The notes below the pieces were generated by a model, which worked only from the letters and a program-made list of their open reading frames with translations, was not told where the DNA came from and did no database searches. DNA of 64,000 bases from Nocardioides scoriae (GTDB taxonomy: Bacteria; Actinomycetota; Actinomycetes; Propionibacteriales; Nocardioidaceae): positions 2,046,001-2,110,000 of the forward strand of contig NZ_LT629757.1 of assembly GCF_900104965.1 (NCBI RefSeq), given 5' to 3'. Below are positions 1 through 64,000 of this stretch, one piece after another. Numbering within the stretch: the first letter of the stretch is position 1; each line of letters begins with the position of its first letter. The translations under genes and the position numbers were made by a program.

Positions 1-27
1 CCACGTCGCGATGGTAGGTCCGGTCCC

Positions 28-33
28 TAGATT
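28..33 (+). promoter_or_regulatory. -10-like box, leaderless start
   Basis: TAGATT ends 6 nt before the GTG at 40 and no Shine-Dalgarno sequence is present, as in leaderless actinobacterial mRNAs. No start site has been measured. Confidence 0.5.
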
Positions 34-39
34 GGTCGC

Positions 40-1059
40 GTGAGCATCCACCTGCGCCGGACCCAGGAGAACCGCGACGAGATCGCGACGGCGACCGCGC
101 AGCTCGGGCGGCGCACCGGCCTCGACGGGGTGCTGGCCCACCTCGACCGGCAGGCGCGCCACGTCCGGGTGCCCGGGTCGGCGGTCGAGTGGGGCTTCCG
201 CTGGGAGGACCGCGACGTGACCAACCGCCGCTGGTGGCCGCAGGGCATCACCACCTCGGCCGACGCGGGCGCCAGCGACGAGGGCCAGCGCCTGGTCGTC
301 GTCAGCTGGTACGCCCAGAAGGTCGGCTCGAGCCAGCACGGCAGCCGGATCACGGTGGTCGACCTCGCCACCCTCACCTACCGCCACGTGCTGCTCGTGC
401 AGCCGGTCGTCGACGCGCACGGCCGCGCCCGCTTCCGCCCCGTCACCGTGCACGCGGGCGGGCTGGTCTGGTGGGGCCCCTACCTGCACGTGGCCGGCAC
501 CCGCCGCGGGCTCGTGAGCTGCCGGCTCGAGGACCTGGTGCGGGTCGACGACCTCACCACCAGCCTCGGCTACCGCTACGTCCTGCCGGTGCGCTTCGCC
601 TACCGCGCCGGCACCGACGAGGGCACCGAGCAGATGCGCTACTCCTTCTGCTCCCTGGACCGCGCCTCGGACCCGCCGGAGCTGCTGGCCGGGGAGTACG
701 CCACCGGCACGATGACGCGCCGCATCGCCCACTTCCCGCTCGACCCGGACACCCACCTGCTCAGCACCGACGACGCGGGCACCACCTCGCCGCTGCGCGT
801 CCACGACGACGGTCTGGGCCACATGCAGGGCGCGGCGCTGGTGGGCGACACCTACTACGTCACCTCGAGCAACGGGAAGTGGCGCCGCGGCACCCTCCAC
901 GTGGGGCGGCCCGGCGAGTGGCGCTCGCTCGACGGAGCGCTGCCGGTCGGGCCCGAGGACATCTCCTACTGGCCCGAGCTCGACCTGCTCTGGTCGGTCA
1001 CCGAGCACCCCGGACGGCGCTTCGTGTTCGCGGTGCGCCGCTCCTCGCTCGACGGCTGA
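40..1059 (+). CDS. Conserved hypothetical protein, possible beta-propeller fold
   Basis: A 339-residue protein starting at GTG. I recognise no catalytic motif, signal peptide or membrane segment. It is rich in short beta-strand-like stretches that end in aromatic and Gly/Asp turns (for example WWGPYLHVAGT near residue 150 and GAALVGDTYYVTSSNGKW near 270), which suggests a beta-propeller or other repeated beta-sheet fold. The start is favoured because TAGATT lies just upstream with no Shine-Dalgarno, giving a leaderless mRNA. The downstream gene is convergent and separated by about 35 bp. Function is unknown; the propeller fold is inference. Confidence 0.7.
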   Translation: MSIHLRRTQENRDEIATATAQLGRRTGLDGVLAHLDRQARHVRVPGSAVEWGFRWEDRDVTNRRWWPQGITTSADAGASDEGQRLVVVSWYAQKVGSSQHGSRITVVDLATLTYRHVLLVQPVVDAHGRARFRPVTVHAGGLVWWGPYLHVAGTRRGLVSCRLEDLVRVDDLTTSLGYRYVLPVRFAYRAGTDEGTEQMRYSFCSLDRASDPPELLAGEYATGTMTRRIAHFPLDPDTHLLSTDDAGTTSPLRVHDDGLGHMQGAALVGDTYYVTSSNGKWRRGTLHVGRPGEWRSLDGALPVGPEDISYWPELDLLWSVTEHPGRRFVFAVRRSSLDG

Positions 1060-1093
1060 CGCGCCGGGTCGCAGCCCGTCCGGAGCGGTCCGG

Positions 1094-2485
1094 CTACGGG
1101 GCGGTGGGCTCCGCGAGGCACAGCTGCGCGACGTCGACGGCCGTGCCGTCCCCGAGGGTCACCTGACCGTCGACGCCCGGGACGAGCAGCGCGTAGCCGG
1201 CCTCGTCCACCGGCGCCGGCTGCGGGAGCGCGGGGTCGGTGGGCACGACGCAGGTCACCAGCTCCTCGAAGGCCGGCAGCGCCGTCGGGACCGGGGTGGG
1301 GGTCGGCTCCGGGGTCGGCGTGGGCTCGGGGGTCGGGTCGGGCGCGGGCGTCGGGTCGGGTGCGGGGGTCGGGCCGGGCGTCGGCTGGCCCGGGTCGGCC
1401 GGCTCGGAGGGCTGGCCAGGGGCCGGGGTCGGCGTGCCGGGCTGGGTCGGCGTGCCGGGCTGGGTCGGCGTGCCGGGCTGGGTCGGCGTGCCGGGGCCGG
1501 CGGGACCGGTCGTCGGCGTGCCGGGGGTGGGCTTCCCGGGCGTCGGCTTCCCGGGCGTGGCCGTCCCGCTCGGCTTGCCCGGGGTCGGCGTGCCGGCGGG
1601 CTGCTGCGCGGCCGGACGACGCACGGGCTTCGGCTCGGGATCGAGGGGCCGGACCGGGGCGGCGGCGGTCGCCATGGTCTCGGTGGGGTCGGTCGCGATG
1701 GCCCACGACGAGAACGTCGGCAGCGAGGCGATCCGGGTCAGGTCGGCCTTCTCGAAGGTCGCCTTCCAGCGCAGGACCTGCGTGAGGTAGGCCTGGGAGT
1801 GGTTGTAGGACAGCACGGCCGAGCGGAGGTCGGCGGCGTCGCGCAGGTCACCGCCGGTGCTGCACAGGTAGACCATGGCGCCACCCGCGGCGTCGTAGAT
1901 GTCCTGGGGGTCGCGGGTGCCGTCGCCGTCGAGGTCGACGGCGACCGTGCGCCACGTCGAGGGCAGGAACTGCAGCGGTCCGACAGCCCGGTCGAACTTC
2001 GCGTCGCCGTCCAGCGCGCCCTTGTCGGTGTCCCTGACGGCCTTGAAGGCGCGGCCGTCGAGGCGCGGTCCGACGATCGCCGGGGTGACGCGGTGCTCGG
2101 CGTCGAGCTCGCGACCGACGAGGTTGCCGCTCTCGACCTGGCCGATGGCGGCGAGCACGGGCACCGTCAGGTGGCAGCGCTCGGGCGCCAGGGCGACGGC
2201 CTTCTCGTACGCGTCGAGCACGACGGTCGGGAGGGTCTGGGGAGCGACGCCCGTGGGCGCGGCACCCGAGGCGGCCCAGTCACGAGTGGCGCTGGCGCTC
2301 CGGACCACGACGGGGTCGGCGGGGGCGGGGAGCTCGGGCTGCGGCGCCTCGGCGGCGCTCGCGGCGACCGCCTGCGGGGCGGGGGCGGGGACCTGGTCGG
2401 CCACCGGGGCCGGTCCCATCGACCCGACCGGGGCGGCCAGCATCGCGCACCCCAGTAGACCTGCAGCCGTGGTTCTCCGCCTCAT
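1094..2485 (-). CDS. Secreted lytic transglycosylase with Pro/Thr-rich tail
   Basis: A 463-residue exported protein that probably cleaves peptidoglycan glycan strands. Residues 1-25 form a signal peptide (Arg-rich N terminus, hydrophobic core). The SLT/MltB-like domain spans about 95-255: catalytic Glu118 in AAIGQVESGN, then AVGPLQFLPSTW (167-178), typical of the family. A Ca-binding-like DLDGDGTRD loop lies at 184-192 and QDIYDAAGGAMVYLC follows. Residues about 270-400 are Pro/Gly/Thr-rich with PGTPTQ repeats, probably a wall-spanning linker, followed by a roughly 60-residue C-terminal segment with two Cys. The start at 2485 is preferred over one 45 nt upstream because it follows a GGGGGAGA Shine-Dalgarno and opens directly on the signal peptide. 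Confidence 0.88.
   Translation of the reverse strand: MRRRTTAAGLLGCAMLAAPVGSMGPAPVADQVPAPAPQAVAASAAEAPQPELPAPADPVVVRSASATRDWAASGAAPTGVAPQTLPTVVLDAYEKAVALAPERCHLTVPVLAAIGQVESGNLVGRELDAEHRVTPAIVGPRLDGRAFKAVRDTDKGALDGDAKFDRAVGPLQFLPSTWRTVAVDLDGDGTRDPQDIYDAAGGAMVYLCSTGGDLRDAADLRSAVLSYNHSQAYLTQVLRWKATFEKADLTRIASLPTFSSWAIATDPTETMATAAAPVRPLDPEPKPVRRPAAQQPAGTPTPGKPSGTATPGKPTPGKPTPGTPTTGPAGPGTPTQPGTPTQPGTPTQPGTPTPAPGQPSEPADPGQPTPGPTPAPDPTPAPDPTPEPTPTPEPTPTPVPTALPAFEELVTCVVPTDPALPQPAPVDEAGYALLVPGVDGQVTLGDGTAVDVAQLCLAEPTAP
1431..1484. repeat. 18-bp tandem repeat (3 copies) in the transglycosylase tail
   Basis: Three exact copies of GGCGTGCCGGGCTGGGTC in tandem, encoding PGTPTQ hexapeptides on the minus strand. 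Looser versions of the unit flank it (1320-1610). Copy number is likely to vary between strains through slippage. Confidence 0.9.
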
Positions 2486-2840
2486 GCCCCGAGTCTCCCC
2501 CTTTGTCCGGATTTGCGGGGCGTTTTCCACCCCGTAGGCCGCAATTGTGCGGCGATCCCCCCTGCAACGGAACCGCAGCCACGCGAACGACGGACAAACA
2601 TCTGTTCGAGGTTGTCACACCGGACCCTGGGTCATGTGGCGGGTGGTGCTGCAGTGCTGGGAGAGGCAGATGGGACAGGAGTGGTCGCCGCCCGTCTCAC
2701 GACGTGGGGCGGCTCGTCGAAGAGCCCCCGAACGGGGCTGCTCCCCCACGTATCGGACCCTTCACCCGGCGCCTCTCGACGCCTAGGGTGGTGCGGCCGG
2801 TCGACGGGACCCGTCCGCCCCCGCCGAACGGCTCGAGGGG
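2486..2840. other. Divergent intergenic region (355 bp)
   Basis: Lies between the divergent transglycosylase and histidine kinase genes, so it must hold both promoters. It contains the 16-bp inverted repeat GCCGCAATTGTGCGGC at 2538-2553, a possible operator, and a somewhat AT-richer stretch at 2500-2630. TAGGGT at 2784-2789 could be a -10 box for the kinase gene. No coding region is convincing. Confidence 0.5.
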
Positions 2841-4046
2841 GTGCACGTGGGACCACGGAGCGGTGCCCCCGCGCCCGACGTCGACGCGGTCCTGGCCGTC
2901 CTGTCGCGCACCGACGACGTCGACCTGGCCGAGCTCCTGCAGCTGGTGGCCGGGCTGTGCGACGCCGACGCCGCCGGCATCACGATCCGCCGGGGGGACG
3001 ACTACCACGTGCCCGTCACCCACGGCATCGCGCCGTTCGTCTGCCCCGCGGACGACACCTTCTGCGCCTGGAGCATGGGCGAGGACGGGGTGGTCGTGGT
3101 CCCGGACGCCCTCGCCGATCCCCGCTTCGCCCACATCGGCTGGGTGGACGGTCGCCGGGCGCACGCCCGCTCGTACGCCTCGGCCCCCCTCTACGCGCCC
3201 GACGGCCGGATGGTGGGCCGGCTGTGCGTCATCGACGCCCGGCCCCGCGAGCTGGACGCACTGCAGCAGCGCTCGCTGGAGGCGATGGCGCGCAGCGTGA
3301 CCCAGCTCATCGAGCTGCGCCTGCGGCGCGACGCCGACCAGGGGCGCGACGCCCCCGACCCCGCCACCCGGACCGTGGTGACCCAGCTGGCCGCCGAGCT
3401 GTGCCACGACCTGCGCGTCCCCCTGTCGGCCCTGGTCGCCGGCGTGGAGCTGCTCGAGGACCAGCTGGCGTCCCACCCCGACCGCGCCGTGGCGGCGCTG
3501 CTGACCCGGATGCAGTCCGCGTCGGAGCGGATGGGACGCATGATCGACACCCACCTCACCCTCGACGACCGGGTCGGCCAGCGCGTGCCCGTGGACCTCG
3601 GCCGGGTGGTGGAGCAGCTGGTCTCGGACTCCGCGCCGCTGCTCGACCCGGTCGGGGCCGTGGTCGAGGCCCGCAACCTCCCGGTGGTCACCGCCGACGG
3701 CGACGACATGTACTCCGTGCTGCAGAACCTGCTGACCAACGCCGTCAAGTTCGCCCGTCCCGACGCCCCGGCCTGGGTCCGGGTCACCGCCAGCCGGCGA
3801 CCCGGCGGCTGGCGGATCACCGTGCGCGACAACGGGCGCGGCATCGACCCGGCCCGCCGGGAGCAGGTCTTCGCGCTGTTCAGCCGTGGCGACCACGAGG
3901 TCGAGGGCCACGGCATCGGGCTGGCCACCGTCGCCCGGCTGGTCCACGCGCACGACGGGGAGGTCGGCGTCGAGGCGGCTCCCGACGGCGGCACCGAGGT
4001 GTGGTTCGAGCTGCCGGACGGGGTCGGGCTAGCGTCGAGGGCATGA
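2841..4046 (+). CDS. GAF-domain sensor histidine kinase
   Basis: A soluble two-component sensor of 401 residues with no membrane segment, so it probably senses a cytoplasmic signal. Order: GAF domain about 20-155; dimerisation/phosphoacceptor helix with His189 in AAELCHDLRVPLSAL; HATPase_c domain with N box (LLTNAVKFA, Asn300), G1 box DNGRGID (330-336) and G2 box GHGIGLAT (356-363). The GTG at 2847 is an equally good start because GAGGGG lies at a better distance from it. No response regulator gene is adjacent, so it is an orphan here. Its stop overlaps the start of the next gene (ATGA), which implies translational coupling to an aldo/keto reductase. Confidence 0.9.
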   Translation: MHVGPRSGAPAPDVDAVLAVLSRTDDVDLAELLQLVAGLCDADAAGITIRRGDDYHVPVTHGIAPFVCPADDTFCAWSMGEDGVVVVPDALADPRFAHIGWVDGRRAHARSYASAPLYAPDGRMVGRLCVIDARPRELDALQQRSLEAMARSVTQLIELRLRRDADQGRDAPDPATRTVVTQLAAELCHDLRVPLSALVAGVELLEDQLASHPDRAVAALLTRMQSASERMGRMIDTHLTLDDRVGQRVPVDLGRVVEQLVSDSAPLLDPVGAVVEARNLPVVTADGDDMYSVLQNLLTNAVKFARPDAPAWVRVTASRRPGGWRITVRDNGRGIDPARREQVFALFSRGDHEVEGHGIGLATVARLVHAHDGEVGVEAAPDGGTEVWFELPDGVGLASRA

Positions 4047-4918
4047 CGTCGTCCTCCCTCGAGTTCGCCCTGGGCTCCCTGCCCGTCCACCGCGTCGGCT
4101 ACGGCGCCATGCAGCTCCCCGGCCCGGGGGTCATGGGCCCCCCGCGCGACCACGACGAGGCCATCGCCGTGCTGCGCCGCGCCGTCGAGCTGGGCGTCGA
4201 CCACGTCGACACCTCGCAGTTCTACGGCCCCGACGTGGCCAACGAGCTGATCCGCGAGGCGCTGCACCCCTACCCCGACGGGCTGGTCCTGGTGTCCAAG
4301 GTCGGCGCGCGCCGTGACGAGGCCGGCGCGTGGCTGCCGGCCCAGCGCCCCGAGGAGCTGCGCAGCGGCGTCGAGGACAACCTGCGCACGCTCGGCGTCG
4401 ACCAGCTCGGCGCGGTCAACCTGCGCCGCATGGACGAGGGCCACGACGTGCCCGAGGGCCAGGACGTCGCCTTCGAGGACCAACTCGCCGAGATGGTGGC
4501 CCTGCGCGACGAGGGCAAGATCGCCGGCGTCGGCATCTCCAACGTCACGCTCGAGCAGGTGCGGACCGCCGTCGAGGCGACCGACATCGCCTGCGTGCAG
4601 AACCCCTTCAGCCTCGTCGACCAGCACGACCTCGACGTGCTCGACCTCTGCGCCGGCCTGGGCATCGCCTACGTGCCGTTCTTCCCGCTCGGCTCGGCCT
4701 TCCCGGGCATGCCCAAGGTGTCCGACCACCCGCGCGTCCGCGCCGTCGCCGAGCGCCACGGCGCCACCCCGGCCCAGGTCGGCCTCGCCTGGCTGCTCGC
4801 CCTGCGCGAGAACGTCCTGCTCATCCCCGGCACCTCCCGGGTCGCCCACCTCGAGCAGAACCTCGCCGTCCGCGACGTCGTGCTCTCCGAGCAGGACCTG
4901 GCGGAGCTGGGGGGCTGA
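4043..4918 (+). CDS. YdbC-like aldo/keto reductase (possible pyridoxal reductase)
   Basis: A 291-residue NADPH-dependent oxidoreductase of the AKR fold. It carries the features I recall from Escherichia coli YdbC/PdxI, a reported pyridoxal reductase: GYGAMQLPGPGVMGPPRD near the N terminus, YVPFFPLG and LLIPGTSRVAHL. Catalytic residues visible are Asp56, Tyr61 (DTSQFYG) and Lys86 (LVSKVGA). The usual active-site His is absent; that position reads AVNLRRM, as in YdbC. The start overlaps the kinase stop (ATGA). Substrate is inferred only from family resemblance. Confidence 0.85.
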   Translation: MTSSSLEFALGSLPVHRVGYGAMQLPGPGVMGPPRDHDEAIAVLRRAVELGVDHVDTSQFYGPDVANELIREALHPYPDGLVLVSKVGARRDEAGAWLPAQRPEELRSGVEDNLRTLGVDQLGAVNLRRMDEGHDVPEGQDVAFEDQLAEMVALRDEGKIAGVGISNVTLEQVRTAVEATDIACVQNPFSLVDQHDLDVLDLCAGLGIAYVPFFPLGSAFPGMPKVSDHPRVRAVAERHGATPAQVGLAWLLALRENVLLIPGTSRVAHLEQNLAVRDVVLSEQDLAELGG

Positions 4919-4994
4919 GGGCGGTTTCCCCGGTCGACCGGGGAAACTGCCCGCGGAAACGGGCGAAGCGGGCAAGCGCGGGCAGTTCTGCCCG
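4919..4994 (-). repeat. Family 1 palindromic repeat, copy A
   Basis: A 76-bp element in inverted orientation relative to copies B and C. It includes a 34-nt near-perfect palindrome (4919-4952) centred on GGTCGACC, with arms GGGCGGTTTCCCC and GGGGAAACTGCCC, plus a third arm (GGGCAGTTCTGCCC, 4980-4993). It begins right after the reductase stop codon and fills the gap to the convergent release-factor gene. It probably acts as a bidirectional terminator. Confidence 0.85.
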
Positions 4995-5047
4995 TCGAGC
5001 ACGTCCGCTTCGTCCCCCACCACCCGCCGGCCGTACGCCGGGGGCGC

Positions 5048-6694
5048 TCAGCGCTCGCCGGCCAGCAGGGGCTCCAGCGTCAGGTCGGGGTGGTCGCGCT
5101 CCATGGTGCTGATCCGCCACTTGTCGGGGGCCAGCACCAGCAGGGTGCCGTCTCGCCGCTCGAGGACCTCGACGCCGCGGACCATCGCGAAGGTCGGGGC
5201 CGACGCGGCGTCGGTGCGGCGGGCCTGGCTGTAGCCGAGCGTCTCGAGGCGGATCGCGGCGTTGAACTCGTCGGCCATCCGCGCCTGGGCGACCTCGAAC
5301 TGCATCGGGCCGACGGCGGCGAGCACGGGCGACTGGTTGCCGCGCAGGTCCGAGCGCAGCACCTGCACGACGCCCTCGCTGTCGAGCTGGTCGATGCCGC
5401 GCTGGAACTGCTTGAACCGGCCGCGGTCCACCGCGGTGGCGACGGCGAAGTGCTCCGGCGCGAAGGTCGCGATCGGCGGGTACTGCACCGGGTCGTCGAC
5501 GTAGATCGTGTCGCCGATGGTGAGGGCGTTGGCGTTGACCAGCCCGATGATGTCGCCGGGGTAGGCCACGTCGAGCACGGCCCGGTCGCGCCCGAAGACG
5601 CTCTGGGCGTACTTGGTCGCGAACGGGCGGCCGCTCTGCGCGTGCACCACGACCATGCCGCGCTCGAAGACGCCCGAGCAGACCCGGGCGAAGGCCAGCC
5701 GGTCGCGGTGGTTGGTGTCCATGCCCGCCTGCACCTTGAAGACGAAGGCGCTGAAGGGGGCCACCACCTCGCGCACCTCGGCGGGCCGCCCCTCGGCGTC
5801 CTCCTTGCCGTGGTGGAACGCCGCGGCCGACGGAGCCAGCTCGACCAGCGTCTCCAGGATGGTGGCGACGCCGAAGTTGAGGATCGCCGAGGCGAAGAGC
5901 ACCGGCGTGGTGAAGCCGGAGAGGAACAGGTCCTGGTCGTGGTCGGCCCCGTCGCCCGCGAGCAGCTCGGACTCCTCGACGCTGGCCTGCCACACCTCGC
6001 CCTCGCGCGCCAGCGCGGCGTCGGCCGCCATCCGCTCCTCGGGGGCGCGGGTGGCCCCGCCCGCGGTGCGGGTGTAGGCGACGTACTCCCCCGTGCGCCG
6101 GTCGAGCACGCCCCGGAAGTCGCCCGAGATGCCGACGGGCCAGGTCAGCGGGGTCGGCACGAGCCCGATCTGGTCCTGGATCTCCTCCATCAGCGCCAGC
6201 GGGTCCAGGCCGGGCCGGTCCCACTTGTTGATGACGGTGATGACCGGGATGCCGCGCGCCTTGCAGACGCGGAAGAGCTTGAGCGTCTGCGGCTCGAGGC
6301 CCTTGGCCGCGTCGACGAGCATCACGGCGGCGTCGACGGCCGACAGCACGCGGTAGGTGTCCTCGGAGAAGTCGGAGTGGCCGGGGGTGTCGACGAGGTT
6401 GACGATGTGCTCGCCGTAGGGGAACTGCAGCGCCGCCGAGGTGATGGAGATGCCGCGCGCCTTCTCCATGTCCATCCAGTCCGACACGGTCGCACGGCGT
6501 CCGGCCTTGCCGTGCACGGCGCCCGCCTCGGTGATCACCTGGGCGTGCAGCGCCAGCGCCTCGGTCAGCGTCGACTTGCCGGCGTCGGGGTGGCTGATGA
6601 CGGCGAAGGTGCGCCGCCGCGCCGCCTCGCGGCCGACCTCCTCGACGGAGTGGTGCGACGCGGACGGGCTGGTGGTCTCGGGCGACGAGGAGAT
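5048..6694 (-). CDS. prfC: Peptide chain release factor 3
   Basis: A translational GTPase that removes RF1/RF2 from the ribosome after peptide release. G1 P-loop SHPDAGKST, G3 DTPGHSDF and G4 NKWD are all visible, followed by the EF-Tu-like domain 2 and the RF3 C-terminal domain. Translation of the whole open frame gives about 548 residues, close to the usual 529. The start is odd: between the upstream in-frame stop (6734-6736) and the GTG at 6538 there is no ATG, GTG or TTG, and starting at 6538 would delete the P-loop. The best candidate is ATC at 6694, six bases after AGGA. A sequence error in this region is the alternative. Confidence 0.9.
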   Translation of the reverse strand: MSSSPETTSPSASHHSVEEVGREAARRRTFAVISHPDAGKSTLTEALALHAQVITEAGAVHGKAGRRATVSDWMDMEKARGISITSAALQFPYGEHIVNLVDTPGHSDFSEDTYRVLSAVDAAVMLVDAAKGLEPQTLKLFRVCKARGIPVITVINKWDRPGLDPLALMEEIQDQIGLVPTPLTWPVGISGDFRGVLDRRTGEYVAYTRTAGGATRAPEERMAADAALAREGEVWQASVEESELLAGDGADHDQDLFLSGFTTPVLFASAILNFGVATILETLVELAPSAAAFHHGKEDAEGRPAEVREVVAPFSAFVFKVQAGMDTNHRDRLAFARVCSGVFERGMVVVHAQSGRPFATKYAQSVFGRDRAVLDVAYPGDIIGLVNANALTIGDTIYVDDPVQYPPIATFAPEHFAVATAVDRGRFKQFQRGIDQLDSEGVVQVLRSDLRGNQSPVLAAVGPMQFEVAQARMADEFNAAIRLETLGYSQARRTDAASAPTFAMVRGVEVLERRDGTLLVLAPDKWRISTMERDHPDLTLEPLLAGER

Positions 6695-6750
6695 GACGGT
6701 TCCTGGTGGGTCGTGGGCGGGCAGCCCCCCATGCTACGCCGTCGCCCGCC

Positions 6751-8190
6751 TCATCCCACGGGGCAGCGAGCGTAGAGCGCCCGGGTCGGGAACCGCTGCG
6801 GGTCGGCGTACGCCGCGGGGTCGGTGAAGCGGCAGCCGTACGTCGGCGACGCCACGGTCGCGGCGTCCAGGACGTCGTCGCCGGCCGGGCGCCGGACCTG
6901 GCCGCCGGGACCCCGCCCGTGGCGCCGCGACTCGACCCAGCGGGTCAGGTCGTCCCACGCCCGCCCGGCCTCGGCCGGGGTGAACTCGCAGTGCCCCGCC
7001 GCCCGCACCGCCCGCTGCACCAGCAGGGCGGAGCGGTGGTGCCGCCCGACCTCGCGCCGGTAGACCTGCTCCATCGAGAACGGCACGAACAGGTCGCCCA
7101 GGCCGTGCAGCGTCAGCACCGGCACCCGGGGACGGCCCTGGATGCGGGGGATCTGCGTCAGCCGGTGGGTGCGCCGGGAAACCGGGTCGGCGGCCCTCAC
7201 GCGCTGCACGGTCCTGTCCACGTCGACCGGGGTGCTCGGCGTGTAGGTCGTGCGCAGGTTCTGCGCCACCCGCCCGGGGTTGGCCGAGAGCGGTCCCCCG
7301 CCGTCGGGCGTGAAGAGGGTGAACAGGAAGTCCTTCCAGACCGCGAACGCCTGGTCGGCCCCGGGCCGCGGGCCGCCGGTCAGGTCGGTCGTGACGTCGC
7401 GCAGCTGCCGTCCCAGGGCGTTGGTGGTGTCGGGGCCGCCCGGCCTCAGCCCGGCCAGCCCGAGCCGCTGCTGGATCACCGGGACGTCGGCGGTGAGGTA
7501 GTCGGCCGGCGGCGGGTAGGCCGGCCGGTCGGCGAGGTCCTGCGCAACCAGGTTGTAGCCGAGGAGGTAGTCGAACAGCTCCTGGTCGCCCAGCACGCCG
7601 CACATCGGCAGCGCCCCGTCGTACGCCGCGGGGTACTGCTCCAGCGAGCGCCCGATCACGTGGCCGCCCATCGACACCCCGGCGAGGTAGGTGCGCCGCG
7701 GCTCCCGTCCGAGCGTGCGCGCCACGAGGTCGGCGAGGCCCTTGGTGGTGCGCACGCCGGTGCGGACGTCGTACTCGTTGCGGGCGTAGCTCGAGGCGGC
7801 CCACGCGTAGCCCTGGCGCAGCACCCGCTCGCGCAGCCCGAACTCCGGTGGGTCCACGGTCAGCACGCGGCCGTCGCCGCGGTAGCCGTGGGCCCACATC
7901 ACGAGCTCGCCGTTCCACCGGGCCGGCACCTCGATGTCGTACGCCGCGTGCTGGTGCACGCCCTGCAGCACCCGGGTGCGCCGTCCGTCGACGACCAGCG
8001 GCGCGAGCGGCGGGTTCGAGATCGTCCAGCCGGGCAGCGGCTGGTCCCCCGGGACGCGGGCGGTGGCCGCGGCCCGCGGCGCCGGAGTCGGGGCGGCGAC
8101 CCCGGCTCCCGTCGGCGCGAGCGCGAGCGTGGTGGCGGCCGTGAGGGCCGCGAGGGTGCCGGCCAGGGCGCGACGGGACGGGACGGTCAT
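6751..8190 (-). CDS. Secreted alpha/beta hydrolase
   Basis: A 479-residue exported protein. The first 30 residues form a signal peptide (SRRALAG, then an Ala/Leu-rich core and AAPTPAP). Nucleophile elbow GVSMGG, a probable acid in HGLGDLFVPF and His in AGHCEFTP make up an alpha/beta-hydrolase triad. The start at 8190 follows GGAGG at good spacing; an in-frame start further upstream would bury the signal peptide. It resembles actinobacterial secreted esterase/peptidase-like hydrolases, but the substrate cannot be told. No operon partner is obvious; neighbours are monocistronic. Confidence 0.85.
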   Translation of the reverse strand: MTVPSRRALAGTLAALTAATTLALAPTGAGVAAPTPAPRAAATARVPGDQPLPGWTISNPPLAPLVVDGRRTRVLQGVHQHAAYDIEVPARWNGELVMWAHGYRGDGRVLTVDPPEFGLRERVLRQGYAWAASSYARNEYDVRTGVRTTKGLADLVARTLGREPRRTYLAGVSMGGHVIGRSLEQYPAAYDGALPMCGVLGDQELFDYLLGYNLVAQDLADRPAYPPPADYLTADVPVIQQRLGLAGLRPGGPDTTNALGRQLRDVTTDLTGGPRPGADQAFAVWKDFLFTLFTPDGGGPLSANPGRVAQNLRTTYTPSTPVDVDRTVQRVRAADPVSRRTHRLTQIPRIQGRPRVPVLTLHGLGDLFVPFSMEQVYRREVGRHHRSALLVQRAVRAAGHCEFTPAEAGRAWDDLTRWVESRRHGRGPGGQVRRPAGDDVLDAATVASPTYGCRFTDPAAYADPQRFPTRALYARCPVG

Positions 8191-8336
8191 GGGTGCCTCC
8201 GAGCAGACGTGACGAGCGTCACACCGGCGCCCGCCGGCCACCCTAGACCCGGGCACCGACCACGTCGGGTGCGCTCGCTCCGCTGACCGGCCTCCCACCA
8301 GGAGATCTGGGGGTCTCGGTGGCGGTCTTCCACACC

Positions 8337-8352
8337 TGACGGGGCCCCGTCA
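8337..8352. terminator. 16-bp perfect palindrome at gene end
   Basis: TGACGGGGCCCCGTCA overlaps the stop codon of the minus-strand membrane-protein gene. It could act as a terminator, but the arms meet without a loop, so a hairpin is strained. Confidence 0.35.
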
Positions 8353-9102
8353 CCGGCTGCAGGAAGCGAGCAGCGACGCCAGGGGCAGGCTCAGCAGGAA
8401 CGCCCACCCACCCGTGAGCCGGCGGGCGCCAGGGCGCGGGGGGCGCACGCCGGGCGTCGGGCCCGACAGCAGCAGGAACACGACGTGGCCGATCGGCGGC
8501 AGCAGCAGCCAGAACCAGGCCCACCGCGTCGCACGCCACGGGCGCGGTCCGCCGACGAGGAGCGCGAGGCCGACGAAGAGGAGGACGACCCCGAGCAGGG
8601 CGACGGCGGACGGCACCGTCCAGCCGAGCACGTCGCTGCCGGACTGGGCAGGGCTCGGGTCGCGGGTGAGCCGGATCCCCGGCTGCAGCTGGACGAGCGT
8701 CCGGCTCGGGGGGACCCGGACCACGGTCTTCTCCCCGCCCGGGTCGGGGCCGGCTGCCCGACCACGCCCCACGACCTGCACCACCTCGGCCCGGTGGCCG
8801 AGCAGCCCCTGCCGCCAGTGCACCGTGACGGTGGACGACCCGGTCCCGACGTCGCTCAGCTCTCCCGAGACCCGCACCCGGGTGACCTCCCCCGACGCGA
8901 CCAGGCCTCGCACGTCGTCCCACGACGAGTTCCGCTCGCCCACGACCGGAAGGGCGACGAGGGCCACCAACCAGCACACGACCAGGGCGTGCCTGACGTG
9001 GTCCCAGACCCGGTCGGGCTCGCACCGCGGCACCGGACCCACCCACCGCGGCGTCCGCTCGGCGCCCGCCCGTCGCCGGAGGTCGTCGGACGGGGTGCTC
9101 AT
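8350..9102 (-). CDS. Hypothetical multi-pass membrane protein
   Basis: A 250-residue protein. Hydrophobic segments are at about 38-56, 158-180, 190-212 and 228-246, with a roughly 100-residue hydrophilic, beta-rich loop (56-157) that is probably extracytoplasmic. I do not recognise the family. A minus-strand TACGTT box lies 6 nt upstream of the ATG with no Shine-Dalgarno, supporting this start and a leaderless mRNA. The gene stands alone between the YchF gene and a secreted hydrolase, all on the minus strand. Confidence 0.7.
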   Translation of the reverse strand: MSTPSDDLRRRAGAERTPRWVGPVPRCEPDRVWDHVRHALVVCWLVALVALPVVGERNSSWDDVRGLVASGEVTRVRVSGELSDVGTGSSTVTVHWRQGLLGHRAEVVQVVGRGRAAGPDPGGEKTVVRVPPSRTLVQLQPGIRLTRDPSPAQSGSDVLGWTVPSAVALLGVVLLFVGLALLVGGPRPWRATRWAWFWLLLPPIGHVVFLLLSGPTPGVRPPRPGARRLTGGWAFLLSLPLASLLASCSR

Positions 9103-9108
9103 CCCCGG

Positions 9109-9114
9109 AACGTA
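9109..9114 (-). promoter_or_regulatory. -10-like box, leaderless start
   Basis: TACGTT on the minus strand, 6 nt before the ATG at 9102, with no Shine-Dalgarno. Confidence 0.5.
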
Positions 9115-9151
9115 CCGGAGGGGAGCGGCCGCCGGAGGGCGTTCGACGGGT

Positions 9152-10228
9152 CTACACGTTGAAGCGGAACTCCACCACGTCGCCGTCGGCCATGACGTAG
9201 TCCTTGCCCTCCATGCGCACCTTGCCGGCGCTCTTGGCCGCGGCCATGGAGCCCGCCTCGACGAGGTCGTCGAAGGAGACGATCTCGGCCTTGATGAAGC
9301 CCTTCTGGAAGTCGGTGTGGATGACGCCGGCGGCCTCGGGGGCGGTGGCGCCCTTGCGGACGGTCCAGGCGCGCGACTCCTTGGGGCCGGCGGTGAGGTA
9401 GGTCTGCAGGCCCAGGGTGTCGAAGCCGACGCGGGCCAGGACGTCCAGGCCGGGCTCCTCGACGCCCATGTCGGCGAGCATCTCGCGGGCCTCGTCGTCG
9501 TCGCCGAGCTCGACGAGCTCGGACTCGAACTTGGCGTCGAGGAAGATCGCCTCGGCCGGGGCGACGATGGCGCGCATCCGGTCCTTGAGCTCCTCGTCGG
9601 CCAGCTCGTCGGCGTCGCAGTTGAAGACGTAGATGTAGGGCTTGGAGGTCAGCAGCGACAGCTCGCGGACCAGGTCGCGGTCGATCTTCGTCGAGCTGAT
9701 CGGAGTGCCGGCCTCGAGCGCCTCGAGCGCCTCGCGCGCCGCGGCGAGGTGGGCGCCGCGGGCCTTGTCGCCGCGGGCCTCCTTCTCCAGCCGGGGCACG
9801 GCCTTCTCGACCGTCTGCAGGTCGGCCAGGATCATCTCGGTCTGGATCGTGGAGATGTCGGAGGCGGGGTCGACCTTGCCGTCGACGTGGGTGACGTCCT
9901 CGTCGCGGAAGACCCGGGTCACCTGGCAGATGGCCGAGGACTCGCGGATGTGGGACAGGAACTTGTTGCCCAGGCCCTCCCCCTGCGAGGCGCCCGCGAC
10001 GATGCCGGCGATGTCGACGAACTCGACGGTGGCGGGCAGCACCTTGGCGGAGCCGAAGATCCCCGCGAGCACGCCGAGGCGGGAGTCGGGGACCCCGACG
10101 ACGCCGACGTTGGGCTCGATCGTGGCGAACGGGTAGTTCGCCGCGAGCACGTCGTTCTTGGTCAGCGCGTTGAACAGGGTCGACTTGCCGGCGTTGGGGA
10201 GACCGACGATCCCGATGGTGAGAGCCAC
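9152..10228 (-). CDS. ychF: Redox-regulated ATPase YchF
   Basis: An Obg-related P-loop NTPase of 358 residues that binds ATP rather than GTP and associates with ribosomes in other bacteria. The P-loop GLPNAGKST is at residues 8-16. The G4 position reads NCDADE instead of NKxD, which is the family's reason for ATP preference. The C-terminal TGS domain ends in GKDYVMADGDVVEFRFNV, almost identical to the usual ending. The start is GTG at 10228 (VALTIGIVGLPNAG), supported by TAGACT 8 nt upstream and by family length. Monocistronic. Confidence 0.96.
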   Translation of the reverse strand: MALTIGIVGLPNAGKSTLFNALTKNDVLAANYPFATIEPNVGVVGVPDSRLGVLAGIFGSAKVLPATVEFVDIAGIVAGASQGEGLGNKFLSHIRESSAICQVTRVFRDEDVTHVDGKVDPASDISTIQTEMILADLQTVEKAVPRLEKEARGDKARGAHLAAAREALEALEAGTPISSTKIDRDLVRELSLLTSKPYIYVFNCDADELADEELKDRMRAIVAPAEAIFLDAKFESELVELGDDDEAREMLADMGVEEPGLDVLARVGFDTLGLQTYLTAGPKESRAWTVRKGATAPEAAGVIHTDFQKGFIKAEIVSFDDLVEAGSMAAAKSAGKVRMEGKDYVMADGDVVEFRFNV

Positions 10229-10236
10229 GGGCCGGG

Positions 10237-10242
10237 AGTCTA
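10237..10242 (-). promoter_or_regulatory. -10-like box, leaderless start
   Basis: TAGACT on the minus strand, 8 nt before the GTG start of ychF, with no Shine-Dalgarno. Confidence 0.5.
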
Positions 10243-10427
10243 CGAGCGCACGGCCCCACCCCACGAATCGACGACGTCCTGCCCATCGGGTGGATCCCGC
10301 CCGTGTGGCCGGGCTCACAAGCGGGTAGACATGGGGGGTACGACGTCGCGGCCCCCCAGGCGGTCGCCGCGCCCGGTGGAGCCCGCCGCCGGACGCGACA
10401 CCGGACCGTCGTGCGCCGGAGGCCTCC

Positions 10428-11927
10428 GTGACCAACCTCGCCGCCAACCTGACCGCGACCGCCGAGCGCTTCCCCGACCGGCCCGCGATCAAGCTCGACG
10501 ACCTCGTCCTCACCTGGGCCGAGGTCCAGGGCGGGGCGCAGCGCGTCGCCGCCATGCTCGAGGAGAAGGGGATCGGCCCCGGCGACCGCGTCGCGATGGT
10601 GCTGCCCAACGTGCCGCCCTTCCCGATCATCTTCTACGGAGCCCTCGCGCTGGGCGCCGTCGTGGTGCCGATGAACCCGCTGCTCAAGGGCCGCGAGGTG
10701 AAGTACTACCTCGAGGACTCCGGCGCCTCGATCATCCTGGCCTGGAAGGACATGGCCGAGGAGGCCGGCAAGGGCGCCTCGGAGGTCGGCATCGAGTGCG
10801 TCGAGGTCGGCACCGACTTCGCCGAGGTGCTCGCGGGCTACGAGCCCCGCACCGAGGTGGCCGACCGCGAGGACGACGACGACGTCGTGCTGCTCTACAC
10901 CTCCGGCACCACGGGCCAGCCCAAGGGCGCCCAGCTGACCCACCACAGCATGGGCACCAACGCCGCCACCAGCGCCGAGACCCTCATCGAGATCACCGAG
11001 GAGGACGTCGTCATGGGCTGCCTCCCGCTGTTCCACGTCTTCGGCCTCACCTGCGGCCTCAACGCCTCCGTGCTCAAGGGCTCCTGCCTGACGCTCATCC
11101 CGCGCTTCGACCCGGAGAAGGCGCTGGAGGTCGTGGGCCGCGACCGGGTCACCGTCTTCGAGGGCGTTCCGACGATGTACGCCGGGATGCTGCACGCCAA
11201 GGGCGCCGACGACGCCGACATGTCCAGCCTGCGCACCTGCATCTCCGGCGGCTCGGCGATGCCGGTCGAGGTGATGAAGAGCTTCGAGAAGAAGTTCGAC
11301 TGCATCGTGCTCGAGGGCTACGGCCTGTCCGAGACCTCCCCCGTCGCGTCGTTCAACCAGCCCGGCCAGGAGCGCAAGCCCGGCTCGATCGGCACCGCCG
11401 TGCGCGGCTGCGAGCTGAAGATCGTCGACGACGACGGCAACGACGTCCCCCAGGGCGAGAACGGCGAGATCGCCATCAAGGGCGAGAACGTCATGAAGGG
11501 CTACTGGGGCCGCGAGGAGGCCACCGCCGACTCCATCAAGGACGGCTGGTTCCTCACCGGCGACGTCGCGACCATGGACGAGGACGGCTACTTCTTCATC
11601 GTCGACCGCAAGAAGGACCTCATCATCCGCGGCGGCTACAACGTCTACCCGCGCGAGGTCGAGGAGGCGCTCTACGAGCACGAGTCGGTCCGCGAGGTCG
11701 CGGTGATCGGCATCCCCGACGACACGATGGGCGAGGAGGTCGGGGCCGCCGTGGCCCTCAAGGACGGCGAGAAGGTCGACGTCGAGGACCTGCAGGCCTT
11801 CGCCAAGGAGCGCCTCGCCGCCTACAAGTACCCCCGCGCCGTGTGGATCGTGGACGAGCTCCCCAAGGGTCCGACCGGCAAGATCCTGCGTCGCGAGGTC
11901 AGCGCCCCCGAGGGAGACACCCAGTGA
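10428..11927 (+). CDS. Long-chain fatty-acid--CoA ligase (AMP-binding)
   Basis: A 499-residue acyl-CoA synthetase that would activate fatty acids with ATP and CoA. P-loop-like YTSGTTGQPKG near 155, A5 motif YGLSETSP, A7/A8 region GWFLTGD and DRKKDLIIRGGYNVYPRE, and the A10 lysine in GPTGKILRRE are all visible. It starts at GTG after a GGAGG Shine-Dalgarno. It is the first gene of a four-gene operon: its TGA overlaps the GTG of the PHA synthase gene. Here it could supply acyl-CoA to polyester synthesis, or reactivate monomers released by the depolymerase; that role is inferred from context. Confidence 0.93.
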   Translation: MTNLAANLTATAERFPDRPAIKLDDLVLTWAEVQGGAQRVAAMLEEKGIGPGDRVAMVLPNVPPFPIIFYGALALGAVVVPMNPLLKGREVKYYLEDSGASIILAWKDMAEEAGKGASEVGIECVEVGTDFAEVLAGYEPRTEVADREDDDDVVLLYTSGTTGQPKGAQLTHHSMGTNAATSAETLIEITEEDVVMGCLPLFHVFGLTCGLNASVLKGSCLTLIPRFDPEKALEVVGRDRVTVFEGVPTMYAGMLHAKGADDADMSSLRTCISGGSAMPVEVMKSFEKKFDCIVLEGYGLSETSPVASFNQPGQERKPGSIGTAVRGCELKIVDDDGNDVPQGENGEIAIKGENVMKGYWGREEATADSIKDGWFLTGDVATMDEDGYFFIVDRKKDLIIRGGYNVYPREVEEALYEHESVREVAVIGIPDDTMGEEVGAAVALKDGEKVDVEDLQAFAKERLAAYKYPRAVWIVDELPKGPTGKILRREVSAPEGDTQ

Positions 11928-13891
11928 CCGCGGTCGAGGCCGAGCGCCCCCAGAAGACGGACCAGAAGACGGACCAGAAGGCCGCTGACCCCGCGCCTCC
12001 GGCTCGGAAGCAGGCTGTGAAGGCGGCCCCGAAGCCGCGCAAGCGGACGGCTTCGAAGGCCACCCAGAAGTCGGCCCAGAAGCCGGCCCCGAAGTCGGCC
12101 CAGAAGTCGGCCGCACAGGCGTCGCCGAAGGCCGAGGCGGCTGCGGTCGAGCGCCGGATGCACCAGCAGGACGAGTCGGCCGAGGAGGCCGAGGCCTCGC
12201 GCAGCACGGCGCTGGCGACCCCGCTCGACCTGCTGCTGGCCGACGCGGGCAGCCCGCTGCGCCGCTTCGTCCCGGGCGTCTCCGGCCTGAAGTTCACCGC
12301 CGGCCTGGCCCGGCACCCCCGCAAGGTGGCGCGCCGCACGGCCGGCCTGGCCGCCGAGCTCACCCGGGTCGGCCTGGGCCGCTCGCGGATCGCCCCCGGC
12401 GAGAAGGACCGCCGCTTCACCGAGGAGGCGTGGGCCAAGAACCCCCTGTTCAAGCGCACGCTGCAGAGCTACCTGGCCGTCGGCGAGGCCGCCCGCGGCC
12501 TGGTCGACGACGCCGCCATGGGCTGGGGCGACGACCAGCGGATCCGCTTCATCATGGACAACCTGGTCGAGGCCGCGGCCCCGAGCAACAACCCCTTCCT
12601 CAACCCCAAGGTGCTCAAGCGCACGCTCGACACCGGCGGCGGCAACCTGGTCGCGGGCGGACGCCGCTTCGTCAAGGACTTCGCCACCGCCCCGCGGGTG
12701 CCGTCCATGGTCGAGGCCGACGCCTTCGAGGTGGGCCGCGACATCGCGGTCACCCCGGGCGCCGTGGTGCTGCGCACCGACGTCTTCGAGCTGATCCAGT
12801 ACACCCCGCAGACCCCCAAGGTCCGCTCCGTGCCGCTGCTCATCGTGCCGCCGACGATCAACAAGTACTACGTCATCGACCTGGCCGAGCAGCGCTCGAT
12901 GGTCGAGTACCTCGTCCAGTCCGGCCAGCAGGTCTTCTGCATCTCCTGGCGCAACCCCGACGTGCGGCACGCCGACTGGGGCCTGGACACCTACGGCCAG
13001 GCGATCCTCGAGGCGATGAGCGCCTGCGAGGACATCACCAGGCAGGACAGCACCGCCATATTCGGCATCTGCTCCGGCGGCATGATCGCCTCGATGGTGA
13101 TGGCCCACCTCGCGGCCACGGGCGAGCTGGACCGCGTCGCGGCGTACAGCCTCGCGGTGACGGTGCTCGACCAGGAGCGCGCGGGCGTGACCAGCGCGCT
13201 GCTGTCGCACAAGGCGGCGGCGGCCTCGACGCAGGCCTCGAAGGAGAAGGGCTACCTCGACGGGCGCACCCTCGCCGAGATCTTCGCGTGGCTGCGGCCC
13301 AACGACCTGATCTGGAACTACTGGGTCAACAACTACCTGATGGGCCACGCTCCCAAGGCCTTCGACATCCTCTACTGGAACGCCGACCCGGTGCGGATGA
13401 CGGCCGCCATGCACCGCGACTTCATGGACCTCGCGATCCGCAACGCCCTGGTCGAGAAGGACGCCGCGACCATCCTCGGCTCCCGGGTCGACCTGTCGCG
13501 GATCACCACCGACTCGTACGTCGTGGCCGGCATCGCCGACCACCTGTGCAAGTGGGAGTCGTGCTACCAGACCACGCAGCTGTTCGGTGGCGACACCAAG
13601 TTCGTGCTGTCGACGAGCGGTCACATCGCCGCCATGGTCAACCCGCCCGGCAACCCCAAGGCGAGCTTCCAGACCTCGCCCAGCGGCCACGGCCAGCAGG
13701 GCACCGACAACCCGGAGGACACCCAGCAGTGGCTCTCGCAGGCCGTGAAGGTCAAGGGCAGCTGGTGGGACGACTACGTCGCCTGGCTGGGCGAGCGCTG
13801 CGGCGAGGAGAAGACCAAGCCGCGCAAGCTGGGCAACGCCGCCCACGAGCCGCTGGCCGAGGCTCCGGGCACCTATGTCCACGACCGCTGA
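11924..13891 (+). CDS. phaC: Polyhydroxyalkanoate synthase with histone-H1-like N-terminal tail
   Basis: A 655-residue PHA polymerase joining 3-hydroxyacyl-CoA units into storage polyester. Lipase-like box GICSGG with nucleophile Cys383, Asp539 in GIADHLCKWE and His567 in STSGHIAAM form the expected triad; APSNNPFLNP (219-228) is a class I/II signature. Residues 1-72 are unusual: low-complexity Lys/Ala/Pro/Gln sequence with PKSAQK-like repeats, resembling histone H1 or the DNA-binding tail of the granule protein PhaF. Such a tail on the synthase suggests nucleoid tethering of granules (inference). The GTG start overlaps the upstream stop (GTGA); the tail could in principle be shortened if translation began later, but no better Shine-Dalgarno is seen. 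Confidence 0.93.
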   Translation: MTAVEAERPQKTDQKTDQKAADPAPPARKQAVKAAPKPRKRTASKATQKSAQKPAPKSAQKSAAQASPKAEAAAVERRMHQQDESAEEAEASRSTALATPLDLLLADAGSPLRRFVPGVSGLKFTAGLARHPRKVARRTAGLAAELTRVGLGRSRIAPGEKDRRFTEEAWAKNPLFKRTLQSYLAVGEAARGLVDDAAMGWGDDQRIRFIMDNLVEAAAPSNNPFLNPKVLKRTLDTGGGNLVAGGRRFVKDFATAPRVPSMVEADAFEVGRDIAVTPGAVVLRTDVFELIQYTPQTPKVRSVPLLIVPPTINKYYVIDLAEQRSMVEYLVQSGQQVFCISWRNPDVRHADWGLDTYGQAILEAMSACEDITRQDSTAIFGICSGGMIASMVMAHLAATGELDRVAAYSLAVTVLDQERAGVTSALLSHKAAAASTQASKEKGYLDGRTLAEIFAWLRPNDLIWNYWVNNYLMGHAPKAFDILYWNADPVRMTAAMHRDFMDLAIRNALVEKDAATILGSRVDLSRITTDSYVVAGIADHLCKWESCYQTTQLFGGDTKFVLSTSGHIAAMVNPPGNPKASFQTSPSGHGQQGTDNPEDTQQWLSQAVKVKGSWWDDYVAWLGERCGEEKTKPRKLGNAAHEPLAEAPGTYVHDR

Positions 13892-14801
13892 GCGGCCGGG
13901 CCGGACCCCGATGAGCGACGGGACCGACAACGAGGACCTGCGCGACGAGGCGCTCGAGGCGCGGATGCGCGACGTGGTGCGCCAGGTGACGGTGCGCAGC
14001 ATCGCCGCCCGCGTCTCGGTGCGCCCCGGCGTCGGGTCCTACACCGACGCTCCCCCGCTGCTGCTGTGCAACGGCATCGGCATCAGCCTCGAGGCGCTGC
14101 AGCCGCTGGTGGACCACCTCCACCCCGACCGGGGCGTGATCCGCTTCGACGTCCCCGGGATCGGCGGCTCGGCGCTGCCGCCCACGCCGTACCCCATCGC
14201 TGCGCTCGCCTCCTGGGTGACGGCGCTGATGGCCAAGCTCGGCCACCGGCGCTTCGACGTGCTCGGGCTGTCGTGGGGCGGCGGCCTTGCCCAGCAGCTG
14301 GCCGTGCAGTCGCCGCGCAAGGTGCGCCGCGTGGTGCTGGTGGCCACCGGCACCGGCTGCCTGATGGTGCCGGCCTCCCCGCGGGTGCTGCGGATCATGT
14401 CGACGCCGCGACGCCACCGCGACCCGGCGTACGCCCGGGCCGTGGCGCCGGAGATCTACGGCGGCAGCATGCGCACCGATCCCGGTCAGGGCGCCGCGCT
14501 CCTGCACGGCGCGACCCGCTCGGGGCCGAAGCGGGGCTACTACTACCAGCTGGCCGCGATGGCCGGCTGGACGAGCCTGCCCTTCCTCGGCCTGCTGCGG
14601 CAGCCGACGCTGGTGATGGGCGGCGACGACGACCCGATCATCCCGGCGGCCAACCCCCGGATGCAGGCCGCGCTGATCCCGCGGGCGCGGCTGCACCTCT
14701 ACCGCGGTGGCCACCTCGGCATCCTCACCGAGGCCGACCAGCTCGCCCCGGTGATCGACGCCTTCCTCGACGAGACCACCGACGACAGGGGCACCGCATG
14801 A
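13875..14801 (+). CDS. phaZ: Intracellular PHA depolymerase-type alpha/beta hydrolase
   Basis: A 308-residue hydrolase closely resembling Pseudomonas medium-chain-length PhaZ: shared stretches include LLLCNGIGISLE, FDVPGIGGS, GLSWGGGLAQQ, APEIYGGSMR and GYYYQLAAMAGWTS. Nucleophile Ser133, Asp in GGDDDPIIP and His in YRGGHLG form the triad. It would depolymerise stored PHA. It overlaps the end of phaC by 17 nt; a second ATG at 13911, just after the phaC stop, is an alternative start giving 296 residues. Its own stop overlaps the next start (ATGA). Confidence 0.92.
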   Translation: MSTTAERPGRTPMSDGTDNEDLRDEALEARMRDVVRQVTVRSIAARVSVRPGVGSYTDAPPLLLCNGIGISLEALQPLVDHLHPDRGVIRFDVPGIGGSALPPTPYPIAALASWVTALMAKLGHRRFDVLGLSWGGGLAQQLAVQSPRKVRRVVLVATGTGCLMVPASPRVLRIMSTPRRHRDPAYARAVAPEIYGGSMRTDPGQGAALLHGATRSGPKRGYYYQLAAMAGWTSLPFLGLLRQPTLVMGGDDDPIIPAANPRMQAALIPRARLHLYRGGHLGILTEADQLAPVIDAFLDETTDDRGTA

Positions 14802-15997
14802 GCGAGCTCGACGACCACCAGGTCGACGACTCACCCTTCTCCGACTTCCTGGGCTTCGAGCTGCTGCTCGAGGAGCAGGACCGCGAGCTGCTGAGCCGGG
14901 TGCGGGCCTTCATGACCCGTGAGGTCGAGCCGGTCATCAACGACTACTGGACGCGCGCGGAGTTCCCCCACGAGCTGGTGCCCGGCATCGCGGAGCTCGG
15001 GATCGCCGGCCTGGCGTACGACGGTCCGGGCTGCCCCGCCCGAGGCGCCCTCGTCGACGGCCTGGTCGCCATGGAGCTGGCCCGCGTCGACCCCTCGATC
15101 GGCACCTTCATGGGCGTCCACGGCGGCCTGGCGATGGGCTCGATCCAGATCGGCGGCTCCGACGAGCAGCGCGAGCGCTGGCTGCCCGCCATGGCTCGCA
15201 TGGAGCTGATCGGCGCCTTCGGCCTCACCGAGCCCGAGACCGGCTCGGCGATCTCGCAGGGCCTGGCCACCAGCGCCACCCGCGACGGCGACGAGTGGGT
15301 GCTCAACGGCGACAAGAAGTGGATCGGCAACGCCGCCTTCGCCGACCTCGTCGTGATCTGGGCCCGCGACACCGAGGACGGCCAGGTCAAGGGCTTCGTC
15401 GTCGAGAAGGGCACCGAGGGGGTCGAGTTCGTCAAGCAGGAGGACAAGATCGCCCTGCGGGTGGTGCAGAACGCCGAGATCCACCTGCGCGACGCCCGGG
15501 TCCCCGAGGCCAACCGGCTGCAGCGCGCCGAGTCCTTCCGCACCACCGCCGACGTGCTCCGCGTGACCCGGATGGGCGTCGCCTGGCAGGCCGCCGGCTG
15601 CGCACGCGGCGCCTTCGAGCACGCGCTGCGCTACACCAAGCAGCGCCAGCAGTTCGGCCGCCCCATCGCCGGCTTCCAGCTGGTGCAGGACCTGCTCGTC
15701 AAGATGCTCTCCAACGTCACCGCCGCGACCGCCATGAACGCCCGCGCCTCGCAGCTCCAGGACGCCGGCCAGCTCCGCGACGAGCACGCCTCGCTCTGCA
15801 AGGCGCACTCGACGGTCCGCATGCGCGAGGCCGTCGGCTGGGCCCGGGAGGTCCTCGGCGGCAACGGCATCCTGCTCGAGCACCACGTCGGCCGGTTCGT
15901 CGCCGACGCCGAGGCGATCTACTCCTACGAGGGCACCCGGGAGGTCAACACGCTCATCGTCGGGCGGGCGATCACCGGGGAGAGCGCGTTCGTCTAG
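14798..15997 (+). CDS. Acyl-CoA dehydrogenase, glutaryl-CoA dehydrogenase-like
   Basis: A 399-residue FAD flavoenzyme. The mid-domain motif FGLTEPETGSA and the C-terminal YEGTREVNTLIVGRAITG are present; the Glu in YEGT is the catalytic base position of the glutaryl-CoA dehydrogenase branch, and GRAITG endings are typical of it. It could desaturate (and perhaps decarboxylate) acyl-CoA. The start overlaps the phaZ stop (ATGA), placing it last in the PHA operon, where it may feed or drain the hydroxyacyl-CoA pool. Exact substrate is unknown. Confidence 0.9.
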   Translation: MSELDDHQVDDSPFSDFLGFELLLEEQDRELLSRVRAFMTREVEPVINDYWTRAEFPHELVPGIAELGIAGLAYDGPGCPARGALVDGLVAMELARVDPSIGTFMGVHGGLAMGSIQIGGSDEQRERWLPAMARMELIGAFGLTEPETGSAISQGLATSATRDGDEWVLNGDKKWIGNAAFADLVVIWARDTEDGQVKGFVVEKGTEGVEFVKQEDKIALRVVQNAEIHLRDARVPEANRLQRAESFRTTADVLRVTRMGVAWQAAGCARGAFEHALRYTKQRQQFGRPIAGFQLVQDLLVKMLSNVTAATAMNARASQLQDAGQLRDEHASLCKAHSTVRMREAVGWAREVLGGNGILLEHHVGRFVADAEAIYSYEGTREVNTLIVGRAITGESAFV

Positions 15998-16032
15998 GGG
16001 TTGCGGGTCGGCCCTGCGGCTGGCACGGTCGC

Positions 16033-16080
16033 GGGCGGTCGGGCGGTCGGGCGGTCGGGCGGTCGGGCGGTCGGGCGGTC
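16033..16080. repeat. Octamer microsatellite GGGCGGTC x6
   Basis: Six perfect head-to-tail copies of GGGCGGTC, 36 bp downstream of the acyl-CoA dehydrogenase gene. It is prone to slippage and so a likely strain marker. Confidence 0.95.
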
Positions 16081-16090
16081 GGGGCCGGGT

Positions 16091-16247
16091 GCACGACGTC
16101 CTGCGGCACGAAGACCACCGCCTCCGGGCGTCGTGCGAGGTGGTCGCCCCGGCATCCGGGGCGCATGACGTCGAGCGGGACGTCGTGCGAGGTGGTCGCC
16201 CCGGCAGCCGGGACGCATGACGTCCCGGTGCCACGCACGACGTCCCG
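16091..16247. repeat. Family 2 repeat array, locus 1 (52-bp units)
   Basis: Two tandem 52-bp units start at 16129 and 16181, each beginning CGTCGTGCGAGGTGGTCGCC and containing CGCATGACGTC. Partial units flank them (ACGACGTCC at 16093, ACGACGTCCC near 16236). Within a unit, GACGTCRTGCG pairs with CGCATGACGTC, with an inner CCCGG/CCGGG hairpin. The core is shared with loci at 44300 and 45685. Confidence 0.85.
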
Positions 16248-16370
16248 CCACGGCGCCGACCCACCACGCCCCGGAACGGCTCGGGCGGGATCGCAGGGCC
16301 AGCGCCGCAGCGCTTGTCCACAGCTCCGGACGCGACCCTCGCGGCACGGGCGCCGACCGCCCAGGGTGGA

Positions 16371-16670
16371 GTGGTGCGCCGTACCGCCTGCCTGCTGGTC
16401 CTCGTGTCGCTGGTCGCGTCCGCCTGCGCGCCGACGGGCCGCGACGACGCGGTGGTGGATCGCACCTCGGACGCGTCGTGCTGGGCCCTGACGGCGGCCG
16501 ATGACCGTCATGCGAAACACGAGCGCCGGTCGGCGTACGCCACCTGGCGCCTGCGCCACCTCGACCCGCGCCGCCTCGACCCGCGCCGCGTCGAAGGGTC
16601 GCCGTCGGCCGCCGCGCACCCGGACCGGGCAACTCGGGCGTCCATGAGGGCCGAAACTGCCCGTCCGTGA
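16371..16670 (+). CDS. Doubtful small lipoprotein-like ORF
   Basis: A possible 99-residue product. The first 20 residues look like a lipoprotein signal (VVRRTACLLVLVSLVASAC, lipobox ASAC). The rest is low-complexity, Arg/Ala/His-rich and continues into family 1 repeat copy B, so its C terminus is not natural coding sequence. It may be a gene remnant truncated by repeat insertion, or a chance frame. No family is recognised. Confidence 0.3.
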   Translation: MVRRTACLLVLVSLVASACAPTGRDDAVVDRTSDASCWALTAADDRHAKHERRSAYATWRLRHLDPRRLDPRRVEGSPSAAAHPDRATRASMRAETARP

Positions 16671-16723
16671 CCGATCTGCCCGGTTCCGCGGGCAGTTTCC
16701 CCGGTCGACCGGGGAAACTGCCC
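16650..16723 (+). repeat. Family 1 palindromic repeat, copy B
   Basis: A 74-bp element. The 34-nt palindrome at 16690-16723 is perfect (17-bp arms, GGGCAGTTTCCCC... around GGTCGACC). An upstream GAAACTGCCCG arm (16653-16663) can pair with the same CGGGCAGTTTC strand, so two hairpins compete. It ends 7 bp before the stop of the convergent helicase gene. Confidence 0.88.
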
Positions 16724-16729
16724 CAGCCC

Positions 16730-19264
16730 TCAGAGCCGCACCATCCCCGTCACGTCCAGCACCAGCTCCCCCTCGTCGTCGGAGGCGGTGAGGTCGACGG
16801 TCGCGAGCAGGCGCCAGTCGTGGTAGCCCTCGGGGTCGCCGATGACCTGCTGGACCTCCCAGGTGGTCGCCGTCTTCTCGACGAGCAGCATCCGGGGGCC
16901 GCGGGCGTCGGCGCCGGTGTCGATGGAGTCGTGCTCGGAGAAGTACGCCGCGAGCGCCTCGTCCCAGTCGGCCTCGGTCATCGTCGAGCCGGCCTCGGCC
17001 TCGAGCGCGACCAGCTCGGCCACCCGGCGGCGGGAGGCGAGCTCGACCCGGCGGAACATCGCGTTGCGCACCAGCACGGTGAAGGCGCGCACGTTGGCGG
17101 TGATCCGCTCGGGCGTGGGCGGCAGCACGTCGGGGGCGACCTCGGCGGCGGCCCGCGCGGCGGCCAGGGCGGGGTCGTTGAGGGTCTCCCACTCGTCGAG
17201 CAGGCTCGAGTCGGTCTGGCGGACGACGGCGCCGAGCCACTCGATGATGTCGTCGAGCTCGTCGGTGCGCACCCGGTCGGGCACGGTCTGGCGCAGCGCC
17301 CGGTAGGCGTCGCCGAGGTAGCGCAGCACCAGCCCCTCGGAGCGGGTCAGGCCGTAGAACGCGACGTACTCCCCGAAGCCCATCGCGCGCTCGTAGACGT
17401 CGCGCACCACCGCCTTGGGCGACAGCGCGTCCTCCCCCACCCACGGGTGGTGGGCGCGGTAGAGCGAGAAGGTGTGCTCGAGCAGCTCCTGCAGGGGCTG
17501 GGGGTGGGTGACCTCCTCGAGCAGCTCCATGCGCTCCTCGTACTCGATGCCCTCGGCCTTCATCGCCCCGATCGCCTCGCCCCGCGCCAGGTGCTCCTGG
17601 GCGCCGAGCACCGGTCGGGGGTCGTCAAGTGTTGCCTCGATGACCGAGACCACGTCCAGGGCGTACGTCGGCGCCTCCGGGTCGAGGGTGTCCAGCACGT
17701 CGAGGGCGTACGCCGACAGCGGCTGGTTGAGCGCGAAGTCGAGCTGCAGCCCCTCGGCCAGCCGCACCCGCCGGCCGTCCGGCTCGCGGGGCACCAGCTC
17801 GACCACCCCGGCGGCGAGCAGCGCGCGGTGCTGGGCGGCGGCGAGCCGCATCAACCGGCGTCGCGACCGCTCGTCCTCGTGGTTGTCGCGCAGCAGGTGG
17901 CGCATCGCGGCCGCGGGGTCGCCGGGCCGCGCGATGACGTTGAGCAGCATCGAGTGGGTCACCCGCATCCGGGAGACCAGCGCCTCGGGCTCGGCGTGGA
18001 CCAGCCGCTCGAAGCTGTCCTCGTTCCAGGTGACCTGGCCCTCGGGGGGCTTCTTGCGCTGCACCCGCTTGAGCTTCTTGGGGTCGTCGCCGGCCTTCTT
18101 GACCAGCCGGTGGTTCTCGACGGCGTGCTCGGGCGCCTGCACCACGACGGTGCCGGCGGTGTCGAAGCCGGCCCGCCCGGCGCGGCCGGCGATCTGGTGG
18201 AACTCCCGGGCCTTGAGCATCCGCTGGCGGTGGCCGTCGTACTTCGTGAGCCCGGTGAACACCACCGTGCGGATCGGCACGTTGATGCCGACGCCCAGCG
18301 TGTCCGTGCCGCAGATGACCTTGAGGAGGCCGGCCTGGGCGAGCTGCTCGACGAGGCGGCGGTACTTCGGCAGCATCCCCGCGTGGTGCACCCCGATCCC
18401 CGAGCGCAGCAACCGCGACAGCGTCCGCCCGAAGCCGGCGCTGAACCGGAAGGTCGCCAGCGTCTCGGCGATCCGGTCCTTCTCCTCGCGGGTGGCGACG
18501 TTGATGCTGGTCAGCGCCTGCGCGCGCTCGAGAGCCGAGGCCTGCGTGAAGTGCACGACGTACGCCGGCGCCTGGTGCGTCGTCAGCAGCTCCTCGATCG
18601 TCTCGTGCAGCGGCGTCAGGGCCCACTCGAACGACAGCGGCACCGGTCGGGTGGCGCTGGTGACGACGGCGGTGGGGCGGCCGGTGCGCCGGGTCAGGTC
18701 CTCCTCGAAGAGGCTGACGTCGCCCAGCGTCGCCGACATCAGCAGGAACTGGGCGCCGGTGAGCTCGATGAGCGGCACCTGCCAGGCCCAGCCGCGGTCG
18801 GGCTCGGCGTAGAAGTGGAACTCGTCCATGACGACCTGGCCGACGTCGGCCGACGCGCCCTCGCGCAGCGCGATGTTGGCCAGCACCTCGGCGGTGCAGC
18901 AGATGATCGGCGCCTGGGAGTTGATGGAGGCATCGCCCGTGAGCATGCCGACGTTGCTCGCCCCGAAGACGTCGATGAGCGCGAAGAACTTCTCCGAGAC
19001 CAGCGCCTTGATGGGGGCGGTGTAGAAGGTGCGGCGGCCCTGCGCCAGCGCGACGGCGTGGGCGGCCAGCGCGACCAGGCTCTTGCCGGTGCCGGTCGGG
19101 GTGGACAGGATCACGTGGTTGCCGCTGACCAGCTCGATCAGCGCCTCGTCCTGCGCGGGGTAGAGGCTCAGTCCCTGCTCGTCGACCCAGGTCGCGATCG
19201 CGTCGTAGAGGGCGTCGGGGTCGGAGGTGGCTCGGGCATCGGGCAGCAGGTCGAGGAGGCGCAT
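16730..19264 (-). CDS. DEAD/DEAH-box Ski2-like RNA helicase (DUF3516-type)
   Basis: An 844-residue superfamily 2 helicase. Walker A STPTGTGKS is at 54-62, motif II is DEFH at 147-150 (DExH class), motif III SAT is at 177-179, and the second RecA domain carries GVGINVPIRTVVFTG and the QIAGRAGRAGFD motif VI. The roughly 450-residue C-terminal part matches the DUF3516 region seen in actinobacterial helicases of this group. It probably unwinds structured RNA in turnover or ribosome maturation. The ATG follows a GGGGG Shine-Dalgarno. Substrate is inferred from family. Confidence 0.92.
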   Translation of the reverse strand: MRLLDLLPDARATSDPDALYDAIATWVDEQGLSLYPAQDEALIELVSGNHVILSTPTGTGKSLVALAAHAVALAQGRRTFYTAPIKALVSEKFFALIDVFGASNVGMLTGDASINSQAPIICCTAEVLANIALREGASADVGQVVMDEFHFYAEPDRGWAWQVPLIELTGAQFLLMSATLGDVSLFEEDLTRRTGRPTAVVTSATRPVPLSFEWALTPLHETIEELLTTHQAPAYVVHFTQASALERAQALTSINVATREEKDRIAETLATFRFSAGFGRTLSRLLRSGIGVHHAGMLPKYRRLVEQLAQAGLLKVICGTDTLGVGINVPIRTVVFTGLTKYDGHRQRMLKAREFHQIAGRAGRAGFDTAGTVVVQAPEHAVENHRLVKKAGDDPKKLKRVQRKKPPEGQVTWNEDSFERLVHAEPEALVSRMRVTHSMLLNVIARPGDPAAAMRHLLRDNHEDERSRRRLMRLAAAQHRALLAAGVVELVPREPDGRRVRLAEGLQLDFALNQPLSAYALDVLDTLDPEAPTYALDVVSVIEATLDDPRPVLGAQEHLARGEAIGAMKAEGIEYEERMELLEEVTHPQPLQELLEHTFSLYRAHHPWVGEDALSPKAVVRDVYERAMGFGEYVAFYGLTRSEGLVLRYLGDAYRALRQTVPDRVRTDELDDIIEWLGAVVRQTDSSLLDEWETLNDPALAAARAAAEVAPDVLPPTPERITANVRAFTVLVRNAMFRRVELASRRRVAELVALEAEAGSTMTEADWDEALAAYFSEHDSIDTGADARGPRMLLVEKTATTWEVQQVIGDPEGYHDWRLLATVDLTASDDEGELVLDVTGMVRL

Positions 19265-19304
19265 CGCACCCCCATCCTCCCCGACCTGCCCCCGAACGCC
19301 GCCA

Positions 19305-19496
19305 TCAGCGGCGGAGCTTGCCCAGCAGGCCGCGCACGCCGCGGCCGATCGCCTCGTCGGTGGAGCTGCGGCCGCCGGCGCCGTGACCGGCCCCGGGCCC
19401 TCCGACCCGTCCGGGTCCGGGGGTGCCGCCGGTGCGTCGGCCGCCGGCAGCGCCGCCGCCGACGACCCGGTTGATGATGCCTCGCAGATTGGCCAT
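19305..19496 (-). CDS. Small Gly-rich hypothetical protein
   Basis: A 63-residue protein, MANLRGIINRVVGG then a Gly/Arg/Thr-rich middle and a basic end, GVRGLLGKLRR. The two amphipathic ends around a flexible centre hint at membrane-surface or partner binding. The start follows GGGAG at good spacing. It is not recognised; it lies between the helicase and DksA/TraR genes on the same strand. Confidence 0.55.
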   Translation of the reverse strand: MANLRGIINRVVGGGAAGGRRTGGTPGPGRVGGPGAGHGAGGRSSTDEAIGRGVRGLLGKLRR

Positions 19497-19577
19497 GACC
19501 GTCTCCCTCACGTGTCGCGGGCGTCGTTGCCCGATGTGCTCCCGTGCCCGGTGGAGGCGGTTCCGAATCCCCCGACC

Positions 19578-19901
19578 TCAGCGACGGGCGGCGTCCTCGA
19601 CGCACAGGACCGCCCACGGCAGCGCCTCGAGGCGGCCCGCCGGGATCTCGCGCCCGCAGGCGTCGCAGCGGCCGTAGGTGCCCTCGTCCAGCTTCTCCAG
19701 CGCCCGCAGCACCTCGGTCCGCACGCCGCGCAGCTGGTCGTGGACGGCCACCTGCTGCATCCGGTCGACCGCCATCGAGGTGCCCTCGCCGATCCGCTTG
19801 CCGAAGGAGATCCCGCCGGTCTCGGTCGGTGGACGCTCCATCTCGGTCATCTCGGCGTCCATCTCGTCGCGCTTGGCCTCGAGCTGCTGGCGGGTGTCCA
19901 T
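19578..19901 (-). CDS. DksA/TraR-family zinc-finger protein
   Basis: A 107-residue protein with an N-terminal coiled-coil-forming region (about 1-70) and a C-terminal finger, EGTYGRCDACGREIPAGRLEALPWAVLCVED. Members of this family bind the RNA polymerase secondary channel and modulate transcription. The finger shows only three Cys (CDAC and the Cys in VLCVED); the fourth usual Cys is replaced by Asp, so metal binding may be three-Cys or absent. Whether it affects polymerase here is unknown. Confidence 0.85.
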   Translation of the reverse strand: MDTRQQLEAKRDEMDAEMTEMERPPTETGGISFGKRIGEGTSMAVDRMQQVAVHDQLRGVRTEVLRALEKLDEGTYGRCDACGREIPAGRLEALPWAVLCVEDAARR

Positions 19902-19925
19902 CCGCCCAGCATGCCCCGCCGGCCG

Positions 19926-20855
19926 TCAGTCCAGCGGCTCCTCGTGGGCCCAGAGCGGCGAGTCCTTGGCCGAGACCAGGCGCTGCGCCTCGTGCTGCGG
20001 CAGCGCCTCCAGCCGCTCGGCGAGGTCCATGCCGTAGCCCGCGATCTCGGCGGCGCCGGCCAGCGGCACGACCGAGTGGACCAGGCGGTCGTCGTACGCG
20101 TGGACCATGGTGAAGCTCTGGTGGCCGTCGACCGAGGACATGAACCGACTGGTCGGGGCCGGGTCGGCGACGTAGCAGGTCGCCGAGGCCACCGAGACCG
20201 GGACGCCCGCGAAGGTCGAGAACGACGAGAAGTGGAAGTGGCCCCCCAGGACCCCGCGCACGTCGGTGCCCCGGACCACCTCGGCCAGGGCCTGCTGGTC
20301 GGCGAGCTCGATGAGGGCCGAGAGCCGCACGATCGGCACCGGGATCGGTGCGTGGTGCATCGCCAGCAGCGTGCCGTGCTCCGCGGGCGTGGCCAGCACG
20401 TCGGCGAGCCACTCGAGCTGGGCCGGCGACAGCTCGCCGTGGTGGAAGCCGGGCACCGTCGTGTCGAGAGCCACGATGCGCAGGCCGGCCACGTCGTGGA
20501 CCCGGTCGAGGCTCGCGTCGGGGCCGACCTCGGTGCCCCACAGCTCGCGGGCGAAGGGCTGCGGCTCGTCGTGGTTGCCCATCGTCCAGACCACCTCGGC
20601 GCCCATCTGGGCGGCCTCGGGCTCGACGATCTCGCGCAGCCGGCGGTAGGCGTCGGGCTCGGCCCGGTCGGCGAGGTCGCCGGTGAACACGATCGCCTGC
20701 GGCGGCGTCTCCAGCCGGGTCAGCCGCTCCATGGCCGAGCGGAGGTGCTCGGTGGTGTCGACCGCGCCGTAGAGGCGGTGACGGGCGAGCAGGTGGGGGT
20801 CGCTGAGGTGGGCGACGGTGTGGCGCGGAAGCGGGTGCTGGCCCAGGGCTCTCAC
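19926..20855 (-). CDS. cpdA: Cyclic-nucleotide phosphodiesterase, CpdA/Rv0805-like
   Basis: A 309-residue binuclear metallophosphoesterase. Metal-binding blocks are HLSDPHL, FTGDLAD, MGNHDE, HHAPIP and GGHFH. The overall sequence follows Mycobacterium tuberculosis Rv0805 closely (LYGAVDT, QAIVFTGDLADRAEPDAYRR, GFHHGELSPAQLEWLA, PVSVASATCYV), an enzyme known to hydrolyse 3',5'-cAMP and other substrates. The GTG start at 20855 is 7 nt from TAGCGT with no Shine-Dalgarno (leaderless). It is divergent from xthA. A cAMP role fits the CRP-type site at 59152 but is not proven. Confidence 0.92.
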   Translation of the reverse strand: MRALGQHPLPRHTVAHLSDPHLLARHRLYGAVDTTEHLRSAMERLTRLETPPQAIVFTGDLADRAEPDAYRRLREIVEPEAAQMGAEVVWTMGNHDEPQPFARELWGTEVGPDASLDRVHDVAGLRIVALDTTVPGFHHGELSPAQLEWLADVLATPAEHGTLLAMHHAPIPVPIVRLSALIELADQQALAEVVRGTDVRGVLGGHFHFSSFSTFAGVPVSVASATCYVADPAPTSRFMSSVDGHQSFTMVHAYDDRLVHSVVPLAGAAEIAGYGMDLAERLEALPQHEAQRLVSAKDSPLWAHEEPLD

Positions 20856-20862
20856 CGGGACC

Positions 20863-20868
20863 ACGCTA
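20863..20868 (-). promoter_or_regulatory. -10-like box, leaderless start
   Basis: TAGCGT on the minus strand, 7 nt before the GTG start of the phosphodiesterase gene. Confidence 0.45.
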
Positions 20869-20903
20869 CGAGGCCGCGGGGTCCTGCGCACGTCACCGCC
20901 CCT

Positions 20904-20909
20904 TAGGCT
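20904..20909 (+). promoter_or_regulatory. -10-like box, leaderless start
   Basis: TAGGCT, 6 nt before the GTG start of xthA, with no Shine-Dalgarno. Confidence 0.5.
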
Positions 20910-20915
20910 CGCCGG

Positions 20916-21689
20916 GTGCGCCTCGCCACCTGGAACGTCAACTCCCTCCGCAGCCGGATCGACCGCGTCGAGGGCTTCCTGCAGCGCCACGACGTCGACG
21001 TGCTCGCCGTCCAGGAGACCAAGGCGCGCGAGGAGCAGCTGCCGCTGATGGGCCTCAGCTCGCTCGGGTACGACGTCGCCGCCGTCGGCCACGACCAGTG
21101 GAACGGCGTCGCGATCATCAGCCGCGTGGGCCTCGAGGGCGTCGAGGTCGGGTTCGCCGGCATGCCGACGTGGGGCGAGCCGCCGGTGGCCGAGGCCCGG
21201 GCGCTGGGGGCAACGTGCGGCGGCGTACGGGTGTGGTCGCTGTACGTCCCCAACGGCCGCAAGGTCGACGACCCGCACTACGCCTACAAGCTGGAGTGGC
21301 TGGCGCGGCTGCGCGAGGCCGCGCGCGCCATGACCGGCGACACCGCCCTGGTCGGCGACTGGAACATCGCGCCCCAGGACGAGGACGTCTTCGACCTCGC
21401 GGCCTTCGCGAGGAGCACCCACGTCACCCGCCCCGAGCGCGCGGCGTTCGAGGCCTTCCTCGAGGACGGCTGGTCCGACGTCACCCGCGCGCACACGCCG
21501 GGTCCCGAGGTCTACACCTACTGGGACTACTACCGGCAGCGCTACGAGCGCAACCGCGGCATGCGCATCGACTTCGTGCTGGGCGACCCCGGGCTCGCCG
21601 GCCGCGTCCGCGGCGCCTTCATCGACCGCGAGGAGCGCGCCGGCAAGGGCGCCAGCGACCACGCCCCCGTGGTCGTCGACCTCGACTGA
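20916..21689 (+). CDS. xthA: Exodeoxyribonuclease III
   Basis: A 257-residue endonuclease/exonuclease/phosphatase-fold enzyme cleaving DNA at abasic sites and degrading 3' ends in base-excision repair. Visible catalytic blocks: TWNVNSLRSR, VQETKAREE (metal-binding Glu), VGDWNIAPQDEDVFD and the C-terminal KGASDHAPVVVDL (Asp-His pair). Length is normal for XthA. GTG start, apparently leaderless. Followed after 24 bp by the class V aminotransferase gene, probably with separate translation from its own Shine-Dalgarno. Confidence 0.95.
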   Translation: MRLATWNVNSLRSRIDRVEGFLQRHDVDVLAVQETKAREEQLPLMGLSSLGYDVAAVGHDQWNGVAIISRVGLEGVEVGFAGMPTWGEPPVAEARALGATCGGVRVWSLYVPNGRKVDDPHYAYKLEWLARLREAARAMTGDTALVGDWNIAPQDEDVFDLAAFARSTHVTRPERAAFEAFLEDGWSDVTRAHTPGPEVYTYWDYYRQRYERNRGMRIDFVLGDPGLAGRVRGAFIDREERAGKGASDHAPVVVDLD

Positions 21690-21713
21690 CCCACCGACCT
21701 CTCGGAGACCCGC

Positions 21714-22925
21714 ATGGACCTCGACACCGGCGCCGTGCGCGCCTGCTTCCCCGCCCTGGCCGACGGGCGCGCCCGCTTCGACTCCCCCGGCGGCTCGCTG
21801 ACGCCGACCGTCGTGGCCGACGCCGTCGCCGCGACCCTGCTCGCCGGCCTGAGCAACCGCGGGCCGGTCAACCCCTCGGAGCGCCGCGCCGACGAGGTGG
21901 TCCTCGCCGCCCGCACCGCCGTCGCCGACCTGGTGGGCGGCGACCCGCGCGGCGTCGTCTTCGGCCGCTCGATGACCGAGCTGACCTGGGCCCTGGCCCG
22001 GACCCTGGCCGCAGGGTGGGGGGCCGGCGACGAGGTGGTCGTGACGCGCCTGGACCACGACGCCGACGTGCGCCCGTGGGTGGTGCTCGCGGAGCGCGCC
22101 GGGGCGACGGTGCGCTGGCTGGGCTTCGACCGCGCGACCGGCGAGCTGGACGACGTCGCCACCGTGCTGTCCGAGCGCACCCGGCTGGTGGCCGTCACCG
22201 GCGCCTCCAACCTCATCGGCACGCGGCCCGACGTCGCCGCGATCGCCGCCGCCGCCCACGCGGTGGGCGCCCTGGTCCACCTCGACGCGGTCCACCTGGT
22301 GCCGCACGCGCCGGTCGACCTGCCCGCGCTCGGCGTCGACCTCCTGGCCTGCTCGCCCTACAAGTTCTTCGGACCCCACCACGGCGCCCTGGTCGCCTCG
22401 CCCGACCTGCTCGAGACGCTGCGCCCCGACAAGCTCGCGCCCTCGACCGACGCGGTGCCCGAGCGCTTCGAGCTCGGCACCCTGCCCTACGAGCTGCTGG
22501 CCGGCACGACCGCAGCGGTCGACTTCGTGGCCGCGCTGGCCGCACCCGACCCCGATCCCGCTGCGGGTGCGACCACCCGGCGGGAGCGGGTGCTGGCGTC
22601 GATGGCGGCCGTCGAGCGGCACGAGGCGGCCCTGCTCGCGCGGCTGCTCGAGGGGCTGGACGGTCTGGCCCACGTGCGGACGCACGGCCGCGCGGCGCGA
22701 CGCACGCCCACGGTGCTGCTGGAGGTCGACGGCCGCTCCGGCCGCGAGGTGCACGAGCACCTCGGCGCGCTCGGGATCAACGCCCCGGCCAGCAACTTCT
22801 ACGCCCTGGAGGCGTCGCGCTGGCTGGGCCTGGGCGATGCCGGGGCCGTGCGCGTCGGGCTGGCGGCGTACAGCAGCGCGGACGACGTCGACCGCCTGCT
22901 CGCGGGGCTCGCCCGGCTCGCCTGA
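21714..22925 (+). CDS. Cysteine desulfurase-like aminotransferase (class V)
   Basis: A 403-residue PLP enzyme of the cysteine-desulfurase-like class V group. The PLP Lys is in SPYKFFGPHHG, and the Asp pairing with the pyridine nitrogen is in VHLDAVHLVPH. FDSPGGSLTP near the N terminus is characteristic of this branch (TIGR01976-like), which lacks the Cys-loop of true NifS/IscS, so sulfur transfer is uncertain. ATG follows GGAGA. It ends in the gap that holds family 1 repeat copy C, convergent with katG. Confidence 0.88.
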   Translation: MDLDTGAVRACFPALADGRARFDSPGGSLTPTVVADAVAATLLAGLSNRGPVNPSERRADEVVLAARTAVADLVGGDPRGVVFGRSMTELTWALARTLAAGWGAGDEVVVTRLDHDADVRPWVVLAERAGATVRWLGFDRATGELDDVATVLSERTRLVAVTGASNLIGTRPDVAAIAAAAHAVGALVHLDAVHLVPHAPVDLPALGVDLLACSPYKFFGPHHGALVASPDLLETLRPDKLAPSTDAVPERFELGTLPYELLAGTTAAVDFVAALAAPDPDPAAGATTRRERVLASMAAVERHEAALLARLLEGLDGLAHVRTHGRAARRTPTVLLEVDGRSGREVHEHLGALGINAPASNFYALEASRWLGLGDAGAVRVGLAAYSSADDVDRLLAGLARLA

Positions 22926-22992
22926 CCCGTCGTACGCCGCGCGGCTCTCGGGCCCGGGGACGCCGAAGGGGACGAACCGGGCGCCGATGTCG

Positions 22993-23066
22993 GCCGAAAC
23001 TGCCCGTGCTCGTCCCCTTCGCCCGTTTCCGCGGGCAGTTTCCCCGGTCGACCGGGGAAACCGCCC
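22993..23066 (+). repeat. Family 1 palindromic repeat, copy C
   Basis: A 74-bp element; the 34-nt palindrome at 23033-23066 has one mismatch (ACCGCCC for ACTGCCC). The left part GCCGAAACTGCCCGT and CTTCGCCCGTTTCCGCGGGC are shared with copies B or A. It lies in the convergent gap between the aminotransferase and katG, 12 bp from the katG stop. Confidence 0.87.
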
Positions 23067-23077
23067 GCAGCGGTGGC

Positions 23078-25774
<2,697 letters not shown>

Positions 25775-25789
25775 CTACCTTCGCACCTG

Positions 25790-25808
25790 TTCTGGAACGA
25801 ATCAAGAA
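25790..25808. promoter_or_regulatory. Inverted repeat upstream of furA (possible FurA operator)
   Basis: TTCTGGA-N5-TCAAGAA, arms matching at 6 of 7 positions, in a local AT-rich patch 20 nt upstream of the furA start. Its position fits an autoregulatory FurA/CatR site. It also falls in the region upstream of the divergent rmuC gene. Binding has not been shown. Confidence 0.5.
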
Positions 25809-25855
25809 AAGACACGGCCCGATCTCCTGTCGGTGGTCGCTGCCACCCTGCTCGC

Positions 25856-26995
25856 ATGGACGTCGTGCTCCCCCTGCTGACCCTGGTCATCGGCCTGCTG
25901 CTCGGCGCGCTCGCGGTGCTGGCCCGGTGGCGGCGCGCGAGTGACCCCGAGGTGCTGCACGCGCTGTCGGCCCGGGGGGACGACCAGGCCGTGCTCCGCG
26001 CCGGCCTCGACCGGCTCCACGAGCGGCTCGGCGACGTGGAGCAGCAGCGTGCCTCCTGGCAGGGCCAGCTCCACCAGCAGGTCGACGACGTGCGCCGCAG
26101 CACCGACCTGCTGCGCCGCGAGACCGGGGCCCTCTCGACGGCCCTGCGCCGACCGCACGTGCGCGGCCAGTGGGGCGAGCTCCACCTGCGCCGCTCGGTC
26201 GAGCTCGCCGGGATGGTCGAGCACTGCGACTTCGACGAGCAGGTCCACCTCACCGACGGCGAGGCCCGCACGCAGCGCCCCGACCTGGTGGTCCACCTCG
26301 CGGGCGGTCGCTCGGTGGTGGTCGACGCCAAGGTCCCGCTCGACGCCCACCTCGACGCCCTGGCCGCCGACGACGAGGACGAGGTGCAGGCCCACCTGCG
26401 CCGTCACGTCCGGCAGTTCCGCGCCCACGTGGACGCGCTGTCGTCCAAGGCCTACTGGCGCTCGCTGCCCGGCAGCCCGGAGTTCGTGGTGATGTTCGTG
26501 CCGGCCGAGTCGTTCCTGGCGGCCGCGCTGGAGGTCGACGCCACCCTGCTGGACCACGCGGCCTCGCGCGACGTGGTGCTGGCCAGCCCCACGACCCTGA
26601 TCGCGCTGCTGCGCACCGTGGCCCACGGCTGGACCACCGAGCTGCTGGCGGAGCGCACCCGCGAGATCCACGAGCTGGGCCGCGAGCTCCACGCGCGGCT
26701 GGGCGTCATGGGCGGTCACCTCGACCGGGTCGGCCGCTCGCTCAAGGGGGCGGTCGAGGCCTACAACGGCGCCGTGGGGTCCCTGGAGAGCCGGGTGCTG
26801 GTGACCGCCCGGCAGTTCGAGGACGTCGGCGTCACCCGCACCCAGCTGCCGCCGGTGCGCCCCGTGACCACCACGCCCCGCCCCCTGACGGCCGCCGAGC
26901 TGCTCGACGAGCTCACCCCGCAGCGGCCTGACCTGCAGGATCCGCTCCCCCTGGGAGACGACCGCCCCGGCGAGTCGCGCGGCGCCAGCGCCTAG
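25856..26995 (+). CDS. rmuC: DNA recombination protein RmuC homologue
   Basis: A 379-residue protein. One N-terminal membrane anchor (residues 3-24), a helical/coiled region about 45-100, then the RmuC nuclease-like domain: RGQWGELHLRRSVELAGM, RPDLVVHLAGGRSVVVDAKVP (restriction-endonuclease-like D-x(n)-DxK) and VMFVPAESFLAAAL. RmuC limits inversions in Escherichia coli. The C-terminal 70 residues are Pro-rich and probably flexible. It is divergent from furA and followed 19 bp later by a membrane-protein gene. Confidence 0.9.
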   Translation: MDVVLPLLTLVIGLLLGALAVLARWRRASDPEVLHALSARGDDQAVLRAGLDRLHERLGDVEQQRASWQGQLHQQVDDVRRSTDLLRRETGALSTALRRPHVRGQWGELHLRRSVELAGMVEHCDFDEQVHLTDGEARTQRPDLVVHLAGGRSVVVDAKVPLDAHLDALAADDEDEVQAHLRRHVRQFRAHVDALSSKAYWRSLPGSPEFVVMFVPAESFLAAALEVDATLLDHAASRDVVLASPTTLIALLRTVAHGWTTELLAERTREIHELGRELHARLGVMGGHLDRVGRSLKGAVEAYNGAVGSLESRVLVTARQFEDVGVTRTQLPPVRPVTTTPRPLTAAELLDELTPQRPDLQDPLPLGDDRPGESRGASA

Positions 26996-27002
26996 GCCGA
27001 CC

Positions 27003-27008
27003 TACGTT
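27003..27008 (+). promoter_or_regulatory. -10-like box, leaderless start
   Basis: TACGTT, 6 nt before the GTG at 27015, with no Shine-Dalgarno. Confidence 0.5.
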
Positions 27009-27014
27009 GTCCGC

Positions 27015-27479
27015 GTGAGCGCACCCACCCTGTGGGAAGAGGGACACCTGACCGGCGGCCGCGTGACGCGGCTGGCGGTCCTGAGCGGCCTGCTGCTGCT
27101 GGCCGTCGACATCGCCCTGTTCCGCGACGTCACCGCCCTGTTCGACCTCGGCTTCGTCGCCGTCTGCGTCGCGGCGGCCCTCGGCGTCCGCCCCGCCGAC
27201 TTCTTCCGGGTCAGCGTGCTGCCCCCGCTGCTGCTGCTCGGCCTGGTCACGCTCGTGGCCGTGGTCGAGCGCGGCTGGGTCGCGCGCGAGTCCGACAGCG
27301 TGGTGCAGGCCGTGGTCTCCGGCCTGGCCCACCACGCGGGCGGCCTGATGGCCGGCTACGCACTGGCCCTGCTGGTGCTGCTGGTGCGGATGCGGGTCCG
27401 CGCCCGGCACGGCGACCGGGTCTCGGCTCACTCGAACCGCGCGGGGTCCCCCGCCCCGACGCGCGTCACCTCGGGGTAG
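27015..27479 (+). CDS. DUF6542-like membrane protein
   Basis: A 154-residue protein with four hydrophobic segments at about 20-36, 40-60, 64-84 and 105-126, and a basic cytoplasmic C-terminal tail. The pattern RLAVLSGLLLLAVDIAL with FDLGFV matches actinobacterial DUF6542 proteins often found beside xseA/ispH. Function unknown. The 3' end overlaps the convergent YciO-type gene by 52 bp. Confidence 0.75.
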   Translation: MSAPTLWEEGHLTGGRVTRLAVLSGLLLLAVDIALFRDVTALFDLGFVAVCVAAALGVRPADFFRVSVLPPLLLLGLVTLVAVVERGWVARESDSVVQAVVSGLAHHAGGLMAGYALALLVLLVRMRVRARHGDRVSAHSNRAGSPAPTRVTSG

Positions 27480-28048
27480 CCCTCCGACCAGTCGACGACC
27501 GTCGTCGGCTCGGTGCCGCACTCCCCGGAGTCGATGACCAGGTCGACGGTGTGGTCGAGCTCCTCCTTGACCGACCAGCCGTCGGTCATGGGCTCGGTCT
27601 CGCCGGGCAGGATCAGGGTGCTGGAGAGCAGCGGCTCCCCCAGCTCCTCGAGTAGGGCCTGGACGACGCGGTGCTCGGGGATGCGCACCCCCACTGTGCG
27701 CTTCTTCGGGTGCATCAGCCGCTTCGGCACCTCGCCGGTCGCGGGCAGGATGAAGGTGTAGGGACCGGGCGTGGCCGCCTTGACCGCCCGGAAGGCGGTG
27801 TTGCTCAGCTGCACGAGCTGACCGAGCTGGGCGAAGTCGCGGCACACCAGCGTGAAGTGGTGCTTGTCGTCGAGGCGGCGCAGCGTCCTGATCCGCTCCA
27901 ACCCGTCGCGGTTGCCCAGCGCGGTGCCCAGCGCGTAGCCGGAGTCGGTCGGGTAGGCGATCAGCCCGCCGTCGCGCAGCTGCTCGACCGCCTGCCGCAC
28001 CGAGCGGGGCTGGGGGTCGACCGGGTGGACGTCGAGGTAGCGCGCCAT
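27428..28048 (-). CDS. YciO/YrdC/Sua5-type L-threonylcarbamoyladenylate synthase-like protein
   Basis: A 206-residue protein of the family that makes threonylcarbamoyl-AMP for tRNA t6A. Visible: [22 protein letters not shown] (phosphate-binding basic residues), [12 protein letters not shown] and [12 protein letters not shown]. It resembles the shorter YciO branch rather than full Sua5, so true t6A synthesis is uncertain; another YrdC may exist elsewhere. It lies 10 nt downstream of ispH on the same strand and overlaps the upstream-strand membrane gene tail-to-tail. Confidence 0.87.
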
Positions 28049-28058
28049 CGGCAGCGGC

Positions 28059-29066
28059 TCAGGACTTCCCGGCCGCGCGCAGGTCGCGACGCAGCTCGGG
28101 GGGCAGCGCGAAGATGAGCGACTCCTCCGCGGTGTGCACCGCCTCGGCGTCGGGGAAGCCGTGGGAGGCGAGGTGCTGCAGGACGCCCACGACGAGGTCG
28201 TCGGGCACCGAGGCGCCCGAGGTGACGCTCACCTTCTCCACGCCGTCCAGCCAGGCGTCGTCGATCTCGCTGCGGTCGTCGACGCGGTACGCCGCCTTGG
28301 CCCCTGCCTCGAGGGCCACCTCGGCCAGGCGCACGGAGTTGGAGGAGTTGGCCGACCCCACCACGATCACGAGGTCGGCGTCCTGGCCGATCTCCTTGAT
28401 CGCGAGCTGGCGGTTCTGGGTGGCGTAGCAGATGTCGTCGCTGGGCGGGTCGAGCAGCAGCGGGAACCGCTCGCGGATCGCGTCGACGGTCGCCATCGTC
28501 TCGTCGACCGACAGCGTGGTCTGGGAGAGCCAGGCGACCTTGGAGGGGTCGCGGACCTCGATGTGCGGCACGTCGGCCGGGCTCTGGACGAGCTGGATGT
28601 GCTCGGGGGCCTCGCCGGCGGTGCCCTCGACCTCCTCGTGGCCCTCGTGGCCGATGAGCAGGATGTCGTAGTCGTCGCTGGCGAAGCGCCGGGCCTCGTG
28701 GTGGACCTTGGTCACCAGCGGGCAGGTGGCGTCGATCGTCTTGAGGTCCCGCTCCTGTGCCTCGGCGTGGACGGCCGGGGAGACGCCGTGGGCGGAGAAG
28801 ACGACCGTCTGGCCGGTCGGCACCTCGTCGAGCTCCTCGACGAAGATCGCGCCGCGCGACTCCAGGTCGGCCACGACGTGCTTGTTGTGCACGATCTGCT
28901 TGCGCACGTAGACGGGCGAGCCGTAGAGGTCGAGGGCCTTCTCGACGGTGATGACCGCGCGGTCGACGCCGGCGCAGTAGCCCCGCGGGGCGGCCAGGCG
29001 GACGGCGCGGTCGGCCTCGTCGGGCGAGAGGACGGTCGGCGTACCCAGATCGGTCATGTCGTCCAT
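28059..29066 (-). CDS. ispH: 4-hydroxy-3-methylbut-2-enyl diphosphate reductase
   Basis: A 335-residue [4Fe-4S] enzyme catalysing the last step of the MEP isoprenoid pathway (HMBPP to IPP/DMAPP). Cluster-ligating Cys are in [22 protein letters not shown] and ICYATQNRQ; the substrate-binding [10 protein letters not shown] is clear. Start chosen at ATG 29066; ATG 29057 and GTG 29099 are in frame. It pairs functionally with the isoprenyl transferase at 50486. It is divergent from xseA. Confidence 0.95.
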
Positions 29067-29100
29067 GGTAGGTGGCGGGTCCCGTGTCGGCCCGGCCACC

Positions 29101-29106
29101 TAAGGT
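29101..29106 (+). promoter_or_regulatory. -10-like box, leaderless start
   Basis: TAAGGT, 8 nt before the ATG of xseA, with no Shine-Dalgarno. Confidence 0.5.
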
Positions 29107-29114
29107 GTGCGTCC

Positions 29115-30380
29115 ATGGCGCTGGAGACCTCCCCCGAGCACCCGGCCCCGGTGCGCCAGATCGCCCAGGCCATCGGGGCGTGGGTCGAGCGCCTCGGGGC
29201 GGTCTGGGTCGAGGGCCAGGTCACCCAGGTCTCGCGGCGCGGCGGCACCAACACCGTCTTCCTGACCCTGCGCGACAAGCTGGCCGACGTCTCGGTCTCG
29301 GTCACCTGCCCGCGCGGGGTCGTCGACTCGCTCCCGACGCCGCTGGTGGAGGGCGCCCAGGTCGTCTGCCACGCCAAGCCGTCCTACTACGCCACCCGCG
29401 GCACGCTGTCCCTGCAGGTCCGCGAGATCCGCCTGGTCGGCGAGGGCGAGCTGCTGGCGCGGCTGGAGCGGCGCCGGCAGCTGCTGGCCGCCGAGGGCCT
29501 GTTCGCCGAGGCCCTCAAGCGCCCGCTGCCCTTCCTGCCCCGCGCCGTCGGGCTGGTGACCGCCCAGGGGTCGGCGGCCGAGCGCGACGTCCTGGAGCAC
29601 GCCCGTCGGCGCTGGCCCGGAGTCCGCTTCGAGGTGAGGTACGCCGCGATGCAGGGCGTGCACTCCGCCCGCGAGGTGATCGAGGCGCTGGGCCTCCTGG
29701 ACCGCGAGCCCGAGGTCGACGTCATCGTGGTGGCGCGCGGCGGTGGCTCCGTCGAGGACCTGCTGCCGTTCTCCGACGAGGCGGTGGTCCGCGCGGTGCA
29801 CGCCGCTCGCACACCGGTGGTCTCGGCCATCGGCCACGAGCCCGACTCCCCGCTGCTCGACCTGGTCGCCGACGTCCGCGCCTCGACCCCCACCGACGCG
29901 GCCAAGCGCGTGGTGCCCGACGTGGCCGAGGAGGCCCAGCGGGTGCTCCAGTCGCGCGAGCGCGGCCGCCGCGCCCTGCACCACCTGCTGGAGCGGGAGC
30001 TGCGGGCGCTCGACGCGCTGCGCTCGCGCCCCAGCCTGGCCGACCCCCGCAGCGGCCTCGACGAGCGGCTGCGCGAGGTGGAGGCGCTGCGCGAGCGCGC
30101 CCGCCGCAGCTTCGCCCACCGGCTCGACCGGGGCGAGGACGACCTGCACCACCAGGTCGCCCGGGTCCGGGCGCTGTCACCGCTCGCGACGCTGCGCCGC
30201 GGCTACGCCGTCATCTCCGACGCGCAGGGGCAGGCCCTGTCCAGCGTGGTGGACCTCGACCCCGGCCAGACGCTGCACATGCGCGTCGCCGACGGCCGCA
30301 TCGGGGCCACCGTCACCGGCATCGAGCGGGTCGCCCTCGTGGGCGACGACGCGTCACAGGAGGAGGACCAGGATGGCTGA
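29115..30380 (+). CDS. xseA: Exodeoxyribonuclease VII large subunit
   Basis: A 421-residue catalytic subunit degrading single-stranded DNA in both directions. An N-terminal OB fold (about 10-110) is followed by the catalytic core with [34 protein letters not shown] and [17 protein letters not shown]. The C-terminal helical region (about 300-400) carries the long coiled segment that binds XseB, and the late LRRGYAVIS motif is normal. It overlaps xseB by 8 bp, as expected for a coupled pair. Confidence 0.96.
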
Positions 30381-30630
30381 GCCCACGACCGGGGCACCCG
30401 AACGCAGGGCCGGGGACGGCGCCGACGACGGGACCGCCGAGGAGCTGAGCTACGAGGAGGCCCGCGACCAGCTGGTCGAGGTGGTCCGCTCCCTGGAGGG
30501 CGGCGGCACCAGCCTCGCCGAGTCGCTGGCGCTCTGGGAGCGCGGCGAGGAGCTCGCCCGCCGCTGCCAGGAGGCCCTGGAGGGGGCGCGCGCCCGGCTC
30601 GACGCGGTCGTCGAGGGCGAGCAGCGCTGA
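30373..30630 (+). CDS. xseB: Exodeoxyribonuclease VII small subunit
   Basis: An 85-residue protein: a 24-residue charged N-terminal extension, then the XseB fold [20 protein letters not shown] and [19 protein letters not shown]. It coats the XseA helical arm and is needed for activity. Shine-Dalgarno AGGAGG lies just upstream inside xseA. Confidence 0.95.
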
Positions 30631-30651
30631 GGGGGCGACCCCGGCCCGACC

Positions 30652-31209
30652 TCAGCCGGTCGTGAGGCCGGCGACGTAGTCGCGCACCTCGGTGCGCGGC
30701 ACGGTCCCGACGACCAGCACGGTGCCCCGGCCGCCCTGCGGCTCCTCGACGCGGCGCACCAGCGCGTAGTCGCCGCCGCTGTCGCTGAAGCTCTGCCAGG
30801 TCTCCCCGGCCACGGTGACGTCCTCGCCCTGCTCGGCGTTGGCGTCGACGTGCTCCTCGACCAGGTCGGCGACGCTGCCCAGGCGCTCGTAGATGCCGAG
30901 GTAGAGCTCGTCGCCGGTGACCACGCCCATCCGCCACGACGGCGCGGTGCCCGTGGCGTACGCCGCGCTCGTCGCCCGCCACGACTCGGGCAGCGACCGC
31001 GGGGCCGGCACCGTCAGCTTGCCGTCGGCCCGGCCGGCGCGCACCTGCGCCTCCCAGTCCACGCTGGCCACGTCGCTGCTGCGGTCGCCGAAGACGAGGC
31101 CCCGGACGGAGGCGAAGACCACGACCAGCAGCACCGTGATGATCATGGCGCCGACCAGGCCGCCCGAGGTGCGGTTGTAGCGGCCGGGCCGGCCGGTGGT
31201 CTGGCTCAT
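30652..31209 (-). CDS. DUF4245-domain membrane-anchored protein
   Basis: A 185-residue protein with one N-terminal membrane segment (about 17-38) and an extracytoplasmic DUF4245 domain ([11 protein letters not shown] near 50, then [11 protein letters not shown]). The family is common beside glpX in actinobacteria and has no known function. AGGA lies 8 nt upstream of the ATG. It is divergent from glpX by 42 bp. Confidence 0.88.
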
Positions 31210-31238
31210 GACGTCATCCTGCCAAGTCCGCCTGAGGC

Positions 31239-31244
31239 TACGAT
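31239..31244 (+). promoter_or_regulatory. -10-like box, leaderless start
   Basis: TACGAT, 7 nt before the ATG of glpX. Confidence 0.5.
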
Positions 31245-31251
31245 CACTGCC

Positions 31252-32277
31252 ATGTCAGAGAGCCACCTGCCCGACGCCCTGACCGTCGCGCCGAGCTACC
31301 CGGACCGCAACCTCGCCCTCGAGCTCGTCCGCGTGACCGAGGCGGCCGCGATGGCCGCCGGCCGGTGGGTCGGCAAGGGTGACAAGAACGGCGCCGACGG
31401 CGTCGCGGTCAACGCGATGCGGGTGCTGATCTCGACCGTGAGCATGCGCGGCACGGTGGTCATCGGCGAGGGCGAGAAGGACAACGCCCCCATGCTCTAC
31501 AACGGCGAGCAGGTGGGCGCCGGCGAGGGCCCCGAGGTCGACGTGGCCGTGGACCCGATCGACGGCACCACGCTGACCGCCAAGGGGATGGCCAACGCCG
31601 TCTCGGTGCTGGCGGTCTCGCCCCGCGGCTCGATGTACGACCCCTCGGCCGTGTTCTACATGGAGAAGCTGGTCACCGGGGCGGCTGCCGCCGACGTCGT
31701 CGACATCCGCTACCCCGTGGCCGAGAACGTCCACCAGGTCGCCAAGGCCAAGGGCACCAAGCCCGAGGACGTCACGGTCGTGCTGCTCGACCGGCCCCGC
31801 CACGAGAAGCTGGCCGAGGAGATCCGGGCCACCGGGGCGCGCATCAAGTTCATCGTCGACGGCGACGTCGCCGGCGCCATCATGGCCGCCCGCGAGGGCA
31901 CCGGCATCGACCTGCTGCTCGGCATCGGCGGCACCCCCGAGGGGATCATCGCGGCCTGCGCGATGAAGTGCCTCGACGGCGTCATCCAGGGTCGGCTGTG
32001 GCCCACCGACGACGAGGAGCGGCAGCGCGCCGTCGACGCCGGCCACGACCTCGACCGCGTCCTGCTCACCGACGACCTGGTGCGCGGCGACGACTGCTTC
32101 TTCGTCGCCACCGGCATCACCGACGGCGAGCTGATGCAGGGCGTGCGCTACAAGGCCGGGGGCGCCTCGACCCACTCGCTGGTGATGCGCTCGCGCAGCG
32201 GCACGATCCGCTCCATCCACAGCGAGCACCGGCTGTCCAAGCTGAGTGCCTACGCCGACGTCGACTTCGGACGCTGA
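31252..32277 (+). CDS. glpX: Fructose-1,6-bisphosphatase, class II
   Basis: A 341-residue metal-dependent phosphatase of gluconeogenesis. [25 protein letters not shown] and [12 protein letters not shown] are the GlpX signatures, including the Li/metal-binding DPIDGTT. As in other actinobacteria, this is likely the main FBPase. Followed 11 bp later by a sugar-kinase gene, suggesting a joint transcript in sugar phosphate metabolism. Confidence 0.96.
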
Positions 32278-32288
32278 GGCCCGCCCGG

Positions 32289-33215
32289 ATGAGCGAGCAG
32301 ATGGTCGTCGTCGCCGGTGAGTCCCTGGTCGACGTGGTGCTGGACCACGACGGCGACTCCACCGAGACCCCGGGCGGGTCCCCCCTCAACGTCGCGGTCG
32401 GGCTCGCTCGCCTCGACGTGCCCGCCACCTTGATCACCCAGGTCGGCGACGACGAGCGCGCCGGCGTCGTGGTCGGCCACGTGACCGCCAGCGGCGCCGA
32501 GATCGTCGCGGCCCCGACCTCCTCGGGTCGCACCTCGGTCGCCACGGCCCACCTCGACGCGACGGGCGCGGCGCGCTACGAGTTCGAGCTCGACTGGAGC
32601 CTGCCCCGCCAGGAGCTGCCGATCTGCCGGGCGCTGCACGTCGGGTCCCTCGGCACCCTGCTGGAGCCCGGCCGCGAGTCGGTGCGCGACCTGGTCGAGC
32701 AGGCCTGCGAGCGGGAGCTGTTCGTCAGCTTCGACGCCAACCTGCGCGAGACCTTCGTCGACGACCGCGCCGAGGTGTGGCGCCAGGTCCGCGAGCTCGG
32801 CGCGCGGTGCACGCTGGTGAAGCTGAGCGACGAGGACGCCGAGCTGCTCGACCCCTCGCAGGCGCCCGACGACGTCGCGCGCACCCTGCTCGAGGGCGAG
32901 CGCACCGACCTGGTGCTGCTGACCCGCGGCCCCGACGGCGCCACGGCGTACTGCGCGGGCGGCGAGTTCAGCGTGGCGCCGCGCACCACGCACGTCGTGG
33001 ACACCGTCGGCGCCGGCGACGCCTTCATGGCCGGCACCCTGGCGCAGCTGCACGACCTGGGGGTGCTGACCCCGGGCACCCAGGAGCTGCCCGCCGACGA
33101 GGCGTCGCTGACCCGGCTGCTCGCCGGGGCGGTGGAGATCGCCGCCATCACCTGCGAGCGGCGCGGCGCGAACCCACCTCGTCGCTCGGAGCTGCCGACC
33201 GGCTGGCCCGGCTGA
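32289..33215 (+). CDS. PfkB-family carbohydrate kinase (fructokinase-like)
   Basis: A 308-residue ribokinase-fold kinase. N-terminal GGSPLNVAVGLARLD sugar-binding motif and C-terminal DTVGAGDAFMAGTL with the catalytic Asp are present. Fructokinase or 2-keto-3-deoxygluconate-kinase-like activity is possible; residues do not decide between them. Alternative start ATG at 32301. The last 68 bp overlap a convergent lipase-like gene. Confidence 0.88.
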   Translation: MSEQMVVVAGESLVDVVLDHDGDSTETPGGSPLNVAVGLARLDVPATLITQVGDDERAGVVVGHVTASGAEIVAAPTSSGRTSVATAHLDATGAARYEFELDWSLPRQELPICRALHVGSLGTLLEPGRESVRDLVEQACERELFVSFDANLRETFVDDRAEVWRQVRELGARCTLVKLSDEDAELLDPSQAPDDVARTLLEGERTDLVLLTRGPDGATAYCAGGEFSVAPRTTHVVDTVGAGDAFMAGTLAQLHDLGVLTPGTQELPADEASLTRLLAGAVEIAAITCERRGANPPRRSELPTGWPG

Positions 33216-34011
33216 GCTGCTGGCGGCGCAGCGCCGCCAGCACGTGGTCGAGCACGACCGGGTCGACGGCCATGCCGCAGTGGCTGGTGCGCACCTCGAC
33301 GTGGGTGGCCGCCGGGTCCAGGCAGGCGCGCCAGTCGACGATCCCGTCGCGGCGGCTGTAGACCGCGGTGAACGACTGCTCCGCCGAGAGCGGCAGCCGG
33401 CTGTCCTCCCACGACAGCCGGGCGCAGTCGCCGCCGAAGCAGTCGGCGCCCATGAGGCCCCGCAGCCCGGCGCCGTTGAGCCGGGCGAGCAGCCGCGCGT
33501 CCCACGCCAGCAGCCGGTGCACCGCTCCCGGGGCCAGCACCGGCGAGCCCAGCGCCACGATGCCCTCCACCAGGTCGGGACGGCGGGCGGCGAGGCCGCG
33601 GGCCAGCATGCCGCCCAGGCTGTGGCCGACCACCGTCACCTTGCGGCCGCGGCGGACCGCGATCGTCTCCAGGCGCCGCTCGAGCCGGTCCGCCGCCTCG
33701 CGGGTGCAGCCCACGTTGACGTGGATCTGCGAGCGGTAGGTCCGGAACCCCTCGCGCCGCAGGAACAGCGCCATCCCGCGCAGCGTCGAGTCACCGGCCA
33801 TGAACCCCGGCACGAGGACGACGGGGTCGTGGGCGCTGACGCGGTGCGGGCCGGCGTACGGCAGCACCGAGCGGGCCCGCCGGTCCTCGCGGGAGCGCCG
33901 CAGCAGCCGCGCGGCCTCCGACACGGTGCTGGCCTCCCGGGCCAGCGCCCGCACGCCCGACGGACCGCCGAACCCCGGGGGGACCAGGAAGGAACCGAGT
34001 GGTGAGCTCAT
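33148..34011 (-). CDS. Lipase-like alpha/beta hydrolase
   Basis: A 287-residue protein with DPVVLVPGFMAGDSTLR (oxyanion region), nucleophile elbow VVGHSLGGMLARG, Asp in YSRRDGIVDW and His in VRTSHCGMAVDP. No signal peptide is clear. It resembles actinobacterial triacylglycerol-lipase/acetyltransferase-like hydrolases. The C-terminal 20 residues are Ser/Arg-rich and lie in the overlap with the PfkB gene. Substrate unknown. It starts 75 bp from the divergent hydrolase gene. Confidence 0.82.
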   Translation of the reverse strand: MSSPLGSFLVPPGFGGPSGVRALAREASTVSEAARLLRRSREDRRARSVLPYAGPHRVSAHDPVVLVPGFMAGDSTLRGMALFLRREGFRTYRSQIHVNVGCTREAADRLERRLETIAVRRGRKVTVVGHSLGGMLARGLAARRPDLVEGIVALGSPVLAPGAVHRLLAWDARLLARLNGAGLRGLMGADCFGGDCARLSWEDSRLPLSAEQSFTAVYSRRDGIVDWRACLDPAATHVEVRTSHCGMAVDPVVLDHVLAALRRQQLSRASRSAAPSDEVGSRRAARR

Positions 34012-34086
34012 CCTCGGACGGTAGCGTTGGTGACCAGATACCTGGCGCACATCGCCGAAATCCCCATGATCCGGAAAAGAGGGACC

Positions 34087-35025
34087 ATGTCCGCCCCTGA
34101 CCCCGTGGCCGTGCCCGTGTCCGAGGAGCTCTTCGCCCCGGTGTCTCCCGGGGTGGAGCTGTGCTACCAGACCTTCGGGGAGCCCGACGGCGACCCGCTG
34201 CTGCTGGTGATGGGGCTCGGCGGTCCGATGAACTGGTGGGACACCGAGCTGTGCGAGCAGCTGGCCCGCGAGGGCTTCCACGTGGTCCGCTACGACAACC
34301 GCGACACCGGCCGCTCCAGCCGGGTGCGCGGCCGGGTCGGCCGGACCCAGCTGGTCCAGGCCTTCCTCGGCCGGCCCACCCGGGCGCCGTACCAGCTGGG
34401 CGACATGGCCGCCGACGCGGTCGGCCTCATGGATCACCTGGGCTGGACCAGTGCTCACGTCGCCGGCATCTCGATGGGCGGCATGATCGTGCAGACCCTG
34501 GCCGTGGAGCACCCCGAGCGGGTGCGCTCGATGACCTCGGTGATGTCGACCCTGGGGCGGCGCACGGTCGGCTGGCAGCACCCCTCGCTGCTGCCGATGC
34601 TGCTGGCCCGCCGGACGCCGGGCAAGGAGGCCTACGTCCTCGGCTCGGCCAAGATGTGGCGCCTGATCGGCTCCCCCGGCTTCCCGACCGACGAGGACCG
34701 GCTGCGCGCGCGGGCCGAGGAGACCTTCGACCGGGGCGTGTCGGCCAACGGCGTGCTGCGCCAGATGCTGGCCATCCTCAACCAGCCCGACCGCACCCGC
34801 CGCCTCGGCGAGGTGCGGGTGCCGGCCGCCGTCATGCACGGCACCGCCGACAAGATGGTGCACGTCTCGGGCGGTCGCGCCACGGCCCGCGCCATCCCGG
34901 GCGCCGAGCTGCTGACGGTCGACGGCATGGGCCACGACCTCCCGCCGGCGCTGTTCGACTCCTTCGTGGACCTGGTCCGACGTACGGCGGACCGGGCGTC
35001 GACGGGAGCCGACGCCCGGTCCTAG
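34087..35025 (+). CDS. Alpha/beta hydrolase
   Basis: A 312-residue cytoplasmic hydrolase: LLLVMGLGGPMNWWD, RYDNRDTGRSS, nucleophile elbow GISMGGMIVQ, Asp in HGTADKMV and His in GMGHDLPP. It resembles actinobacterial proteins annotated as epoxide/ester hydrolases of the 3-oxoadipate-enol-lactonase type. The start at 34087 follows GAGGG; a longer frame starting near 34027 is not favoured. Its 3' end encodes a hairpin terminator. Confidence 0.85.
   Translation: MSAPDPVAVPVSEELFAPVSPGVELCYQTFGEPDGDPLLLVMGLGGPMNWWDTELCEQLAREGFHVVRYDNRDTGRSSRVRGRVGRTQLVQAFLGRPTRAPYQLGDMAADAVGLMDHLGWTSAHVAGISMGGMIVQTLAVEHPERVRSMTSVMSTLGRRTVGWQHPSLLPMLLARRTPGKEAYVLGSAKMWRLIGSPGFPTDEDRLRARAEETFDRGVSANGVLRQMLAILNQPDRTRRLGEVRVPAAVMHGTADKMVHVSGGRATARAIPGAELLTVDGMGHDLPPALFDSFVDLVRRTADRASTGADARS
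34989..35022. terminator. Hairpin terminator inside the 3' end of the hydrolase gene
   Basis: Perfect 13-bp arms GGACCGGGCGTCG / CGACGCCCGGTCC with an 8-nt loop, overlapping the last codons of the hydrolase gene. Its place between convergent genes suggests bidirectional use. Confidence 0.7.
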
Positions 35026-35044
35026 GAGCCGGTGGTGCTGCGGG

Positions 35045-36127
<1,083 letters not shown>

Positions 36128-36252
36128 GTGTCTATCTCCTCACCGGCAGGAACGTGCCGGACGATCCGTTGTAAGTGACGGCAGTCACCCTAGGGGTTCA
36201 CCCCCCTCCCGTCGACCTGTGACGGGCGTTACACAGTCGTGACCTCCCAGCC

Positions 36253-36258
36253 TTGACG
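36253..36258 (+). promoter_or_regulatory. -35-like hexamer TTGACG
   Basis: A good -35 element; no clear -10 is seen at 17 nt, where the operator core lies. It probably belongs to the binding-protein gene. Confidence 0.4.
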
Positions 36259-36267
36259 CACCGATGA

Positions 36268-36281
36268 CGTAAACGCTTTCA
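36268..36281. promoter_or_regulatory. LacI-family (cre-like) operator
   Basis: CGTAAACGCTTTCA; on the other strand TGAAAGCGTTTACG, 13 of 14 matches to the cre/LacI-family pattern TGNAARCGNTTWCA. It lies 56 bp upstream of the binding-protein start, between the divergent transporter genes, overlapping the expected promoter. The LacI regulator at 41184 is the natural candidate. Confidence 0.75.
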
Positions 36282-36337
36282 TCTGCGCTGTCAGCACCAG
36301 GCCCACCCAGGGGCGAGGACGAGGGAGAAACGATCAC

Positions 36338-37717
36338 ATGCGAGCAATCACGAGACCGCGGAGCCTGGCGGCTGCCGCTGTCCTGACCGCCGGCACCATG
36401 CTGCTGGCCGGCTGTGGCGGCGGCGGGGGCGACGACGCCTCGGCCGGCGGCACGTCCCCGGGCGAGGGCAAGGCCGAGTGCGAGGGGCTCACGTCCTTCG
36501 GCGACCTGTCGGGCAAGTCCGTCAGCGTCTACACCTCGATCATCGCGCCCGAGGACAAGGCCCAGAAGGAGAGCTACAAGCTCTTCGAGGACTGCACCGG
36601 CGCCTCCATCAAGTACGAGGGCTCCTCGGAGTTCGAGGCCCAGCTCAACGTGCGCGTCCAGGGCGGCAACGCCCCCGACATCGCCTACATCCCCCAGCCC
36701 GGCCTGCTCAAGACGCTGGTCCAGGACACCGGCCAGGTCGTCGAGGCGCCCTCCGGCGTCGGCGAGAACGTCGACAAGTTCTGGGGCGAGGACTGGAAGG
36801 CCTACGGCACGGTCGACGACAAGTTCTACGCCGCCCCGCTCGGCGCGAACGTGAAGTCCTTCGTGTGGTACTCCCCGAAGATGTTCAAGGAGAACGGCTG
36901 GAAGGTGCCGACCACCTGGGACGACATGATGACGCTGTCCGAGGACATGGCCGCCAAGGGCATCAAGCCCTGGTGCGCCGGCATCGAGTCCGGTGACGCC
37001 ACCGGCTGGGTGACCACCGACTGGCTCGAGGACGCCATGCTCCGCGAGGTCGGCCCCGACGTCTACGACCAGTGGGTCAACCACGAGATCCCGTTCGACG
37101 ACCCGCAGGTCGAGTCCGCCCTGCAGCTCGTCGGCTCGATCCTCAAGGACGACAAGATGGTCAACGGCGGCATCGGCGACGTGAAGTCGATCGCCACCAC
37201 CGCCTTCCAGGAGGCCGGCCTGCCGATCCTCAAGGGCGAGTGCGGCCTGCACCGCCAGGCGAGCTTCTACGCCGCCCAGTGGCCCGAGGGCACCAAGGTG
37301 ACCGAGGACGGCGACGTGTTCGCCTTCTACCTGCCCACCACGAGCGAGGAGTTCGGCCAGCCCGTCCTCGGCGGTGGCGAGTTCGTCGCGGCGTTCGCCG
37401 ACCGTCCCGAGGTCCAGGCCTTCCAGACCTACCTGTCGACCGACACGTGGGCCAACGAGAAGGCCAAGGCCACCCCCGGCGGCGGCTGGGTCAGCGCCAA
37501 CAAGGGGCTGGACATCGCCAACCTGAAGAGCCCGATCGACAAGCTGTCGGCCGAGACCTTCCAGGACCCCGACGCGGTCTTCCGCTTCGACGGTTCGGAC
37601 CAGATGCCCGGCGCCGTGGGTGCCGACTCCTTCTGGAAGCAGATGACCGCCTGGATCACCGGGCAGGACGACGCCACGACCCTCGGCAACATCGAGAAGT
37701 CCTGGCCCTCCTCCTGA
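36338..37717 (+). CDS. ABC transporter sugar-binding lipoprotein (alpha-glucoside type)
   Basis: A 459-residue extracellular solute-binding protein. Signal peptide with lipobox LLAGC (Cys26) followed by a Gly-rich linker, then the family 1 carbohydrate-binding fold (VYTSIIAPEDKAQKESY, FEAQLNVRVQGGNAPDIAYI). It resembles maltose/alpha-glucoside binding proteins such as AglE. Shine-Dalgarno GGGAG. First gene of the importer operon; expression is probably repressed by LacI at the upstream operator. A strong hairpin follows it. Confidence 0.93.
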   Translation: MRAITRPRSLAAAAVLTAGTMLLAGCGGGGGDDASAGGTSPGEGKAECEGLTSFGDLSGKSVSVYTSIIAPEDKAQKESYKLFEDCTGASIKYEGSSEFEAQLNVRVQGGNAPDIAYIPQPGLLKTLVQDTGQVVEAPSGVGENVDKFWGEDWKAYGTVDDKFYAAPLGANVKSFVWYSPKMFKENGWKVPTTWDDMMTLSEDMAAKGIKPWCAGIESGDATGWVTTDWLEDAMLREVGPDVYDQWVNHEIPFDDPQVESALQLVGSILKDDKMVNGGIGDVKSIATTAFQEAGLPILKGECGLHRQASFYAAQWPEGTKVTEDGDVFAFYLPTTSEEFGQPVLGGGEFVAAFADRPEVQAFQTYLSTDTWANEKAKATPGGGWVSANKGLDIANLKSPIDKLSAETFQDPDAVFRFDGSDQMPGAVGADSFWKQMTAWITGQDDATTLGNIEKSWPSS

Positions 37718-37731
37718 TCCGTCTCCTCCCT

Positions 37732-37781
37732 GGGTGGTGAGGACCGGGTCGCGGCGCGAGCCGCGGCCCGGTCCCCCACCC
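37732..37781 (+). terminator. Long hairpin between binding protein and permease genes
   Basis: About 22 base pairs in two blocks (GGGTGG/CCACCC and GGACCGGG.CGCGGC/GCCGCG.CCCGGTCC) around a GCGA tetraloop. It could protect the binding-protein mRNA end or partly terminate transcription, so that the lipoprotein is made in excess over permeases. Confidence 0.7.
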
Positions 37782-37821
37782 GCCCACGTCCCCCCTCCCG
37801 ACGACGACCCTCGGAGCGGCC

Positions 37822-38784
37822 ATGTCCACCCCTGAGAAGTTCCTCAACCTGCTCTTCGCTGTCTTGCTCTTCTTCGGGGTCATGGGCGCGATCCTGCTCC
37901 TGACCCAGCGGTTCCGCTCGCGCGCTGGCGAGCGCATCCAGGTCGCCGCCTTCGTGCTGCCCTCGCTGCTGATGGTGGCGGTCGGCCTGCTCTACCCCGC
38001 GATCACCACGATCGTGCAGTCCTTCAAGAACCGCTCGCTGACCGAGTTCGTCGGCTTCGACAACTACCAGGCGATCTTCACCGACCCGGCCCAGCTGCAG
38101 GTGCTGCGCAACACCGCGATCTGGGTCATCGTGACGCCGGTCCTCGCGACCGCCATCGGCCTGGTGTACGCCGTGCTCATCGACCGCGCCCGCTTCGAGA
38201 AGTTCGCCAAGACGCTGCTGTTCCTGCCGATGGCGATCTCGCTCGTGGGCGCGTCGATCATCTGGAAGTTCGTCTACGACTACAAGGCCACCGAGCAGGA
38301 CCAGCTCGGCATCCTCAACGCCATCCTCAAGTCGTTCGGCGTCGAGACCTACCGGTTCCTGCTGACCGAGCCCTGGAACACGCTGTTCCTCATCGTCATC
38401 TTCATCTGGGTGCAGGCCGGCTTCGCCATGACGCTGCTCTCCGCGTCGATCAAGGCCATCCCCGACGACATGATCGAGGCCGCCAAGCTCGACGGCGCGA
38501 GCGCGCTGAAGATGTTCCGCTTCATCACGATCCCGAGCATCCGTCCGGCCCTGATCGTGGTGCTCACCACCATCAGCATCGCGACGCTCAAGGTGTTCGA
38601 CATCGTCCGCACCAGCACCGGCGGCAACTTCGGCACCAGCGTGCTGGCCAACGAGTTCTACACCCAGAGCTTCCGGGCCTTCCAGCAGGGACTGGGAGCC
38701 GCGCTCGGCACCCTGATCTTCGTGCTGGTGCTGCCCATCGTCGTCTACAACATCCGTCAGATGCGCAAGCTGGAGTCCCGATGA
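37822..38784 (+). CDS. Sugar ABC transporter permease (MalF type)
   Basis: A 320-residue permease with about seven hydrophobic segments (first at 8-28, then 40-62 and onward). The cytoplasmic EAA loop reads EAAKLDGASALKMFRFITIP, which docks on the ATPase. Probably the MalF/AglF-like subunit. Overlaps the next gene (ATGA). Confidence 0.92.
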   Translation: MSTPEKFLNLLFAVLLFFGVMGAILLLTQRFRSRAGERIQVAAFVLPSLLMVAVGLLYPAITTIVQSFKNRSLTEFVGFDNYQAIFTDPAQLQVLRNTAIWVIVTPVLATAIGLVYAVLIDRARFEKFAKTLLFLPMAISLVGASIIWKFVYDYKATEQDQLGILNAILKSFGVETYRFLLTEPWNTLFLIVIFIWVQAGFAMTLLSASIKAIPDDMIEAAKLDGASALKMFRFITIPSIRPALIVVLTTISIATLKVFDIVRTSTGGNFGTSVLANEFYTQSFRAFQQGLGAALGTLIFVLVLPIVVYNIRQMRKLESR

Positions 38785-39734
38785 CCACGAGCACCCCCAC
38801 CATCGCCCCCGCGCAGATCGAGCCCCCCACGGGCCCGCCGAAGAGCGCCGCCGCGGCCGCGCACGGCGGTCTGACCAGCCGGATCGGATCGGCGGTCGCG
38901 CTGGTCATCGCCGTGCTGTGGACGATCCCGACCTTCGGCCTGCTGGTCTCCTCCTTCCGCCCCGAGGGCGAGGTCAAGACCAACGGCTGGTGGAACGCCT
39001 TCACCAACCCGTCGTTCACCTTCGACAACTACAAGTCGGTCATCACCGGCTCCGACGTCGACCTGGCGACGTACTTCGTGAACTCGTTCGTCATCACGAT
39101 CCCGTCGGTGCTGATCCCGATCAGCCTGGCGACGCTCGCGGCGTACGCCTTCGCCTGGATGGACTTCAAGGGCCGCCACCTGCTGTTCGTGGCCGTCTTC
39201 GCGCTCCAGATCGTGCCGATCCAGGTGACGATGATCCCGCTGCTCAAGCTCTACGTGAACCCGCCGTTCGGCCTGCCCCAGCTCGCGGGCGCCAACGCCG
39301 TCGGTGGCGGCTTCTGGACCGTGTGGCTCTCCCACTCGATCTTCGCGCTGCCGCTGGCGATCTACCTGATGCACAATTTCATGCGCGAGATCCCCGGCGA
39401 GCTGATCGAGTCGGCGCGCGTCGACGGCGCCGGCCACGTGCAGATCTTCACCCGCATCATGCTGCCGCTGCTCACCCCGGCCATCGCGGCCTTCGGCATC
39501 TTCCAGTTCCTGTGGGTCTGGAACGACCTGCTCGTGGCGCTGGTGTTCGCCGGCGGCAACCTGGACGTCTCGCCCCTGACGGTGCGGCTCGCCGCGCTGG
39601 CGGGCCAGCGCGGCGAGGACTGGCACCTGCTCAGCGCCGGTGCGTTCGTCTCCCTGGTGGTGCCCCTGATCGTCTTCCTCGCCGGTCAGCGCTACTTCGT
39701 GCGCGGCCTGCTGGCCGGAAGTGTCAAGGGCTGA
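38781..39734 (+). CDS. Sugar ABC transporter permease (MalG type)
   Basis: A 317-residue permease with about six membrane segments; the EAA loop is ESARVDGAGHVQIFTRIMLP. It is the second inner-membrane subunit (MalG/AglG-like), translated from an ATGA overlap with the MalF-type gene. Its last 11 bp overlap the convergent beta-glucosidase gene. Confidence 0.92.
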   Translation: MTTSTPTIAPAQIEPPTGPPKSAAAAAHGGLTSRIGSAVALVIAVLWTIPTFGLLVSSFRPEGEVKTNGWWNAFTNPSFTFDNYKSVITGSDVDLATYFVNSFVITIPSVLIPISLATLAAYAFAWMDFKGRHLLFVAVFALQIVPIQVTMIPLLKLYVNPPFGLPQLAGANAVGGGFWTVWLSHSIFALPLAIYLMHNFMREIPGELIESARVDGAGHVQIFTRIMLPLLTPAIAAFGIFQFLWVWNDLLVALVFAGGNLDVSPLTVRLAALAGQRGEDWHLLSAGAFVSLVVPLIVFLAGQRYFVRGLLAGSVKG

Positions 39735-41139
39735 CGGCCGCCCCGGCGACTCGGGCAGCCTCGCGGAGGTCGTCCGCATGGGCGGCCACCCACCGGTAGG
39801 AGGCCTTGGGGGTGCGCGTCTGGTCCTCCGACGCGACGTGCACCAGCCCGAAGGTCTTCGTGTAGCCCTCGGCCCACTCGAAGTTGTCGAGCAGGGTCCA
39901 CACGAAGTAGGCCCGCACGTCGGCACCTGCGCGGCGCGCGTCGTTCACCGCAGCGAGGTGGCCGCGCAGGTAGTCGATGCGGTCCTGGTCGTCGACGGCG
40001 TACGTCGGGGCCTCGCCCTCCGCGACCGGCGCGACCTCGTCGACGCAGGCGGCGCCGTTCTCGGTGACGATGATCGGCACGCCGACGCGCTCCCAGGTCG
40101 TGGTCAGCACGTCGGTCAGGCCCGCGGGCTCGATCTCCCAGCCGATGTCGGTGCGGGGCTCGCGGACCACCAGGTCGAAGGGCGCGACGCCCGGGTAGGC
40201 GCCCCCCTCGGGGTGGGGCGCGGCGTCCGCCAGGGCGACGTCGGGGCGCACGGGCGTGTAGTAGTTGACGCCCAGCCAGTCGACCGAGCCCTGGATCCGG
40301 TCCAGGTCACCGGTCTGGACCAGCTCGGGGTCGGCCAGCTCCGGCGCGACGGACAGCAGCTGCTCGCCGTACGCCCCGTCGACGAGCGGGTCGAGCCACA
40401 CCGCGTTGCGGATGGCGTCGATGCCGGCGCTGACCTCGCGCGCCTCCTCCCGCTCGGGCCAGATCGGGGCGAGGTTGAGCACGATGCCCACGGCCTCGGC
40501 GCCCGCCGCCCGCAGCCGCTCCGCGGCCAGCGCGTGGCCCAGGTTGAGGTGGTGGGCCGCGCGGTGCGCCGCTCCCCCCTCCTGGCGACCCGGGGCGTGC
40601 ACGCCCGCGGCGTAGCCGAGGTACGCCGCGCACCACGGCTCGTTGTGCGTGGCCCACAGACCCACCCGGTCGACGAGCCGCTGCGCCACCACGTCGGCGT
40701 ACTCCGCGAAGGCCTCGGGGGTGCTGCGCACCAGCCAGCCGCCCTCGTCCTCCAGCGCCTGCGGCAGGTCCCAGTGGAAGAGCGTGGCGCTGGGCACCAG
40801 GCCCCGCTCGAGCATGCCGTCGACGAGGCGGTCGTAGTAGTCGAGCCCGCGCTCCTCCACGCGCCCGCGCCCCTCGGGCACGATCCGCGGCCAGGCGATG
40901 GAGAAGCGGTAGTACTCCACGCCGAGGCCGGCGACGAGGTCGAGGTCCTCGGTCCACCGGTGGTAGGAGTCGCAGGCCACCGAGCCGTCGCGACCGTCGG
41001 CGGTCGCGCCGGGGCGCTGGCTGAAGACGTCCCAGATCGAGGGGCCACGGCCGTCCTCGGTGAAGGCCCCCTCGATCTGGTAGGACGCGGTGGCGGTGCC
41101 GAGGGCGAATCGGCCGGGCTCGGGCAGTGCGGGGCTCAT
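39724..41139 (-). CDS. GH1 beta-glucosidase
   Basis: A 471-residue glycoside hydrolase family 1 enzyme. N-terminal signature FALGTATASYQIEGAF, acid/base in THNEPWCAA and nucleophile in IIVTENGAA. No signal peptide, so it acts in the cytoplasm on imported beta-linked disaccharides or aryl glucosides. Placement beside the ABC importer and LacI regulator suggests one regulon. The exact sugar (beta-glucoside versus alpha-glucoside) is not settled; the importer family leans to alpha, the hydrolase to beta. Confidence 0.93.
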   Translation of the reverse strand: MSPALPEPGRFALGTATASYQIEGAFTEDGRGPSIWDVFSQRPGATADGRDGSVACDSYHRWTEDLDLVAGLGVEYYRFSIAWPRIVPEGRGRVEERGLDYYDRLVDGMLERGLVPSATLFHWDLPQALEDEGGWLVRSTPEAFAEYADVVAQRLVDRVGLWATHNEPWCAAYLGYAAGVHAPGRQEGGAAHRAAHHLNLGHALAAERLRAAGAEAVGIVLNLAPIWPEREEAREVSAGIDAIRNAVWLDPLVDGAYGEQLLSVAPELADPELVQTGDLDRIQGSVDWLGVNYYTPVRPDVALADAAPHPEGGAYPGVAPFDLVVREPRTDIGWEIEPAGLTDVLTTTWERVGVPIIVTENGAACVDEVAPVAEGEAPTYAVDDQDRIDYLRGHLAAVNDARRAGADVRAYFVWTLLDNFEWAEGYTKTFGLVHVASEDQTRTPKASYRWVAAHADDLREAARVAGAAVSP

Positions 41140-41183
41140 GTCGGGGAACCCTACGGTCCGCTCCCCCGCCGGCGGGAGCGCCG

Positions 41184-42228
41184 ATGACCGGCATCAAGGA
41201 CGTCGCCCTCGACGTCGGCCTCTCGATCGCGACGGTCTCGCGCGCCCTGCGCGGCCAGCCCGGCGTGTCGGCCGACAACCGCCACCGGATCGAGCAGGCC
41301 GCGGCACGGCTGGGCTACGTGCCCTCGCGCACGGCCGCCAACCTGGCCACCGGACGCACCCGCACCGTCGCCGTGGTGGTGCCCTACGTCAGCCGCTGGT
41401 TCTTCTCCACCGTCGTGCACGGCGCCGAGCAGGTGCTGAGCGGCCGGGGCTACGACCTGCTGCTGTTCAACCTCGCCGGCTCCGCCGAGGCCCGCCACCG
41501 GGTGATGCAGACCCACCAGCTGACCAAGCGCGCCGACGCCGTGGTCATCCTCGGGCTGCAGCCCACCCCGGCCGAGCAGACGTGGCTGGCCGACCACGCC
41601 GCCCGCGTGGTGTTGGTCGGCGCCAGCGTGCCCACCTGGCCCAGCGTCACCATCGACGACGAGGCCGCCTCGGTCACCGCCGTGGCCCACCTGGCCGCCC
41701 TCGGCCACCGCCGGATCGCCTACGTCGGCGGCTCGGCCGAGGAGGCCCTCGACTTCGCCACCCCGCGCGCCCGGCTGGTCGGCTTCCACCGCGCCATGAG
41801 CGAGTCCGGCCTCGAGGCCGACCCCGCCCTGGAGCGGGTCGGTGGCTTCACCGTCGCCGGCGGGCTCGCCGCGGGCCACGACCTGCTCGACCTGGACCAG
41901 CCCCCCACCGCGGTGTTCTGCGCCTCCGACGAGATGGCCATCGGCGTGCTCCGGGCCGCCCGCGACCGGGGCGTCGCCGTGCCCGAGCAGCTGTCCGTGG
42001 TGGGCATCGACGACCACGAGATGGCGCAGTTCCTCGACCTCACGACCGTGCGGCAGCCCGTCGCGGAGCAGGGTCGGCAGGCGGCGCTGCAGGTGCTCGC
42101 CCTGCTCGACGAGGACCCGCCGGAGCCCGTCCCGGCACGCCACCTGGTGCTCGAGACCGAGCTGGTGGTCCGCTCCAGCACCGGGCCCGCGCCCGCGGGC
42201 GGCGCGGCGTACGGGATAATCGCCGGTC

Positions 42229-42245
<17 letters not shown>
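41184..42245 (+). CDS. LacI-family transcriptional regulator
   Basis: A 353-residue repressor. HTH at the N terminus ([22 protein letters not shown]), hinge region [12 protein letters not shown], then a periplasmic-binding-protein-like effector domain ending in [13 protein letters not shown] and [11 protein letters not shown]. It probably represses the importer and GH1 genes from the operator at 36268. Start at ATG 41184 follows GGGAG; a longer reading from 41127 lacks such a site and overlaps the GH1 start. The 3' end overlaps the fumarase GTG by 17 bp. Confidence 0.9.
42215..42220 (+). promoter_or_regulatory. -10-like box, leaderless start
   Basis: GATAAT, 8 nt before the GTG of the class I fumarase gene, inside the end of the LacI gene; close to the TATAAT consensus. 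Confidence 0.55.
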
Positions 42246-43905
<1,660 letters not shown>

Positions 43906-43911
43906 GGGCGC

Positions 43912-44148
43912 TCAGGCCTCGAGGTCGCGGTCGACGGCGGGGTCCCGGACCTCGTCGTCCTTGACGTAGTCGCCGTTGCGGTGCGCCTCGTCGCGCGACC
44001 CGCTGCGGGCGTTGGGGCCCTGGCGGCCCTCCTGCACGTCGTCCTCGTGGGGCTGACCCGCGACCGACTGGTCGTCCGAGATCGGCTGCGGCCCGCCGCC
44101 CATGCTGCTGGCCTCCGAGACCTGGCCTTCGGACTCCTGCTCGCCCAC
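43912..44148 (-). CDS. Small acidic hypothetical protein
   Basis: A 78-residue hydrophilic, probably disordered protein rich in Asp, Glu, Gln and Gly (VGEQESEGQVSEASSMGGGP onward). GTG start follows GGGAG. No family is recognised; it lies between the fumarase and the repeat array. Similar small acidic ORFs occur in Nocardioides-type genomes, but I cannot assign a role. Confidence 0.5.
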   Translation of the reverse strand: MGEQESEGQVSEASSMGGGPQPISDDQSVAGQPHEDDVQEGRQGPNARSGSRDEAHRNGDYVKDDEVRDPAVDRDLEA

Positions 44149-44299
44149 GGTGACTCCCTCTGCTCGTCGTGCTGCGTCCCTGGCCGCGCGGCTGCTGCCG
44201 CTCGGCGTGCTCCCCGAGGCTAGCGAGCGGGTCCTCACGGGGTGCGCTCCCCCCAGACGTCATCAGGCCGACGGGGCGGGCCCGCGTCGTCCGGGCTGG
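44149..44299. other. Intergenic sequence, nothing recognised
   Basis: About 150 bp without a convincing gene, promoter or hairpin; it leads into the family 2 repeat array. Confidence 0.5.
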
Positions 44300-44620
44300 G
44301 CGCGTCGTACGAGGTGGCCGTCCGGGCTGGGCGCGTCGTACGAGGTGGCCGTCCGGGCTGGGCGCGTCGTACGAGGTGGCCGTCCGGGCGGGGCGCGTCA
44401 TGCGAGGTGGCTGCCCGGGTGTGGCCGCGTCATGCGACGTGGCCGTCGGGGGCGACGGCGCGTCATGCGAAGTGGCTGGCCCGGGGACCGGTCCGCATGA
44501 CGTCGTACGGGAGGTCATGCGAACTGGCCGCCGGAGCGACCACCCCGCATGACGTCCCGACCGCGCGAGGTGGTGCCGCCTCCCACGAGGTGGTGCTGCC
44601 TCCCGGGCGTCCGGTGGCGT
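44300..44620. repeat. Family 2 repeat array, locus 2 (31-bp tandem units)
   Basis: Three near-identical 31-bp units at 44300, 44331 and 44362 (core GCGTCGTACGAGGTGGCCG) followed by three diverged units (to about 44495) in which CGTCATGCGA replaces CGTCGTACGA. Then come inverted pieces (CCGCATGACGTC at 44493 and 44546) and partial GCGAGGTGGTGCC units to 44600. Core shared with loci 1 and 3. Confidence 0.85.
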
Positions 44621-44625
44621 CTCAC

Positions 44626-45594
44626 TCATGCCGCTGAGCGCGGGGCGCGCCAGCCGGCGCGACAAAGTGCTTCCTCGACCTGGTCGAAGAACACGTCCGG
44701 GGCGACGCGGAGGCCGAGGACGGGGAGGCGGAGCACGACGTCACCGTCGAGGGCGACCCGGTTGTGGCGGACGGCGTCGGCGACGAGGTTCTCCGCCCAG
44801 GTGTGCTGGATGCCGTCGACCTCGAGGACCACGTGCCAGCGGTCCCAGCGGAAGTCGAGATAGCAGGACCCCGAGGGAGCACGCCGCACCACCTGCTGGT
44901 CGGGCAGCGGGAGTCCGCGCTCCCGACATCCGCGGAGCACGTCGAGCTCTCCCAGCGAGCCGACGCCTCCGGCGAGGTCGAGCAGGAGGTTGCCCAACTG
45001 CTCGCGACGCCGGTCCCGTCGGATGCGCATCAGCTCCACCGCGAGGTCGGCGACGGTCGTGAGCCGCTGCTGCACCGCCATCGTCACGAGCAGGGTCGCC
45101 TGCCGCTCGGTCCGTGCCCACAGCGCCGCGCGCACGGCCGCCACCGCGGGGCGGGTGCGGGGCGGCGACGAACCGCCGGCGACGTCACCGGCGTCCCAGC
45201 GGCGGGTCTGCCGGATGTCCACCGTGGTGCCGCGGTGGCGGATCCGGGCGCCCCGGGGCACCGAGACGCGGATCCGCTCCGGCTCGTAGTGCTCGAGACC
45301 AGCGGCCACCAGCGACGAGTCCCCGTCGAGGACGGCCCGTGGTCCACCCTCGAGGACCGCCGACCACAGGCGGGCCTGCGTGGTGAGCGGCCCCGAGTGC
45401 ACCACCACGCAGTGGCGACCGATCAGCTGCCACCGACCGGCCCGGACGTCGGCGCGGACCTCGCTGCGGGTGAGGCCGGCGGCGTACAGCTGCGACCGCG
45501 CCACGACGCCGCCCTGCCGCGACGCGACCTCCCGGACGCGACGCCCGCGGTCGCCCCGTCTCGGCTCGTCGCGCCCGGCCCGCTGGATGTCCAT
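44626..45594 (-). CDS. AbiEi-like / DUF559 protein
   Basis: A 322-residue two-part protein. N-terminal winged-helix AbiEi-antitoxin-like region (about 15-75, REVASRQGGVVARSQLYAAG then LTRSEVRADVRAGRW). C-terminal DUF559/Vsr-like PD-(D/E)XK fold: LDFRWDRWHVVLEVDGIQH and later VLRLPVLGLRV. Such genes are common in Nocardioides and often near repeats or mobile regions; no toxin partner (AbiEii) is beside it. Nuclease activity is inferred from the fold. It is bracketed by family 2 repeats in opposite orientations. Confidence 0.8.
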   Translation of the reverse strand: MDIQRAGRDEPRRGDRGRRVREVASRQGGVVARSQLYAAGLTRSEVRADVRAGRWQLIGRHCVVVHSGPLTTQARLWSAVLEGGPRAVLDGDSSLVAAGLEHYEPERIRVSVPRGARIRHRGTTVDIRQTRRWDAGDVAGGSSPPRTRPAVAAVRAALWARTERQATLLVTMAVQQRLTTVADLAVELMRIRRDRRREQLGNLLLDLAGGVGSLGELDVLRGCRERGLPLPDQQVVRRAPSGSCYLDFRWDRWHVVLEVDGIQHTWAENLVADAVRHNRVALDGDVVLRLPVLGLRVAPDVFFDQVEEALCRAGWRAPRSAA

Positions 45595-45684
45595 GGCTGC
45601 AGCCTGCGACCACCGACCTCGATCCGCACAGGCCACGACGCGACCTGTGGACGACCGACGCCGCCCGGGTTCCTGTGGACCAGC

Positions 45685-45815
45685 GGGACGTCATACATTG
45701 CGGCCGTCCCGGCGACCACCGCGTACGACGTCCCCCGGGACGTCATGCATCCCGGCCGCCCCCGCGACCACCTCGCATGACGCACCCCGGGATCGGACGA
45801 CCACCTCGGGGCCGG
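45685..45815. repeat. Family 2 repeat array, locus 3 (52-bp units)
   Basis: Two tandem 52-bp units at 45685 and 45737 beginning GGGACGTCATRCAT; each contains GCGACCACC and a GCGTACGACGTC or CGCATGACG end. Inverted relative to locus 1 and to most of locus 2. A partial unit (GACCACCTCGGGGC) follows near 45800. Confidence 0.85.
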
Positions 45816-45853
45816 CCCACCCCGACACCGACGACGACCAGGAGGCACCCCCC

Positions 45854-46573
45854 GTGGAGCACGTCGAGGTGGCGAGGGCGGAGACGGAGCGGGGCGAGGT
45901 CCTGCTGCGACGGCGCACGACGGACCGGGGGCCGGCCGTGCTGGAGCTGCGGGTCAACGGGGTGTTCGTGATGGACAACCAGGAGACCTCGACGGAGATC
46001 GAGCTGGCGGCAGCGGCGCTGGCGCTGGTCGAGGACCCGCGCGACGTGCTGGTCGGCGGGCTCGGGCTGGGGTTCACGGTGCAGCGGCTGCTGGGCGACC
46101 CGCGGGTCGAGCGGGTCGTGGTCGTCGAGCTGGAGGAGGCGCTGGTCGGCTGGATGCGCGACGGGACGGTGCCGCACGGACCAGCTCTGCTGGCCGACCG
46201 GCGGGTGCGGGTGGTCACCGCCGACGTCCGCAGCGCCGTGGCCGAGGCGACCGGGGACGCTGCGGCCGACGGGACGACCGGCGGCAGCGGCGCCGGCCGC
46301 TACGACCTGGTGCTGCTGGACGTCGACAACGGACCGGGCTACCTCGTGCACGACGCCAACGCCGCGGTCTACGCGCGGGCCTTCCTCACCGACGTGCGGC
46401 GGCTGCTCGCTCCCGGCGGCGTGGTCGTGGTCTGGTCGGCCGACACCGCGCCCGAGCTGCTCGACACCATGACCGAGGTGTTCGGTCGGTGCGAGGAGCG
46501 GGCCTTCGACGTGGCGCTGCAGGGCCGGCAGGAGGCGTACTACCTCTACGTCGCGCGCCCCGACGCCGCGTGA
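45854..46573 (+). CDS. Spermidine-synthase-like methyltransferase fold protein
   Basis: A 239-residue Rossmann-fold protein: VLVGGLGLGFTVQRLL (nucleotide-binding glycine loop), VVVVELEEALVGWM and YDLVLLDVDNGPG. The order matches spermidine synthase/SAM-dependent proteins, but the protein is short and lacks an obvious decarboxylated-SAM signature, so substrate is unknown. GTG start after GGAGG. Transcribed away from locus 3 repeats. Confidence 0.75.
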   Translation: MEHVEVARAETERGEVLLRRRTTDRGPAVLELRVNGVFVMDNQETSTEIELAAAALALVEDPRDVLVGGLGLGFTVQRLLGDPRVERVVVVELEEALVGWMRDGTVPHGPALLADRRVRVVTADVRSAVAEATGDAAADGTTGGSGAGRYDLVLLDVDNGPGYLVHDANAAVYARAFLTDVRRLLAPGGVVVVWSADTAPELLDTMTEVFGRCEERAFDVALQGRQEAYYLYVARPDAA

Positions 46574-46591
46574 CGTCCTGAGCCGGGCGGG

Positions 46592-46597
46592 TACGTT
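46592..46597 (+). promoter_or_regulatory. -10-like box, leaderless start
   Basis: TACGTT, 6 nt before the ATG of fumC, with no Shine-Dalgarno. Confidence 0.5.
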
Positions 46598-46603
46598 CGC
46601 CGC

Positions 46604-47989
46604 ATGAGCGAGCAGACCCGCACCGAGCACGACAGCATGGGCGACATCGAGGTCCCCCGCGACGCCCTGTGGCGGGCGCAGACCCAGCGGGCGGTCGAGA
46701 ACTTCCCCATCAGCGGCACCACCCTGGAGCCCGCGCACGTCGTGGCCATCGCCCGCGTCAAGAAGGCCGCCGCGCGCACCAACGCGGCCCTGGGCATCGT
46801 CGACCAGGAGCAGGCCGACGCGATCGCCGCCGCGGCCGACGAGGTCATCGCGGGCCGCCACCACGACGCGTTCCCCATCGACGTCTTCCAGACCGGCTCG
46901 GGCACCAGCTCCAACATGAACATGAACGAGGTGCTGGCCTCGCTCGCCGCCCGCGCCGGTGTCGAGGTCCACCCCAACGACCACGTCAACGCCAGCCAGT
47001 CGAGCAACGACACCTTCCCCACCTCCATCCACGTCGCCGCCGCCGAGGCCGCCACCACCGACCTGGTGCCGGCGCTCGACGTGCTCGCGACGTCGCTGGA
47101 GGCGAAGGCCGAGGAGTTCGCCGACGTCGTGAAGTCGGGCCGCACCCACCTGATGGACGCGACCCCAGTGATGCTCGGTCAGGAGTTCGGCGGGTACGCC
47201 GCCGTCGTGCGGCTCGGCATCGAGCGCGTCGAGTCCGCCCTGCCCCGCGTCGTCGAGCTGCCGCTGGGGGGCACGGCCGTCGGCACCGGGATCAACACCC
47301 CCGACGGGTTCGCCGAGCAGGTCATCGCCGACCTCGCCCGCGAGACGGGGCTGCCGTTCCGCGAGACCCGCAACCACTTCGAGGCGCAGGGCGGCCAGGA
47401 CGCGCTGGTCGAGCTCTCGGGCCAGCTGCGCACCATCGCGGTCGGCCTGACCAAGATCTGCAACGACCTGCGCTGGATGTCCTCGGGGCCGACCACCGGC
47501 CTCGCCGAGATCCACCTGCCCGACCTGCAGCCGGGGTCGAGCATCATGCCGGGCAAGGTCAACCCGGTGCTGCCGGAGGCCACCTTGATGGTGTGCGCCC
47601 AGGTCGTCGGCAACGACGCCACCGTGGCGCTGGCCGGGGCGAGCGGCAGCTTCGAGCTGAACGTGATGATGCCGGTGATGGCCCGCAACCTGCTCGAGTC
47701 GATCCGGCTGCTCGCGGCCGTGGCACCGCTGCTCGCCCACCGCTGCGTCGACGGCATCACCGCCGACGAGGACCGGATGCTGGCGTACGCCGAGTCGTCA
47801 CCGTCGGTGGTGACGCCGCTCAACCGCCACATCGGCTACGAGGAGGCCTCCAAGGTCGCCAAGGCGGCGTTGGAGGAAGGTCGGACCATCCGCGAGCAGG
47901 TGCTCGCGATGGGCTACGTCGAGCGCGGCGACCTCACCGAGGAGCAGCTCGACGCCGCCCTGGACGTCCGCTCGATGACCGGCCGCTGA
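46604..47989 (+). CDS. fumC: Fumarate hydratase, class II
   Basis: A 461-residue oxygen-stable fumarase of the aspartase/fumarase superfamily. Signature [15 protein letters not shown], catalytic SASS-like region in [15 protein letters not shown] and [15 protein letters not shown] are clear. It likely takes over when the class I enzyme (42229) is oxidised. Apparently leaderless. Ends in a hairpin terminator facing the transglycosylase gene. Confidence 0.96.
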
Positions 47990-48001
47990 CCCCGCGGCCG
48001 G
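47979..48001 (+). terminator. Hairpin terminator after fumC
   Basis: CCGGCCGC / GCGGCCGG, 8 bp, with the fumC stop codon in its 7-nt loop. It can also serve the convergent gene. Confidence 0.6.
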
Positions 48002-48013
48002 GAGCCGGTCGGC

Positions 48014-48667
48014 TCAGTACCAGCCGTTGCCCTGCTTGAAGGACTCCGCACCGCAGGCCGAGCCGTAGCGGTCGCGGATGTAGCCCAGGCCCCACTTGAT
48101 CTGGGTCGCGGGGTTGGTGGCCCAGTCGGCGCCGGCCGAGGCCATCTTGGAGCCGGGCAGCGCCTGCGGGATGCCGTACGCCGAGGAGCTGGGGTTGTCG
48201 GCGTCCACGCGCCACCCGGACTCGCCGGACCAGAGGCTGTCGAGGCAGCCGAACTCCGAGGCGCTCATGCCGAACTGGGGCATCAGGGCCCGGGCCAGGG
48301 TCTTGGGGTCGGCGTCCGCCAGGTCCTGGGACTTCGTGGCGGCCCGACCGGCGTCGCTGGCCAGGGTGCGGGCCTTGCCGCGGTCGAGCACGGCGGTCCG
48401 GTCGCCCTCGGAGCGCGAGGCCCGGTCCGTGCGCTCGGCGAGCTCGGTGTCGCTCAGCGGCGACGGCGTCGGCGCGGCGGCCGACAGGGCCACGCCGGAG
48501 CCGTCGAGGGGACCGGCGGCGCCGCCGCCGGTCAGCACGCCGGCGGCCACGACGAGACCGGTGGCGCCCAGGGCGACGGCGGTCAGGCCGGCGGCACGTC
48601 GGGCGCCGCGGCGGCGCGAGCCGGGCACGGGCAGCGTGCGGTGCTTGGCATGGTGGTGTGACGACAA
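48014..48667 (-). CDS. Exported lytic transglycosylase (SLT-like) protein
   Basis: A 217-residue secreted protein: Arg-rich signal peptide with long hydrophobic core (about 25-45), then a low-complexity/coil region, and at the C terminus the SLT-like segment LWSGESGWRVDADNPSSSAYGIPQALPGSKM with catalytic Glu, then WGLGYIRDRYGSACGAE. It cleaves peptidoglycan, as in Rpf-like or RipA-associated enzymes. The TTG start at 48667 follows GAGGG. No c-di-AMP riboswitch motif is evident upstream. Confidence 0.85.
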   Translation of the reverse strand: MSSHHHAKHRTLPVPGSRRRGARRAAGLTAVALGATGLVVAAGVLTGGGAAGPLDGSGVALSAAAPTPSPLSDTELAERTDRASRSEGDRTAVLDRGKARTLASDAGRAATKSQDLADADPKTLARALMPQFGMSASEFGCLDSLWSGESGWRVDADNPSSSAYGIPQALPGSKMASAGADWATNPATQIKWGLGYIRDRYGSACGAESFKQGNGWY

Positions 48668-48775
48668 GGTGAGCCCTCGGGGTTGGCGACAACGTCAACC
48701 GCGCTCCAGGTCCTCGATCGACCACCCGAGTGGGTGAGGCGGAACGCGCAGGGAAGAACCTCCACCGAAACACAC

Positions 48776-48811
48776 CCGCAGGGGTGGTTGCAAATCGAAC
48801 CACCCCTGCGG
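48776..48811 (-). terminator. Perfect 14-bp hairpin terminator after the PhoH gene
   Basis: CCGCAGGGGTGGTT / AACCACCCCTGCGG, 8-nt loop, followed on the minus strand by GTGTGTTT. Lies 27 bp beyond the PhoH stop codon. An intrinsic terminator. Confidence 0.85.
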
Positions 48812-48837
48812 CGCGTGGCCTGCGTCACCGACCGGCC

Positions 48838-50214
48838 CTACATCGTGACGTGCTCCAGCATCTCCGTGACCAGGGCCGCGATGGGCGAGCGCTCGGAGCG
48901 GGTGAGCGTGACGTGGGCGAACAGCGGGTGCCCCTTGAGGCGGTCGACGACCGCGACGACGCCGTCGTGGCGGCCCACCCGCAGGTTGTCGCGCTGGGCC
49001 ACGTCGTGCGTCAGCACCACCTTGGAGTTGGCCCCCATCCGCGAGAGCACGGTCAGCAGCACGTTGCGCTCCAGCGACTGCGCCTCGTCGACGATGACGA
49101 AGGCGTCGTGCAGCGAGCGGCCGCGGATGTGGGTCAGCGGCATCACCTCGAGCATGCCCCGGTCGAGCACCTCGTCGACGACGTCGGGCGTGGTGATGGC
49201 ACCCAGGGTGTCGAACACGGCCTGGCCCCAGGGCGACATCTTCTCCGACTCGCTGCCGGGGAGGTAGCCGAGCTCCTGGCCGCCGACCGCGAACAGCGGC
49301 CGGAACACGACGACCTTCTTGTGCTGGCGCCGCTCGAGCACCGTCTCGAGGCCCGCGCACAGCGCCAGCGCCGACTTGCCGGTGCCGGCGCGGCCGCCCA
49401 GCGACACGATGCCGACCTCGGGGTCGAGCAGCAGGTCGAGGGCGATGCGCTGCTCGGCGGAGCGGCCGTGCAGCCCGAAGGCCTCCCGGTCGCCGCGCAC
49501 GAGGTGCACCTGCTTGTCGGCCTTGACGCGGCCCAGGGCGCTGCCCCGCTCGGAGACCATCACCAGACCGGTGTGGCACGGCAGGTCCTTGGCGACGTCG
49601 AGGTCGATCACCTGGTCGTCGTACAGCTCGTCGAGGTCGGCGCCGGTGACCTCGAGCTCGGTCATGCCCGTCCAGCCGGCGTCGGACTCGTGGACCTGCT
49701 CGCCGCGGTACTCCTGGGCGTCGAGGCCGACGGCCGAGGCCTTGATGCGCATCGGCAGGTCCTTGGAGACCAGCGTGACGTCGTGGCCCTCGTCGGCCAG
49801 GTTGCGCGCCACGGCCAGGATCCGGGTGTCGTTGTCCCCGAGCCGGAAGCCCGAGGGCAGCGACGCGGCGTCGGTGTGGTTGAGCTCGACGCGCAGCGTG
49901 CCGCCGTCCTCCCCCACCGGGACCGGCTCGTCGAGCCGGCCGTTGGCGACGCGGAGCTCGTCGAGGCCGCGCAGCGCCGAGCGGGCGAAGTAGCCGAGCT
50001 CGGGGTGGTGGCGCTTGGCCTCGAGCTCGGTGATCACGACGACGGGGAGCACCACCTCGTGCTCGGCGAAGCGGTTGATCGCCTTCGGGTCGGCGAGGAG
50101 CACCGACGTGTCGAGGACGTAGGTGCGACGGCCGTCGTCACCGAGGTCCTCGGGGGACCGCTCGCGGGCGGTGCTGGACGCGGTGCTGGACAGTGGGCGC
50201 TGCGCTGGTGCCAC
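48838..50214 (-). CDS. PIN-PhoH fusion ATPase (PhoH2 type)
   Basis: A 458-residue protein with a VapC-like PIN domain (about 30-170; [13 protein letters not shown] acidic start, then [10 protein letters not shown]) joined to a PhoH P-loop ATPase ([13 protein letters not shown] near 265, [12 protein letters not shown]). Actinobacterial PhoH2 proteins are RNA-unwinding ribonucleases. GTG start after AAGGGGAAA. A family gene on its own may act in RNA processing; a toxin-antitoxin partner is not seen. Confidence 0.92.
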
Positions 50215-50485
50215 GGTTTCCCCTTGTGACCGGCGCGCGCACTCAGCGCCCCGGTCCGCTAGTGGTCGTGCTCGGACCGGGTCAGGCGCCGGGGGCCCGA
50301 GTGCTGGCTCCCGGTGGTGCTCTCGTCGTGAGTGGTCACGAAGGTTCGCCCCTCCTGGATCGGGCTGCTTCCCCGCAGCCCGACACCTGGAAAGTAGGCC
50401 GGTCACCGGTCCGGTCGACGGCGACACGCCCGCTCGCGGGGTGAACGCTGTGTTTCGTCGAGGTGGGTCTCGTCGAGGCGGTGGG
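50215..50485. other. Intergenic region with hairpin
   Basis: 271 bp between the PhoH and uppS genes on the minus strand. Contains CGGGCTGC-TTCCCC-GCAGCCCG (50361-50382), an 8-bp stem that could terminate uppS transcription or form part of the PhoH leader. No coding region is convincing. Confidence 0.5.
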
Positions 50486-51262
50486 TCAGGCGCCGAAGCG
50501 GCGCTCGCGCTCGGCGTACGCCCGGACGGCGCGCAGGAAGTCCACCCGCCGGAAGTCGGGCCAGTAGGCCTCGCAGAAGTAGAATTCGCTCTGGGCGCTC
50601 TGCCACAGCAGGAAGCCGCCGAGCCGCTGCTCGCCACTGGTGCGGATCACGAGGTCGGGGTCGGGCTGCCCCTTGGTGTAGAGGTGCTCGGCGATGTGCT
50701 CGACGTCGATCACCTCGGCGAGCTCCTCGAGCGTGGTGCCGCGGCCGGCGTGCTCCTGCAGCAGCGAGCGCACGGCGTCGGCGATCTCGCGGCGGCCGCC
50801 GTAGCCGACGGCGACGTTGACGATGAAGCCGTCGGTGTCGCGGGTCGCCTCCTCGGCGGACTTGAGGCGCTGCGCGACCGGCGCCGGCAGCAGGTCGAGA
50901 GCCCCGACGGGGTGGATCCGCCAGCGCTGCTGCGCGGCCAGGGACTCCACGACGTCGCCGATGATGCCGAGCAGGTCGTCGAGCTCCTCGGAGGGCCGGT
51001 TGAGGTTGTCGGTGGAGAGCAGCCACAGCGTGACCACCTCGACGCCGATCTCCCCGCACCACGTGAGCAGCGGCTCGATGTTGGCCGCGCCGGCGCGGTG
51101 GCCGTGGGCGGTGTCGGCCCCCACGGAGCGGGCCCAGCGACGGTTGCCGTCGAGCATCACGCCGACGTGGCGGGGCACGCGCTCGGGTGGCAGGCGGCGT
51201 GCGACGCGGGCCTCGTACGCCGGGTAGAGCACCCGCCGCAACCCGCGCTTCCAGTCCGCCAC
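50486..51262 (-). CDS. uppS: Isoprenyl transferase (cis-prenyltransferase)
   Basis: A 258-residue cis-prenyl diphosphate synthase. Catalytic Asp motif [11 protein letters not shown], then [21 protein letters not shown]. It resembles mycobacterial Rv1086-type (short Z-chain) synthases, feeding decaprenyl-phosphate for wall synthesis; IspH (28059) supplies precursors. Start chosen at GTG 51262 because TAGAGT lies 7 nt upstream; an in-frame GTG at 51280 adds 6 residues. Short-chain versus undecaprenyl product cannot be read from sequence. Confidence 0.9.
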
Positions 51263-51269
51263 GCGAGCG

Positions 51270-51275
51270 ACTCTA
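51270..51275 (-). promoter_or_regulatory. -10-like box, leaderless start
   Basis: TAGAGT on the minus strand, 7 nt before the GTG start of uppS. Confidence 0.45.
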
Positions 51276-51388
51276 CCCACGCCGCGGCCCCGTGTCGGGC
51301 TGCTCGGGCCGGCGGGCGGAGCCGGGACCGCCCTGTGAGGTCGACCTCAGCGCGCGCCCGACCCGTGTCCACCCACCGCATCCGTCCG

Positions 51389-51394
51389 TACCCT
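51389..51394 (+). promoter_or_regulatory. -10-like box, leaderless start
   Basis: TACCCT, 7 nt before the ATG at 51402, with no Shine-Dalgarno. Confidence 0.45.
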
Positions 51395-51401
51395 GGACAC
51401 C

Positions 51402-52163
51402 ATGGCCCCTGACCAGCCGCTGCCCGAGCGCTCGACCGACCGCAGCCCCGACGGCCTCGGCGAACGGGTCTCCGGGCGCGGGCACGAGGCGGCCGAGCAG
51501 GTGCGCGAGAAGGTCCGCGAGGTCAAGGCCGAGGTCAAGCCCAAGCTGCGCGGATGGCTGCACGCCGGCACCGCTCCCCTGGCGCTGGCCGCGGGCATCG
51601 TGCTGCTGGCCCTGTCGCCCACCGTGGCGACCCGCGTCGGCTCGGCGATCTTCGCCGGCACCGCGCTGCTGCTGTTCACGGTCTCCGCGATCTACCACCG
51701 CGGCACGTGGTCGCCCCGGGCGCACGCCTTCCTGCGGCGCTTCGACCACTCCAACATCTTCCTGCTGATCGCGGGCTCCTACACGCCCTTCACCCTGATC
51801 CTGCTGAAGGAGCCCGAACGCACCGCCCTGCTCGCGATCGTGTGGACCGGCGCCGTGCTGGGCGTGCTGTTCCGGATCTTCTGGAGCAACGCGCCGCGCT
51901 GGATCTACACCCCGATCTACGTCGCGCTCGGCTGGGTGGCGATCTTCTACGCCGGCGAGCTCGGCTCCGGCGGCCCGGCGGTCACCACGCTGCTCATGGT
52001 CGGCGGCGGCCTCTACACGGTCGGCGGCCTGGTCTACGGCCTGAAGAAGCCCGACCCGTTCCCGAGCTGGTTCGGCTTCCACGAGGTCTTCCACACCCTG
52101 ACGATCGCGGCCTTCGTGTGCCACTACGTCGCGGCGTCGATCGCGACGTACTCCCTGCGCTAG
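51402..52163 (+). CDS. Hemolysin III / PAQR-family membrane protein
   Basis: A 253-residue seven-segment membrane protein of the hemolysin III (YqfA) family. A charged, coiled 48-residue N terminus precedes the membrane part. Zinc-ligand positions are in SAIYHRGTW, FDHSNIFLL and FHEVFHTLT. In bacteria these proteins are linked to membrane-lipid homeostasis. Transcribed convergently to a PepSY gene, with a terminator between. Confidence 0.88.
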   Translation: MAPDQPLPERSTDRSPDGLGERVSGRGHEAAEQVREKVREVKAEVKPKLRGWLHAGTAPLALAAGIVLLALSPTVATRVGSAIFAGTALLLFTVSAIYHRGTWSPRAHAFLRRFDHSNIFLLIAGSYTPFTLILLKEPERTALLAIVWTGAVLGVLFRIFWSNAPRWIYTPIYVALGWVAIFYAGELGSGGPAVTTLLMVGGGLYTVGGLVYGLKKPDPFPSWFGFHEVFHTLTIAAFVCHYVAASIATYSLR

Positions 52164-52232
52164 GGCCGCCAGGACCGAGCCGCGGCGGGTCGGGGTGGAC
52201 CTGCACCGGCGTGGTCGGGACGACGTCGGGGA

Positions 52233-52270
52233 CCCGGACCGCTCGGGACCTGCGTCCGGAGCGGTCCGGG
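52233..52270. terminator. Bidirectional hairpin terminator
   Basis: CCCGGACCGCTC / GAGCGGTCCGGG, perfect 12-bp arms; the 14-nt interior can pair further (GGAC/GTCC). Located between the convergent hemolysin III and PepSY genes. Confidence 0.7.
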
Positions 52271-52285
52271 CCCGTCGTCGGGCGG

Positions 52286-52774
52286 TCAGGCGCTCGGCGA
52301 GGACTCCTCGGAGGGGGCCGGGCGGTCCCCGCCGGGGCCGTCGCCGTCGTGGTCGCCGCGACCGCCACCGCCGTCGAAGGACTGGGTGCCGGTCACGGTG
52401 AAGTCCCGGCCCACCTGGACGACCAGCTGCTCGCCGTCCGCGGTGGTGACGTGGGCCTCGTAGACGCCCTCGGAGTCGGTCTCGAGCCGGTCCACGGTCG
52501 CGCCGGGGTACGCCGCCAGGGCGGCGGCCTCCACCTTGTCGGCGGTCGTGCCGGTCAGCGGCGTCTCGCCCTGCCCGCCACCACCGGGACCACCGCGGTG
52601 GCCGTCGCCGTCGTGGTCGCCACGCGCGTCGCCGGGAGCGCCGTAGCCGTAGCCCGCGCCCCCGCTGGTCGCGGAGGCCGACCCGGTCGCGGCCAGGACC
52701 GCTCCCGCGCCGAACCCGGCGACGACGAGCGTGCCGCCCACCGCCAGGGCCTTGGCCTTCTTCGATGCCGTCAT
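52286..52774 (-). CDS. Exported PepSY-domain protein
   Basis: A 162-residue protein with a signal peptide (SKKAKALAVGGTLVVAGFGA), a Gly/Asp/His-rich stretch (HDGDGHRGG) that may bind divalent metals, one PepSY domain (about 75-130; DKVEAAALAAYPGATVDRLE, then YEAHVTTADGEQLVVQVG) and a second GDHDGDG repeat before a Ser/Pro tail. Likely extracytoplasmic. Function unknown. Confidence 0.8.
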   Translation of the reverse strand: MTASKKAKALAVGGTLVVAGFGAGAVLAATGSASATSGGAGYGYGAPGDARGDHDGDGHRGGPGGGGQGETPLTGTTADKVEAAALAAYPGATVDRLETDSEGVYEAHVTTADGEQLVVQVGRDFTVTGTQSFDGGGGRGDHDGDGPGGDRPAPSEESSPSA

Positions 52775-52866
52775 GTCTCTCCTCGGTTCCACCGGGCGCC
52801 ACGGGTGAGGCGCCTCGGACCCCGGAGCGTGGCGCGCCCGGATGTCCGGGCTCTGTCGCGGACCTG

Positions 52867-54402
52867 TCAGGACGCCGTGAACGGCTCCTGCTCCGCGACC
52901 GGGCGCACGCCGGGCGGTGGCGCCGAGGTCGCGCAGTGGTGCGCCGCCGGCCGCTCGGCCCCCTTCCGCAGGGTCCCCGAGCGACCCGGTACGCCGACCG
53001 CGGCCAGCAGGGAGGCGGCCAGGAGCAGGCCCACGCACCACCAGGCGACCGCCCCGAAGCCCGCCACCACGCGCTCGGGGTCGGTCAGCGCCGTGCCGCC
53101 CAGCCCGGCCACGAGCGGCACGGCGGCCACGGCGAGCAGGCCGGACGTGCGCGCCACCGCGTTGTTGACACCGCTCGCCAGCCCCACCGCGTCGTCGGGG
53201 GCGGCCGCCAGCACCGTGGCCGTGAGCGGCGTGACGAGCAGCGTCAGTCCGGCGCCGAAGACCGTCATCGGGAGCAGCACCCCGCTCACGTAGTCGACGT
53301 CGGCGTCGAGGGTCGTCAGCAGCCCCACGCCCAGCGCGGCCAGCAGCGGTCCCAGGGCCATCGGCAGCCGGGCGCCGCGGCGCTCCATCAGCACGCCCAC
53401 GCGCCCCGACAGCAGGAGCATGAGCAGCGTCACGGGCATCAGGGCCAGGCCCGCGGCGAGCGGCGAGCGCCCGGCGCCGACCTGGAGCACGAGGCCGAGG
53501 GAGAAGAACAGCGCCCCGAGGGCGGCGTACACCAGGAACGTCGCCAGGTTGGCCACCACGAAGACGCGCGACCCGAAGAGCCGCGTCGGCACCAGCGGGG
53601 AGGAGGACCGGTGCTCGACGGCGAGGAACACCGCCCCCACGACCAGGCTGGCCAGCAGCATCCCGCCGACCCGCAGGTCGAGGAACGGCGCGCCCGACCA
53701 GGCCGTGAGCGCGAAGGTGAGGGTGCCCAGGGCCACCACCAGCAGCCCGGCGCCCGGGTAGTCGAGAGGGGCGCCGTCGCCCACCGGACGGGACTCCGGC
53801 ACGTGGCGACGGGTGACCACCACCACCACCGCCGCGACCGGCAGGTTGACCAGGAAGGCCCACCGCCAGTCGGCCACCTCGATGATCCAGCCGCCCAGGA
53901 ACGGACCGATCGCCCCGGCCACGCCCGTCAGGCCCGACCAGGCCCCGATGGCGCGCGAGCGGTCCTCCGGGGCGAAGCCCGCCTGGAGCAGGGCGAGGCT
54001 GCCGGGGGTCAGCAGCGCGGCGGCCACGCCCTGCACCACCCGCGCCGCGACCAGCACCTCGACGCTGGGGGCCAGGCCGCACGCGAGCGACGCCGCGGCG
54101 AAGCCGACCACCCCCACGACGTAGGTCCGACGTCGGCCGAGCCGGTCGCCGAGCGCGCCCCCGAGCAGGACCAGCGAGGCCAGCGCCAGGGTGTAGCCTT
54201 TGACGACCCAGGTCAGCGACTGGGACCCGGCGCCGAGGTCCTCGGCGAGGTGCGGCAGGGCCAGGTTGACGACGGTGCCGTCGATGAAGGTGAGGGCCGC
54301 GCCGAGCACGGTCGCGCCCAGCACCCACCGGGCGCGGGCCTCGCCCCACCGCAGGGGCTCCTCGGGTCCGGTGGCAGCGGGGGCGGGGTCGGGACGGCTC
54401 AC
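52867..54402 (-). CDS. MFS drug-exporter-like transporter (DHA2/EmrB type)
   Basis: A 511-residue permease with about 14 membrane segments and the motif GGALGDRLGRRRTYVVGV between TM2 and TM3, characteristic of the DHA2 multidrug group. It exports small molecules with proton antiport in relatives; substrate unknown. Start GTG; no local regulator is seen. Upstream of nhaA on the same strand (25 bp downstream of its stop), possibly co-transcribed. Confidence 0.9.
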   Translation of the reverse strand: MSRPDPAPAATGPEEPLRWGEARARWVLGATVLGAALTFIDGTVVNLALPHLAEDLGAGSQSLTWVVKGYTLALASLVLLGGALGDRLGRRRTYVVGVVGFAAASLACGLAPSVEVLVAARVVQGVAAALLTPGSLALLQAGFAPEDRSRAIGAWSGLTGVAGAIGPFLGGWIIEVADWRWAFLVNLPVAAVVVVVTRRHVPESRPVGDGAPLDYPGAGLLVVALGTLTFALTAWSGAPFLDLRVGGMLLASLVVGAVFLAVEHRSSSPLVPTRLFGSRVFVVANLATFLVYAALGALFFSLGLVLQVGAGRSPLAAGLALMPVTLLMLLLSGRVGVLMERRGARLPMALGPLLAALGVGLLTTLDADVDYVSGVLLPMTVFGAGLTLLVTPLTATVLAAAPDDAVGLASGVNNAVARTSGLLAVAAVPLVAGLGGTALTDPERVVAGFGAVAWWCVGLLLAASLLAAVGVPGRSGTLRKGAERPAAHHCATSAPPPGVRPVAEQEPFTAS

Positions 54403-54427
54403 CGACCGATCATCGCCCCGCGGCGGC

Positions 54428-55732
54428 TCAGCTGTCGCGCTGGTAGGCGTCGGGGATGCCGTCGGCGTCGAGGTCGACCCGGTCGGCCTCCTCGATGCGG
54501 CGGTAGGCCCGGTCGCGGCTGCGCAGCAGCAGCCCGGCCAGCAGCCCGGCGACCAGGGACCCGGTCAGCACCGCGACCTTGACGTGGTCGTCGCGCGCGC
54601 TGCCCTGGCCGAAGGCCAGCTCCCCGATCAGCAGCGACACGGTGAAGCCGATGCCGGCGAGCACCGAGACGCCGAGCACGTCGAGCCACCGCAGGTCGGG
54701 GTCGAGGTCGGCACGGGTGAAGCGGGACACGGCGTACGTCGTGCCGAGGACGCCGACCGTCTTGCCGAGGACCAGGCCGGCGACGATGCCCAGGGCCACG
54801 GGGTCGGCCAGCGAGTCGCGCAGCCCGGCGGCCCCGCCGATGGTCACGCCGGAGGCGAAGAAGGCGAACACCGGCACCGCGAACCCTGCGGACAGCGGCC
54901 GCACCAGGTGCTCGAGGTGCTCGGCCAGCCCCGGCCCCGCCTCGGGTCCCCCGGCGGCCCGGCTGCGGACCACCGGCACCGTGAAGCCGAGCAGGACCCC
55001 GGCCACGGTCGCGTGCACGCCCGACTCGTGCACCAGCACCCAGGCGGCCACGGCGAGAGGGACCAGCAGCCACCAGGACCAGATCCGCCGCTGCACCAGC
55101 AGCGCGAACAGGCCGATCGGCACCAGCGCGCCCAGCAGCGGCCACCACGACAGGTCGGAGGTGTAGAAGACCGCGATCACCGTGACGGCGAGCAGGTCGT
55201 CCACCACGGCCAGGGTGAGCAGGAAGGTGCGCAGCGCCGTCGGCAGGTGGCGCCCCACCACGGCCAGCACGGCGAGCGCGAAGGCGATGTCGGTCGCGGT
55301 GGGGATGGCCCAGCCCCGCAGCGCGTCTCCCCCGGTGCCCAGGTTGACCGCCACGAACACCAGCGCCGGTGCCACCATGCCGCCGACCGCGGCCAGGATC
55401 GGCAGCGCGGCCCGACGCGGGTCGCGCAGGTCGCCCGCGACGAACTCGCGCTTGAGCTCGAGGCCGACCACGAAGAAGAAGACGGCCAGCAGGCCGTCGG
55501 CCGCCCAGGTGCCGAGGGAGAGGTCGAGGTGGAGGGCCTCGGGCCCCACGACGGTGTCGCGCAGCGCGGCGTACGACGCTCCGTCGAGGTTGGCCCACAC
55601 CAGCGCGGCCACGGTGGCCACCAGCAGCAGGGCGCCGCCCACGGTCTCGCGGCGCAGCACCTCGGCGATCCGGGTGGTCTCGGACCACGAGCCCCGCGCC
55701 AGCAGCGCGCGTCGGGCGGGGGGTGTGCTCAT
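54428..55732 (-). CDS. nhaA: Na+/H+ antiporter NhaA
   Basis: A 434-residue antiporter. [31 protein letters not shown], the paired Asp in AVVDDLLAV (ion-binding site) and [10 protein letters not shown] are present, with about 12 membrane segments. An unusual 16-residue C-terminal tail ends in [15 protein letters not shown], a calcium-binding TSP3/EF-hand-like loop not usual for NhaA; the role is unknown. ATG at 55732 follows a GAGAGCGAG region; a longer reading to 55798 is not favoured. Confidence 0.93.
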
Positions 55733-55831
55733 CGGGTGCTCGCTCTCGGGGTGGGGGAAACGACCGCCGACCAGACTTCCCGGCACACCGCGTCGCACTC
55801 TACCGGCGCCGGCCCGGCCCCGGACGTGCGA

Positions 55832-55862
55832 CAGGGGCTCCGCCGGATCGGCGGAGCCCCTG
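55832..55862 (-). terminator. Hairpin terminator after the CsbD gene
   Basis: CAGGGGCTCCGCC / GGCGGAGCCCCTG, perfect 13-bp arms, 5-nt loop, 15 bp past the CsbD stop. No U-tract, typical for actinobacteria. Confidence 0.8.
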
Positions 55863-55876
55863 GCAGTGAGGAGAGA

Positions 55877-56050
55877 TCAGGACTTGAAGGCGTCCTTGAC
55901 GTTCTCGCCGGCCTTCTTGGTGGAGGCCTTGGTCTGGTCGGCCTTGCCCTCCGCCTTGAGCTGGTCGTCGTTCTTGACGTCGCCGACGGCCTCCTTGGCC
56001 TTGCCCTTGAGGTCCTCGGCAGCGTTCTTCGCCTTGTCAGCAAGCGACAT
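55877..56050 (-). CDS. CsbD-family stress protein
   Basis: A 57-residue protein, shorter than common gene-length cut-offs: MSLADKAKNAAEDLKGKAKE, then EAVGDVKNDDQLKAEGKADQ and TKKAGENVKDAFKS. Highly charged, predicted helical, typical of the CsbD/general-stress family. Shine-Dalgarno GAGAGGA. Last gene of the Asp23 operon, followed by a terminator. Confidence 0.9.
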   Translation of the reverse strand: MSLADKAKNAAEDLKGKAKEAVGDVKNDDQLKAEGKADQTKASTKKAGENVKDAFKS

Positions 56051-56112
56051 GGTGTTTCCTCTCGTCAGGTGTAGCGGGATGGGGTTGTTACCGGGTCACG
56101 CCGCTTTCGACA

Positions 56113-56682
56113 CTAGCGGGCACGTGCCAACGAGCGAGCGAAAGTCGCCACCCGGATCTCGACGCTGCAACGGACGTCCTCACGCTCGAGGACCTGGCGC
56201 AGCTGCGCCGAGACGATGTCGGCCTGGCGGGCCACGACCCTGAGGTCGGCCTCCGGCTCGATGACGGCGGTGAGCTTGGCCACGAGCTGGCCGCGGTCAC
56301 GGACCACGGTGCCCCGGGCGCTGCGCACGCCGATGGTGTCGGCCAGCGCCGAGGCCGCGGCGCCCGCGACCTTGCTGCCGGCCACGTCCAGCCGCCCCTG
56401 CGAGCCGGAGCCCTTGAGGTGCAGCTTGGACACGGTGGGACGCCCGAGGTGGGCGGCGATCCAGCGCAGCCCCAGCAGGATCAGCACCAGGCCCACGAGG
56501 GCGGCGATCCAGCTGAACCACGCGGCGTCGACGACGTCGCGCACGGCACCGGTGTCGAGGGTGCCCGGCAGCGAGCTCCGGCCGCTCCACCAGTACGCCG
56601 CGGCGGCGCCGCCGGCGACGAGGAGCAGGGCGAGGAGCAGCGTGGCCACCCGGTCGAGGAACAGCGTGCGGCGCGAGGTCAT
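56113..56682 (-). CDS. AmaP-like envelope-stress membrane protein
   Basis: A 189-residue protein with two membrane segments (about 12-31 and 54-72) and a C-terminal domain of about 100 residues resembling the Asp23-anchoring AmaP/DUF6286 part. Anchors Asp23 at the membrane in relatives. Overlaps the previous gene (ATGA at 56682-56679). Confidence 0.8.
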   Translation of the reverse strand: MTSRRTLFLDRVATLLLALLLVAGGAAAAYWWSGRSSLPGTLDTGAVRDVVDAAWFSWIAALVGLVLILLGLRWIAAHLGRPTVSKLHLKGSGSQGRLDVAGSKVAGAAASALADTIGVRSARGTVVRDRGQLVAKLTAVIEPEADLRVVARQADIVSAQLRQVLEREDVRCSVEIRVATFARSLARAR

Positions 56683-57314
56683 GACACTCCTTCGTTGCGG
56701 ACCGAGACGGCGAGCTTGGGACGCGACTCCAGGGCCTCCAGCGTGGGGGCCAGGCGACGGCCGATGTCGTCGACGACGGCACCGTTGCGGTCCTTCGCGG
56801 CCACGCTGGTGGCCACGACGCGGAGCTTGCGGCGGGTGGCGGTGACCTTGACGTCGGTGACGCCGTCGGCGCCCTCCACGGCGGTGCTCGCGATGCGGGC
56901 CAGGTCGCGGGTCCGCAGCCGGACACCGGTGTGGGCGGCGAGCTCGAGGGACTTGCGCGGCCGCCGCTTGAAGGCGATCGGCAGCACCAGCAGGCCCAGC
57001 ACGATGGCCACGACGGCCACCACGAGCACGACGGGGGCGTCGGAGGCGGTGCCGTCGACGGCGTCGAGCGCGCTGGTGATCCAGGGAGCCTGCGCGATCG
57101 CTCCGGTGGTGCTGAGCAGCGCCTGGATCCCGACCACCCCGAGCGCGATCAGGGCCAGGGCGACCAGCTGGGCGACCAGCGGCGAGGCGCCGACGCCGAC
57201 CGGCGGCTTGGCCGCCTGCATGGCGCCGTCCGCGCCGGGACGGGCCGCCGGCTCGGTACCGGACTGCCCGGGACCACCGGACTGGGTCGCGGACTGGGTC
57301 ACGGACTGGGTCAT
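56679..57314 (-). CDS. DUF6286-like membrane protein
   Basis: A 211-residue protein: Gln/Ser/Gly-rich N terminus (TQSVTQSATQSGG), two hydrophobic segments (about 45-68 and 93-112) and an Asp23-like C-terminal domain (TGVRLRTRDLARIASTAVEG). It overlaps the AmaP-like gene. DUF6286 proteins sit in actinobacterial Asp23 operons; role probably in membrane attachment of the Asp23 layer. Confidence 0.8.
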   Translation of the reverse strand: MTQSVTQSATQSGGPGQSGTEPAARPGADGAMQAAKPPVGVGASPLVAQLVALALIALGVVGIQALLSTTGAIAQAPWITSALDAVDGTASDAPVVLVVAVVAIVLGLLVLPIAFKRRPRKSLELAAHTGVRLRTRDLARIASTAVEGADGVTDVKVTATRRKLRVVATSVAAKDRNGAVVDDIGRRLAPTLEALESRPKLAVSVRNEGVS

Positions 57315-57345
57315 GACGGTGTCCTCTCGATGAGGTGGGGCCGCG

Positions 57346-57717
57346 TCACTGGACGCGGCGTGCGGAGTCGGTGCTGTGGACGACGTCGGCGACGGTGACG
57401 TCGACCGCGGTGACCTCGACGCCCGCGAGGGTGTGGACGCGCTCGCCCACGTGGTCGCGGACGCGGCCGGCCAGCACGCTCAGCGGCGTCGGCCACACGG
57501 CCCCGACCTCGACGGAGATGCGCGAGGTCTTCCCGGCCACGACCGCCTCGGCGGAGGGCAGCTTGCCGCGCACGAGACGACCGAAGCCGCCGCGCGAGTC
57601 GGTGACGGCCTCGACCTCGGCCGCGGCGGCGGAGGCGATCCGCTCCACGACCCGGTCGGCGATGACCGTGCGGCCGCGCTCTTCGGGAGGCGTGGCGGGC
57701 GTCGTGGGGTCAGCCAC
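57346..57717 (-). CDS. Asp23/Gls24-family protein (third copy)
   Basis: A 123-residue Asp23/Gls24 protein: TVIADRVVERIASAAAAEVEAV near the N terminus, SRISVEVGAVWPTPLSVLAG in the core and EVTAVDVTVADVV at the end. Asp23 proteins form a membrane-associated coat in Gram-positives under stress. GTG start, overlapping the DUF2273 gene by 8 bp. Confidence 0.88.
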   Translation of the reverse strand: MADPTTPATPPEERGRTVIADRVVERIASAAAAEVEAVTDSRGGFGRLVRGKLPSAEAVVAGKTSRISVEVGAVWPTPLSVLAGRVRDHVGERVHTLAGVEVTAVDVTVADVVHSTDSARRVQ

Positions 57718-57892
57718 GGTCGCCCCGCTTGCCGAAGACGGCGCTCAGGTCCACCTCGCCGTCGTAGTGACCGCCGATGACGTAGCCGGCGGTGCCGAGC
57801 ACGAGGGCGATGAGGAAGCCGGCGAAGCCGCCCGCGGCCGCGGCGATGGCGAGCAGCAGGCCGGCGATGAGGCCGATGGTGGAGGTGGTCAT
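57710..57892 (-). CDS. DUF2273-type small membrane protein
   Basis: A 60-residue protein with two hydrophobic segments (about 6-24 and 26-42; GFAGFLIALVLGTAGYVIGG) and a short charged tail (VDLSAVFGKRGDRG). DUF2273 is a known partner of Asp23. ATG follows AGGAG at 8-nt spacing. Confidence 0.85.
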   Translation of the reverse strand: MTTSTIGLIAGLLLAIAAAAGGFAGFLIALVLGTAGYVIGGHYDGEVDLSAVFGKRGDRG

Positions 57893-57931
57893 GTCAATCA
57901 CTCCTGGGAGGGGGGATGCGGATGGAACGGG

Positions 57932-58261
57932 TCACAGATCGGTCCAGCGGCGCGAGCCCGGCCAGCCGTGGGGCAGGCGGGCACGCAGCTCGCGGGTGCG
58001 GCGGCGTACGACGCGACGGGTGCGGGTGGCGACGCGGGCGACCGGCTGCCACCGGCCCGGGGCCCGCAGCTCCACCCGGGGGTCGAGCGTCGGAGCGGGT
58101 GCCGGGTCCTCGAGCGCGGCGAGCTCGCGGCGCAGGACCTCGGGGTCTCCCCCGACGTCGGGGTGGTGCCGGCGGATGACCGCCCGGCGAGCGGCGGCGC
58201 GGGCCGAGGCCTGCCCGGGCGACTGCCCGGGCGAGCGACCCGCACCACCGCGCTCGCTCAT
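57932..58261 (-). CDS. Small protein with J-domain-like HPD motif
   Basis: A 109-residue Arg-rich protein. After a Gly/Ser/Gln-rich N terminus, ARAAARRAVIRRHHPDVGGD matches helix II and the HPD loop of DnaJ, followed by PEVLRRELAALED (helix III). Only about half a J-domain is present, so the DnaK-stimulating surface (helix II/HPD) is retained without helix I/IV. The rest is basic (RRVVRRRTRELRARLPHGW). It overlaps the adjacent Asp23 gene (ATGA). DnaK partnership is inference. Confidence 0.65.
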   Translation of the reverse strand: MSERGGAGRSPGQSPGQASARAAARRAVIRRHHPDVGGDPEVLRRELAALEDPAPAPTLDPRVELRAPGRWQPVARVATRTRRVVRRRTRELRARLPHGWPGSRRWTDL

Positions 58262-58638
58262 GCGGCGGTGACGTCCTCGACGACGACCTCGACCTCACCG
58301 GCGGTGACCGCGGCCACCGCGGCACGGACCTGGTCGGCCACGTCGAGCAGGACCGACCCCATGCGCACGGTCACGTGCACCTCGGTGACGTCGCCGCGCT
58401 CGCGGATCCCCGCGACGCTGCGTCCCACCAGGTAGGTCGCGACCTCGCCGAACGACCCGGCGTGGAGCCCGACGACGCCGGGCACCGCGAGGACGGCCTC
58501 GGCGACGCGGTCGACCCCCTCCGCCGGCGCCTGCGGAGCGGCGGCCGGAGGCGTCACCGGGTCCGCTGCGTGCGCCCCGCCGGCCGCGGAGGGGGTCTCC
58601 CCCTCCGCCGGCCCGCCGAGCTGCTCGGGGTCGCTCAC
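58258..58638 (-). CDS. Asp23/Gls24-family protein (second copy)
   Basis: A 126-residue protein: Pro/Ala-rich N-terminal 45 residues, then an Asp23-like domain (VDRVAEAVLAVPGVVGLHAG, then RGDVTEVHVTVRMGSVLLDV). GTG start in a GTGA overlap with the preceding Asp23 gene. Less conserved than the first copy. Confidence 0.8.
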   Translation of the reverse strand: MSDPEQLGGPAEGETPSAAGGAHAADPVTPPAAAPQAPAEGVDRVAEAVLAVPGVVGLHAGSFGEVATYLVGRSVAGIRERGDVTEVHVTVRMGSVLLDVADQVRAAVAAVTAGEVEVVVEDVTAA

Positions 58639-59075
58639 TTGACCCGCGGCTCGCTCGAGGTGTCCTCGGTGTTCTCCTCGGTCTCGAGGTGCACGTCCTG
58701 GATCTCGATGTTGACCTCGGTGACCTCGAGGCCGGTCATCCGCTCGATCGAGGCGATGACGTTGCGACGGATGCCGCTGGCCAGGTCGGCCAGGCTCACG
58801 CCGTACTCCGCGACGAGCTGCACGTCCACCGCGGCCTGGCGCTCGCCGACCTCGACGGAGACGCCCTGGGAGTGGTTGGTGCTGCTGCCGGGGATGCGCT
58901 CGCGCAGCGCGCCGACGGCGCGGGCGGCACCGCCACCGAGGGCGTACACGCCGGAGACCTCACGGGCGGCGATGCCGGCGATCTTCGACACGACGGTGTC
59001 GGCGATGGTCGTGCGGCCGTCCTTGCCCACCAGCTGGTTGGAGGTGGTGGTCTTCTCTACGGACTTGTCGGTCAT
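58635..59075 (-). CDS. Asp23/Gls24-family protein (first copy)
   Basis: A 146-residue Asp23/Gls24 protein, first gene of the operon: TTIADTVVSKIAGIAAREVS, GVYALGGG, GVSVEVGERQAAVDVQLVAEYG and SIERMTGLEVTEVNIEIQDV are classical. It overlaps the second copy (GTGA). The divergent promoter region upstream contains a CRP-type site. Confidence 0.93.
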   Translation of the reverse strand: MTDKSVEKTTTSNQLVGKDGRTTIADTVVSKIAGIAAREVSGVYALGGGAARAVGALRERIPGSSTNHSQGVSVEVGERQAAVDVQLVAEYGVSLADLASGIRRNVIASIERMTGLEVTEVNIEIQDVHLETEENTEDTSSEPRVK

Positions 59076-59260
59076 GGAAACCGTCCTCTCGTGGTTGCGG
59101 TGCGTTGTGGGTACGGAGGTTGGACGGGCCTCACCCCCGGATCGTCACGCGGGTGTGACCCAGTTCACACCGCGCACCCGCCCCTCGAGGGGCACTCAGG
59201 TGCAGGACGTCGCGACGCACGCCGTGCGGAGGACGTGGTCCACCGACCAGGAGGCCTACC
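59076..59260. other. Divergent promoter region between Asp23 operon and sigma factor
   Basis: 185 bp holding both promoters. Contains the CRP-type palindrome (59152-59171) and the 14-bp palindrome GCCCCTCGAGGGGC (59180-59193). No -10/-35 pair stands out, which would suit control by an alternative sigma factor such as the neighbouring one. Confidence 0.6.
59152..59171. promoter_or_regulatory. Perfect CRP/cAMP-receptor-type palindrome
   Basis: GGTGTGACCCAGTTCACACC: TGTGA-N6-TCACA with arms extended to 7 bp. This equals the CRP consensus also used by mycobacterial Crp. It lies 90 bp upstream of the sigma factor start and 77 bp upstream of the Asp23 operon start. Confidence 0.75.
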
Positions 59261-59845
59261 GTGCCGGACGACGACGCCCTCGCGGCAGCGACGCAGCAGG
59301 CGCTCGCCCGCCGCGCCGGCCTGGGCGACCGCGCGGCGTACGAGGAGCTGTTCCGCCGGCTGTTCCCCTCGACGTTCCGCTTCGCCCTGCGCATGCTCGA
59401 CAGCGACACCGGCCTGGCCGAGGACACCGTCCAGGAGGCGTGGGTCAAGGCCTGGCGCGGACTGCCCGACTTCCGCGGCACCTCGACCTTCTCCACGTGG
59501 CTGTTCTCGATCGTCTCCCGCGAGGCGCTCGAGGTCCGGCGCCGACGACGACCCGTCGCCCTCGACGGGGAGCTGCTCGAGCCGATCCTCGACCGGAGCA
59601 CCCCCGCCTCCGCCCGCCCGCAGGACCCCGCCCAGGCCGTGCTGGCCGACGAGCTGTGGCACACGTTGACCCTCGCGCTCATGGAACTACCGTGGAGGCA
59701 ACGGGCCAGCTGGTTGCTGCGCGAGCTGGAGGGCTTCTCCTACGACGACATCGCCCGGGTGCTCGACACCACCCCCACCGTGGTGCGCGGACAGCTGCAC
59801 CGGGCCCGACGCACGCTCGCTATCAGGATGGAGCAGTGGCGATGA
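59261..59845 (+). CDS. ECF-type RNA polymerase sigma factor
   Basis: A 194-residue sigma-70 family factor. Region 2 (AAYEELFRRLFPSTFRFALR, then AEDTVQEAWVKAWRGLPDF) and region 4 (WRQRASWLLRELEGFSYDDI, then ARVLDTTPTVVRGQLHRARR) are clear; no region 3. GTG start after GGAGG. It likely directs the divergent Asp23 operon and the following gene. No anti-sigma factor with a ZAS motif is adjacent; the next gene is Asp23-like instead. Confidence 0.92.
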   Translation: MPDDDALAAATQQALARRAGLGDRAAYEELFRRLFPSTFRFALRMLDSDTGLAEDTVQEAWVKAWRGLPDFRGTSTFSTWLFSIVSREALEVRRRRRPVALDGELLEPILDRSTPASARPQDPAQAVLADELWHTLTLALMELPWRQRASWLLRELEGFSYDDIARVLDTTPTVVRGQLHRARRTLAIRMEQWR

Positions 59846-60402
59846 CCGCCTCGTTCGACCCGGCGTCCTCCTCGGCGTCCCCGGCGGCGTCCTCCCCGGA
59901 GGAGCCCCCCACCGAGACCCTCGACCTGGCCACCCAGGCGCTCCGCGCCCGACCCCTCCCGCGCTCGGTCGAGATCGCCGACGCCGTGCTGCGGCGCTCC
60001 CTGTCCACACCGCGGCGCGCCGAGCTCGTCCGTGCCCGCGGCGACCGGTCGTGGCTGCGGGTCAGCTCGCTCGTCCTGGTCGCCCAGGTCCGGGCCCACG
60101 TCGACGAGGAGCTCGAGGGCGGGGCCGTCGGCCGGGTGCTGCTCGACGTCGACCGCGAGGGCCGGCTGCGCGCGCTCACCGTCGACCTGCTGGTGCGCTA
60201 CGGCCACGACATCCTCGCGCTCGGCGACCGCACCCGACGGCTCGCCGCCGAGGCGATCGGCCTCGCGCTCGGTCCCCCGGCCTCGGGCGACGACCTGGTC
60301 ACCCTCACCGTGAGCCACGTGCACGTCAGCGACGTGACGGTCGGCGACCCCCACCTGGTCGACCCGACCGACGAGGAGCCCGGGGACCAGCCCCCGACGT
60401 AG
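59842..60402 (+). CDS. Asp23-like protein linked to the sigma factor
   Basis: A 186-residue protein: Ser/Ala/Pro-rich N terminus, then (about 75-175) an Asp23/Gls24-like domain with VSSLVLVAQVRAHVDEELEG, LLVRYGHDILALGDRTRR and VTLTVSHVHVSDVTVGD. It is translationally coupled to the sigma factor (ATGA). It could be a regulator of that sigma factor, taking the place usually held by an anti-sigma gene; this is inference. Confidence 0.65.
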   Translation: MTASFDPASSSASPAASSPEEPPTETLDLATQALRARPLPRSVEIADAVLRRSLSTPRRAELVRARGDRSWLRVSSLVLVAQVRAHVDEELEGGAVGRVLLDVDREGRLRALTVDLLVRYGHDILALGDRTRRLAAEAIGLALGPPASGDDLVTLTVSHVHVSDVTVGDPHLVDPTDEEPGDQPPT

Positions 60403-60405
60403 GCT
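60400..60405 (+). promoter_or_regulatory. -10-like box, leaderless start
   Basis: TAGGCT, 6 nt before the ATG of the thioredoxin gene; its first T ends the preceding ORF region. Confidence 0.5.
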
Positions 60406-60411
60406 CGTGGG

Positions 60412-60840
60412 ATGGCAACCATCGAGCTGACCGCCGAGAACTTCGAGGCCCAGGTCGCCGCGCACGACATCGTGCTGGTCGACTTCTGGGCGAGCTGGTG
60501 CGGCCCCTGCCGCCAGTTCGCCCCCACCTACGAGGCCGCCTCCGAGGCTCATCCCGACCTCACCTTCGGGTCCGTCAACACCGAGGAGCAGCACCAGCTC
60601 GCCGCCGCGGCGCAGGTCAGCTCCATCCCGACGCTGATGGCGTTCCGCGAGGGCGTCCTGGTCTTCTCCCAGCCCGGCGCGCTGCCCGCCCCGGCGCTCG
60701 ACCAGCTGATCGCGGCCGTGCGCGACCTCGACATGGACGACGTGCGCCGCCAGCTGGCGGCCCGGTCGGACCAGGCGGCGGACCAGGCGTCCGGCCAGTC
60801 GTCCGGCCAGTCGTCCGGCCAGGCCGGCTCGGGCGCCTGA
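60412..60840 (+). CDS. trxA: Thioredoxin with Ser/Gln-rich tail
   Basis: A 142-residue thioredoxin: VLVDFWASWCGPCRQFAPTY with the WCGPC redox centre and the cis-Pro in SSIPTLMAFREG. Fold ends near residue 110; the last 30 residues are a Gln/Ser/Gly-rich low-complexity tail (ASGQSSGQSSGQAGSGA) absent from typical thioredoxins. It probably reduces protein disulfides. Its stop overlaps the methyltransferase start (TGATG). Confidence 0.9.
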   Translation: MATIELTAENFEAQVAAHDIVLVDFWASWCGPCRQFAPTYEAASEAHPDLTFGSVNTEEQHQLAAAAQVSSIPTLMAFREGVLVFSQPGALPAPALDQLIAAVRDLDMDDVRRQLAARSDQAADQASGQSSGQSSGQAGSGA

Positions 60841-61457
60841 TGGACGCCGCGGCCTGGGACGAGCGGTACGCCGCGACGGCCCTGGTCTGGTCGGCGACGC
60901 CCAACCAGTTCGTCGAGCGCGACCTGGCCGGCCTGCCCCCGGGCCGGGCCCTCGACCTGGCCTGCGGCGAGGGCCGCAACGCGCGCTGGCTGGCGTCCCG
61001 CGGCTGGCGGGTCACGGCGCTCGACTTCTCCGCCGTCGCGGTCGACAAGGGCCGGGCCGCCGCCGAGGAGCAGGGCGTGGGGGTCGACTGGCGGGTCGGT
61101 GACGCCCTCACCGCTCCCCTGCCCGACGACCTCGACCTGGTCGTCGTCGCCTACCTGCACCTGCCGCCCCACCAGCGCACGACCGTGGTGCGCCGGGCCG
61201 TCGCGGCCCTGGGGGCGGGCGGCCACCTGCACCTGGTCGGCCACGACCTGAGCAACCTGACCGACGGCGTCGGCGGCCCCCAGGACGCCACGGTGCTGTG
61301 CACCGCGGCGGACGTGCTGGCCGACCTGCAGGGACCGGGCGCGGTCCCGGTCGAGGTGCTCCACGCCGACCGGGTGCCGCGCACCGTCCCCGCGGCCGAC
61401 GGCCACGGGCCGGCCGGCACCGCGTGGGACGTGCTCGTCCACGTGCGCCGGACCTGA
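60840..61457 (+). CDS. SAM-dependent methyltransferase
   Basis: A 205-residue class I methyltransferase. Motif I LDLACGEGRNARWLASRGW binds SAM; motif II-IV region ALDFSAVAVDKGRAAAEEQG and DLVVVAYLHLPPHQ follow. It resembles TehB/UbiE-like small-molecule enzymes. Coupled to the thioredoxin gene. Substrate unknown. Confidence 0.88.
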   Translation: MDAAAWDERYAATALVWSATPNQFVERDLAGLPPGRALDLACGEGRNARWLASRGWRVTALDFSAVAVDKGRAAAEEQGVGVDWRVGDALTAPLPDDLDLVVVAYLHLPPHQRTTVVRRAVAALGAGGHLHLVGHDLSNLTDGVGGPQDATVLCTAADVLADLQGPGAVPVEVLHADRVPRTVPAADGHGPAGTAWDVLVHVRRT

Positions 61458-61472
61458 CCCGCGGCCGCCCGC

Positions 61473-62930
61473 TCAGGTGGTCTCGAAGAACCTCCCCAGG
61501 GCCGGCACCCGACGCAGCACGAAGCGGTCGAGCAGCAGCACCAGCAGCAGGCTGACCCCGAAGACGGGCAGGAAGACCCCCAGCGCGACCAGGGCCACCG
61601 CCAACCAGGGCGTCGCCCGCACCGGGAGCCGGCCGCGCGGCGCGCCCGTGCGCCGACCCGAGGGCCGGCGCCGCCACCACATCAGCGGCCCGGTGACGCA
61701 CAGCACCAGGACCGCCAGGCAGAACGCCGCGGCGGCCACGAAGCTGAGGGCCCCGAGGCTGCGGCCCTCGTGCAGCCCGATCCCCTGGGACACCACCCGG
61801 GCCAGCGCCGGGTAGTCGTCGTAGCCGTACGACGACCGCACCGTGCCGCCGTACTGGTCGACGTGGACCGTGCGCTCGTCGCTGGGCGCGTCGAAGGCGT
61901 AGCCGATCACCGAGAAGGTGCCGGACTCGTCGCCCGGCAGCGCCACCGTCATCGGACGTCGCAGCCCCTGCGCTGCGGCGACCTCGATCGCGGTGTCGAC
62001 GTTGGCGACCGCGACCGACCCGTCGGCGTGGCCCGGCGACGGCGGCTCGGAGCGCGGCACCTCGCTGCGCTGCTGCGCCCACGGCACCTCGGCGTGGCTG
62101 TGCGGCAGCGACTCGTCGAGCGTGGACAGCGGCTCGGACTGCGCCCCGTGGTCGGTGCTCCACAGCGACGACCCGGTCCGCGTCGCGAGGCCCTGCACCT
62201 GCTCGCCCCACACCCCGGTCCAGGGCAGGCCGGTCACCAGCATCGCGAGCAGCCCCACCCCGGCGACGGCGCCGACCGCGCCGTGCCGCGAGCGCAGCCG
62301 TGCGCCACGACGCCCGGACGCGACCCCGCGGCGACGCGCCCGACGGCCGCGCACGAACAGGTAGTAGCCGCTCAGCGTCATCACGATCGCCCAGCAGGTG
62401 CCGAGCTCCACGAGCAGGTCGCCCGGGCGGCCGGCCATCAGGTCGGCGTGCACCCGGATGGCGGTGCCGCTCACCGTGGTGTCGGGGTCGAGGTCGCCGA
62501 GCACCTCGGCGGTCCAGGGGTCGACGAAGACCTCGCGGCCCGAGCCGTCGGCCTCGGTGACGGACACGACGGTGCTGCGGCCGGCGTCGCGCGGCTCGGC
62601 GAGGGAGACCACCGTGGCGTCGGGGTGGGCCCGCTCGACGGCCCGCAGCTGCCCGGCGTACGGCTGCACGACGTCGCGGTCGGCGGGCTGCTCGACGCGC
62701 ATCAGGTCGGGGTGCAGCGCGGGCTCGAGCTGGAAGCGGAACAGGTAGACCAGCCCGGTCACGGCCAGCACGAGCAGGACCGGGAGGACGACGAAGCTGG
62801 CGTAGAAGTGCCAGCGCCACACGGCGCGGAACCAGCCGCCCCCTCCCCGCTGCGGTCGGGGTGGCCGGTCGCGGGAGGGCCCGTGGGGGCCGGGTGGGGT
62901 GGGCAGGGCGGGACGGGTCGAGACGGACAT
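61473..62930 (-). CDS. PepSY-associated TM-helix membrane protein
   Basis: A 485-residue inner-membrane protein of the PepSY/iron-regulated-membrane-protein group. First TM at about 45-68 (HFYASFVVLPVLLVLAVTGL), then a periplasmic PepSY region, further TMs near 195, 235 and 395, and a last pair near 445. Relatives act in iron/siderophore or copper handling. Ends 15 bp from the convergent methyltransferase gene. Substrate unassigned. Confidence 0.85.
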   Translation of the reverse strand: MSVSTRPALPTPPGPHGPSRDRPPRPQRGGGGWFRAVWRWHFYASFVVLPVLLVLAVTGLVYLFRFQLEPALHPDLMRVEQPADRDVVQPYAGQLRAVERAHPDATVVSLAEPRDAGRSTVVSVTEADGSGREVFVDPWTAEVLGDLDPDTTVSGTAIRVHADLMAGRPGDLLVELGTCWAIVMTLSGYYLFVRGRRARRRGVASGRRGARLRSRHGAVGAVAGVGLLAMLVTGLPWTGVWGEQVQGLATRTGSSLWSTDHGAQSEPLSTLDESLPHSHAEVPWAQQRSEVPRSEPPSPGHADGSVAVANVDTAIEVAAAQGLRRPMTVALPGDESGTFSVIGYAFDAPSDERTVHVDQYGGTVRSSYGYDDYPALARVVSQGIGLHEGRSLGALSFVAAAAFCLAVLVLCVTGPLMWWRRRPSGRRTGAPRGRLPVRATPWLAVALVALGVFLPVFGVSLLLVLLLDRFVLRRVPALGRFFETT

Positions 62931-63033
62931 GCGGGAGCTCCTGGCTGACGGGGTCGCGCAGGCGGCACCGGCTCACGGACGTGCGGTGACGTGCGTGGAC
63001 GGCGCCGGGGCGCGAGGAGAGGTGGGTCGGGTG

Positions 63034-63816
63034 TCAGGCCGCGAGCGGGGGGCCGCGCCGCGAGACGCAGCGTCGGTGGGTCTGCGAGCCGCGCGGTGGC
63101 GGCTCGAGGAGCAGCAGCGGCGGTCGTGGGCCGCGCGCCCGCGCGCCGTGGGAGGCGGCGCGCGCGGTGAGGGTCGCCGCCGCGACGCAGCGGGCCACGG
63201 CCCTGGTCCACGGCTGGACGGCGACCTGGTCGGCCACCTGGGCGACGAGGGTCACGAGCGCCCACAGCGCCCGCTCCCCGCGGGCGAGCCACCAGCCGCA
63301 CGCCGCGGCGGCGAGCAGGTGGGCCAGCGCCATCACCGGCTGGTCGACCACGTCGGTGAGCGCGTGGAGCAGCGGGGCGGGCACGACCGGGCCGCCCGAC
63401 CCGTCGCCCGCGAGGGACGCGGGGGCGGCGTCGTAGGCCACCTCGAAGTAGGAGCCGCGGGCGGCCCCGCTGCCGACGGGCACCTGGGGCACGGCCGGGG
63501 CCACGGGGGCGTGCGCGGGCCCGGCGACCGGGTCGCCCCGGTGCCCGGCCACCACGGCCAGGGCGGTGTGCACGGCCGTCTGGCCGAGGACGGTGAGCAC
63601 GACCAGCCGCAGCGTGGAGGCGGGTCGCCGCAGCAGCGGCAGCGCCGCGAGGGTGCCGAGCACCGCCAGGACGGCCAGCGCCAGGGGGCCGGGCAGCAGG
63701 CCGCCGGCCTCGGCGTGCGCGGCCGAGCCCACGCTCAGCGCCACGACCGACAGCGTCAGGGCGCGCCCCCACAGCATCGGGCCCACCGCCCGGTCCGCGC
63801 TCGCCCGCGCGCTCAC
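63034..63816 (-). CDS. Hypothetical multi-pass membrane protein
   Basis: A 260-residue protein with about five hydrophobic segments (near 20-35, 42-60, 68-90, 150-175, 180-200) and an Arg/Pro/Cys-rich C terminus (HRRCVSRRGPPLAA). It resembles unassigned actinobacterial membrane proteins found near PepSY and copper-handling genes. GTG start. No motif decides its role. Confidence 0.65.
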   Translation of the reverse strand: MSARASADRAVGPMLWGRALTLSVVALSVGSAAHAEAGGLLPGPLALAVLAVLGTLAALPLLRRPASTLRLVVLTVLGQTAVHTALAVVAGHRGDPVAGPAHAPVAPAVPQVPVGSGAARGSYFEVAYDAAPASLAGDGSGGPVVPAPLLHALTDVVDQPVMALAHLLAAAACGWWLARGERALWALVTLVAQVADQVAVQPWTRAVARCVAAATLTARAASHGARARGPRPPLLLLEPPPRGSQTHRRCVSRRGPPLAA

Positions 63817-63858
63817 GGCAGGGGGACGGTCACGGTCGGCGGCGGGTGGTCGGCGCGC

Positions 63859-64000
63859 TCAGCGCGTGACGGGGCCGTCGGCGTCGTCGGTGGTGCGGGG
63901 CTCCTCGACGGGCCCGAAGACGCCGCGGGCGGCGTTCTCGCGGGTGCGCCGCAGCTGGCGTACCAGGCTCCAGCACAGCAGCGCCGTGGCCACGCACAGC
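63859..64000 (-). CDS. Partial gene, C-terminal end of a membrane protein
   Basis: The 3' end of a gene continuing past the window edge. The visible 46 residues read LCVATALLCWSLVRQLRRT, then ENAARGVFGPVEEPRTTDDA, then DGPVTR: a membrane segment followed by a charged cytoplasmic tail. Not identifiable. Confidence 0.6.
   Translation of the reverse strand, partial: LCVATALLCWSLVRQLRRTRENAARGVFGPVEEPRTTDDADGPVTR

Follow-up and report, generated by a model that had tools for sequence, protein, structure and literature searches.

A 46-bp palindromic repeat tied to the gene of a predicted DUF559-type nuclease in Nocardioidaceae

Introduction

Three intergenic loci in a 64,000-nucleotide stretch of the Nocardioides scoriae genome (the whole stretch is called the window here) carry copies of one short palindromic repeat. 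They raise the question of what this repeat is and which enzyme, if any, spreads it. A sequence-only reading of the window had taken it for a palindromic, mobile-like repeat with tandem growth, and had proposed a RAYT-like transposase as a possible partner. Bacterial REP sequences offer a frame for the question. The part of Di Nocera 2013 (PMC3733652) available to us splits REPs into a GTAG-tagged class, found with RAYTs, and a CGTC-tagged class, and ties an enzyme to the GTAG class alone; the CGTC-tagged REPs "apparently lack a dedicated transposase". Their stem starts with AT and spans 8-9 bp, the loop has 4-5 bases, and a CCA tail is unpaired. The word Actinobacteria does not occur in that part of the paper.

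Results

The repeat loci in the window

The repeat is present at all three loci, with small shifts of the coordinates first given. Locus 1 holds a tandem pair of 46-bp palindromic units at 16127-16172 and 16179-16224 (no strand is assigned to the 46-bp units), with a 6-bp linker and a period of 52 bp; the left outer arm of the first reads GGCGTC. Aligned as 47-bp stretches (16126-16172 and 16178-16224), the two copies lie 52 bp apart and are 94% identical. A lone arm, CGCACGACGTC, follows as a partial unit on the minus strand at 16234-16244. Locus 2 had been placed at 44300-44620; the repeat is there, and its start is 44288. Tandem half-units of 31 to 33 bp run along the plus strand from 44288 to 44486. 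The three 31-bp half-units reported as near-identical proved to be identical (44288 to 44380), and they are followed by diverged copies and by two 46-bp units at 44459-44504 and 44511-44556. Locus 3 has two 46-bp units at 45687-45732 and 45739-45784, the outer arm of the latter ending in GACGCA; as 52-bp copies (45684-45787) they are 81% identical.

Two of the three loci flank one gene at 44626-45594 on the minus strand, which had been overlooked. The 46-bp units of locus 2 lie on its 3′ side and those of locus 3 on its 5′ side.

Searching the window for CGCATGACGTC with at most 1 mismatch, we found 12 matches against 3.37 expected and a maximum of 8 across 100 shuffles. The sole Rfam match above the gathering score in the window is msiK at 36129-36186, and the repeats match no Rfam family at that score.

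Design of the unit

The unit is a 46-bp palindrome, GACGTCRTRCG-N24-CGYAYGACGTC, in which an 11-base arm, 24 variable bases and the inverted arm follow each other, so that tags stand at both ends. The 52-bp period and the inverted arms of the first description hold, whereas its inner CCGG hairpin is just one variant of the variable centre. Tandem pairs with the 52-bp period are frequent. The symmetry of the unit reaches 52 bp through flanking CGG and CCG, which fits this period.

With at most 3 mismatches, the unit has 55 matches in the Nocardioides scoriae genome and the reversed-pattern control has 0. The core CGTCRTGCGAGGTGG, sought with at most 1 mismatch, gave 64 matches in this 4.06-Mb genome versus 3 for the reversed word. 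Exact matches number 25 here and no more than 2 in any of 57 relatives, so that the core is not family-wide; the more general constant is CGTCAT...ATGACG. Positions 3-8 of 216 distinct units read C 0.96, G 1.00, T 0.99, C 1.00, A 0.86 (G 0.13) and T 0.98, most of these bases being already demanded by the search pattern.

At the loci of its own genome, picked by single arms and not by the gap-24 pattern, the arms are 24 bp apart 50 times and 36 bp apart 10 times; in the range of 10 to 44 bp no other gap is seen more than 4 times. The 36-bp gap partly reflects arms of adjoining units. Across all loci, many of which were fetched by the gap-24 pattern itself, a gap of 24 bp occurs 225 times and others at most 20 times. 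Pairs make up 18 of the 25 arrays in the own-genome loci; 20 of the 29 spacings are 52 bp and the remainder 60-63 bp.

Do the arms form a conserved stem? Inner arms of the same copy paired at 0.540 versus 0.567 for swapped arms in Nocardioides scoriae (n=35), and at 0.549 versus 0.571 in a relative, G008 (n=24), without covariation in either. The A:C combination at unit position 7 occurs in 9 of 50 own-genome units, as predicted from column frequencies. Since the arms of one copy pair no better than swapped arms, selection of folded single strands is disfavored, and the pattern speaks against a conserved RNA hairpin. Across other genomes (n=88), inner arms do covary (0.472 paired versus 0.369, z 6.7). 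We read this as lineages probably changing both half-sites jointly, as at the site of a symmetric protein, rather than as copy-wise repair of a stem. Selection for RNA structure was therefore dropped as the main reading, given the lack of covariation within a genome, although other lineages differ in a paired fashion.

Three further ideas were rejected. Insertion into the loop of a pre-existing hairpin, suggested by locus L243, was given up because the flanks past CGG/CCG pair no better than swapped ones (mean run 4.27 versus 4.24 in the 191 of 314 unique units that have no arm within either 40-bp flank). Inverted pairs as in REPINs, with TGCGTC at the outer and GACGTC at the inner ends, had been suggested by genomes G060 and G071, and array ends reading GA are indeed rarer outside (27/42) than inside (48/58) in the own genome; the geometry was not adopted, since the units that flank genes are mostly direct. 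A CRISPR-like repeat and spacer, suggested by a 28-bp palindrome with a 24-bp variable part, was dismissed on centres that look alike by eye within a genome.

Distribution and position of the units

At least one unit match (at most 3 mismatches) occurs in 23 of 24 genomes of the genus; among the 23 genomes other than Nocardioides scoriae, 13 have between 1 and 6 matches, with 0 to 2 in the reversed controls, and nine have 12 to 36. The exact pattern, searched in one genome per species, gave at least 119 stretches. All but one of the names among the 80 matches listed are Nocardioides, Marmoricola or Mumia, the exception being an unplaced Actinomycetota bin. In the Nocardioidaceae, a family of soil bacteria, 216 of 341 genomes have at least one unit (at most 2 mismatches), chance matches counted in. 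The sequence-only reading had named two outcomes as speaking against its view, a core without a family in relatives and a match to a known element. The family does extend to relatives, no match to a known element appeared, and no described family with this core was found in the open-access literature searched, as had been supposed. Its view of a palindromic, mobile-like repeat with tandem growth is thereby supported.

The units are located mostly behind (3′ of) genes. In loci of other species the gene pair around them is convergent in 53 cases, tandem in 55 and divergent in 7, compared with 34, 98 and 58 for gaps above 150 bp in the same loci; these counts come from our own gene caller, and a few of the loci contain chance matches or own-genome repeats. 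Of 152 unit clusters in these loci, 22 lie inside predicted genes and 15 at edges. The 20 own-genome clusters divide into 9 convergent, 9 tandem and 2 divergent.

The gene between loci 2 and 3

The gene at 44626-45594 (minus strand) codes for 322 amino acids and appears to encode an AbiEi-like N-terminal domain followed by a DUF559, Vsr-like nuclease domain of the PD-(D/E)XK type. Pfam matches of the window protein itself are both below cut-off (DUF559, E 0.00095; AbiEi_4, E 0.018); its orthologue at L120 is above the DUF559 cut-off, and so are proteins of several other subfamilies. Orthologues also show weak PvuRts1I-like and MTES_1575 nuclease matches in Pfam, and the protein weakly matches solved structures (PvuRts1I, E 0.048; 3hrl, an Endonuclease-Like Protein, E 0.23). 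A single-sequence AlphaFold model was poor (pLDDT 45). Aligning 10 orthologues, we found 83 invariant columns, including D247, E258, D260, G261 and H264, which we take to be the PD-(D/E)XK active site, with predicted roles. Its family relation and conserved acidic residues make the protein a predicted PD-(D/E)XK nuclease.

Units flank this gene subfamily

We checked 50 loci of orthologues for units beside the gene and found them at 43, on both sides at 36 and on one side at 7, with 7 having none. Each of the 30 best gene matches has at least one unit no further than about 450 bp away, 24 of them on both sides and 6 on a single side, and the reversed pattern has 0. A further 20 lower-ranked loci, hand-chosen with weight on genomes with few or no units and scored without a reversed control, gave 12 with units on both sides, 1 on one side and 7 without. 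Six of these seven have another repeated flank scoring at least 49, and G065a has none. In G063, GACGTCATCAC...GTGATGACGTC-like palindromes stand in place of the canonical unit, and several variant gene flanks keep CGTCAT.

Orthologues at 57-100% identity are present in 7 of the 24 genus genomes, and in all seven the gene has units to either side when up to 5 mismatches are allowed. The 7 weaker homologues, with 34-37% identity, lack these units (0/7), which ties the unit to this subfamily. In G060 and G071, two genomes of another genus, the unit pattern matches just twice each, and both matches flank the gene. The autonomous form would be an element of about 1.2 kb, made of a unit, about 100-150 bp of upstream DNA, the gene, 0-50 bp and a unit, with distances counted from where the profile match starts and stops.

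Unit number follows the gene

The gene is present (E 1e-70 or better) in 116 of the 341 Nocardioidaceae genomes. These carry a median of 9 units (mean 15.0), whereas the 225 genomes without it carry a median of 0 (mean 2.7). The difference gave a Mann-Whitney p of 4.9e-26, and of 1.8e-15 in genus g6 alone; both values treat related genomes as independent and so overstate independence. Of the 72 genomes with at least 10 units, 55 have the gene and 17 do not; 10 genomes have the gene and no canonical unit. In the genus of Nocardioides scoriae, 7/7 genomes with the gene reach 5 units versus 3/17 without it. Unit counts are low in genus g22, where 1 of 10 gene-bearing genomes reaches 5. In sum, we show that gene and palindrome are tied by position, number and subfamily.

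Signs of mobility

Homologues sit between units at different places. The gene at L120 lies between ispG and an rseP-like gene and that at L129 adjoins a LysR-type gene (names from translations). Grouped by their neighbours, 39 gene loci form 13 clusters, of which that at a fumarase-type gene has the most rows (17) and that at ispG/rseP comes next (7); several genomes are counted two or three times. Eight of the 13 clusters consist of one locus each, in some cases close to the edge of a contig or locus, and 13 is possibly too high for this reason. At L243 the nuclease gene adjoins the fumarase-type gene. The nuclease gene is absent from L246 and L088, where the same two neighbours lie 56 and 138 bp apart.

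The two units flanking a gene are more similar in direct than in inverted order in 21 of 29 rows; G000, G008, G009, G010 and G012 are entered twice, and once these five duplicates are removed the figure is 17 of 24 distinct loci. At L217, L226, L228, L240 and L243 the flanking units differ at 0, 1, 1, 1 and 2 of 46 positions, against 7-14 in inverted order, and the DNA outside them differs. Near-identical 46-bp pairs amid differing outside DNA would mean that 46 bp are copied as one, so the unit seems to be copied as such.

Three sites compared between the close relatives G008 and G009 gave one in common, one with a differing array size and one with different units; none of the three gave a cleanly vacant position for a lone unit. 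No target-site duplication was found, and the flanks past CGG/CCG, which do not pair, look unrelated at the gene loci shown. Movement of the unit is inferred from the several gene positions, the flanking units and the change in array size, and was not observed as such.

DUF559 genes elsewhere

Because the unit reads CGTCAT at both ends and the stems of CGTC-tagged REPs begin with AT, CGTC palindromes were predicted beside DUF559 genes elsewhere. Our first alpha-Proteobacterial case was a Novosphingobium plasmid, on which inverted CGTCATTTGC-TGGC-GCAAAT palindromes enclose a DUF559 gene and one further copy has 2 mismatches. This locus was the query for a plasmid set, which is thus not blind. 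Flank scores of at least 50 in either orientation occurred at 13 of 23 plasmid DUF559 loci, versus 2 of 146 ordinary genes from four of the same plasmids. Counting inverted flanks alone, the figures are 11/23 and 0/146; the Neisseria and Picosynechococcus loci need both orientations. The sample comprises 5 of the 9 first matches (Photobacterium included; H4, H6, H7 and H8 left out) and 19 of 29 records from a second search, the other ten being the query record and nine from genera already represented, among them two other Azospirillum species (H21, H27).

Positive loci come from Novosphingobium, Sphingomonas (2), Sphingobium, Qipengyuania, Azospirillum lipoferum, Deinococcus (2), Pseudanabaena (2), Picosynechococcus, Tsukamurella and Neisseria gonorrhoeae. 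Negative ones come from Methylophaga, Deinococcus NW-56 (2), Azospirillum brasilense, E. coli, Synechocystis (2), Sinorhizobium, Photobacterium and Methylobacterium. At one Pseudanabaena locus (L262) a longer annotated coding sequence covers the scored flanks. The Neisseria gonorrhoeae flanks are direct repeats containing a CGTC-tagged hairpin. In most plasmid positives the CGTC tag is absent from the aligned flank, several being CCTCCCC- or GGGGGG-type palindromes.

Other actinobacterial loci of the AbiEi-DUF559 type scored at least 50 in 15 of 20 cases, compared with 2 of 128 control genes (500-1500 nt), which were drawn from Nocardioides scoriae and not from the tested genomes. One of the two control positives is the window nuclease gene itself. 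The palindrome varies by subfamily at these loci, and L305 is repeat-rich and not plainly palindromic. DUF559-type genes elsewhere thus often carry repeated, mostly palindromic flanks of their own.

Discussion

We consider it probable (about 0.68) that the repeats are REP-like mobile palindromes served by the Vsr-like nuclease, which would act in the role that RAYT transposases have for REPs. Lone units, pairs and arrays would be gene-less partners of the autonomous form. The AbiEi-like N-terminal domain may bind the two-fold symmetric arms, and the nuclease domain may cut at or near the conserved CGTCAT...ATGACG ends. During repair of the break, a new copy of the 46-bp unit alone, or of the gene together with its units, would then be placed elsewhere, mostly behind a gene, presumably the least harmful place. 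Against this reading stand the 17 genomes with at least 10 units and no gene, and the 10 with the gene and no canonical unit. Also against it, the sites compared showed neither a target-site duplication nor a cleanly vacant position for a lone unit, and the window protein itself falls short of the Pfam cut-offs.

A RAYT as mobiliser was rejected, and with it the partner proposed by the sequence-only reading, as the Y1 transposase domain (PF01797) was not found in the own genome or in any of the 24 genus genomes (0/24); the control found it in 5 of 14 named genomes. The element works like a REP/RAYT pair without being one. Like REPs and REPINs with their RAYTs, it consists of short intergenic 3′ palindromes in pairs and arrays which flank one gene, with a copy number that follows the gene and copies that may persist in genomes without it; the RAYT side of this comparison comes from abstracts and recall. 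The partner here is a PD-(D/E)XK/DUF559-type protein, whereas that of REPs is a Y1 HUH transposase, and the 46-bp unit has symmetric CGTCAT ends without a GTAG tag.

The unit also resembles the CGTC-tagged REPs, as described in the available part of PMC3733652, in its CGTC tag, AT-starting stem, position behind genes and paired units. It differs in carrying CGTC at both ends, in its 46-bp span and in having a dedicated gene, and it does not show the 8-9 bp stem, the 4-5 base loop and the CCA tail. The nuclease may plausibly be the dedicated enzyme missing from the earlier account of CGTC-tagged REPs. VsrA of Caulobacter belongs to the same nuclease domain family, DUF559, and in the part of that report available (PMC12907096) it is studied for cytosine methylation and the SOS response and is not linked to palindromic repeats. 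In open-access literature, no title or abstract start joined DUF559 with REP sequences; subscription papers and preprints lie outside this scope.

MITEs are small, non-coding repeats with inverted ends, a DDE transposase as partner and a target-site duplication. The unit shares their small size, non-coding nature, repetition and inverted ends. It differs in being just 46 bp long and in its nuclease-type partner; no target-site duplication was found at the sites compared.

Could the units be operator sites through which the AbiEi-like domain controls its own gene and others, the link to the nuclease being autoregulation? In favor of this, AbiEi_4 has been described as regulating transcription, most loci have a unit upstream of the gene, and the arms within a genome resemble DNA half-sites rather than a paired stem. 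Against it, units lie behind genes more than in front of them (other species: 7 divergent, 53 convergent and 55 tandem pairs; own genome: 2 of 20 divergent), and the gene has units on both sides, near-identical at some loci. We regard this explanation as quite unlikely. We think it just as improbable that the units are terminators or mRNA-stabilising hairpins which selection has spread, with the nuclease gene simply landing beside them. Such a role would suit the 3′-end position, the palindromy across 46 bp and the covariation of inner arms across other genomes, but within the own genome the arms pair no better than swapped ones and A:C at position 7 is as frequent as predicted. A terminator, moreover, needs neither a conserved outer sequence nor a strict 24-bp spacing, and the tie to one gene subfamily would be left unexplained.

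The units may instead be an independent repeat, a mere landing site into which the nuclease gene homes without spreading it. The direct-repeat flanks at 17 of 24 distinct loci fit insertion of a cassette into a unit, and genomes with many units and no gene fit as well. Yet the unit number follows the gene across 341 genomes, and in G060 and G071 the units are solely those at the gene, so that homing is an unlikely account, if one with slightly more in its favor than operators or terminators.

Spread by the nuclease remains our preferred reading. In its widest form, DUF559/Vsr-like nucleases would be a second, independent class of REP-associated enzymes across bacterial phyla, partners of CGTC-type and other orphan palindromes, each subfamily spreading its own palindrome by cut-and-copy in a transposition-like manner without a transposase. 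We hold this generalization to be evenly balanced between true and false. The tie between nuclease and palindrome is one of position, number and subfamily in Nocardioidaceae, and of position alone in other phyla.

REP palindromes are widespread in bacteria, and the enzyme question for the non-GTAG class is now directly testable. DUF559, a domain of unknown function, gains a testable role. Our findings suggest a second type of repeat-spreading enzyme in bacteria, unrecognised until now.

Variant arrays and other repeats

In related species, the arrays of the 46-bp palindromic unit are interspersed with a long hairpin variant, GACGTCAT..GGATCGTGGCC..GACGTCC, as we find at the loci L051 (3456-3501) and L278/L289. 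Nocardioides sp. GY 10127 exhibits eight near-identical arms arrayed at a 62-bp period, made up of unit plus linker (L090:3320-3862).

We also observed a family distinct from the 46-bp unit, a perfect 34-bp palindrome (GGGCAGTTTCCCCGGTCGACCGGGGAAACTGCCC) at window 16690-16723, with further sites in the window near 4942 and 23033. Palindromes of this 34-bp family border a metalloprotease-like gene on both sides at L031:3084-4055. Just ahead of locus 1, the first repeat locus, the window carries 6.5 copies of an 8-bp tandem repeat, CGGGCGGT (16032-16083), and an msiK cis-regulatory RNA lies on the (-) strand at 36129-36186 (55 bits).

Additional DUF559 genes

The window's genome has a second AbiEi-DUF559-type gene at G000:C1:2189191-2190084 (L214), which is also found in another Nocardioidaceae genome, G008 (L216). 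The palindrome that accompanies this gene is particular to it: it follows the pattern GTCGTGAGG...CTCACGAC and differs from the 46-bp unit. On plasmids, the DUF559 genes of L251 and L261 are internal to operons, between transhydrogenase subunits and between sufB and sufC. Inserted genes would be expected to lie in such positions.
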